Shown piece after piece: positions 1 through 29,660 of a DNA stretch of 29,660 bases. Position numbers and translations under genes: made by a program. The stretch covers positions 1 to 29,660 of IMG/VR virus record IMGVR_UViG_3300028731_000018. One strand, 5' to 3'. Source of the DNA: a virus. The first letter of the stretch is position 1; each line of letters starts with the position of its first letter. The notes beneath the pieces are model-generated. The model was not told the origin of the DNA. It ran no database searches and worked only from the letters and a program-made list of their open reading frames with translations.

Positions 1-928
1 TGGCAACGAGCGCGGCCTGAGCGGCGGCGGCGGCGACGGCGACGGCCTTCTGCGCGTCAACAAGGTCCTGAGCAGCCTTGGCGGCCGCGGCAGCGAGTGC
101 CGGGTCGGGGGCAGCGCCTTGGTTGACGAACGTGGTGTGCTGGACCTGCGCAGCCGGCTTCGGCCGTGCGCGCCCAGTGTCGTTCTCACCGGTAATCCGG
201 TAGGACGTCGGGTCGTCCCGCAGCGGCATCACCAGGGCAGCTTCCCGGCCCGCGAGGGGCTGGAGGGCGCTGAACTTCATCTGCGGGTGGGGCTTGGTGG
301 GGTCGAACCCGATCCGCGTGATGTAGGTCGAGAAGTGGAAGCCCTGCGCCGTCATGCCCTCGCCCAGCAGGGCAAGATCATTAAGGGACGCTGCGGGAAC
401 GCGCAGGAACACCGGCTCCATCAGAGCGGCGCCCAGCAGGTCCTTGGTCAGCTTCGGCACGATCAGCACGGCGAGGCGCTTGTAGTCGGCGCACTCCCGG
501 GTCTTGCGTCCCTCGGCGTTCACCTTGAACACGTTCCTCGGGCAGATCGCGCACGAGGCCGCCTGCGGGGCAGCAATGTCGGCATCGGGGGTGATGCCAT
601 CGAGAGCCGCGCAGATCGGCCGGGTGCCGATGTTGCCGTCCGAGTAGGTGCCGGGCGGATAGTAGGACTTCGACTTGGCGGGCATCTGGCGCAGCACGAT
701 GACGTCGAGGAACGCCGCCGGCGAGCCATCGTCCTGTCGGACGAAGTTGTAGGTCTGTCCGCGGAGACGCAGCGACCAGACTTTACCTTTGTACCCGACG
801 ATGCCGTAGCTAGAGCCGATACCATCGGAGAGGCTCTCCTGATGGGGATCGAGACCGGCGAACTCAGTGGCTGGGGCCAGCCCTTTGAACGCGGCAATGT
901 TCATCATATCAGTTCCGGGAGAAGACAT
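1..928 (-). CDS. Conserved phage protein, possible Zn-binding ssDNA-binding-like protein (3' end outside window)
   Basis: An open minus-strand frame of about 309 codons runs off the left edge without a stop. The ATG at 928 follows an AAGGA ribosome binding site with 9-nt spacing. Four cysteines (about residues 106, 126, 129, 146; the middle pair is SCAICP) could bind one zinc. The visible C-terminal part turns into an Ala/Lys/Asp-rich low-complexity tail encoded by GCC/GTC triplet runs. It is the last visible gene of the leftward replication block, directly after a coiled-coil protein and the helicase. A basic-core, Zn-containing protein with a disordered tail fits a single-stranded-DNA-binding or replication accessory role, but I do not recognise the family. 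The gene is sure; the function is inference. Confidence 0.72.
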   Translation of the reverse strand, partial: MSSPGTDMMNIAAFKGLAPATEFAGLDPHQESLSDGIGSSYGIVGYKGKVWSLRLRGQTYNFVRQDDGSPAAFLDVIVLRQMPAKSKSYYPPGTYSDGNIGTRPICAALDGITPDADIAAPQAASCAICPRNVFKVNAEGRKTRECADYKRLAVLIVPKLTKDLLGAALMEPVFLRVPAASLNDLALLGEGMTAQGFHFSTYITRIGFDPTKPHPQMKFSALQPLAGREAALVMPLRDDPTSYRITGENDTGRARPKPAAQVQHTTFVNQGAAPDPALAAAAAKAAQDLVDAQKAVAVAAAAAQAALVA

Positions 929-940
929 GGTTGGTGGTCC

Positions 941-1357
941 TTATTTGCCGGGTGCTCGTCGCACGCCAACGGTTGCAATGGAAGAGAGCGAAACACCGGG
1001 GGGTAGGGTGTTGTGCTCGGTGACGTAATCCTTCACCGCAGTGACGTTCGCCTTGCGGTCAAGCAGATCGAAAAGGTTGTTTGCGATGATAAAGTCCATG
1101 AACGCCTTGGGGTCTGCGAGCGATGCCGTGTAGCGGGTCGACGTGTAGCACGTCCCTTCCGCTGTCTTGATACTCTCTGCGCCAGTGGCAGTCAACGCAG
1201 TCTGTAGCTTTCCAGTTAAGATTTCGATTATGTTCTTAGCATCCGCCAGCTCTGCCTTGTGACGGTCCTCAACCACCTTAATTTGGTCGCGGACAGCCAC
1301 GTACTGGTTGATCCATTTCTCCACCTTGCTTGGGCTGGTGGGTGCGGTTTCCGACAT
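941..1357 (-). CDS. Conserved phage protein with N-terminal coiled coil
   Basis: 138 aa. The ATG at 1357 has a near-perfect AGGAGG site 6 nt upstream. Residues about 15-55 are Lys/Glu/Ala-rich with heptad-like spacing, followed by a compact C-terminal part containing KTAEGTCYTSTRYTAS and an aliphatic-aromatic segment (FMDFIIANNLFDLLD). It sits between the helicase gene and the possible ssDNA-binding gene, so a replication or recombination accessory role is reasonable but unproven. A TGCCCGACGCGGCA element lies in the 34-nt gap upstream. Confidence 0.8.
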   Translation of the reverse strand: MSETAPTSPSKVEKWINQYVAVRDQIKVVEDRHKAELADAKNIIEILTGKLQTALTATGAESIKTAEGTCYTSTRYTASLADPKAFMDFIIANNLFDLLDRKANVTAVKDYVTEHNTLPPGVSLSSIATVGVRRAPGK

Positions 1358-1377
1358 TTTAGTCCTCCTGTTGGGTG

Positions 1378-1391
1378 TGCCGCGTCGGGCA
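1378..1391 (-). repeat. TGCC-CGACGC-GGCA leader element
   Basis: Read on the minus strand this is TGCCCGACGCGGCA, with TGCC/GGCA arms and a CGACGC loop. It lies 20 nt upstream of the ATG at 1357, between it and the helicase stop. It is one of at least eight related copies in the window; an identical 14-mer occurs at 5081-5094. See findings. Confidence 0.55.
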
Positions 1392-2951
1392 CTATGCTGC
1401 TATTTGCTGTTCAGTAGCCTCGCTCAGCAGCCCTAGCAAGGTGTCCTGTACCTTCTGCTTCCTCATGAGCATCGAGTAAATCTTCCGCTCCACCTGGGTG
1501 GACTGCAGATGCGTCACTCGCTGCTTAAACTTCTGGCCTACCCGCGTGATGCGCGCGTTCGCCTGCTCGTAGATGTCAAGGCTCGTGATAGGTTGATACC
1601 AAATGATATGGTCGGACGCCGTGAGCGTGAGCCCGTGAGCCACACATTCAGGATGCGCCAGCAGAACTTTGTACTTGGTCGTGTTCTGGAAGAGATTGAA
1701 TATCTCAGATCGCCCAGAGACACTGCCGTGGACAACCGCATGCTCAATTCCAGCGGCATCCAGCACTTCGCTAAGCCCCTCGATGGTATGCCGGTACGGG
1801 ACATAGACGATCACCTTTCTTTCGTTCTCGTTAATTAGGTCGATCAACACATCGTGACGGGGCATCGGATCAGCCGGCTTGAACACCTTGATCGAGCCCA
1901 TTGGCTTGGCATAGACCCAGCCGCCCGACACCTGCAGCAGCTTGCCCATGGCGACCGCGGCGTTCTGTGCCGTAATCTGGTTGATGCCGATCTCGGCGAC
2001 AAACTCTTTCGCCAGCTTCTGGTAAGTGGCGGCCTGCAGCGGCGTCAGGGGAACGTCCACGGCGCGCATGATCGTCTCGGGCAGCTCCACCACGTCGGCC
2101 AGATCGAACCGGACATTGGGCTGCAGCATCGCCATCGCGCGCTCAATCGCCTCAGGCCGCGGGCGCCAGAGGAAATTGTTCACCTTAGTCATCAAGAGTT
2201 CTTGGGCTTGTCGGAAGTATTTCGGAGATGTGCTCGGTGTGACCACCTTACTGATACCCCAAACGTCTGTAGGCTCATTCGGCATCGGACGACCGGTGAG
2301 CCCCCAGACAATCTTAAAACGGATACAGAATTTTCGCATATCTTTTGAACGCTCCGAATTGTTTCGGTAGACAGCGACCTCGTCAAGACAGAGAACGTCA
2401 ATGTCTGTTCGCTGAGAAAGTTCGGATTGCACGGTACGTAGGCCATCGTGATTAATGACGTATATGTCCGCATCTTCCGCGAGCAGTTCGAGCCGCCTTT
2501 TCTTCGAGCCATGCAACACTACTACCTTTCTATGCGGCAGCGTCGCAAATGCTTCGCTCTGCCAGACGAACTTGAGGGTCGAGAGCGTGGCCACCACCAG
2601 CATCTTGCCACAGTGACCTTCCTTGTTGAGATAGTCCCATGCCCAGAGCGTGGCCTTGGTCTTGCCGGTGCCCATTGAATTTAGCACATAGCTCCGCTCG
2701 TGCGTGGTCATCATGTCGACGGTGTGCTGCTGCACGCTGAACGGCTTGACCTCGCCGAAGTCGTAGTAGGAGAGCATCGGGTTGCGCACCTTGTAGCCCA
2801 GATGGCGCAGCATGATCGTCTCGCGAAGACCGTGCGGGATCAGCAGCTCAGTCTGGCTGAGCAGCGTGGCGTTCGGGAACATGTTCTGCGTCTCGCCGGT
2901 GACTGGGGCGATCAGCATCTGGTGCTTGGTACTAACTCGGACTTTCATCAT
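1392..2951 (-). CDS. SNF2/DEAD-like superfamily 2 helicase
   Basis: 519 aa. Motif I (MGTGKTK, about 93-99) binds ATP phosphate and motif II reads DEVA (about 190-193). The second RecA-like lobe begins near 370 and carries VVHGSVSGRSEIF (about 406-418) and motif VI QANARITRVGQ (about 463-473), the arginine-finger motif typical of SNF2-family ATPases. SF2 enzymes of this type move on or remodel DNA, and many phages carry one near their DNA polymerase. The ATG at 2951 has an AGGA site and overlaps the stop of the Zn-ribbon gene by ATGA, implying coupled translation. No nuclease or chromodomain-like extension is visible, so it is a compact core-only helicase. Confidence 0.93.
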   Translation of the reverse strand: MMKVRVSTKHQMLIAPVTGETQNMFPNATLLSQTELLIPHGLRETIMLRHLGYKVRNPMLSYYDFGEVKPFSVQQHTVDMMTTHERSYVLNSMGTGKTKATLWAWDYLNKEGHCGKMLVVATLSTLKFVWQSEAFATLPHRKVVVLHGSKKRRLELLAEDADIYVINHDGLRTVQSELSQRTDIDVLCLDEVAVYRNNSERSKDMRKFCIRFKIVWGLTGRPMPNEPTDVWGISKVVTPSTSPKYFRQAQELLMTKVNNFLWRPRPEAIERAMAMLQPNVRFDLADVVELPETIMRAVDVPLTPLQAATYQKLAKEFVAEIGINQITAQNAAVAMGKLLQVSGGWVYAKPMGSIKVFKPADPMPRHDVLIDLINENERKVIVYVPYRHTIEGLSEVLDAAGIEHAVVHGSVSGRSEIFNLFQNTTKYKVLLAHPECVAHGLTLTASDHIIWYQPITSLDIYEQANARITRVGQKFKQRVTHLQSTQVERKIYSMLMRKQKVQDTLLGLLSEATEQQIAA

Positions 2952-3256
2952 CGTGATCCTATCTTGTATTTAGCCTTGATCATATGGCAGTCGGGGCCGG
3001 CGAGTGTCGCTCCCACGCGACAAAACGGGCACTCCATCGTATCACCGTGCTCAACAGCCCAGTAGCGCTCGCAGTTTATGCAGCGCGTCATCGTGTCATC
3101 GAACCGCGCCTGCAGGTACCGCTTGGCGTCCTCTTCGTCATCGAACCCCATGGGTTCGCAGACGAGAGTGGCTTTCGGCTTCGGTAAGTGGTCGTCGTAG
3201 ACGTCCTCCCAGAAGTCATCAGCGGTATAGACGTCCTCGGGTCGTTTGATAGCCAT
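2948..3256 (-). CDS. Small zinc-ribbon protein
   Basis: 102 aa with an acidic N-terminal half and a zinc-ribbon pattern CINC (59/62) and CPFC (76/79). Zn ribbons of this size usually bind nucleic acid or protein. The start has AGGA with 8-nt spacing. It overlaps the helicase start by 4 nt and the end of the upstream zincin-like gene by 38 nt, so the three are probably co-translated. It may be a helicase cofactor; that link is inferred from position only. Confidence 0.8.
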   Translation of the reverse strand: MAIKRPEDVYTADDFWEDVYDDHLPKPKATLVCEPMGFDDEEDAKRYLQARFDDTMTRCINCERYWAVEHGDTMECPFCRVGATLAGPDCHMIKAKYKIGSR

Positions 3257-3620
3257 AGATCAAGTCCTGTGAAATGCGTTGGATGGCATAGGCTTCCTGC
3301 TCGCACGCTGGCTTGTCCTCACCCACGCACTTCTTCATGTAGCGCCAGACGTGGACGGCTTCGTGGATCAGCAGCCCCACGACGATCGAGGCGCCTTTCT
3401 TGTGAATGTCGGGGGAGATTGCCACCAACGAGCAGTCATCGTGCCCGGGCCAGTTCTTCAGTCCCAGGTGCCGCGCGCTGGCGCACTTGAACTCGGGGTA
3501 GGCGATCGTGCCCTTCCCCTGCGTGATCGTCTTGACGGCGGTGCGCCACGCGGCTTCGTCGGGGACAAAGGCGTAGCTGTACGGGAACGCATGCCGATCG
3601 ATGAACCAGATTGGCTTCAT
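3219..3620 (-). CDS. Putative zincin-like metallopeptidase (HEXXH)
   Basis: 133 aa. The motif LLIHEAVHVWRYM holds HEAVH at about 86-90, and a downstream glutamate in CEQEAYA (about 107/109) is the likely third zinc ligand. Its small size and this motif fit phage zincin-like domain proteins, whose substrates are mostly unknown. The ATG at 3620 lies one nt beyond the stop of the S15-like gene and that junction contains a TTACTG-type palindrome. An active protease is likely from the motif but not proven; it could act on a host or phage protein early in infection. Confidence 0.82.
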   Translation of the reverse strand: MKPIWFIDRHAFPYSYAFVPDEAAWRTAVKTITQGKGTIAYPEFKCASARHLGLKNWPGHDDCSLVAISPDIHKKGASIVVGLLIHEAVHVWRYMKKCVGEDKPACEQEAYAIQRISQDLIYGYQTTRGRLYR

Positions 3621-3621
3621 T

Positions 3622-3807
3622 TTACTGCCGCAGCAATTGGTTGATGGTGGACACGCGGTTCTGGGACAGCGTGTCCTTGGGGTGGCGCTCGAGGTGCGCC
3701 ATGATGCCAGCCAGTTGCCGGTTGAGGCGCTTGGCCAGCGAGCTGTTGGCGCAGGTGTTGTTCACCTTGCCCTTGGTCTTGCGTGGTGGGTTCACTTTGT
3801 CGGTCAT
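3622..3807 (-). CDS. 61-aa basic helical protein resembling ribosomal protein S15 core
   Basis: The C-terminal half contains AHLERHPKDTLSQNR, which matches the helix signature of ribosomal protein S15 (in E. coli GHFAEHKKDHHSRRG): H-hydrophobic-x5-D-x2-S at the same spacing, plus the second His and the Lys before Asp. The protein is shorter than S15 (about 89 aa), has a basic disordered N-terminus and a helical C-terminus. It directly abuts the VRR-NUC stop with zero gap. It could be a true S15-like rRNA/mRNA-binding protein or a convergent basic helical hairpin. The resemblance is seen; the function is inferred. Confidence 0.75.
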   Translation of the reverse strand: MTDKVNPPRKTKGKVNNTCANSSLAKRLNRQLAGIMAHLERHPKDTLSQNRVSTINQLLRQ

Positions 3808-4113
3808 TTAGTGTCGTCCTTTGATCAGTAAGGCTACGGTGGCAATCATCATATCGCAACTCTCCTGACTGTCGACCACGAAGGTGATGCCGCCAGCCGT
3901 CTGTATCATTTTCATGTTCCCCGCTTGCATCGGGGTCGGTTTTTTTCCGGGGGCTTTCGTCTCGATGCAGATGAACCAGCCGTCGATGCAGCACAGGAAG
4001 TCGAGCGACGTCGCGCCGAACCCTGTCTGCACCGGCATGAACTTGTAGTGCTTGGGGAAGTGCGTGTTGAGCGCGATCTTCACCATCGCTTTGATCTTAC
4101 CCTCGGGTGTCAC
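3808..4113 (-). CDS. VRR-NUC domain nuclease
   Basis: 101 aa, a compact PD-(D/E)XK-type VRR-NUC domain: GATSLDFL with the metal-binding Asp at about 38, then FICIETKAPGKKPTPMQ with the E-x-K pair at about 51/53 and the family's downstream Gln. Stand-alone phage VRR-NUC proteins are structure-selective nucleases, active for example on four-way DNA junctions. It starts with GTG, sharing GTGA with the upstream gene's stop. The likely job is resolving recombination or replication intermediates before packaging. Confidence 0.92.
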   Translation of the reverse strand: MTPEGKIKAMVKIALNTHFPKHYKFMPVQTGFGATSLDFLCCIDGWFICIETKAPGKKPTPMQAGNMKMIQTAGGITFVVDSQESCDMMIATVALLIKGRH

Positions 4114-4472
4114 GGCAGGGCTTTCAGGAATGCCGCGTGGTCAGGGCGGTTGTATTGCCAGAAATTTTTATATTGCGGGTGCATCACAGAGAACACCCGG
4201 GCCAGATCAGGCGCTCTCGCGTTGCTGATCTTGAACGTTGGCTCTGTCTGCCGGACGTCTGAATGATGCACCAACAACTCCACGATCGTTCGGGCGCTAT
4301 AATGCGTCCACCCGGCATCGATAAGCTGTTGCGCATGGGCTTCGAAGGCAACGTAAACATGCCAGTTGTCTTTGCCATCCAGCCATTCGAGGAAGTCGTG
4401 TTTGAAGAACGGCTCGTATTTGAGCAGTTGCTGCGCCGCCGCTGGCGGGATCGGGATTTGTTGGTTACTCAC
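4110..4472 (-). CDS. Conserved phage protein of unknown function
   Basis: About 120 aa starting at a GTG (4472) with a strong GGAGG site 5 nt upstream. An ATG at 4511 in the same frame lacks a good site and would overlap the upstream gene. Visible features are EPFFKHDFLEWLDGKDNWHV, YSARTIVELLVHHSDV and FKISNARAPDLARVFSVMHP, suggesting a small mostly helical globular domain. I know this only as a conserved phage protein without assigned function. It is coupled by GTGA to the VRR-NUC gene, so a DNA-processing partner is possible. Confidence 0.78.
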   Translation of the reverse strand: MSNQQIPIPPAAAQQLLKYEPFFKHDFLEWLDGKDNWHVYVAFEAHAQQLIDAGWTHYSARTIVELLVHHSDVRQTEPTFKISNARAPDLARVFSVMHPQYKNFWQYNRPDHAAFLKALP

Positions 4473-4485
4473 ATCCACCTCCGTC

Positions 4486-4806
4486 TCACATCCATTTCCC
4501 AAATCCTTCACTGCTCTTTTCTGAAACTGGGGCCGTTTTTTCCGCCGGCTCGAGCACTTCGGCCGACGCCGGCTCGTTCTTGTTCTTTACTGCCGCAGTA
4601 CGCTTCGGCGCCTTCGGCAGGATCGCGAGGCACGAGATCACCGCCTCACCAGGGGTTAAGCCCCGGCCCTCCACATAGGTGTGCCCAGTCGATGGCGTAG
4701 CTCGGCAGGTCCAGTAGGTGGTCTTATGGTCGGCCGACGGGACGGGCCACAACGATAGGTGACATAGGCCCTTGCTCGCTGCGTCCGCCAGCATCTCCTC
4801 GATCAT
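4486..4806 (-). CDS. Hypothetical phage protein
   Basis: 106 aa. The N-terminal 60 residues look folded (LCHLSLWPVPS, YWTCRATPSTGHTYVEGRG, PGEAVISCLAILPKAPKR). The C-terminal 40 are a Lys/Glu/Ala/Pro-rich, probably disordered tail. The ATG at 4806 has GGGAG at 7 nt. It overlaps the end of the upstream Trp-rich gene by 83 nt, an unusually long overlap for this window. The family is not recognised. Confidence 0.68.
   Translation of the reverse strand: MIEEMLADAASKGLCHLSLWPVPSADHKTTYWTCRATPSTGHTYVEGRGLTPGEAVISCLAILPKAPKRTAAVKNKNEPASAEVLEPAEKTAPVSEKSSEGFGKWM
4587..4601. promoter_or_regulatory. Imperfect copy of the TTACTG-N3-CAGTAA palindrome
   Basis: TTACTGCCGCAGTAC differs from the perfect palindrome only at the last base. 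It lies inside a coding region, encoding TAAV in the 106-aa protein. Related imperfect copies are at 3622-3636, 9127-9141, 10173-10187 and 14813-14827. Confidence 0.45.
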
Positions 4807-4987
4807 CGAACTTCTCCCTTAGCACATCTCGTGCGCGTTGCTGTGTGGTCTGGTAGTTGTAATAGACGATGCCGTCATACATGCTCGCGGGGTACAGCAC
4901 TTGCCGCCATGTGTAGCCCACCCAGCGTCTCGGGTGATACCACGGCACCTTGAACCAGAGGCCGCGCGGATTGAACTGCCAGCTCAT
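4724..4987 (-). CDS. Trp/Arg-rich small protein, paralog of the next upstream gene
   Basis: 87 aa starting at the ATG at 4987, which shares ATGA with the upstream stop and has AAGGA just before it. The core WQFNPRGLWFK...WYHPRRWVGYTW parallels WRFTPRWHWR...GYHNRRWVWDW of the adjacent gene, so the two are tandem duplicates. The last roughly 28 residues are Gly/Arg/Pro-rich and lie in the region overlapping the next gene. Short Trp/Arg-rich proteins may bind nucleic acid or peptidoglycan or act at membranes; nothing here decides between these. Confidence 0.66.
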   Translation of the reverse strand: MSWQFNPRGLWFKVPWYHPRRWVGYTWRQVLYPASMYDGIVYYNYQTTQQRARDVLREKFDDRGDAGGRSEQGPMSPIVVARPVGRP

Positions 4988-5319
4988 ATCCTTGCTTTCC
5001 TGCCCTTGGCGACGTGACTGCGCGCTGCGTGCTTCTGGACGGTGGTACCCGGTAGCAGGTTGAGCGCAGCCGCTTGGCTTTGCCGCGTCGGGCAAGCCTG
5101 CTCAGTGAGGATATCGAGCGCCGCGCGCTCGGGCGTCGCATACTGCCAGCTCCCGTCGTAGTCGCCAGCGAACGCCATCCAGTCCCACACCCAGCGCCGG
5201 TTGTGGTAGCCCAGCCAGTGCCGCCAGTGCCAGCGCGGCGTGAACCGCCAGTCGCCATAGGCGATCATTTCGTTGGGAGTGTCACCGGGACCGACCGTAA
5301 TTTTTTCGTACTCGTACAT
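4984..5319 (-). CDS. Trp/Arg-rich small protein (tandem paralog)
   Basis: 111 aa starting at the ATG at 5319 with GGAGG 4 nt upstream; longer in-frame starts run through the nuclease gene and lack a site. After a short Tyr/Glu N-terminus comes the Trp/Arg module WRFTPRWHWR...GYHNRRWVWDW, then ATPERAALDILTEQ, which parallels QQRARDVLREKF in the downstream paralog, and a basic tail. Coupled to the next gene by ATGA. Function unknown. A TGCCCGACGCGGCA element (5081-5094) lies within it. Confidence 0.7.
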   Translation of the reverse strand: MYEYEKITVGPGDTPNEMIAYGDWRFTPRWHWRHWLGYHNRRWVWDWMAFAGDYDGSWQYATPERAALDILTEQACPTRQSQAAALNLLPGTTVQKHAARSHVAKGRKARI

Positions 5320-5335
5320 CGCACCTCCGTACATA

Positions 5336-6046
5336 CTAAGGTCCTTTTTTCCAGAACGGGCATTGTTCAACTCGGCAGTAACTTTTGCATAGGCGACCGG
5401 GTTTCGGAGGAAAATTGAGACTTCGCGTCGCAGCCTCAAGCGCATGAACCTTAGGGAGTAGCGTAAGCCACTTGTTGGCCACCTCCTGCCGGGTAAATAG
5501 CTCGGGCGTTTCGCAGCCGTCTTTGAGCCAGACAAACGAAGACCTAACATGGGTCAGCTCCGGGAAGTGAGAGAAGAGACATTGCGCCATCAGCATCAGC
5601 TGCACGCTGTCCTCTAATACCTTGCCAGTTTTCCAGTCGACGACTAGTCCGACATTCTTATCAATCCGAACCACATCGCCAATGCCGCGATACCACACAT
5701 CGTTAGCAAAATAAGTAGTTGGGCGGAAGTCGCGTGTGATCGCGTACTTCTGCTCCACGAATAGACGGCCAGTGCCACGGTCGATGCGATCCGCCCAGTA
5801 TTCATAGTTCTGCATGGTCGGCGGCAACGGCACCTTCTGCGATAGCCGTTTCGCCAGCGTCTCGTGAACGAGATTGCCCCACTCCAGCGCTTCACCGCCC
5901 GCGTCCTTGACGGACTTCGCAATGTCCGTCTCGTACATGCGTTTCGGGCACTCGGCGTAATTCTTCAGCTTGGAATAGCTCCAGCTCCACTCCTTGCCGG
6001 GCTTGACGCCGGCTATCGCGGGGGCGTGATGCGTATCAAGTTTCAT
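5336..6046 (-). CDS. Cas4/RecB-like PD-(D/E)XK exonuclease with predicted Fe-S cluster
   Basis: 236 aa. SYSKLKNYAECPKRMYE opens the domain, with the first Cys at about 33. A His in GNLVHETL (about 61), Asp in GIGDVVRI (about 124), D-x-K in LVVDWKTGKV (about 137/139) and Gln at about 149 form the PD-(D/E)XK site. The C-terminus has CKSYCRVEQCPF (about 220, 224, 229). One N-terminal plus three C-terminal cysteines is the [4Fe-4S] arrangement of Cas4 and AddB-like nucleases. No cas genes or CRISPR arrays are nearby, so a role in phage recombination or end processing is more likely than spacer acquisition. Confidence 0.9.
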   Translation of the reverse strand: MKLDTHHAPAIAGVKPGKEWSWSYSKLKNYAECPKRMYETDIAKSVKDAGGEALEWGNLVHETLAKRLSQKVPLPPTMQNYEYWADRIDRGTGRLFVEQKYAITRDFRPTTYFANDVWYRGIGDVVRIDKNVGLVVDWKTGKVLEDSVQLMLMAQCLFSHFPELTHVRSSFVWLKDGCETPELFTRQEVANKWLTLLPKVHALEAATRSLNFPPKPGRLCKSYCRVEQCPFWKKGP

Positions 6047-6378
6047 GTCGGGTCGCCTTTTGACCAGTCGTATACATACGCGTTAATTACGTGGGTTTTT
6101 TTCGGCAGTGCCGTCACCCCGTGGACGGCAGCCACTGCCAGTATCACTTTAAGTCGCTCGGCGTCAGTCGGCGCCGCGCCACCGATCATCGTGAACAACA
6201 TCTCGCCGCCACACCACACCTGTTGGTGGTGGTCGCAGCCACTGATCCGGTTGAGCACAGGCCTGATATTGATCAACCCGGCCTCGTGGTAGAGTTTAAG
6301 GAAGTCTTTGGCGAAATGGCGCGCGGCGATCTCTTGGCCGCGCGCCATCTCAGCTTGTCGTTTCTCTTCGTGCGTCAC
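6043..6378 (-). CDS. Hypothetical phage protein
   Basis: 111 aa starting with GTG at 6378, with GAGG 7 nt upstream. It has a Lys/Glu/Arg-rich helical N-terminus, a middle stretch NRISGCDHHQQVWCGGEM with two Cys and two adjacent His that could bind metal, and a hydrophobic C-terminal part. It overlaps the nuclease start by ATGA. A copy of the TTACTG palindrome sits in the gap upstream (6403-6417). Not recognised. Confidence 0.7.
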   Translation of the reverse strand: MTHEEKRQAEMARGQEIAARHFAKDFLKLYHEAGLINIRPVLNRISGCDHHQQVWCGGEMLFTMIGGAAPTDAERLKVILAVAAVHGVTALPKKTHVINAYVYDWSKGDPT

Positions 6379-6402
6379 GTCGGCACCTCAAACCAGGGAA
6401 GG

Positions 6403-6417
6403 CTACTGCCGCAGTAA
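6403..6417. promoter_or_regulatory. Near-perfect TTACTG-N3-CAGTAA palindrome
   Basis: CTACTGCCGCAGTAA, one mismatch from the perfect palindrome, lies in the 43-bp gap upstream of the gene starting at 6378. It is a candidate operator or promoter element shared with other sites in the window. Confidence 0.55.
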
Positions 6418-6421
6418 AAAC

Positions 6422-6913
6422 CTAGCGCGAACCGCGGCCCATCTTGAGCGCCAGCTCGTCCTCCAGCTCCTGCTGAAGCAACGCCCCGGCTCGCCAGAAC
6501 AGCGCGGCACTGTGCCGAACTTTCTCGGGCTTGCCGTTGACGACGATCGTGTCGAACCCGCCGCGCTGCATCAAGTGGCGTGCGATGCAGTCAGCGTGAT
6601 CATTGGACTTGCCCCGGCTCCAGTGTAGCGGCTCACCCGGGTTGTGCTTCTCGTTTCCGAGAAACGAGACGCGAGCAGCCTCAACCATGGCGTCAGGGAA
6701 ATAGTCCATGAACCCGGTCGTGACCGGATACTGCTTGCGCTGGTCGCTGGTCGCCATATCGAGCAGCGATTGCGGCCGCGGCGGCTCCGGGAACGGCTCC
6801 GGTATCGTCCGGTCGGAACCTATGTCGGTCCGCAGGGCGGCCCAAGCGTCGGCGCCGGCTTTTTTATCTGCGCGCGCTTGCGCACGCGCGTTTCTGGGAG
6901 TTTTCTTAAGCAA
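6422..6913 (-). CDS. dATP/dGTP diphosphohydrolase-like protein
   Basis: About 163 aa from a TTG at 6913 with GGGGAG 7 nt upstream; a GTG at 6937 is the alternative. A basic Ala/Arg/Lys-rich N-terminus precedes the domain. The motif order GNEKHNPGEPLHWSRGKSND, IARHLMQRG, then VRHSAALFWRAGALLQQELE matches the phage family annotated as dATP/dGTP diphosphohydrolase N-terminal domain (formerly DUF5664), which has a conserved Glu/Lys, Trp, Arg-His and a late His. These proteins are thought to hydrolyse purine dNTPs to monophosphates. The expected acidic residue between the RH and the last His is less clear here. It lies just downstream of the DNA polymerase and a DUF4406 gene. Confidence 0.75.
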   Translation of the reverse strand: MLKKTPRNARAQARADKKAGADAWAALRTDIGSDRTIPEPFPEPPRPQSLLDMATSDQRKQYPVTTGFMDYFPDAMVEAARVSFLGNEKHNPGEPLHWSRGKSNDHADCIARHLMQRGGFDTIVVNGKPEKVRHSAALFWRAGALLQQELEDELALKMGRGSR

Positions 6914-7388
6914 GTGCGTTCTCCCCAGCCTTGGCACGTTCAGCGAACTCCACCTGCTGTTGGGCGAAGTGCTTCGCAGCCTGCTCCATGATCACGCACA
7001 GCGGCTCGGAGAGATACACGATCTCCACGCCCTCGCTCTGCAGGGCCACGGCGAGGCGCTGCTCGGCCTGTGCACCGTTCGATTTCTCCCAGCCCGGGAG
7101 CATCATCACAGTGTCGGCCTGTTTGCAGATGAACTCGCAGTCCTCGGCGAGTGCTTGGCGAAGCGAGAAGCCTTCGTTGGCGGCTTGTTTCTCATCGCCG
7201 GTGGGGTTGCCGGCGGATAGATCGTTGCCCAGCCGTTCAATGTCTTTTTCGGCGGGGTTGAAAACAGTGTGGCCGTCTTTGCGCAAGAGGGAAGTGACGG
7301 CATGGAATCGGGGGAAGTTGAAATGTGGGATGCCCCGCATGGGTCCCGCAAGATAGATGCTTTTTGGCTTATCGTCTAAACCGCTCAT
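6906..7388 (-). CDS. DUF4406 / nucleoside 2-deoxyribosyltransferase-like protein
   Basis: 160 aa. IYLAGPMRGIPHFNFPRF at the N-terminus, then VFNPAEKD and ICKQADTVMMLPGWEKSNGA followed by AEQRLAVAL, is the signature of DUF4406, a Rossmann-like relative of nucleoside deoxyribosyltransferases. Such proteins are proposed to cleave or exchange the base of deoxynucleosides or nucleotides; activity here is unproven. It shares ATGA with the DNA polymerase stop and overlaps the following gene, so it belongs to a polymerase-nucleotide metabolism unit. Confidence 0.88.
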   Translation of the reverse strand: MSGLDDKPKSIYLAGPMRGIPHFNFPRFHAVTSLLRKDGHTVFNPAEKDIERLGNDLSAGNPTGDEKQAANEGFSLRQALAEDCEFICKQADTVMMLPGWEKSNGAQAEQRLAVALQSEGVEIVYLSEPLCVIMEQAAKHFAQQQVEFAERAKAGENALA

Positions 7389-9352
7389 TTGGCAGCTCCA
7401 TATGATGAACCTTCACCCAACTCAGCATCAAGCGGAATATCGGGTCCCCACGTAGGTGGGCGTTTCATCTCTTCTAAGATAATCTTCTTAGCTAAGTCAA
7501 CACCCGTTTTCTTCACGATGAACACAAGTTCGTCATGCGCCTGCAATCGGAAGCGGTAGTCCTCGGGGTTCGCCGTGCTAAGTCCGCGCGCGCGGATGCG
7601 GAGCGCCGCGTTCATGACCACGATGCGGGCCAGCGCCTGCACGATGTTCTCCAGCAGCTTGGCCCCGTACAGCCGATGCCACGTCTTGCCGTAGCGGTAG
7701 CGATACTCGGTGCGGTTGGTTTCGGGATCGAAGCGCTGGCCCGGGTCGGCATATAATAAAGAGAGGCCGCTCGGCAGGACCACCTCGCCGTACTTTATAA
7801 TGCACGGCCCGAACTTCACCTGCCCGCCGCTCGGCGTCAGCCAGAACGCGCCGATGTGCCCATTGAGGATATTCCACGCGCGCGGCATCTGGTGGTAACG
7901 GCGGCGATACGTGGTCACGGCCTTGTCGCCCAGTGCGCGGTTGTAAATCTTGGAAATGTCCAGCCCGTCTTTGCGCGCGGACATGATCACCATGCCGTCG
8001 AACTTGTCCTTGCCGGCGCCATAGCCCAGCCCAAGGATGCCTGTCTTGCCTATGAACCCCTCAATCGGGAAGATCAGCTCGCCGTTGGGGTGTTTCAGCT
8101 TCCTGTTCACGGGATAGCCGAAGATGTCGGTAGCCAGTTGCGAGTATGGGTCCTTCTTGTCGCGGAACTCTTGCACAAGGGTCGTACAGCCACTGATCCA
8201 TGCCGCGATGCGGGCTTCGATCTGCGACAAGTCGCATGTCACCACAGTCTCGTCATCACAGACGACGAGGCTCTGTCGTAATTTGCTTTTACCTTTTGAT
8301 CCGCGGACGGTCGGCATGTTCTGGGGGTTCATTTTCCACTCCCCAGAGAGCCTATGAGTGTGCGCCCCGCCATATCGCAGAGGGATCGGCATGAAGCTGG
8401 CGCCTGTCCAGTCGAGGCGCGAGGCTCCCCAGTTGCACCCTGCAACGCTTATGAACTTCATGGTGCGGGTTTCTTCCAGCGTGGACTTCAGGCCCAGCCT
8501 AGCTGTCGCCAGTGCCGAGACATACGGGTCCACGTCTGCTTGCAGTTTCTCCATGAACTCGTCGGTCTTGGCGAATGCCGGGACCAGGGCGCCTGTCGGG
8601 GATATCTTCTCTTCGACGTCAACGCCACATCGCTCTAGCTCGTCACGAAAGCGATCGGTGCTCATGAGCAGCTTGGGATCGATATTGTTGGCATCGCGGA
8701 GCAGTTGCGCCTTGGCGTCCTGCACGTCGACCAGATGCGCGTTCAGCATCTTGGTGTCGCACAGGAAGCGGGGCTCTACTGCGCACCTCAGCGTCATGTC
8801 CATCAGCCGGCGCTCGGCGGGCGGGAAGCCGGGATAGAGGATTTTCAGCGCGGCTTCGCAAATCTCGTTGTCGCGGATCGCGTAATCTTCGAAGTCTTTC
8901 ATCAGGCCGCGGCCTATGATCTCGTCCCGCCGCATGCCCATCACATTGGCGAGGGCAGTGCCCTTGGCCGGCAGATTGAAATGGTCGGCGATGGCTTTGA
9001 GCGACACACCGTGTTTCAGCTCGTGGCCTATGAGCGCGCGGGCCATGCCCATCACGTCCAGCATCAAATCTGGCACCCAGCCGTAGCGATAGCTCAGGAT
9101 CGAGTTATCGAACAAGCTGTTGAAACTTACTGTCGTAGTAATTTTGGGATCAAGCGAGGCGAGGAATGCCGGGAAGTCCGGCCCCTGCACAATCCGGTGC
9201 AGGGGCTCGTTGTTCAGTCTGACCGCGGCAATCTGTAACTCAAACCTCTGGTCTAAGATGTAGTTGGGGGTGGGCATCTTACGCAACGAGTAATCTTTGT
9301 CGTAATAGGTCTCAAGATCAAAGATCAGGAAGTTGCGCTTCGTTGGGGACAT
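7385..9352 (-). CDS. Family A DNA polymerase with 3'-5' exonuclease
   Basis: 655 aa. The exonuclease domain has IFDLETYY (Exo I, D12/E14), FNSLFDNS (Exo II, about 77-84) and YAIRDNE (Exo III, about 157-163). The polymerase domain has motif A CDLSQIEARIAAW (about 373-385), motif B around IGKTGILGLGYGAG (about 434-447) and motif C AHDELVF (about 605-611). All catalytic residues are present, so an active proofreading replicative enzyme is expected, similar in size to T7-like phage polymerases. No 5'-nuclease domain is present. The ATG at 9352 follows the upstream gene by 8 nt; downstream it couples to the DUF4406 gene. Confidence 0.97.
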   Translation of the reverse strand: MSPTKRNFLIFDLETYYDKDYSLRKMPTPNYILDQRFELQIAAVRLNNEPLHRIVQGPDFPAFLASLDPKITTTVSFNSLFDNSILSYRYGWVPDLMLDVMGMARALIGHELKHGVSLKAIADHFNLPAKGTALANVMGMRRDEIIGRGLMKDFEDYAIRDNEICEAALKILYPGFPPAERRLMDMTLRCAVEPRFLCDTKMLNAHLVDVQDAKAQLLRDANNIDPKLLMSTDRFRDELERCGVDVEEKISPTGALVPAFAKTDEFMEKLQADVDPYVSALATARLGLKSTLEETRTMKFISVAGCNWGASRLDWTGASFMPIPLRYGGAHTHRLSGEWKMNPQNMPTVRGSKGKSKLRQSLVVCDDETVVTCDLSQIEARIAAWISGCTTLVQEFRDKKDPYSQLATDIFGYPVNRKLKHPNGELIFPIEGFIGKTGILGLGYGAGKDKFDGMVIMSARKDGLDISKIYNRALGDKAVTTYRRRYHQMPRAWNILNGHIGAFWLTPSGGQVKFGPCIIKYGEVVLPSGLSLLYADPGQRFDPETNRTEYRYRYGKTWHRLYGAKLLENIVQALARIVVMNAALRIRARGLSTANPEDYRFRLQAHDELVFIVKKTGVDLAKKIILEEMKRPPTWGPDIPLDAELGEGSSYGAAK

Positions 9353-9360
9353 GCGGGTGC

Positions 9361-10074
9361 CTACAGGTAATAAGTTCGCTGTTCAGTCTGCCATCTCTGA
9401 CCATCGACATTAGCGCTCACTGCTTGAAACGTCAACCACAAATGGTCGCGTGAGGGGGATCGATGGTCTGTCGGCAAGAACCGTGCAGCAGCGATCGTTG
9501 CCAGTGTCCGGCGGATCATGGGCGTCACCTCGGCAATGCCGGGCGGGGTATGGAAACGCGAGGGGGTGTCCTGCAGATCGGCCAGTGCCGGCGCGTTGCT
9601 ACATAGCTCCAGTATCGGCGGCCAGTAGTAACGGATCGCGCCGGGCGTGGCGTTCTTGTTCAGCCACCTAAGCAGATATTTGCACTCTTCGAACTGCTGG
9701 TGGATGCCGCTCATCACTTCTATGTGAAGTAGCAGTGCTTCACTGCCCTCTTGCAGGAACAAAGCAGTGGGCTGGATCGCTGGCCAGTTGCAGGGATCGC
9801 GGTAGTTAACGACGAAGTTCGAGCCCGCAGCGATCGGATACGCGATCACATCCGATGCCGCACTAACTAAATGGAATGCCGCCGCTGCACGCTCCAGCAC
9901 ATTGGGGGGGAACAGCAGCTTCACAGTGTCCTCGCGGGATTTCTCCCATGGCGCCATGGCGCTCATGTAGCGGGCGCACAGGATGTTAAGATTGTTGAGG
10001 CCCGCTTGCATGTGGACGTCGCCCAATGACGAGCGTTCTTCGCGGCCACCTAGCCGTTTGCGAGTGTATGACAT
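9361..10074 (-). CDS. Conserved phage protein upstream of DNA polymerase
   Basis: 237 aa from the ATG at 10074, which has GGAGG 8 nt upstream; in-frame starts further upstream lack a site. A basic N-terminus (MSYTRKRLGGREER) is followed by a mostly helical, Ala/Leu-rich body with CNWPAIQP, LLLHIEVMSGIHQQFEECKY and IRYYWPPILEL. No catalytic motif is recognised. Its position immediately before the polymerase suggests a replication factor, but this is inference. A 17-bp perfect hairpin lies in its leader (10113-10168). Confidence 0.78.
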   Translation of the reverse strand: MSYTRKRLGGREERSSLGDVHMQAGLNNLNILCARYMSAMAPWEKSREDTVKLLFPPNVLERAAAAFHLVSAASDVIAYPIAAGSNFVVNYRDPCNWPAIQPTALFLQEGSEALLLHIEVMSGIHQQFEECKYLLRWLNKNATPGAIRYYWPPILELCSNAPALADLQDTPSRFHTPPGIAEVTPMIRRTLATIAAARFLPTDHRSPSRDHLWLTFQAVSANVDGQRWQTEQRTYYL

Positions 10075-10112
10075 ATCTCGTTCCTCCATTCGTGAGATTT
10101 GACTTTTGCTCC

Positions 10113-10168
10113 GTGAGTTGTTATCCCGCAAGCGCGTGCACGGGCAGCGATGCGGGATAACAACTCAC
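10113..10168 (-). repeat. Perfect 17-bp inverted repeat in the leader of the 10074 gene
   Basis: Arms GTGAGTTGTTATCCCGC (10113-10129) and its exact complement (10152-10168) flank a 22-nt loop that itself contains the palindrome CGTGCACG. It lies between the VWA gene and the 10074 gene. On the transcribed strand no U-run follows, so it does not look like a simple terminator; an RNA-processing site, attenuator or protein-binding DNA site is possible. A TTACTG-type palindrome copy lies 5 bp away. Confidence 0.8.
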
Positions 10169-10172
10169 ATTT

Positions 10173-10187
10173 TTACTGCGGCGGTAA
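10173..10187. promoter_or_regulatory. TTACTG-N3-CAGTAA palindrome, one mismatch
   Basis: TTACTGCGGCGGTAA lies directly downstream of the VWA stop and upstream of the 17-bp hairpin, in the only intergenic gap ahead of the polymerase genes. Candidate regulatory site. Confidence 0.5.
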
Positions 10188-11495
10188 TCATCGCTTCGGG
10201 TGGATACGAACGACGTCGCCGTAGGGGTACTTGACGTCCGTGGTGCTGGCCCAGATTGTCAGATAATCGGGCTCGTTTTTCGGGAAGCTGACGTAGCCGT
10301 CCGTGAACCCAATGAACACCTCAGGCCGTTCTTGGTGGGTATCGATCCAGTCCATCACCGGCGTGACGCTGGTACCGCCGCCACCGCCTGCACCGTCTTT
10401 GTCCAGCGATGCCTTCATAGCGGCCATGTCGGAGGCTTCAGCCAGCTCGTCGACACGGTGGATCGCCGCGTCACACCAGCAGATGCTCAACCGTTTCGGG
10501 CAGCAGTCATCCACGATCGCGCCCAGCTCGGCGAGATACTTGGACAACTCCAGCTGGCTGATTGAGCCAGAGGTATCGCACCAGACGACCACCCAGCCGG
10601 CGCCATTGCCGGACTTGGACGGCAGCGCGATATCCTGCCAGATGTAACGGCGATCGGGCTTGCGCCAGTTGTAGCTGCCGCTACCGACCTTGCGGTTGAA
10701 GATGCCGCGGATGTGATCGGTCCAAGGCACTTCAGGTTCAAGGATATCCTTGAACATGCGCTTCAGCGCCCCGGCCATGTTACCTTGCGCCTTCATGTTC
10801 TCCAGCGTCTGTGCGGCCGCCATTTCGACGCCCCACTGCTGGGAATTGCGCTGGTGCTGCTTACCGTTGGACTTCCCAGGCTTCAGCAGCTTATCGAACG
10901 GCTGGTGCTTACCCGTCTTGCTGCCGCCGCTCTCTTCGTCCTCATAGACACGCTTGTAGACTTCGCAGATGCCGTCGCTGGCTTTGGCGATGGTGTCATC
11001 GCACAGCACATTCGGCGGCATGCTGCCGATCTTGCTGTCGCGCAGCAGCGGGTTGATCCGGAAGTCCATCGCCTTCTGCATTGTTTCCTCGCGGAACGGC
11101 AGTGATCCACCGCCGTCCATCGGGACTACGCCACGCTGGGCGCATACCCGTAGGAACTCCACGTCGCCATACACATTGTGCATCACTTCGTGACCGATAA
11201 TGAACACGCGCTCTTTCAGATTGTACTTGCTGAAGAACGGATCGGGATTGATCAGGATGTTCTGCGCGTCGGTCGCTGCTGTCGGCACGTCTCGCGTCGG
11301 CACGATGCCGTACTTGCCGTCATTGTTGATCAGCAGCTTGTAGAACAGATGGCGGAAGCCGGGCGCTGTCCAGCTCATGAGGCTCATAGTCTCGCCCCAT
11401 GCAGCTTCCTGCGCGGGAGTGAGCACACAAGGCTCGGGCATCTTGTCTTCCACTTCCTGATCAGGCGGTGGCGGGGCGATTTTGGTCTTGGCCAT
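10188..11495 (-). CDS. VWA-domain protein with metallopeptidase-like N-terminus (DUF2201 type)
   Basis: 435 aa. The N-terminal half carries FIIGHEVMHNVYGD with HEXXH at about 102-106. The C-terminal half is a von Willebrand A domain with a complete MIDAS: DTSGS (about 307-311), Thr in GGGGTSVTP (about 375) and Asp in FTDGY (about 399). This matches the putative metallopeptidase/VWA pair known as DUF2201. Family members normally work with a MoxR-type AAA+ ATPase, here encoded three genes upstream. The ATG at 11495 shares TAATG with the upstream stop. The target is unknown; a host or phage complex remodelled by the ATPase and gripped by the VWA domain is a reasonable model. Confidence 0.92.
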   Translation of the reverse strand: MAKTKIAPPPPDQEVEDKMPEPCVLTPAQEAAWGETMSLMSWTAPGFRHLFYKLLINNDGKYGIVPTRDVPTAATDAQNILINPDPFFSKYNLKERVFIIGHEVMHNVYGDVEFLRVCAQRGVVPMDGGGSLPFREETMQKAMDFRINPLLRDSKIGSMPPNVLCDDTIAKASDGICEVYKRVYEDEESGGSKTGKHQPFDKLLKPGKSNGKQHQRNSQQWGVEMAAAQTLENMKAQGNMAGALKRMFKDILEPEVPWTDHIRGIFNRKVGSGSYNWRKPDRRYIWQDIALPSKSGNGAGWVVVWCDTSGSISQLELSKYLAELGAIVDDCCPKRLSICWCDAAIHRVDELAEASDMAAMKASLDKDGAGGGGGTSVTPVMDWIDTHQERPEVFIGFTDGYVSFPKNEPDYLTIWASTTDVKYPYGDVVRIHPKR

Positions 11496-11920
11496 TATCT
11501 GTCCTCATCGTTCAGGGTTTCACTAATGAGACGAATTTTGCTGTACGCATTCTTCGCCTCCATGATGCACTTCCAGATATCCTCCTCAAGTGCTTCTTGG
11601 TCGAACCGCGACAACCGTTCGATCAGGAAGCGCTCGGCGAACGAACGGAACCGGGTGTCAGGGCTGCGTCGGGCAGTGGCTTGTCCCGCGGCCGGCATTA
11701 CCGCCTGAGCCATGCCAGACGCATTGTTCTGCTGCGAACCCTGAACCATGGTCGCAAGCTGTCCCACCCGCTGCTGGCTCGAGACTGTATCGTAGCCTTT
11801 GCGATACGCGCGGTTCAGCGCCGGATCACAGTTCTGCAGATAGCTTGGCGGGATGCCTTGTCGGGCATGCTGCGCCCCCTCGGCGTAGGCGCGCCGCTCG
11901 TCGGGGTTGCTATAGGCCAT
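11495..11920 (-). CDS. Small protein inside the AAA+/VWA cassette
   Basis: 141 aa. The N-terminus (NPDERRAYAEGAQHARQGIP, then AYRKGYD) has an A-x3-G-x2-A-x2-G spacing followed by Cys and a second AYRKGYD, weakly like ribosome modulation factor folds. A Gln/Ser/Ala-rich linker leads to a helical C-terminus (FAERFLIERLSRFDQEALEEDIW). The ATG at 11920 has GGAGG 9 nt upstream. Tight overlap with both neighbours suggests it is an adaptor or regulator of the ATPase/VWA pair. The RMF comparison is tentative. Confidence 0.75.
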   Translation of the reverse strand: MAYSNPDERRAYAEGAQHARQGIPPSYLQNCDPALNRAYRKGYDTVSSQQRVGQLATMVQGSQQNNASGMAQAVMPAAGQATARRSPDTRFRSFAERFLIERLSRFDQEALEEDIWKCIMEAKNAYSKIRLISETLNDEDR

Positions 11921-12197
11921 TTTTCAGCGCCTCCATCATCTCGCTGCTGATCGGCTGAATTTCGTCGTCCTCAACCAGCCCGTTGATATCCTTCAGGTCC
12001 ATCAGCATGATGTTCCTGTGGGCATAATGATTAGTCTCGCTGTTCATGTCCACCTTGGTTGAGCCCTTGATATCAGTGAGCAGCTCGGCAGTTGCGACCA
12101 GCTGCTGGCACGCTTTTAAGAATGTCTTTTCGAACTCTGGCGCCTTGCCGCTGTCAGTGAAGTTGACCCGCAAGCGCAAATTGAACTCTGTCTGCAT
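11910..12197 (-). CDS. Small protein inside the AAA+/VWA cassette
   Basis: 95 aa beginning MQTEFNLRLRVNFTD, with an excellent GGAGGAG site 3 nt before the ATG at 12197. It appears to be a beta-rich N-terminus followed by helices; the end overlaps the next gene by 11 nt. The family is not recognised. A perfect TTACTG palindrome sits 16 nt upstream of the start, immediately before the ribosome binding site, so this gene and those after it may start a transcription unit or be regulated there. Confidence 0.75.
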   Translation of the reverse strand: MQTEFNLRLRVNFTDSGKAPEFEKTFLKACQQLVATAELLTDIKGSTKVDMNSETNHYAHRNIMLMDLKDINGLVEDDEIQPISSEMMEALKNGL

Positions 12198-12212
12198 TTT
12201 CTCCTCCGTTGG

Positions 12213-12227
12213 TTACTGTGGCAGTAA
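12213..12227. promoter_or_regulatory. Perfect TTACTG-TGG-CAGTAA palindrome
   Basis: A perfect copy in the 71-bp gap between the AAA+ stop and the 95-aa gene, placed just ahead of that gene's ribosome binding site. Candidate operator. Confidence 0.7.
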
Positions 12228-12268
12228 GAATTGACCACGGCGGCCCGAAGGCCGCCGGACGTCAATGC

Positions 12269-13435
12269 TTATTGCGACAACGCGCTCAATACCGTGACGA
12301 GCGTTGCGTTCTTCGCGATCCAAGCCTGCATCGCCGGGTGGTTGACGATGCCCTTGTAGTCGCGTCGGAGCAGGGCCGAAATGAACGTGATGCTCATATC
12401 CTTGGGCATTTTCGTTCCCTGCGCGTCTGGCGTCGTCATGTACTCGATGACTTGCGCCAGATGCTCGGACTTTGCATACGATGCCAGTTGGTAGGCCATC
12501 AGCATTTGCATGTCCGCCTTGGTCGGACGAGGCGTGCCCTTGGGATCAGCGACAACATCCTCATACGCTGGCAGCTGAAGCATGAACTCCAGATGCGCTA
12601 ACAGGCTCTGTGCGGCCGGCTGACCGATCGTGCCTGCGATTGCCGTGATGGTGTTCGCGTCCACCTCGGTATTGCCCTGATCCTCCCACTTCACTTGCAG
12701 GTATCGATCTACGGCACACAGCTGCCGCGGGTTGCACCACGGTCCCTGCTCCTTGGGCTCGCCCTCGAACAGGATATCCGGGTGGTTCTTGGCCCAGGCT
12801 TTGATCACCGGGGTAGTCTGCCATTTGCGCCCTTGGTGAACGTATGGCTTGTCGGCGAATGCCAGCCACAACTCGGCGTCTGGGTCGATGTGGATCGCAG
12901 TACGGCGTGCGATACAGAAGTCAAAGTCTTTGGTCACGCCATATCGTGGCCCAACATTCGTAGCGCCAACACGAACTGAGCCGGGTGGAAGATACCACGG
13001 CGCAGTGCCGCCATTGAGCAGGATTTCAGCGGCTGACCGCTTGGTGTCCGGCTCGCCCTGACCGTACTCGTCAAGGATCAGGAAGCAGCGATCGAACATG
13101 AACGCGGGCTGCGGCGGTCCGCCCAGTCCGTCCGTCATCATGTACCAGAGCGGGCAGCTCGGGTCGGTGACAGTGATGGTGCGCTCAACACCGTCGATCA
13201 TGTATTTGCGCTCGCCCTTGAACAGAACGCCCACCATGTCCATCGGCGTTTGGGTCGCCAAGAACACTGTGCTGACGCCCCAACGAACTCCGGTCTTGAG
13301 GCCCTCGTCGCGGAGCTGCTCGAATACTGAATAGAGCATCTGGCTCTTGCCAAAGCCCGACTGGCTGTCCACTAGAACAGCGTTGCCGGCTTTCGCCATT
13401 GCCATGATCTCTGCTCGTGCCTGCATAAGGTTCAT
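12269..13435 (-). CDS. MoxR-like AAA+ ATPase
   Basis: 388 aa from the ATG at 13435 with GGAG 5 nt upstream. Walker A is SQSGFGKSQ (K30/S31), Walker B CFLILDEYGQ (about 117-126), sensor-like RVGATN (about 155-160) and arginine residues in CIARRT (about 174-179). The MoxR group loads or remodels protein complexes and is typically linked to VWA proteins, as in the RavA/ViaA pair. The matching VWA protein is encoded downstream (10188-11495) with two small proteins between. A TGCCCGACGCGGC element and a GTGGCGT/ACGCCAC hairpin lie in its 90-bp leader. Confidence 0.9.
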   Translation of the reverse strand: MNLMQARAEIMAMAKAGNAVLVDSQSGFGKSQMLYSVFEQLRDEGLKTGVRWGVSTVFLATQTPMDMVGVLFKGERKYMIDGVERTITVTDPSCPLWYMMTDGLGGPPQPAFMFDRCFLILDEYGQGEPDTKRSAAEILLNGGTAPWYLPPGSVRVGATNVGPRYGVTKDFDFCIARRTAIHIDPDAELWLAFADKPYVHQGRKWQTTPVIKAWAKNHPDILFEGEPKEQGPWCNPRQLCAVDRYLQVKWEDQGNTEVDANTITAIAGTIGQPAAQSLLAHLEFMLQLPAYEDVVADPKGTPRPTKADMQMLMAYQLASYAKSEHLAQVIEYMTTPDAQGTKMPKDMSITFISALLRRDYKGIVNHPAMQAWIAKNATLVTVLSALSQ

Positions 13436-13495
13436 GATCTCTCCTCTTTGTTGGGGCTGACGGCCTTCGTCAGGTGGCGTCTCACGCCACGATGG

Positions 13496-13509
13496 CGCCG
13501 CGTCGGGCA
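13496..13509 (-). repeat. TGCC-CGACGC-GGC leader element
   Basis: On the minus strand TGCCCGACGCGGCG, 61 nt upstream of the AAA+ start, followed by a 7-bp hairpin (GTGGCGT/ACGCCAC, 13475-13491) and then the ribosome binding site. Same element as at 1378 and 5081. Confidence 0.55.
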
Positions 13510-13525
13510 CGGCACCATTTCGGCC

Positions 13526-13723
13526 TTATCGGAACAGCCAAGAAATGACGCGACAGAATGCCCAGTATCCTGTCGCCGCACCCAGCAGGATCACAGGGGC
13601 GGCCATGTCGTCTGCGGTGCGAATGCGGCCAGCATGGATCGCCGCAGCAAAAATGATCCATCCAAAGAACGCAGTCCAGCCACTGAGCATAGCCATCTTG
13701 CGGTAGGCGCCAGATAAATTCAT
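13526..13723 (-). CDS. Small two-helix membrane protein
   Basis: 65 aa from the ATG at 13723 with GGAGG 8 nt upstream. Two hydrophobic segments (LSGWTAFFGWIIFAAAIHAG and VILLGAATGYWAFC) are separated by a charged turn (RIRTADD). It is probably an inner-membrane protein. Holin-like topology is possible but it sits in the early block, so superinfection exclusion or membrane anchoring are also possible. Confidence 0.7.
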   Translation of the reverse strand: MNLSGAYRKMAMLSGWTAFFGWIIFAAAIHAGRIRTADDMAAPVILLGAATGYWAFCRVISWLFR

Positions 13724-13753
13724 GTTCAAAACCTCCGTCGGTTGGGGGTGAAG

Positions 13754-14359
13754 TTACGTCAGTCCAAGCATCTCATTAAGTGCCTGCATTTGTACAGCAG
13801 GAACTCCGATCGGCGGCGCAACAAGCGGCGGCGAGGCGAAGAACTTTTTGCCCTCGGGCCAGATGGTGACTAGCTTCTCGGTGGTGCGCACGCTCTTCAG
13901 CAGCAGCTTCAGCGTGGCTTCGGCACTGGTCTTGTCTTTCTTCAGCGTCTCGCTGTCGCCCTGCCACTGCCTGATCTCGTTGACCAGCTTCTCGTGCTTG
14001 TCGAGCGACAGTATGCCGTAATTGTCGTAGTTGTAGTAGTTGTATGGCACAGCCACCTCGATCCGCTTGGAAAACTTGCCTTCTGCATCCTTCGCGAAAT
14101 ACTTTGCTTGCAGCAGCACAGTCTGCCCGGCGACGTTGATCTTCAGCTGGTTCGTCATCTTGAACCACTCGATATTGGGCCGCCCTTCAACGGCCCTGAA
14201 CTTCTCGATCATGTGGCGCATTGAGAGCGGCGTCACCGCGTTGTAAGCGCGAACGAACAAGTCTTGCTCGTGCTTTTCGAGTTTGATCTGCTCGTCAATG
14301 AATTTCTTCATTGTGGCGTTGCGAATGATCTCTTGTCGGATGGCTTGATTTAACTGCAT
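13754..14359 (-). CDS. Conserved phage protein, possibly Nmad5-like
   Basis: 201 aa. The N-terminus MQLNQAIRQEIIRNATMKKF followed by an acidic/basic helix and a beta-rich middle (KINVAGQTVLLQAKYFA) resembles the phage family annotated as nucleotide-modification-associated domain 5. The assignment is from overall pattern only. A Tyr/Asn-rich patch (PYNYYNYDNYG) precedes a long helix (ETLKKDKTSAEATLKLLLKS). It could be a structural or regulatory small protein instead. The gap to the next gene is only 3 nt, so it is in the same transcript. Confidence 0.72.
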   Translation of the reverse strand: MQLNQAIRQEIIRNATMKKFIDEQIKLEKHEQDLFVRAYNAVTPLSMRHMIEKFRAVEGRPNIEWFKMTNQLKINVAGQTVLLQAKYFAKDAEGKFSKRIEVAVPYNYYNYDNYGILSLDKHEKLVNEIRQWQGDSETLKKDKTSAEATLKLLLKSVRTTEKLVTIWPEGKKFFASPPLVAPPIGVPAVQMQALNEMLGLT

Positions 14360-14362
14360 GGC

Positions 14363-14578
14363 CTACCTTTCCCACACGTAGTGCGGATTGCTGAGAATGT
14401 AGCGGCCCACCAGCCGATCATGAGCAACAGCGGCGCTGGCTTTCATGATATCGAACAGTGTCCGCTCCATCGCGATGGCTTCCGCTTGTCGCGCATCGGC
14501 AGTGCCTGCCAACGCCTTGCGGAAGTAGTTGTCGAAGATTTCCCGGTGCTCCGGGGTCAGATGCTTGCGTGTGCTCAC
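14363..14578 (-). CDS. Hypothetical 71-aa protein
   Basis: Starts at GTG (14578) with GGAGG 5 nt upstream; the stop of the upstream membrane microprotein shares its first base (TAGTG). Helical, charged sequence (STRKHLTPEHREIFDNYFRK, ERTLFDIMKASAAVAHDRL). Not recognised. Confidence 0.68.
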   Translation of the reverse strand: MSTRKHLTPEHREIFDNYFRKALAGTADARQAEAIAMERTLFDIMKASAAVAHDRLVGRYILSNPHYVWER

Positions 14579-14691
14579 TACGACCTCCCTGTTGGAATGG
14601 ACAGCAGGATCACCATCACGCCAAGCGTGACAATAAAGCCCTGCTGGTTGTTGAAGCCGATGTAGATCGCGAGAATGCCCGCGATCCTCAC
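14578..14691 (-). CDS. 37-aa membrane microprotein
   Basis: GTG at 14691 shares GTGA with the stop of the upstream gene; TAG ends at 14578 and shares a base with the next start. The product (starting MRIAGILAIYIGFNN, then GFIVTLGVMVILLSIP) has two short hydrophobic stretches. The two-sided start-stop overlaps and the fit of the flanking genes support it as real. Confidence 0.6.
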   Translation of the reverse strand: MRIAGILAIYIGFNNQQGFIVTLGVMVILLSIPTGRS

Positions 14692-15347
14692 GGCGTTGTC
14701 TTGTAGGTGCCGAGACGCTTGCGCAGGCTGTCGCGGGCATTGATGATCTCAGGGCTCTTGTCCTGCGCAGTGCCGTGCGACGCACTGCCATCGATCAGCT
14801 TGTCAAGCCGCTTTACTGTGGCAGCAATGATATCGGCGGCGCTCATGTCGTCGGGCTGCGGGCGGAACAGGAACTGGTCCAGCTGGTCCTCAGGGATCAG
14901 GTGGTCGATCTTCATTTGCGCCCTCGCATAGTTGAGGATGCAGTTCTGCGCGTCATAGAGCGTCTTGGCGACCGCAGGGTTGGCTTTGTGCTTGGCGCGG
15001 CGTGCCAGCAATTCGTTGGTGGTGTTGATCGGCTCGCCAACGCCACCCTTGGGCCATGCACCGAACCGCACCATGGCGCGGACACAGCTTGCTACCTTGC
15101 TGTGCTTCGGCGATTTGGTATCGAGTGGCGCATTGCCGGTCGATGCCGTGACATACTCCATGGCGATCTTGCCGGCATCGTCAATGTCGGCGCCATGCTT
15201 GTTGTGCTTCAGGTCGAGCACACCCAGGTAGCTGCCCTCCAGTGTCTGGAGCATCAGCTTGGCTTGGGTATCCTTGCCCTTGCCGCTCGCTGTGCCCAGC
15301 TCACGGGCGATAGCGAGCACGTCGTCGAAACTTGGTTTGTTCGTCAT
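14688..15347 (-). CDS. Conserved phage protein of unknown function
   Basis: 219 aa from the ATG at 15347 with AAGGA 6 nt upstream. The sequence starts MTNKPSFDDVLAIARELGTA, includes a His/Lys-rich turn (LDLKHNKHGADIDDAG) and a helical C-terminal part. I know no function. A TTACTG-type palindrome copy (14813-14827) lies within it, and a TGCCCGACGCGCC element sits about 60 nt upstream of its start. Confidence 0.78.
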   Translation of the reverse strand: MTNKPSFDDVLAIARELGTASGKGKDTQAKLMLQTLEGSYLGVLDLKHNKHGADIDDAGKIAMEYVTASTGNAPLDTKSPKHSKVASCVRAMVRFGAWPKGGVGEPINTTNELLARRAKHKANPAVAKTLYDAQNCILNYARAQMKIDHLIPEDQLDQFLFRPQPDDMSAADIIAATVKRLDKLIDGSASHGTAQDKSPEIINARDSLRKRLGTYKTTP

Positions 15348-15358
15348 ATGCTTTCCTT

Positions 15359-15649
15359 TCAGTACGCTCTGGTGAAACGCCGCTCGGCTTTGGCGGCCGC
15401 TTGTTCGGCGCGTCGGGCACGCCGCCCGTCGCGCTGAATTTCCAGCCACACTGTATCGATCAGTGAGGCTAGCTTGTAGTTCGCATAGATCATGCCGCTC
15501 GGCGTGTGGCAATTCCAGACGTAAGAAGCACTCGGAGGCAGATGGTTCAAGCGACTAAATTGATATCCGGGTGTCAACGCGATCTGCGCCATCATTACGC
15601 GCTGTGCGTCGCTCAACTCCGCAATGTCGATCTCTTCATCTGTCTGCAT
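15359..15649 (-). CDS. Hypothetical protein sharing an AQRV-x-MAQ module
   Basis: About 96 aa from the ATG at 15649; an ATG at 15661 is possible but neither has a strong site. Reinitiation after the upstream stop, 11 nt downstream of the 15649 start, is likely. LSDAQRVMMAQIALTPGYQF near the N-terminus parallels LTEAQRVQMAQYVMAGWQFR in the adjacent gene, pointing to tandem duplication. The C-terminus is basic (RRARRAEQAAAKAERR). Function unknown. Confidence 0.65.
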   Translation of the reverse strand: MQTDEEIDIAELSDAQRVMMAQIALTPGYQFSRLNHLPPSASYVWNCHTPSGMIYANYKLASLIDTVWLEIQRDGRRARRAEQAAAKAERRFTRAY

Positions 15650-15869
15650 CAATCGTCTCATTATAGTAGCGCGCGATCATCATCAGCAGGACGCTCAGGC
15701 CGATCGCGAGCTGCGATACGTCGATCATATCATTGCGCGCTGTCCAATGTCTAATGGCGCCCCAGCCGACGAGCCGAAACTGCCAGCCGGCCATCACATA
15801 CTGCGCCATCTGCACGCGCTGCGCCTCGGTCAGCGCCTCAATGGTCGTTTCCTCAAGTGTGCGCAGCAT
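15636..15869 (-). CDS. Small membrane protein with AQRV-x-MAQ module
   Basis: 77 aa. The ATG at 15869 has AAGG 6 nt upstream. The N-terminal module LTEAQRVQMAQYVMAGWQFR is shared with the next gene; the C-terminal part (VSQLAIGLSVLLMMIARYYN) is a likely transmembrane helix. It overlaps both neighbours by 14-17 nt. Function unknown. Confidence 0.66.
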   Translation of the reverse strand: MLRTLEETTIEALTEAQRVQMAQYVMAGWQFRLVGWGAIRHWTARNDMIDVSQLAIGLSVLLMMIARYYNETIDADR

Positions 15870-16143
15870 CTGTCACCTTTTTTGCCCAGCTCATTGCCGT
15901 GGTCTTGCTGAAGAACCATGGGAAGCGCGATGGTCTGACCTGTTCATTCTCAGCGATATCCTTGGGCGGTAGCGCGATCCACAAGCCACGTTTGAGGTAG
16001 TGATCGTCGACGATGGCACCGTGTATGCCCATCATCGGCAGTGACTGGCCCTCGAACACCCAGCCGCGGAGCAGCAGTGCCGCCTCCATTGTTCGCAGGT
16101 GGTTGTGCCTGCGACACTTAACTCTTTTCGTTGGATAGCCCAT
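15853..16143 (-). CDS. Hypothetical phage protein
   Basis: 96 aa from the ATG at 16143 (a GTG at 16152 is the alternative), with AAGG 8 nt upstream. Features are a basic N-terminus (YPTKRVKCRRHNHLR) and an aromatic middle (FPWFFSKTTAMSWAKK). Not recognised. It overlaps both neighbours. Confidence 0.65.
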   Translation of the reverse strand: MGYPTKRVKCRRHNHLRTMEAALLLRGWVFEGQSLPMMGIHGAIVDDHYLKRGLWIALPPKDIAENEQVRPSRFPWFFSKTTAMSWAKKVTDAAHT

Positions 16144-16339
16144 CGTTGCCACCTTTTTCCTTGGCGATCGTGGTGGCGCGACGTTGCGCCACCTCCTGGA
16201 GGATCATCATTACACCATCGGCCATCAAGCCGCACGCCGCCATGGTGGTAATCAGCTCGCGACGCTCCGCTATCGCGTGGAGCGCCTTGCTGATCGCGCG
16301 GATTTGCGTGTTGTAGAACTCGCCATCCTCGAACGTCAT
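16118..16339 (-). CDS. Hypothetical 73-aa helical protein
   Basis: The ATG at 16339 shares ATGA with the upstream microprotein stop and has no ribosome site of its own, so translation is probably coupled. A helical, Met/Ala-rich product (ALHAIAERRELITTMAACGL, MADGVMMILQEVAQRRATT). Its codons include one of the two identical 22-bp palindromes of the window (16172-16193). Confidence 0.62.
   Translation of the reverse strand: MTFEDGEFYNTQIRAISKALHAIAERRELITTMAACGLMADGVMMILQEVAQRRATTIAKEKGGNDGLSNEKS
16172..16193. repeat. 22-bp palindrome, copy 1 of 2
   Basis: 8-bp arms GGTGGCGC and GCGCCACC flank GACGTT. An identical 22-bp sequence is at 19100-19121, outside any gene. This copy lies in coding sequence. 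Confidence 0.7.
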
Positions 16340-16476
16340 TGGGGTAACACTTCGACTGCCCAGAGGATCAGCTGCAACAGCAGCCAATAGGTGATGGCAG
16401 CGCTGCACAGCGCAAGGAACATCCCGAAGGCGCGCCAGTGATGCAGGTGCCGGCCGTAGCGTTGCTTAATCCGCAT
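16336..16476 (-). CDS. 46-aa single-pass membrane microprotein
   Basis: The ATG at 16476 lies 8 nt inside the end of the alpha-CTD-like gene, with AAAGG 7 nt upstream; the TGA shares ATGA with the next gene. A basic, His/Arg-rich head (MRIKQRYGRHLHHWR) precedes one long hydrophobic helix (FGMFLALCSAAITYWLLLQL). Positive-inside topology predicts a cytoplasmic N-terminus. It fills what would otherwise be an unexplained gap in a fully packed operon. Confidence 0.65.
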   Translation of the reverse strand: MRIKQRYGRHLHHWRAFGMFLALCSAAITYWLLLQLILWAVEVLPQ

Positions 16477-16879
16477 TGATCAACCTTTCTATGGTTTTGG
16501 GGGTGATATCCTCGCGCAGGTACAGCCCACGGCGCTGCAATTCTTCGCGCAAGTCCGCGAGTGAGTGCAGACCGAAGTTAGGCAAGCGCCTCAACTCTGC
16601 TGCCGACATTGAGATTACATCGCGCAACGTGCGGCAGTTCGCGTACTTCAGGCAATTCGCAACGCGAACGCTGACTTCCATCTCATCGGCCAGCTCGTCC
16701 AGCGGGTCAACGATTTCAGGCGGCTGCGCAGCAGCGAGCATGGCCTTGCGGAGTTTATCGTTGCGCTCAATGAGCGCGACGTTCTTCTGTGCATAGTCGA
16801 TGAACAGTCGCTTGACGTTCAAATCGAGACGCTCGAACGCTAACAAGGCGTTGTCTAGCGTCGGTATATAATTGCCCAT
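16466..16879 (-). CDS. RNA polymerase alpha-subunit C-terminal-domain-like protein
   Basis: 137 aa. Residues about 1-50 form a charged helix or coiled coil. Residues about 58-121 match the RpoA C-terminal domain: VSVRVANCLKYANCRTLRDV aligns with the E. coli stretch around VRSANCLKAEN, and LPNFGLHSLADLREELQRRG with [20 protein letters not shown]. The UP-element DNA contacts corresponding to E. coli R265, N268, C269, G296 and S299 are kept; K298 is His. It could bind AT-rich UP elements or activators, or dimerise through its coiled coil to redirect host polymerase. The ATG at 16879 shares TAATG with the upstream stop. Confidence 0.9.
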   Translation of the reverse strand: MGNYIPTLDNALLAFERLDLNVKRLFIDYAQKNVALIERNDKLRKAMLAAAQPPEIVDPLDELADEMEVSVRVANCLKYANCRTLRDVISMSAAELRRLPNFGLHSLADLREELQRRGLYLREDITPKTIERLINAD

Positions 16880-17199
16880 TACCTTGCTCCCTTGTCACCC
16901 GCACGACGGCACCAAATTGTGTGCACCTTGTCAAGTTCTTCCTGCTGGATGCGCGCCCAAACGCTCTCGTTCACTTGGTGAACGGGCATGCACAGCTCCA
17001 CTTGGGGCATTTGCTCGTCCTCATCGCTAATTACTGCGGCAGTAAACGCGATCTCGCGATCGACCACCGCAATGTTCAGCGGGTTGATCTCGCCGTGGTG
17101 CGCATGGTGCCACACCTCGAACAAGCGTCTTGCCACATGGGCAGAAGACGCCTCAATTGTCCTTGAAACTTCGCAGTGGCTCACTCGATACATGTTCAT
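16879..17199 (-). CDS. Hypothetical phage protein
   Basis: About 106 aa from the ATG at 17199 with GGAG 9 nt upstream; earlier in-frame starts overlap the upstream gene further. The sequence (MNMYRVSHCEVSRTIEASSA, then HVARRLFEVWHHAHHGEINP) has a His cluster. The core IAVVDREIAFTAAVISDEDE looks like a small alpha/beta domain. A perfect TTACTG palindrome (17031-17045) is inside the gene. Not recognised. Confidence 0.68.
   Translation of the reverse strand: MNMYRVSHCEVSRTIEASSAHVARRLFEVWHHAHHGEINPLNIAVVDREIAFTAAVISDEDEQMPQVELCMPVHQVNESVWARIQQEELDKVHTIWCRRAGDKGAR
17031..17045. promoter_or_regulatory. Perfect TTACTG-CGG-CAGTAA palindrome (intragenic)
   Basis: A perfect copy inside the 106-aa gene, encoding FTAAV, about 150 nt upstream of the alpha-CTD-like gene start on the transcribed strand. 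A regulatory site or an internal promoter element is possible. Confidence 0.6.
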
Positions 17200-17467
17200 A
17201 GCGCACTTCTCCATCTTCCAGGGTTGCAATTAGCGTGCCATTGTCGATAGCTTCCAGCACGCACTCAAGTTCGGGCCGATAGCCGCCATCGTTGGCAGCT
17301 TTCTGCTTGCGGTGACACACCCAGCACAGCTTCAGCCCGATCTCTTTCTTGTCGGCACACAATAGACAGAAGTTCAGCTCGCGATGTTTCGTGTGCCACG
17401 CCGTGATACGATTGGTGTCGCCGGCAAATGCCGTCGGGTAATTTTGCTTGTCCTGCTTCGTCGGCAT
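17153..17467 (-). CDS. Small zinc-finger protein
   Basis: 104 aa with CLLC (34/37) and CWVC (48/51), a four-Cys zinc site with an 10-residue spacer, followed by a charged C-terminal part. The ATG at 17467 has GGAG 10 nt upstream. It is in the promoter-proximal part of the leftward operon with the alpha-CTD-like gene, so a nucleic-acid-binding or transcriptional role is plausible but not shown. Confidence 0.72.
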   Translation of the reverse strand: MPTKQDKQNYPTAFAGDTNRITAWHTKHRELNFCLLCADKKEIGLKLCWVCHRKQKAANDGGYRPELECVLEAIDNGTLIATLEDGEVRYEHVSSEPLRSFKDN

Positions 17468-17469
17468 AT

Positions 17470-17547
17470 TCAGAATGCTCCTGTCATGAGGACCAGCGTG
17501 GTCCAGAGATAGCCAGCAAGAAACGCGCCAAGCGTCGCCTGTGTCAT
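17470..17547 (-). CDS. 25-aa hydrophobic microprotein
   Basis: ATG at 17547 with AAGG 7 nt upstream, TGA 2 nt before the next ATG. The product is almost all hydrophobic (MTQATLGAFLAGYLWTTLVL...). It is the first gene after the palindrome at 17580-17594. Small size makes the call tentative, but the tight fit to the next gene and the ribosome site support it. Confidence 0.45.
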   Translation of the reverse strand: MTQATLGAFLAGYLWTTLVLMTGAF

Positions 17548-17579
17548 CGTTCTACCTTGCCAGTCATGGGGCTCTCCGA

Positions 17580-17594
17580 TTACTGTGGCAGTAA
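17580..17594. promoter_or_regulatory. Perfect TTACTG-TGG-CAGTAA palindrome ahead of the leftward operon
   Basis: It lies 33 nt upstream of the first microprotein start and about 57 nt beyond the terminator-like hairpin at 17651-17712, so it is placed where the promoter of the long leftward operon should be. Likely an operator or part of the promoter. Confidence 0.65.
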
Positions 17595-17650
17595 AATAAC
17601 GGAATTTAACGGGTTTGGCCCAAGTTGCTGCCGATGAAAATTAACTAATC

Positions 17651-17712
17651 AAAAAGCGGGGGAGCCAGGGTCCTAGGCGCAAGGCCATTGTGGGTCCAGC
17701 TACGGCTCCCCC
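17651..17712 (-). terminator. Probable leftward Rho-independent terminator
   Basis: Arms GGGGGAGCC (17658-17666) and GGCTCCCCC (17704-17712) enclose a 37-nt partly structured loop; on the minus strand the stem is followed by GCTTTTTGA. It lies just downstream of the gene ending at 17743 and upstream of the next operon. The loop is longer than usual for a terminator. Confidence 0.6.
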
Positions 17713-17742
17713 TAGTTTGCTGAAGCGAGCAGGGAGACAAGC

Positions 17743-18000
17743 CTACTCGTTCAGGAACGCCATCCTGCGGCCGAAGATGGTGCGGCGCGCTTCGGAAGCA
17801 CTATCAGCCCACGCCCACGCCATCGGCTTGACCGGCCGGTTGGTGACGCTGTCAGCGACATATGCCGCGTATGCCCGTTCAGCATCGGCATCGCCAATGC
17901 TGAGATGGAACCCGGCACGAGTGCGCCGGCGGATGACCATGCGGTCGATGCGGCTGGTGGTCCGTGGGTCATGATCTGGGAACTTGACTGTGCGGCTCAT
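17743..18000 (-). CDS. Hypothetical phage protein, first leftward gene
   Basis: 85 aa from the ATG at 18000 with GGAG 6 nt upstream. Very basic N-terminal half (SRTVKFPDHDPRTTSRIDRM, then VIRRRTRAG) and a C-terminal helix with SEARRTIFGRRMAFL. High Arg content suggests nucleic-acid binding. It has its own terminator downstream and a TGCCCGACGCGGC-type element in its leader, so it appears to be a separate transcription unit next to the divergent region. Confidence 0.75.
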   Translation of the reverse strand: MSRTVKFPDHDPRTTSRIDRMVIRRRTRAGFHLSIGDADAERAYAAYVADSVTNRPVKPMAWAWADSASEARRTIFGRRMAFLNE

Positions 18001-18042
18001 TATGCTCTCCGTGGTTGAGTGACGCCGTTTGGCCGTCGCGAT

Positions 18043-18055
18043 TGCCGCGTCGGGC
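18043..18055 (-). repeat. GCC-CGACGC-GGCA leader element
   Basis: On the minus strand GCCCGACGCGGCA, 42 nt upstream of the ATG at 18000. Same element as at 1378, 5081 and 13496. Confidence 0.55.
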
Positions 18056-18169
18056 GGCGGCCCCAATCCACGCGCGCGAGGGGCTAATAGGGCGTTTATC
18101 GGCATGATGAATGGCCGCTGGCAGCGCGGGAGGCGCTGCCTTGCGCGGGTAATTGGGGGAGAGTTCATA

Positions 18170-18725
18170 TGGTAATTAGGTAGTGGTTTGGGGCTTCAGA
18201 AAAACAGGTTGCTTTTTGGTAATGTTAGGGGATGGAACCCGAGTACAACCTGAATGGGTCTAAATGTCTAAATGTAATGTCATTTTTTGGGTGGGTCGTA
18301 TAGAGGGTCGCCCTATGGCCCGTGTACATTACAAAATTGTAACCTTTTTTTCTTGATGTTCCCGGCTCCGGCTAAGTCATTGTTTTCTTTATATATTTTA
18401 GTCCATAGTACCTTAAATCAAGAAGCTGCGCTGACATTTAGCTGCCGGGCGAAAATGACCTCAGGGGCCTTAGGGCGATTCTCTATATGCCCGACCCGAA
18501 AAAACACCTGACATTTAGACATTTAAAAATTTTTCGGGCGAAAAGGTAACAAGATCAAACACTTGTAAATGTCAGCACACTTTCCCCGGAGGCTGACATT
18601 AACACACAACCGCCTATGAGCGTAGAAAATAAACGCATTAATTCGCGATGCAACCTGCCGTTGCCCGACGGGGCGAGATTGCCGGGCCGAATAGCTCGGT
18701 CCGGTTTCACACAAAGGAACCTGAC
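18170..18725. other. AT-rich divergent intergenic region with TAAATGTC/GACATTTA repeats; candidate origin or control region
   Basis: No convincing gene is seen here. The stretch is much richer in A and T than its surroundings (for example 18380-18420 and 18509-18545). The 15-mer TAAATGTCTAAATGT at 18261-18275 has its exact complement at 18511-18525. Further copies of TGACATTTA/TAAATGTCA are at 18432-18440, 18509-18517 and 18566-18574, with weaker ones at 18275-18281 and 18594-18602. Repeats in both orientations around AT-rich DNA between divergent modules fit a replication origin with iterons or a multi-site regulator region; nothing decides between these. Confidence 0.6.
18662..18674 (+). 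repeat. TGCCC-GACG-GGGC leader element
   Basis: TGCCCGACGGGGC lies 51 nt upstream of the ATG at 18726. GCCC/GGGC form a perfect 4-bp stem around GACG. Compared with the minus-strand copies the stem bases differ while pairing is kept. A second hairpin (GGGCCGA/TCGGTCC, about 18684-18702) follows. Confidence 0.5.
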
Positions 18726-19085
18726 ATGACCGCATCATCCACAACGGAAGAACCAAAGGTTAACTGGGTTGTCATCGATGTGAACGCTCTACCCGCAGAA
18801 GCTGCAAAGCTGTTTGTGGAACAAAAAGCGCTCTATCATGCCTACGTCGAAGGCAAGCTGCGCTGGCAGAACCAGATGATTAAAGACGCGGACCTTGGTG
18901 AAGGCGAAACACTCGCTTTCAACTTCAAATTTGGCAACACCAGTTACGGAGTTGTCCCGGTCAAAACGGCAACAAAGACTTCTCGCAAGGCGGTTTCGTT
19001 CGCGGAAAGCATTGCGGCCCACAAGGCCAAGGTTGCGGCCGCCGCTGCTACCGAAGCACCGCGATTGATCAAAAAGGTAGCGTAA
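18726..19085 (+). CDS. Conserved phage protein, first rightward gene
   Basis: 119 aa, ATG at 18726 with AAGGA 7 nt upstream. After a Thr/Ser-rich start (MTASSTTEEPKVNWVVIDVN) comes a helical part (LFVEQKALYHAYVEGKLRWQ), a short beta-like segment (FNFKFGNTSYGVVPVKT) and a Lys/Ala-rich basic tail. Such tails often bind nucleic acid. The family is not recognised. It is the first gene to the right of the repeat region. Confidence 0.8.
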   Translation: MTASSTTEEPKVNWVVIDVNALPAEAAKLFVEQKALYHAYVEGKLRWQNQMIKDADLGEGETLAFNFKFGNTSYGVVPVKTATKTSRKAVSFAESIAAHKAKVAAAAATEAPRLIKKVA

Positions 19086-19099
19086 TAAGACAAGGCAAA

Positions 19100-19121
19100 G
19101 GTGGCGCGACGTTGCGCCACC
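19100..19121. repeat. 22-bp palindrome, copy 2 of 2
   Basis: Identical to 16172-16193 (arms GGTGGCGC/GCGCCACC, loop GACGTT). Here it is intergenic, 14 nt after the stop at 19085, and the preceding word CAAGGCAAAGGTGGC is repeated at 19131-19145 at the start of the next hairpin. Confidence 0.7.
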
Positions 19122-19123
19122 GC

Positions 19124-19137
19124 TGCCCGACAAGGCA
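19124..19137 (+). repeat. TGCC-CGACAA-GGCA leader element
   Basis: TGCCCGACAAGGCA, 54 nt upstream of the ATG at 19192. The identical 14-mer occurs in minus-strand sense at 11854-11867. It sits between two larger hairpins. Confidence 0.55.
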
Positions 19138-19166
19138 AAGGTGGCACCCTGACATGGTGCCACCTT
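19138..19166 (+). repeat. 11-bp perfect hairpin upstream of a short ORF
   Basis: Arms AAGGTGGCACC and GGTGCCACCTT flank the loop CTGACAT. It ends 25 nt before the ATG at 19192. No U-run follows, so it is more likely a leader structure or binding site than a terminator. Confidence 0.65.
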
Positions 19167-19191
19167 CAAACCACCCGGAAAGGGCGAGACA

Positions 19192-19254
19192 ATGAGCAAA
19201 GCGATTGTTATTTATCTGCGCAAGCTGGAACTGCAGAAGTTCCGCAACGGCTAG
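19192..19254 (+). CDS. Possible 20-aa leader peptide
   Basis: ATG with AAAGGG 7 nt upstream and TAG at 19252; the product is MSKAIVIYLRKLELQKFRNG. It is flanked by hairpins on both sides (19138-19166 and 19268-19335), a layout seen in leader-peptide control regions. Too short to judge from composition. Confidence 0.35.
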   Translation: MSKAIVIYLRKLELQKFRNG

Positions 19255-19267
19255 AGCGAGAGCTACC

Positions 19268-19335
19268 CCAAGCGGGCACGAGGGTTTATCCCCCCGCCCG
19301 CTTGGACAGCCCCGCGCTCTTGGCTTCGCCAAGAG
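19268..19335 (+). terminator. Two adjacent strong hairpins, possible terminator or attenuator
   Basis: First hairpin: arms CCAAGCGGGC (19268-19277) and GCCCGCTTGG (19296-19305). Second: arms CTCTTGGC (19317-19324) and GCCAAGAG (19328-19335) with a 3-nt loop. No clear U-run follows (GGGGGCCTGAAAAT), so intrinsic termination is uncertain. Confidence 0.45.
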
Positions 19336-19369
19336 GGGGCCTGAAAATATGTAGGGGGTAAAATCCGAG

Positions 19370-19388
19370 CCTTAAGACTTTATTAAGG
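19370..19388 (+). promoter_or_regulatory. Hairpin covering the ribosome binding site of the 19393 gene
   Basis: CCTTAA (19370-19375) pairs with TTAAGG (19383-19388), and AAGG is the only ribosome binding site for the ATG at 19393. Folding would hide the site, so translation could be controlled or be temperature-sensitive. The stem is only 6 bp and AT-rich. Confidence 0.4.
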
Positions 19389-19392
19389 TGGC

Positions 19393-20190
19393 ATGGGTAA
19401 AAAGGTGTCACCCTTACCCCAACCCAGGATTTTCCCCATGGCATCCATCCCAGCCCAGCCACTCGAGAGCCTCGACTACGAGCCCTACATGGACATCCCG
19501 CGCGAGGACTTCCACGAGTTCGTTTCCGATATCGTGAAGGCGCTCACCAAGAAAAAGTTCAGCCGCAAGGATCGCATCGAAGCTGCCGAGCTGATCGGCG
19601 CCATCGCCGTCACCCTCGAGACGGCATATCATGATGCCACCCAGGCGCTCGATGGCGCAGTCACCGACTACTTCATCGATCGCTTCAAGGGCGACGACGA
19701 CAATGGTGACAAGAGGAACGCATACAGGTTCCAAATCGGCATCATGCCGATCGCCTCCGACACCCACCGTCCGATGACGGAGGACGAGATGTTCGAGCGC
19801 CGCGCCACCCCGAACGCCAAGCTGTACAAGAAGCTGGAGAAGCAGGGGCTCAGCCACGAGGAGATCGTGAAGCTGCTGTTTGAAGGCGACGAGAAGACAC
19901 GAATGCGTGATGGTGACACCCCTTCACCCTGGGCCGTGCCCCCGGGCACCTTCGACCCTGCTGAGGAGGTCGGTATCGAGGTTAGTAGCGACCCCCAACG
20001 CGATACGCCCTTCGGCGACGATGTTAACCCCGAGGCGCCCCGTGCCGGCTGGCTCGATGCCGACTGGAGCGATATACACAATATGCCGGATGATCCCAAG
20101 CCGACGCTTGACACCGCGCAGGAGCTGGGGCAAGAACACGCGCCGAAAATAATTAACGGTAATGTGGAGCAGATCACAGACGCCGCCTGA
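19393..20190 (+). CDS. Conserved phage protein of unknown function
   Basis: 265 aa. ATG at 19393 with AAGG 4 nt upstream; an ATG at 19441 has no site. N-terminal two thirds are helical and charged (IPREDFHEFVSDIVKALTKK, RIEAAELIGAIAVTLETAYH) with an acidic loop FKGDDDNGDKR. The C-terminal third is Pro/Asp/Glu-rich and probably disordered. No catalytic motif is seen. It is followed by a terminator-like hairpin, so it ends a transcription unit. Confidence 0.85.
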   Translation: MGKKVSPLPQPRIFPMASIPAQPLESLDYEPYMDIPREDFHEFVSDIVKALTKKKFSRKDRIEAAELIGAIAVTLETAYHDATQALDGAVTDYFIDRFKGDDDNGDKRNAYRFQIGIMPIASDTHRPMTEDEMFERRATPNAKLYKKLEKQGLSHEEIVKLLFEGDEKTRMRDGDTPSPWAVPPGTFDPAEEVGIEVSSDPQRDTPFGDDVNPEAPRAGWLDADWSDIHNMPDDPKPTLDTAQELGQEHAPKIINGNVEQITDAA

Positions 20191-20204
20191 ACTACGTACT
20201 AAAA

Positions 20205-20248
20205 AGCCCCCGACGATCCGTACTTCCGGGACTGTCGAGGGCTCTTAA
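20205..20248. terminator. Terminator-like hairpin after the 265-aa gene
   Basis: Arms AGCCCCCGAC (20205-20214) and GTCGAGGGCT (20234-20243) with one mismatch. On the plus strand it is followed by CTTAAAC and on the minus strand by TTTTTAG, so the better U-run is on the minus strand. It may act in both directions. Confidence 0.55.
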
Positions 20249-20260
20249 ACGGCCGGCTTA

Positions 20261-20355
20261 CCACCTAGGTGGTGGGTCTGTTCCTGAATGGGGCATCATG
20301 AGTGCTCCGGTTGGGGTTGGTGTCGGCGCGGTGGATGTATCCGCCCGACACCAAC
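20261..20355 (+). repeat. Palindrome and 11-bp hairpin in a gene-poor stretch
   Basis: CCACCTAGGTGG (20261-20272) is a perfect 12-bp palindrome. Arms GTTGGTGTCGG (20316-20326) and CCGACACCAAC (20345-20355) form a perfect 11-bp stem with an 18-nt loop. The region 20191-20421 holds no convincing gene; a 38-codon frame from the ATG at 20298 runs through the hairpin but lacks a good ribosome site. Confidence 0.55.
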
Positions 20356-20421
20356 ACCTTACTACCTTGACACGTTCCCGGCTGAGCAAAACAGCTCACT
20401 ACACAATGAAGTGATCGCGAC

Positions 20422-20595
20422 ATGATCTTGAATCCCGACAGCGTTCGACTAGCAGGCGAGCTGATCTTTGCCGCCATGCTGTTCGTCGGACTTGTGCTCT
20501 GGGCCGACAAGATCGAGAGTAAGAAGGCTGCACGCGCGCGCGACCGCGCCAAGCGGCTCACGCATAAGAGAGACGACGATGACAAACATGTTTAA
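20422..20595 (+). CDS. 57-aa single-pass membrane protein
   Basis: ATG at 20422, weak ribosome site. Short N-terminus, a transmembrane helix (LIFAAMLFVGLVLWA) and a very basic cytoplasmic-type tail ending in DDDDKHV. Arrangement and size recall spanin or small anchoring proteins, but no lipobox or partner is visible. It overlaps the next gene by 17 nt. Confidence 0.62.
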   Translation: MILNPDSVRLAGELIFAAMLFVGLVLWADKIESKKAARARDRAKRLTHKRDDDDKHV

Positions 20596-20878
20596 GGAGT
20601 GTCGACTTGCCGCACAGTCCTGCAAAGACGAGGTCAAGCGCGCCGCGCTACGTCATCGGACCGACGAGTGTAAAGAGGTCTTTGACCGGTTCAACCTGTC
20701 GGCATCTCGTGAGGACATGGAGGCTCTCGTTGCAGCTTGGACCCGCATGGTGCGTGCTCTTGATCGGGTGGCTCCTCTACCTGACGGTGATCCTGCTGGC
20801 GCCGGCCGGCTCCGCGCCCCTGGCACCACTTTTGTTCACGATCCTGACATATACGACGCCTTAAGGAAGGTAGCCTAA
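20579..20878 (+). CDS. Hypothetical helical protein
   Basis: 99 aa from the ATG at 20579 (GAGAG 6 nt upstream; a second ATG is 3 codons in). Charged helices with paired Cys (MFKECRLAAQSCKDEVKRAA, HRTDECKEVFDRF) and a Pro/Gly-rich C-terminal part. From about 20740 on, a different frame has the more phage-like codon use and encodes hydrophobic sequence, so the C-terminal half of this call is less certain. Confidence 0.6.
   Translation: MTNMFKECRLAAQSCKDEVKRAALRHRTDECKEVFDRFNLSASREDMEALVAAWTRMVRALDRVAPLPDGDPAGAGRLRAPGTTFVHDPDIYDALRKVA
20730..20864 (+). CDS. Possible nested 44-aa two-helix membrane protein
   Basis: A TTG at 20730 lies 6 nt after GGAGG, inside the 20579 gene in another frame. 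The product is strongly hydrophobic (WCVLLIGWLLYLTVILLAPA, then APLAPLLFTILTY), with two likely membrane helices split by a Pro/Gly turn. Third-position G/C is high in this frame. It could be a real overlapping gene or show that the 20579 frame shifts. Confidence 0.35.
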   Translation: MQLGPAWCVLLIGWLLYLTVILLAPAGSAPLAPLLFTILTYTTP

Positions 20879-20885
20879 ATAGAGA

Positions 20886-20975
20886 GTGGGCCCGCCCGCC
20901 CGTGGAGAAGCCGGCATAGCACCGGGTACTCTTGTCTGTTGGGGACGAGGCAGCGGCGGGTCCACTTAATTTTTC
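20886..20975 (+). terminator. Inverted repeat with U-rich tail before the 21033 promoter
   Basis: GTGGGCCCGCC (20886-20896) can pair with GGCGGGTCCAC (20955-20965) with one G-U pair; TTAATTTTTC follows. The 58-nt loop is long for a terminator, so it is a weak call, but its place between two transcription units fits. Confidence 0.4.
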
Positions 20976-21011
20976 TTGACACTCGCCCGGCGGCAGTTAC
21001 TGTGGCAGTAA
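20976..21011 (+). promoter_or_regulatory. Candidate sigma70-type promoter overlapped by a perfect TTACTG-TGG-CAGTAA operator
   Basis: TTGACA at 20976-20981 is a perfect -35. With a 16-bp spacer the -10 would be TACTGT (20998-21003), inside the perfect palindrome at 20997-21011. A protein bound to the palindrome would block this promoter or replace its weak -10. The promoter would drive the winged-helix gene at 21033 and the packaging genes after it. Confidence 0.6.
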
Positions 21012-21032
21012 CCAACCAGAGGGAACACCCCC

Positions 21033-21659
21033 ATGCCGCTGCAGCTCGTCATCACCGAAGACCCATCCAAAGAAGTCAACATCTTCGACATCGACCCACT
21101 CGACCGGGCGCGCGCCGTCCGCCTCGCCGACGAGGGCATCCCCGTCCGCGCCATCGCGAGAGGACTTAAAGTGCCGAGCGACACTCTCTATGATGCGCTG
21201 CGCGAGGCGCTCGAGGAGGGCCGCATCTGCGAGCTGCCACGAGACGACTGGCCACCCGGGAGCGCGCGCAGCCAGCGCGCCATATATGCCGGCACCATCC
21301 TCGAGAACGAAGACCAGCTGCAGATGATCTGCGCCCGGGTCTTCAAGACCACCAAACAACAGTCGGCAGTCGTCGCCGTCCTGATCAAGCGCCGGGAGAT
21401 CACCAAGGCGCAGGTCCACATCATCCTGCAAGAGAACCGCCCCGCCTCCAACCACGCGCCCACCGACGAGAAGATGGTCGACGTGGTCATGTTTCACATC
21501 CGCAAGAAGCTGAAGGTCCACGAGGTCCCGATCGACACCATCTGGGGCACCGGCTACGCCATGCCGGCCGTGCACCGCGACCGCGCCATCAAGCTGCTAG
21601 AGGAGAACGCCACCGCCTACGCCGCGTACCCGGGCGTCGAAACGAAGGAGGCCGCGTGA
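21033..21659 (+). CDS. Putative DNA-binding regulator (HTH plus OmpR/PhoB-like winged helix)
   Basis: 208 aa, ATG at 21033 with AGGGA 7 nt upstream. Residues about 22-60 look like a helix-turn-helix (RARAVRLADEGIPVRAIARG, then LKVPSDTLYDALRE). Residues about 145-175 (VDVVMFHIRKKLKVHEVPID, then TIWGTGYAMP) resemble the last part of the OmpR/PhoB winged helix, with the usual HI-x2-LRKKL and I-x-T-x2-G-x-GY pattern. No receiver domain is present. It may be a transcription factor, or a DNA-recognition protein of the packaging module. Its own promoter overlaps a TTACTG palindrome, so self-regulation is possible. Confidence 0.8.
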   Translation: MPLQLVITEDPSKEVNIFDIDPLDRARAVRLADEGIPVRAIARGLKVPSDTLYDALREALEEGRICELPRDDWPPGSARSQRAIYAGTILENEDQLQMICARVFKTTKQQSAVVAVLIKRREITKAQVHIILQENRPASNHAPTDEKMVDVVMFHIRKKLKVHEVPIDTIWGTGYAMPAVHRDRAIKLLEENATAYAAYPGVETKEAA

Positions 21660-21730
21660 TGTTGGAAGGTCAAGACGACGGCATCCTGCTCATCATATTG
21701 GTCATTGCCATTATCATGTGTGTCATATGA
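21659..21730 (+). CDS. 23-aa membrane microprotein
   Basis: ATG at 21659 shares TGATG with the previous stop and has AAGGAG 8 nt upstream; TGA shares ATGA with the next start. The product is MLEGQDDGILLIILVIAIIM plus CVI: a short acidic head and one hydrophobic helix. The strong ribosome site and both couplings support translation. Confidence 0.65.
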   Translation: MLEGQDDGILLIILVIAIIMCVI

Positions 21731-22092
21731 CAACCTCGATCATCGACGAGGACGTGCTGCTCACCATGCTCCACGCGCCTGTGACCAAGGAACACATCCA
21801 GCAGCTCCAGACCGGCGCCGCCTACACGCTGCTCGACATGTACGATCGCAAGGTGACACGCGAGGAGTATATCATCGGGATGCAGATGGCGCTCGATGCC
21901 TACAACTCGCTGGGGAAGCTGTGGGTGCTCGCGGTGATCGAGAACAAGGTCGCCGCCGGCGCGCCGCTTGAACCTCTGCTGGCGGCCAGCTACAAGGCGG
22001 TGGAGGAGCTGGGCGCAGAGCAGGCCACCGCGCTGATCGCGTACGTCAAGCGGCTGAAGGAATGCCCAGAAACAGGGGACACGATAAATTGA
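21727..22092 (+). CDS. Hypothetical helical protein
   Basis: 121 aa from the ATG at 21727, coupled by ATGA to the microprotein. All-helical look (VTKEHIQQLQTGAAYTLLDM, LGKLWVLAVIENKVAAGAPL). No family recognised. It is in the packaging operon before the probable small terminase, to which it is coupled by TTGA. Confidence 0.78.
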   Translation: MTTSIIDEDVLLTMLHAPVTKEHIQQLQTGAAYTLLDMYDRKVTREEYIIGMQMALDAYNSLGKLWVLAVIENKVAAGAPLEPLLAASYKAVEELGAEQATALIAYVKRLKECPETGDTIN

Positions 22093-22889
22093 GCGATCTC
22101 GAGGACACAGGGTTTGACGACGTGCTTGCCGGCGGTGCAGTTTGGACCGAGCCCGATACGTCAAACGTGACTGGACCAAATGCCATCACCATCGAACCAG
22201 CCCCGGCCGTTCCCCTATCACCACACGTATGCAAATCTTCCAGCGGAGATCGGTGCGATACATGTTTTGGGCCTGTCCCAGCTTCGGACGCCCCCGAAAA
22301 AATCCAGGCGCCGCTCACCGCGGAAGCCATTGAGGCTACTAAAATCCTCGTTACGCTCCCGCCGCTCAGCTACGCTGATCTCGCTATTCTGGCACGCGAG
22401 GTGGCAATGGATATTAGGGTCCGAAATGAAGTTCTCTCGGGGTTCAATTTAAACGAGACACAGTATGAGTACCTCGAAACGCACAACGAGTTCTACAAGC
22501 ACGCCCTCAAAACGGCGTGCGTCGAGTGGCATAGTCCGCTCTCCTCACAAGAACGGGTGCGTCTTGTGGCTTCGACCATCCTCGAGGAAACCCTACCCAG
22601 GTTGGGAGCTAGGATGCACAATGACCGCGAGCAGCTGCCCGGCGTCGTCGAAGCTGCTAAACTCTTTGCAAAAATGGCCGGTGTGGGTGAGCGAGACACT
22701 GGGGCTGCGCCTGCTGGCGAACGTTTCGTTATTAACATTGACCTCGGCGGAAACAAAAAAATTGTCGTTGGAGCAGAAGCGCCAAAGGCGATCGCTGCTG
22801 GGATCGATACATCAGGCGCGCAGGGTGGCGTCTGGCCAACACAATTTGAGCTGCCGGAAGTACAACCAGACCCCGAAGGGAAAAGCTAA
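22089..22889 (+). CDS. Probable terminase small subunit-like protein
   Basis: 266 aa from a TTG at 22089 that shares TTGA with the previous stop; an ATG at 22062 has no spaced ribosome site. The N-terminus is disordered and acidic with a C-x-S...CDTC pair. The core AREVAMDIRVRNEVLSGFNL, then YKHALKTACVEWHSPLSSQE and AKLFAKMAGVGE, looks like the helical DNA-recognition/oligomerisation protein often found just before phage large terminases. A beta-like C-terminal piece (ERFVINIDLGGNKKIVVG) follows. The call rests on gene order and general pattern, not on a strong motif. Confidence 0.65.
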   Translation: MSDLEDTGFDDVLAGGAVWTEPDTSNVTGPNAITIEPAPAVPLSPHVCKSSSGDRCDTCFGPVPASDAPEKIQAPLTAEAIEATKILVTLPPLSYADLAILAREVAMDIRVRNEVLSGFNLNETQYEYLETHNEFYKHALKTACVEWHSPLSSQERVRLVASTILEETLPRLGARMHNDREQLPGVVEAAKLFAKMAGVGERDTGAAPAGERFVINIDLGGNKKIVVGAEAPKAIAAGIDTSGAQGGVWPTQFELPEVQPDPEGKS

Positions 22890-23067
22890 CCAGCACCGGG
22901 TTAATCACAGCCTGCAGACTGCCGCGAGGAAGCACAACTATGAGCTCAGCCCCAAGGGCCGGGCTCGCAAGCATCGATATGCAACGTCGCCATTGGGGCG
23001 ATCGAATAAGAGGAAGTACCAACATGCCATCCGCGCCAACCAAAACCGATCTCGACAAGCTGCATGA
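22846..23067 (+). CDS. Possible small very basic repeat protein overlapping both neighbours
   Basis: Up to 73 aa from a TTG at 22846; start uncertain, no strong ribosome site. The sequence repeats a basic unit: RKYNQTPKGKANQHR, RKHNYELSPKGRARKHRY, ATSPLGRSNKRKYQ. Such Pro-Lys-Gly-Arg-Ala repeats are seen in small phage and environmental proteins and may bind nucleic acid. It overlaps the end of the previous gene (44 nt) and the start of the phosphoesterase (44 nt), yet fills the 134-nt space between them. Confidence 0.45.
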   Translation: MSCRKYNQTPKGKANQHRVNHSLQTAARKHNYELSPKGRARKHRYATSPLGRSNKRKYQHAIRANQNRSRQAA

Positions 23068-24172
23068 CGCCGAGAAGATCATCCGCATCCGTCAGCAGGA
23101 ACTTGCCGATGCCCGCGCCACCATCAAGCGCCTCACCACCAACGAGGACGATGCGCGCACGATCCGGGAGAACATCTACAAGATTGCCGGCTATGACCCG
23201 TCGCCTCCCGAGTGGACTTTACGTGAGGGTCGAGCAGGTGCGCGGGGTGTACCAGCTACCATCTGGTCCGATTGGCACTACGGCGAAGTCGTCCGGATGC
23301 CGGCCATCAACATCTACGACAAGCGGGTCGCCAAGCGGCGCATTGAACGACTGGTCCAGACCACCGCTGATCTTGCTCTCAACCATATGGGTCGCGCAAA
23401 GATCACTTACCCGGGCTGCATCGTCGCTCTGGGCGGCGATATGCTCGGTGGCGACATTCATGAGGAGCTGATGAAGACCAACGACCGCACCACGCAGCAG
23501 GCGATCGAGGACTTGATCGACCTGATCAGCGGCGGGCTCGAGACGATGGCTTCAGCTTTCGGTAAGTTGTTCGTGCCATGTGTAGTCGGCAATCACGGCC
23601 GCTCCACCAAGAAGATGCAGATGAAGGAGCGCGTGTTCACTTCCCACGAGTGGAACGTCTATTGCGGCGTCGCTCGGCACTTCCGGAGGAGCAAACATGT
23701 CCAATTCTGCATTCCGGAAACGGCCGATTGCGCCTTCAATATCTTTGATCATCGATACCTGCTTACTCACGGCGACAGCCTGGGTACGAAGGGTGGCGAC
23801 GGCATCATTGGCGCGCTCGGACCAATCCTGCGTGGAACACTTAAAACGCATCGAAGCGAAGCGCAAATTGGTCGCGACTTCGATACTCTGCTCATTGGCC
23901 ATTGGCACCAATACATCACGCTGCCGGGCCTCATTTGCAACAACAGCCTTAAAGGCTACGACGAGTATGCTCACCTCACACTACGCGCGCCTTATTCAAG
24001 ACCTAGTCAAGCGCTCTGGTTCACCCATCCGGAACACGGAATTACTGCGCATTGGCAAGTCTATCTCGAGGGAAAACTCCAGCCAATGACGACCGCCAAA
24101 CCATGGTGCTCGTGGCAAGAGTTTACGGATACGCGGAGGGCCGATGCCGACGCATACCTAGGGCGGATGTAA
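23024..24172 (+). CDS. Calcineurin-like metallophosphoesterase
   Basis: 382 aa from the ATG at 23024 with AGGAAG 7 nt upstream; an ATG at 22940 with a similar site is possible. An N-terminal helical or coiled part (about 1-55) leads to the two-metal phosphoesterase core: SDWH (D83/H85), GGDMLGGD (D139), VGNHGR (N190/H191), THGDS (H249) and GHWHQ (H293/H295). The motif set is complete. Members include Mre11/SbcD-type nucleases and phosphatases. Its place between the probable small and large terminase genes points to a DNA-end or packaging role, but the substrate is not known. The stop shares TAATG with terminase. Confidence 0.92.
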   Translation: MPSAPTKTDLDKLHDAEKIIRIRQQELADARATIKRLTTNEDDARTIRENIYKIAGYDPSPPEWTLREGRAGARGVPATIWSDWHYGEVVRMPAINIYDKRVAKRRIERLVQTTADLALNHMGRAKITYPGCIVALGGDMLGGDIHEELMKTNDRTTQQAIEDLIDLISGGLETMASAFGKLFVPCVVGNHGRSTKKMQMKERVFTSHEWNVYCGVARHFRRSKHVQFCIPETADCAFNIFDHRYLLTHGDSLGTKGGDGIIGALGPILRGTLKTHRSEAQIGRDFDTLLIGHWHQYITLPGLICNNSLKGYDEYAHLTLRAPYSRPSQALWFTHPEHGITAHWQVYLEGKLQPMTTAKPWCSWQEFTDTRRADADAYLGRM

Positions 24173-25623
24173 TGGGGATCAACTACAAAGCCCCGCACAC
24201 CTGCGCGCAGTTCATGGCGAGCCAAGCGTTCGGCCGCGTGATCGCTGGGCCCGTTGGGTCCGGCAAGACCACGTCTGCCGTGATCGAAATGCTGCGCCGC
24301 TCGATGGAGCAGAAGCCGGGCGCCGATGGGTATAGATACACACGCCACGCTATCGTCCGGCAAACCCTGAAGCAGCTGAAGGACACCGTGCTCAAGGACT
24401 GTCAAGCATGGCTTGGCGGCCTCGGGCTGTGGAAGGTGTCGGAGGGAGTGTTCCATGTTCAATTCGGTGACGTTCGCTCTGAGTGGGTCTTTATTCCCCT
24501 CGAGAATGCAGAGGATCAGGCTCGCTTACTTTCTATGCAGCTCACAGGCGCGTGGCTCTCGGAGGCAATCGAAATGGACCTTGATGTGCTTGGTCCTTTG
24601 TCCGGCCGTCTGGGCCGCTATCCCTCGGGTGCGCAGGGCACTCCGACATGGCACGGCTGGATTGCGGATACTAACTTCCCGACGGAAATGACGCCGTGGC
24701 ACCAGTATATGGAGAACCCGCCGCCGGACATTCAGATTTTCAAGCAGCCGTCTGGCCTGTCGCCCGATGCCGAGAATTTGAATTGGCTGGTGCAAAACGA
24801 AGAGAGTATAAAATTGCCGATCGACCATCCGGTAAGGGTCGCGCAGGGGAGGAAGTACTATGAGCGCTTTGTCGAGCAGTTCGGCGACAACAGCGACTGG
24901 GTGCGCCGCTACGTCAAGGCCGAGTACGGAGACGATCCTTCAGGAGCCGCGGTCTTCAAAAACACTTTTCGATCCGACTTTCACATCGTCGATGACACGC
25001 TCATCATCCCAAGCTATCCTCTCCTCATTGGCCAAGATTTTGGCCGAAACCCTTGGTCGCTGATATGTCAGATGGATCATTTAGGACGCCTTCTAGTGCA
25101 CGAAGAGGTGCCCGGGACCAACGTCGGGCTCGAGAAGCACGTCAATCAAAATCTGCGTCCGCGCCTCTACGGAGCAAAATATCTTGGAATGAAGGTAGCG
25201 GTCGTTGGCGATCCGAGCGGGATTGCCAAAGGGAGTATTGGGGAGGAGAGCTGTTTCGATGCCCTACTTCGTTTGGGGTTCCCCTGTTTCCCGGCGCCGA
25301 CGAATGATATCGAGCCGCGGCTGCGCGCGGTGGAAGCGCTCCTGTCCCGCCAGACCAACGGCGGCCCCACTCTCTTGATCTCGCGGGCCGGGTGCCCGTT
25401 CCTGTGCCGCGCCATGAGCGGCGGCTATCGCTTCACCAAAATGAAAACCGGCGCGCTCCGGACGGTTCCGGACAAGACCGACAAGGAAGGGTTCTCGCAT
25501 GTGGCTGATGATCTGCAGTACGTTGCTTCTGTTGTTCACGGTGGCGTCGTCCCAGAGATCACCCGACGACTTCGACCGCGAACCAAGAAAAGACAAGCCA
25601 TCAGCTCTGCCGGATGGACCTAG
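24172..25623 (+). CDS. terL: Terminase large subunit
   Basis: 483 aa from the ATG at 24172 (TAATG coupling). The ATPase half has Walker A AGPVGSGKTT (K32) and a Walker B region TGAWLSEAIEM with the catalytic Glu near 131. The nuclease half is RNase H-like: IGQDFGRN (D289), VVGDPSG (D347) and HVADDLQY (D446/D447). These give an intact DNA-packaging motor that cuts and pumps DNA into the prohead. Its stop lies in the CTAG at 25620-25623, which also ends the holin-like gene on the other strand. Confidence 0.95.
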   Translation: MGINYKAPHTCAQFMASQAFGRVIAGPVGSGKTTSAVIEMLRRSMEQKPGADGYRYTRHAIVRQTLKQLKDTVLKDCQAWLGGLGLWKVSEGVFHVQFGDVRSEWVFIPLENAEDQARLLSMQLTGAWLSEAIEMDLDVLGPLSGRLGRYPSGAQGTPTWHGWIADTNFPTEMTPWHQYMENPPPDIQIFKQPSGLSPDAENLNWLVQNEESIKLPIDHPVRVAQGRKYYERFVEQFGDNSDWVRRYVKAEYGDDPSGAAVFKNTFRSDFHIVDDTLIIPSYPLLIGQDFGRNPWSLICQMDHLGRLLVHEEVPGTNVGLEKHVNQNLRPRLYGAKYLGMKVAVVGDPSGIAKGSIGEESCFDALLRLGFPCFPAPTNDIEPRLRAVEALLSRQTNGGPTLLISRAGCPFLCRAMSGGYRFTKMKTGALRTVPDKTDKEGFSHVADDLQYVASVVHGGVVPEITRRLRPRTKKRQAISSAGWT

Positions 25624-25907
25624 TGGAGCGCAGCTCCTCCAGTTTCCGGCCCGGGCAAGGGCGCGAGGCCTTTCGCTTCCAGCATTATCACTCGAGCCTT
25701 CAGCCGGGCGATCTTGCGGATACGCCGATTTTGGGCCCAACGTTGTACCGTTGCGCTCTCGGAAATCTGAATTAGGTACCAGATCAGGGCCACGACCGAC
25801 GCGATCATAGTGGCGATGGTCGGCAACCACCCTACCCAGGTCGCCACCAGTGTCCCTGCCCCGATCGTGTTGCCCAACCACTGACTGAGGCTGTGATCCG
25901 CGTTCAT
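25620..25907 (-). CDS. Holin-like membrane protein on the opposite strand
   Basis: 95 aa from the ATG at 25907 (minus strand) with AAGGAG 7 nt upstream. An N-terminal amphipathic part (WLGNTIGAGTLVATWVGWLP) is followed by a clear transmembrane helix (TIATMIASVVALIWYLIQIS) and a basic helical tail (VQRWAQNRRIRKIARLKARV). This resembles short phage holins with one or two membrane helices. It runs against the packaging genes, and its stop and that of terL share CTAG. No endolysin is adjacent in the window, so the lysis role is provisional. Confidence 0.75.
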   Translation of the reverse strand: MNADHSLSQWLGNTIGAGTLVATWVGWLPTIATMIASVVALIWYLIQISESATVQRWAQNRRIRKIARLKARVIMLEAKGLAPLPGPETGGAALH

Positions 25908-25981
25908 TGCGCCGCTCCTTGTTGTTGACCACAACAGGTAGACGCAAGGCCGTTAACGGGTTCTTAGGGGAACCGGGTCAG

Positions 25982-26009
25982 TTATACTCGAACCGCAGCG
26001 CGAGTATAA
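25982..26009 (+). repeat. 9-bp hairpin abutting the portal start
   Basis: TTATACTCG (25982-25990) and CGAGTATAA (26001-26009) form a perfect inverted repeat with a 10-nt loop, 2 nt before the portal ATG. It covers the weak ribosome site (GAG) of the portal gene. TATACT within it could also be a -10 element, which would give a portal promoter in the terminase-portal gap. Confidence 0.55.
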
Positions 26010-26011
26010 AA

Positions 26012-28333
26012 ATGTCTGATCTCGGCCAAAATGGCGTCATCCAGTTCACGCCGCCCGCACAGTTGGAGCAGCAGCTTTCTGATCAGGCATCCGCCAAGGC
26101 AGCGGCTGCGCAGACTGCCGCGACTGCCGCTCAGCCGCAGTACCCACAGCTCGCCGGCTACGTCAAGTCGCAGTTCGAGATTTTCCGGAACCACCGCAAC
26201 ACCGTAGCAGGCTGGAGCAACCGCATGCTCGCCGCGCTGCGCGCATTCAATGGTCAATACGACCCAACCAAGCTGCAGGAGATCACCAAATGGGGTGGCT
26301 CAACTGTCTACGCGCGAGTGATTGCGCAGAAGTGCCGAGCAGCTTCCTCATTGCTGCGCGACATTTACCTGGGCCAAGATATCCCGTGGTCACTGGCGCC
26401 GCCGAAGCAGCCCCAGGTGCCGCCGGGCATCGCTCAGGCGATCGACCAGCTGATCCAGCAGGAAGCGCAGCGCGTGCAGCAGACCACAGGCCAGCCGCCG
26501 CAGCAGAGCGATCTCGCGGAACGCAAGCGCAATCTGATCGAGCAGGCTGAAGACGCCGCCAAACGCAAGGCTGTCTCGCAAGCGCGCGACGCCGGCGACA
26601 AAATTCAAGACATGCTGACGGAGGGGGGCTACTACCACGCGCTCGCGGAGTTCCTTGTCGACCTGCCGATCTTCCCGTTCGCGGTGATCAAAGGCCCGGT
26701 TGTCAAGGTAATTCCGACTGTCGTGTGGCCACCGAACGGCGGGCCGCCGCAAGTCAAGCAGCAGCCCAAGCTAACTTGGAACCGCGTGTCGCCATTTGAC
26801 ATCTGGTTCACCCCAGGCGTCGCGGATATCGAAAATGCGAACGTTATCGAAAAGCTGCGGGTTACGCGAAGCGAACTGAATGATCTCCTTGACCTTCCCG
26901 GTTACAATCAGAGCGAGATTTTGGCCGTGCTCGACGAGTTCGGCCGTGGGGGGCTCTACGACAACTGGGACACCACTGACGCGGAGCGCAGCGTACTGGA
27001 GAGCCGGGAAAACCCAGCTTGGAATAGGTCGGGAATGATCTCGATGATGGAGTTCAACGGCAACATCCAGGGCCGCATGCTCCAAGACTACGGCATGGTC
27101 GTACCAGATCAGCTGCGCGATTATCACGTCCAAATCTGGATTATTGGTTCCCACGTCATCAAGTGCCATCTGAGCCCATCTCCGCGTCAGCGTCATCCGT
27201 ATTTCATCACTTCGTTCGAGAAAGTTCCAGGGACGCCCGTCGGCAACGGGCTGACGGACCTTCTTGCCGACCTGCAAGAAGCTAGTAACGCTACTCTGCG
27301 ATCGTTGATTAACAACATCTCGATCGCGTCGGGACCTCAAGTTGTCGTGAACGACGACATGCTCGCGCCAGAAGAGAATGGGGAGGACCTTTACCCATGG
27401 AAGCGCTGGCACGTCCGCTCGGACCCGATGACGAGCAGCTCGAAACAGCCGATCAGCTTCTTCATGCCGAGCAGCAATGCCCAGCAGCTGATGCAGGTCT
27501 ACGAACAGATTGTGAGCATTGCGGACGACGTATCGGCGATCCCGAAATATGTCGGTGGGCAGGGTGGTGGTGGTGCGGGCAGGACCGCCTCGGGCCTAGC
27601 GATGCTGATGGGCAACGCTTCGAAAATTCTTCAAACCGTCAGTGCAAACATCGATCGCGATGTGATCGAAGGCACGATGTTGCAGCTGTTCGATTTGCTT
27701 ATGCTGACCGATACGAGCGGCCTGCTGACTGGCGAAGAACGTGTAACGGTGCAGGGTGTGAACGTCGCGATCCAGCGCGAGACGCTGCGCCAGCGCCAGA
27801 TCGAGTTCTTGACGGCGACGAACAACCCGACCGACCAGAAGATCATGGGGATCAAGGGCCGTGCCGTTGTGCTCCGCTCCGTGTCCACAACGATTGGTAT
27901 GCCGGGTGAAGAGATCGTCCCGTCGCAAGACGAGATCGACAAAATGGCCCAGGACGAGAAGCAGCAGGCCCAGAACGGCGGCGGCGAGATCGACGCGGCA
28001 GTTCAGAAGGCGGTTGTCAAGGGCGTCGAAGCGGGCGTCCAGCGCATCACCACCGAGCTGACCGCCGGCCGGCTGGCGATGACCGAAGGCATGAGCGAAG
28101 GACCGCCGGCGCACGTCGGCACCCCGGGCACCGGGCCGACCCAGAACGCCACGAACAACCCGGGCATGGACCTGGGCCAGCAGCCGCACCCCAACGACGG
28201 TACACAGCAGCGCGCGGCGCAGGCACAGGGCAATCAGCCCAGCCAGCTGTCGCAATCGATGGGTCCGCAGACGCATTTGACCGGAAGTCAACCCGGTAAA
28301 GGCGCGATGCCCGTGACCGGGGGCGTAGGCTAA
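26012..28333 (+). CDS. Portal protein (P22-like)
   Basis: 773 aa from the ATG at 26012. The N-terminal part (FEIFRNHRNTVAGWSNRMLA, AQKCRAASSLLRDIYLG), the wing with WNRVSPFDIWFTPGV, the stem region (FITSFEKVPGTPVGNGLTDL, then LADLQEASNATLRSLIN) and the RTASGLAMLMGNASKILQ segment are typical of long podovirus portals that form the dodecameric DNA channel. A Gln/Ala-rich insert near residues 130-185 and a Gly/Pro/Gln-rich tail (last about 80 residues) are likely disordered or coiled, like the barrel of P22 portals. It directly follows terL, with the antisense holin-like gene between. Confidence 0.93.
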   Translation: MSDLGQNGVIQFTPPAQLEQQLSDQASAKAAAAQTAATAAQPQYPQLAGYVKSQFEIFRNHRNTVAGWSNRMLAALRAFNGQYDPTKLQEITKWGGSTVYARVIAQKCRAASSLLRDIYLGQDIPWSLAPPKQPQVPPGIAQAIDQLIQQEAQRVQQTTGQPPQQSDLAERKRNLIEQAEDAAKRKAVSQARDAGDKIQDMLTEGGYYHALAEFLVDLPIFPFAVIKGPVVKVIPTVVWPPNGGPPQVKQQPKLTWNRVSPFDIWFTPGVADIENANVIEKLRVTRSELNDLLDLPGYNQSEILAVLDEFGRGGLYDNWDTTDAERSVLESRENPAWNRSGMISMMEFNGNIQGRMLQDYGMVVPDQLRDYHVQIWIIGSHVIKCHLSPSPRQRHPYFITSFEKVPGTPVGNGLTDLLADLQEASNATLRSLINNISIASGPQVVVNDDMLAPEENGEDLYPWKRWHVRSDPMTSSSKQPISFFMPSSNAQQLMQVYEQIVSIADDVSAIPKYVGGQGGGGAGRTASGLAMLMGNASKILQTVSANIDRDVIEGTMLQLFDLLMLTDTSGLLTGEERVTVQGVNVAIQRETLRQRQIEFLTATNNPTDQKIMGIKGRAVVLRSVSTTIGMPGEEIVPSQDEIDKMAQDEKQQAQNGGGEIDAAVQKAVVKGVEAGVQRITTELTAGRLAMTEGMSEGPPAHVGTPGTGPTQNATNNPGMDLGQQPHPNDGTQQRAAQAQGNQPSQLSQSMGPQTHLTGSQPGKGAMPVTGGVG

Positions 28334-28587
28334 TGGCCGGGACCCTCAAAACAGTGATCGTGCTCGCGGGTCCGACCGGACCTACAGGAACCATGAAGGG
28401 TGTTAACATCTGGACTGGCATGAGCGGACTTTCTGGCGGACATGCGACGTGGCTTCAATACACCGGAGGCAAAGGGCCGAGCGGTATACTCGAGCGCGTC
28501 TATCCGCTGGCGGCAGACGGCGCCGGTTTTACCGGCGCCCACAAGACTGTGTTCATTTCGGGCTACGTCGGCCCGACCGGCTCTTAA
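28333..28587 (+). CDS. Small protein with Gly-Pro-Thr motifs
   Basis: 84 aa, TAATG coupling to the portal. GPTGPTGT occurs at about residues 13-20 and GPTGS at the end, with a Gly/Thr-rich beta-like middle (MSGLSGGHATWLQYTGGKGP). Its motifs link it to the two collagen-like proteins that follow. Probably a structural virion component; too short for a triple helix of its own. Confidence 0.75.
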   Translation: MAGTLKTVIVLAGPTGPTGTMKGVNIWTGMSGLSGGHATWLQYTGGKGPSGILERVYPLAADGAGFTGAHKTVFISGYVGPTGS

Positions 28588-28659
28588 GGACATTTTAACG
28601 GACCTAAGACACTCTCATGAGCATGTTCACCGATTTTGGTGAGGCCAGTATAAAACTGA

Positions 28660-29241
<582 letters not shown>

Positions 29242-29253
29242 TAGGAGGCTGAA

Positions 29254-29660
29254 ATGGCTGTAGTTATTCCCGCATCACCGCGAACCCCGATCATTCAAAA
29301 TCGGGTGTTCGGCGTCGAGATCGCACCCGCTCCCCCGCAATTTGTGGGAACGGGCCCGACTGCCCCCATCGTGGCGGGCGACACCTACGACGACAGCACG
29401 ATCCCGGCCATCCTGAAACAGGTGGTCGACCTGATCAACACCAAGAACATCCCCGGTGCTTTAGGACCGACGGGTGTGGCGGGTGCTCTTACCACCGCGA
29501 CCGCAACAGGTCCGACCGGCGCGACCGGGCCCGCGGGCCCGCGACAGGCTCCGACTGGACCAACCGGCGTCACCGGCCCGGCCAACTCGAACATCTCTGG
29601 CCCCAAGTTGCCTACTGGCAACACCGGCAACACCGGCAACACCGGCAACACCGGCCCGCT
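29254..29660 (+). CDS. Collagen-like protein, second copy (3' end outside window)
   Basis: Partial, at least 135 codons, ATG at 29254 with AGGAGG 5 nt upstream and no stop before the right edge. The N-terminal region (about 1-70) contains [20 protein letters not shown], which parallels the pre-collagen segment of the previous gene (ILxQVVxxIN). The Gly-X-Thr region starts near residue 71. The visible end is a perfect tandem GGCAACACC repeat (Gly-Asn-Thr units), so copy number may vary. Confidence 0.88.

Follow-up and report, generated by a model that had tools for sequence, protein, structure and literature searches.

Dispersed copies of the palindrome TTACTG-N3-CAGTAA in the window (the whole 29,660-nucleotide stretch analysed, from IMG/VR virus record IMGVR_UViG_3300028731_000018) belong to what our comparisons support as a selected, phage-wide set of sites. 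Within its phage group, this set co-occurs with a gene module comprising a MoxR-like AAA+ ATPase, a DUF2201 metallopeptidase-VWA protein and the proteins S95 and P219. The explanation to which we give most weight, at somewhat below even confidence, is that the palindromes are self-specific sites of a module protein, most likely P219, working as dispersed operators or roadblocks, with the bound protein then removed or remodelled by the ATPase and the metallopeptidase.

The palindrome set in the window and in related phages

The palindrome was found ten times in the window at up to one mismatch, as four perfect and six one-mismatch copies; the coordinates and the split into perfect and near-perfect copies given by an earlier sequence-only reading were all exact (Table 1). 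The motif is in excess over composition, as none of 100 dinucleotide shuffles contained even one such copy (mean 0.00). At up to three mismatches, 15 copies were counted in the window versus 4.84 +/- 2.14 in the shuffles, and the five extra three-mismatch hits are at background level. The reversed pattern, searched as a control at up to two mismatches, gave 0 copies in the window. An exact 15-mer scan of viral_contigs returned 101 stretches, nearly all those listed having a single hit.

Six of the ten sites lie between genes or extend over the end of one (3622, 6403, 10173, 12213, 17580 and 20997) and four lie inside ORFs (4587, 9127, 14813 and 17031).

Table 1. Palindrome copies and associated genes, in window coordinates
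Feature	Position	Strand	Location or remark
Palindrome, 1 mismatch	3622..3636		supplies the TAA stop of a 61-aa minus-strand ORF; 1 nt before the next ATG
Palindrome, 1 mismatch	4587..4601		within ORF 4486-4806 (minus)
Palindrome, 1 mismatch	6403..6417		between a stop codon and the next gene start; 24 nt to GTG 6378
Palindrome, 1 mismatch	9127..9141		within the DNA polymerase gene
P256, module-associated protein	9361..10131	-	10/11 palindrome-bearing and 0/7 palindrome-lacking genomes
Palindrome, 1 mismatch (halves TTACTG / CGGTAA)	10173..10187		directly after the DUF2201 gene stop
DUF2201_N putative metallopeptidase + DUF2201 VWA-like protein, module gene	10188..11495	-	
S95, acidic 95-aa protein, module gene	11910..12197	-	
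Palindrome, perfect	12213..12227		15 nt upstream of the S95 start codon (ATG)
MoxR-like AAA+ ATPase (phrog_1297), module gene	12269..13510	-	phrog_1297 ATPase match, E 8.9e-39
P219, 219 aa, predicted all-helical, candidate binder	14688..15347	-	candidate by family distribution across genomes
Palindrome, 1 mismatch	14813..14827		within the 3' part of the P219 gene
Palindrome, perfect	17031..17045		within ORF 16879-17229 (minus)
Palindrome, perfect	17580..17594		intergenic; 112 nt upstream of leftward ORF 17153-17467
Palindrome, perfect	20997..21011		21 nt upstream of the winged-helix start codon (ATG)
HTH_23 + OmpR-type winged-helix protein	21033..21659	+	rival candidate binder; does not track the palindrome

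The window belongs to a phage genome of about 66 kb (G001) carrying 21 copies at up to one mismatch, and seven relatives carry 15 to 38 copies each. An unbiased scan for 6-mer inverted repeats, run on G001 and the seven relatives first tried, ranked the dispersed palindrome first in all eight genomes. All were variants of one design, TTAC-N7/8-GTAA: TTACTG-N3 in G001, TTACCG-N3 in four relatives, GTTACA-N5 in one and GTTACC-N6 in two, among which Rhizobium phage RHph_TM3_14A (hereafter RHph). Including G013, which uses TTACGG-N3, base 5 can be T, C, A or G across the genomes and is identical on both sides; thus the halves co-vary. In some genomes, CCGG-N5/N14 repeats lead the scan; their 9-base period reflects repeats in collagen-like genes and not dispersed sites.

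Positions were then compared between relatives, two-mismatch sites being excluded from these conservation counts as from the location, RHph, centre and orientation counts given below. Site positions common to G001-G005 exceed random expectation about 9 to 29 times; from G004 to G003, 12 of 14 mapped sites fall at conserved positions versus 0.54 at random. For seven of the 21 sites in G001, a homologous copy exists in G007 or in one or more of the genomes G002-G005, and 10 sites are without a mapped position in one or more relatives, so that conservation at the same places, which the sequence-only reading had raised, holds for part of the sites. Homologous copies were found for site 6403 in G003 and G004, for site 10173 in G003 and for site 12213 in G005 and G007; in G002, G003 and G004, copies precede an N-extended version of the 95-aa gene.

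The gene module that accompanies the palindrome

Among 82 genes of G003 that were profiled, only the P219, MoxR-like ATPase, S95 and DUF2201 families were present in 11/11 palindrome-bearing and 0/7 palindrome-lacking genomes. B11 and B12 were scored as palindrome-bearing in this test though the unbiased scan was weak for them (the top repeat had 3 to 7 copies). G025 and G028 were placed in a middle group, and were later assigned as having and lacking the module, respectively. Over 25 related genomes, all 15 with the MoxR-like ATPase/DUF2201/P219 module have the palindrome, and the 10 without it hold 0 to 4 copies; P219 and DUF2201_N co-occur in the identical 15 of the 25. Module genomes contain 5 to 25 copies of TTAC-N7-GTAA, with the exception of G006, which has 4 but also 14 with N8 spacing. 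In G025 the palindrome is weak (5 copies, 2 perfect). The correlation rests on few independent changes: the polymerase tree requires 3 changes of the palindrome label, of which starred branches force at least 2, and the poorly resolved capsid tree forces only 1.

Loci of at least 12 kb were also surveyed, CCGG, GGCC or ACAC hits being set aside as artefacts. A palindrome was detected in 17 of the 20 loci that encode P219 or S95, in 11 of 27 with only MoxR/VWA genes and in 8 of 67 with none. At least 4 of these last 8 (L220, L274, L275 and L336) are truncated fragments that carry a palindrome of the TTAC type; the whole genomes behind L220, L274 and L275 contain the module. MoxR-like/DUF2201 genes also occur without a clear palindrome, in N4, RHph_I1_6 (at most 3 copies of TTACC-N5-GGTAA), Pa2 and At2, over 50 kb each. 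Four of six distant relatives with such genes are likewise without a clear palindrome, including G033 with 4 copies of GTTAC-N6 (for G031 and G032 the scan covered the first 60,000 bases), and a scan of KPP25 found no palindrome.

The window DUF2201 protein carries the DUF2201_N metallopeptidase and DUF2201 VWA-like domain pair (PF13203, E 1.2e-19; PF09967, E 2.3e-19), with an HExxH visible in its translation, and homologues of it occur in 407 of 50,697 phage records. The window MoxR-like ATPase had no Pfam match at E 0.1, and a distant homologue showed weak AAA matches (AAA_5, E 3.7e-4, below the cut-off). As here, a DUF2201-type metallopeptidase/VWA protein adjoins the ATPase in N4 (gp24/gp25) and in the jumbo phages described in a passage of PMC7824862. 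That passage proposes a role in virion assembly for the jumbo-phage MoxR AAA+ protein and the VWA protein with N-terminal metallopeptidase, in which the pair differs from ours, whereas N4 and the other scanned phages differ from the window phage in having no clear dispersed palindrome. A ParB/parS partition system was rejected, PF02195 (ParB_N) being found in 0/9 palindrome-bearing records.

Within the module, P219 is the most likely candidate binder. Its family was present in every palindrome-bearing genome tested and in no palindrome-lacking one. In two Bradyrhizobium relatives the P219 gene is preceded at 6-7 nt by a palindrome copy, and in RHph a two-mismatch copy lies 34 nt upstream of the deposited P219 start. 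The window protein is basic (pI 9.1), and its counterparts in RHph, B11, B12 and G006 are acidic or neutral. Comparing the P219 model with the PDB by Foldseek gave no match under E 0.7, and no DNA-binding fold was recognised; VIA-align gave a best Z of 6.6 over 74 residues and a viral library two unnamed or uncharacterised relatives. A search of the phage collection with P219 gave no match, and the P219 profile showed no relation to the gene beside MoxR in distant relatives. In the two lineages with switched half-sites, P219, S95 and P256 change relatively faster than the MoxR, DUF2201 and winged-helix proteins; this weak signal lacks specificity, since VRR-NUC and a number of structural genes score as high as P219 or higher, and our residue and rate scans only rank candidates. 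Palindrome copies precede S95 in several genomes; its structural model is poor (mean pLDDT 69.4).

Function of the sites

We propose that the palindromes, as double-stranded DNA, would be bound by a self-specific DNA-binding protein that the phage encodes and that acts as a dimer. The binder would belong to the module of MoxR-like ATPase, DUF2201 metallopeptidase-VWA protein, S95 and P219, with P256, and would most likely be P219. When bound, it may form dispersed operators or roadblocks setting the transcription of the whole phage genome, and the ATPase/metallopeptidase pair may remove or remodel it, which would switch the programme. That the palindromes act as DNA rather than RNA is the best reading of their centres, which in 105 sites are nearly always Y-N-R and in 47 are C-N-A, unable to pair, and of the intergenic copies, which show no clear orientation preference (11 CNA versus 7 TNG). 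A strand bias of the centre is present in coding copies and not clearly in intergenic ones.

The copies are spread through all parts of the genome. Most lie inside genes, which simple operators do not predict and which is a point against the operator model. Across six genomes, 27 of 121 copies are mostly intergenic, more than the 8.5 expected, which leaves 94 that are not; in RHph the corresponding figure is 15 of 38 versus 3.7 expected. A general promoter set was rejected because of the non-intergenic majority and of the weak -10 overlap at 20997. TTGACA is found at 20976-20981, 15 bases before site 20997, and the hexamer at 16-base spacing, TACTGT, by reading matches TATAAT at only 3 of 6 positions, so that the proposal that this site covers the -10 of a TTGACA promoter is weak. 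From the phage-wide operator or promoter set of the sequence-only reading, we thus retain the selected phage-wide set and not the promoters.

The intragenic majority favours another function, in which the palindromes would be loading, self-tagging or architectural sites for the module, for genome protection, replication, compaction or packaging, and not transcription operators. The module has an ATPase and occurs in phages without a detected integrase, and half-site specificity differs between relatives, as self/non-self discrimination would predict. Copies are spaced somewhat more evenly than at random in some genomes (an equally even arrangement arose by random placement in 4.7% of cases for G003 and 6.6% for G001), but in the remaining four of the six the evenness does not reach significance. 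Moreover, the intergenic excess and the several copies directly before module genes suggest a regulatory share. We regard this function as possible but on balance doubtful.

L5-like stoperators of a lysogeny repressor, silencing a prophage and giving immunity, appear improbable. The part of Mavrich and Hatfull (2019; PMC6550527) considered here describes, for Cluster A phages (L5, Bxb1), tens of dispersed intergenic and intragenic sites, most not at promoters, with a motif diverging between relatives together with the system, as in our phages. Stoperators of this clade are predominantly in one orientation, unlike the symmetric 15-18 bp palindrome with no clear orientation found here; our sites are tied to the MoxR-like/DUF2201 module and to no recognised repressor family, in phages without a detected integrase. 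Integrases (PF00589 and PF00239) and HTH_3 were each found in 0/9 phage records searched, that of the window included. The likeness to L5 therefore holds for number and dispersal but not as a close analogy. Two Bradyrhizobium genomes contain relatives that look like prophages, with sites concentrated in the phage parts; one adjoins chromosomal genes and a serine recombinase. Their integrases appear to differ, being serine (Pfam) and tyrosine (by eye only), which makes lysogeny look like a later addition to a set of sites that is older.

The winged-helix protein at 21033, named earlier as a candidate binder, would act as a phage CtrA/OmpR-like regulator; we consider this distinctly improbable. 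The protein matches HTH_23 (E 2.3e-6) and, just below cut-off, an OmpR-type C-terminal domain (E 1.7e-5; PF00486, Trans_reg_C, 25.2 bits for a cut-off of 26.2), its profile matches OmpR-type DNA-binding domains (best E 2.4e-4), and a perfect site precedes its gene (Table 1). TTAC-N7-GTAA also shares with the CtrA box TTAA-N7-TTAA, as presented in a passage of PMC9437464 on alphaproteobacterial phages, a geometry of two 4-bp half-sites 7 bp apart; the host class is also shared, relatives of the window phage infecting its members or residing in them. The half-sites differ (TTAC/GTAA versus TTAA/TTAA), our sites are dispersed and largely intragenic whereas that passage has CtrA boxes concentrated in few regions, and some relatives have N8 spacing; true TTAA-N7-TTAA boxes, 4 in G001, are distinct from the palindrome. 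As a binder tracking the palindrome, the protein was rejected: its family is present in 7/7 palindrome-lacking genomes, and it is a different module that tracks the palindrome. The family was not found in palindrome-bearing G006 (nor in G004, but the genes around it are missing from that record as well), evolves slowly where the half-site has switched, and has no site directly upstream in G002, G003, G005 or G007.

RNA hairpins (6-7 bp stem, 3-4 nt loop) controlling translation at ribosome-binding sites are very unlikely. RHph has ten copies 1-5 nt before an annotated start codon, which by eye supply a Shine-Dalgarno-like stretch, and of 30 single mismatches 15 still leave a G-U pair in the transcript. 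The other 15 destroy the pair, however, and the unpairable C-N-A centres, the intragenic majority and the strand bias of coding copies, which intergenic ones do not clearly share, all argue against hairpins. Searches for RNA families and tRNAs found none. Finally, an origin by chance or codon composition, for which the GC-rich region and its other repeats could be invoked, is refuted by the shuffles, the concerted half-site variants and the conserved positions in relatives.

Meaning for phage biology

The set might serve an undescribed phage self-recognition machine, in which P219, with S95/P256, would read a phage-specific palindrome and load or target the module's MoxR-like ATPase and metallopeptidase-VWA protein at about 20 sites across the genome; we hold this to be speculative and rather unlikely. 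If it were true, phage DNA would be marked as self for transcription, protection or processing, and specificity would switch by a concerted change of a half-site position or by a change of spacing between 7 and 8.

To our knowledge, the dispersed binding-site sets described so far, that of L5 among them, belong to temperate phages with a repressor. The palindrome set is tied instead, by presence and absence, to a MoxR-like/metallopeptidase-VWA module for which the passage of PMC7824862 goes as far as proposing a role. As the half-sites have switched in concert around a fixed core, these phages offer a natural series for a protein and dozens of sites changing specificity together, which can be tested in the cultured relative RHph and in the apparent prophage of a cultured Bradyrhizobium.

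Palindrome copies and their variants among relatives

All 10 copies of TTACTG-N3-CAGTAA reported by the sequence-only reading, from 3622 to 20997, were found in the 29,660-base IMG/VR record at up to one mismatch, and none occurred across 100 dinucleotide shuffles. A larger record, G001 (IMGVR_UViG_3300031964_000021, 66,012 bases), in which both query proteins are identical, has the palindromes of the window in unchanged order. It carries 21 copies in total, 6 of them perfect and 15 with a single mismatch; no copy has two. Relatives with about 40-65% identity were obtained by DNA polymerase searches, and 8 genomes were scanned without a preset motif for all inverted repeats with 6-base halves and spacers of 0 to 15. 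The leading palindrome was TTACTG-3-CAGTAA in G001 (6 perfect), TTACCG-3-CGGTAA in G002, G003, G004 and G005 (19, 21, 12 and 17 copies, respectively), GTTACA-5-TGTAAC in G007 (9) and GTTACC-6-GGTAAC in G006 (5) and Rhizobium phage RHph_TM3_14A (hereafter RHph; 15). The variant in G013 was TTACGG-3-CCGTAA (18). Therefore, the core TTAC...GTAA is constant, the fifth base can be T, C, A or G with the matching change in the other half, and the core halves stand 7 or 8 bases apart. Both core spacings, 8 and 7, coexist in RHph (32 and 14 copies) and in G007 (12 and 6). The more distant G031 exhibits GTTAG-N7-CTAAC (10) and TTAGTG-N4-CACTAA (6), all inside about 15 kb of its first 60 kb.

Other palindromes (GTAGTG-3, AGGGAG-0, GTTAGT-6, CCCGTC-3) were seen in seven more distant polymerase relatives (L027, L028, L038, L044, L050, L054 and L088), all with a DUF2201 gene and six with a MoxR-like gene in the stretch covered. 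In the window, the 9-base periodicity of collagen-like repeats imitates dispersed CCGG palindromes.

Site positions were compared between genomes by means of homologous genes. Common sites amounted to 12 of the 14 mapped from G004 to G003 (random mean 0.54), 10/20 from G003 to G002 (0.48) and 6/16 from G001 to G003 (0.61); comparisons with G007 involved small numbers, 1 to 3 common sites against 0.14-0.33 at random. Conservation at the same places, which the earlier reading had made a touchstone, holds for part of the sites, above random placement; for any one relative, a counterpart is absent for many of the G001 sites. On gene maps called greedily in this analysis for G001-G005 and G007, 27 of 121 copies were mostly intergenic (8.5 expected), and on the deposited annotation of RHph 15 of 38 (3.7 expected). 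Intergenic copies frequently lie between a stop codon and the following start, and ten RHph copies are 1-5 bases ahead of a start codon. A perfect 18-bp inverted repeat adjoins the window palindrome at 10173.

The centre of 105 sites is almost always Y-N-R (C-N-A 47, C-N-G 26, T-N-G 19, T-N-A 11, others 2). Oriented by transcript, CNA centres outnumbered TNG centres in coding copies (36 vs 12), with no clear bias in intergenic ones (11 vs 7); a G-U pair was retained in 15 of 30 single mismatches. A symmetric duplex DNA site fits best, and an element acting as RNA fits less well.

Genes that track the palindrome

Gene families were compared between 11 palindrome-bearing genomes and 7 relatives without the palindrome. 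B11 and B12, two relatives residing in Bradyrhizobium genomes, were placed among the 11 despite their weak sets. Only four families among the 82 genes of G003 were found in every bearing and no lacking genome (see table), and families seeded from G001 and RHph agreed. Helicase, primase, portal and capsid genes were found with and without the palindrome.

Window features, with occurrence of gene families in palindrome-bearing and palindrome-lacking genomes
Feature	Window position	Bearing	Lacking
P256	9361-10131	10/11	0/7
18-bp inverted repeat, 20-base loop	10113-10130 / 10151-10168		
DUF2201 metallopeptidase/VWA-like protein	10188-11495	11/11	0/7
S95	11910-12197	11/11	0/7
MoxR-like ATPase	12269-13510	11/11	0/7
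Nmad5, nucleotide modification associated domain (PF18757, E 2.2e-23), within module region	13754-14359 (-)	4/11	0/7
P219	14688-15347	11/11	0/7
22-bp inverted repeat GGTGGCGCGACGTTGCGCCACC, two identical copies, one per arm	16172-16193, 19100-19121		
137-aa ORF, RNA polymerase alpha C-terminal domain (PF03118, E 7.4e-14)	16466-16879 (-)		
64-nt inverted repeat, 81% complementary, in lowest-GC kilobase	18261-18324 / 18462-18525		
CtrA-type TTAA-N7-TTAA boxes	19372, 28584		
Winged-helix protein	21033-21659 (+)		7/7
Adjoining genes with collagen-like Gly-Pro-Thr repeats	28333-29658 (+)		

When the comparison was widened to 25 genomes, P219 and DUF2201_N each occurred in the same 15, in which TTAC-N7-GTAA numbered 5 to 25 per genome, except in G006 (4, with 14 at N8 spacing). 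The 10 genomes without them (G017-G024, G027, G028) contained 0, 0, 1, 4, 0, 0, 0, 0, 1 and 4 copies, respectively, a narrow margin, G025 with the module (the four families plus P256) having 5 and G020 or G028 without it 4. The polymerase tree required 3 changes of palindrome label, at least 2 forced by well-supported branches, and the poorly resolved capsid tree forces 1; G027 and G028, without the module, have neighbours G007 and G025 with it. The palindrome-module link is strong, with few independent events beneath it.

Over 50 kb, no clear dispersed palindrome was found in the Schitoviridae N4, RHph_I1_6 and Pa2, annotated with an ATPase near a DUF2201 homologue, or in Acinetobacter phage At2, which has a DUF2201 homologue; the nearest approach was TTACC-N5-GGTAA, three times in RHph_I1_6. 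P219 was not detectable in six distant relatives carrying MoxR-like and DUF2201 genes. Three of these had no palindrome. Of the remainder, G031 has a clear set, G032 has four copies confined to about 2 kb, and G033 has at most 4 weak copies. The MoxR-like/DUF2201 pair by itself is therefore insufficient for a palindrome set, and recognition may be carried by P219 or another MoxR-adjoining gene.

Candidate binding proteins

The winged-helix protein, put forward earlier as a candidate binder, is an unlikely one, its family being present in all seven palindrome-lacking genomes. P219 is predicted to be all-helical with good confidence (pLDDT 88.6), and structure searches found no recognised fold for it. 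P219 proteins of the window clade are basic; those of RHph, G006, B11 and B12 are not. A palindrome copy lies 6-7 nt ahead of the P219 start in B11 and B12, and a two-mismatch copy 34 nt ahead of the deposited start in RHph. At columns conserved among the TTACCG genomes, we compared change in the T and G lineages with a G005 control. Ratios near the control were obtained for P219 (1.25), S95 (1.08) and P256 (1.06), and lower ones for MoxR (0.36), DUF2201 (0.47), the polymerase (0.56) and the winged-helix protein (0.31); values comparable to or above that of P219 also came from VRR-NUC (1.19) and from several genes of structural or unknown function (1.5-2.4). These ratios weakly favour P219, S95 and P256 as candidate binders. 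The 137-aa window ORF with an alpha C-terminal domain lacks a homologue in all seven relatives to which it was compared; a domain of this kind on a phage could act on host transcription.

Lysogeny and proposed mechanism

Two contigs of Bradyrhizobium sp. 139 carry phage genes. Those on C111 are at its end, and the contig additionally encodes quinolinate synthetase and glycyl-tRNA synthetase. Those on C166 are at its start, where genes for a polyprenyl synthetase and a ketoacyl synthase come after a large serine recombinase. This recombinase (locus L269, 3435-5165; Recombinase, Resolvase and zinc-ribbon domains) lies at the end of a probable prophage of this phage group, and we infer that both pieces form a single integrated prophage. 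Strain Rp7b has a 60,568-base contig with a relative and tyrosine-recombinase-like ORFs identified by eye only, one of which had no match when scanned against Pfam. TTAC-N8-GTAA is enriched in phage parts: of its 19 copies in one genome of 8.7 Mb, 11 fall within 60.6 kb, and of the 26 in the other Bradyrhizobium genome (7.9 Mb), 18 are in phage parts. Neither PF00589 nor PF00239 was found in any of nine phage records (the window, G001, G002-G007 and RHph), and HTH_3 was found in none of nine; therefore, the site system seems independent of lysogeny within this group. The RHph 'integrase' matches DUF927 and has a homologue in every palindrome-bearing genome.

No description of this system was encountered in titles and abstract openings on dispersed palindromes or stoperators, MoxR/DUF2201 in phages and RHph_TM phages. 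Related published work comprises Mavrich and Hatfull 2019 (PMC6550527) and papers on jumbo-phage MoxR-VWA (PMC7824862), CtrA in phages (PMC9437464), NTP-dependent conflict systems, N4-like core genes, Hardycor1 and Sinorhizobium AP-16-3. CtrA-type boxes exceed chance in the window (2 vs 0.05 expected), and G001, G003 and G013 have 4, 6 and 5.

Our observations comprise only the sites, the concerted half-site change, the conservation of positions and the association with genes. In the main rival explanation, these parts would serve to mark, protect or process phage DNA. Most likely, the sites are dispersed operators or roadblocks: a phage protein would bind the palindromes as a dimer and thereby set transcription across the genome, and the ATPase/metallopeptidase pair would strip off or remodel the bound protein.
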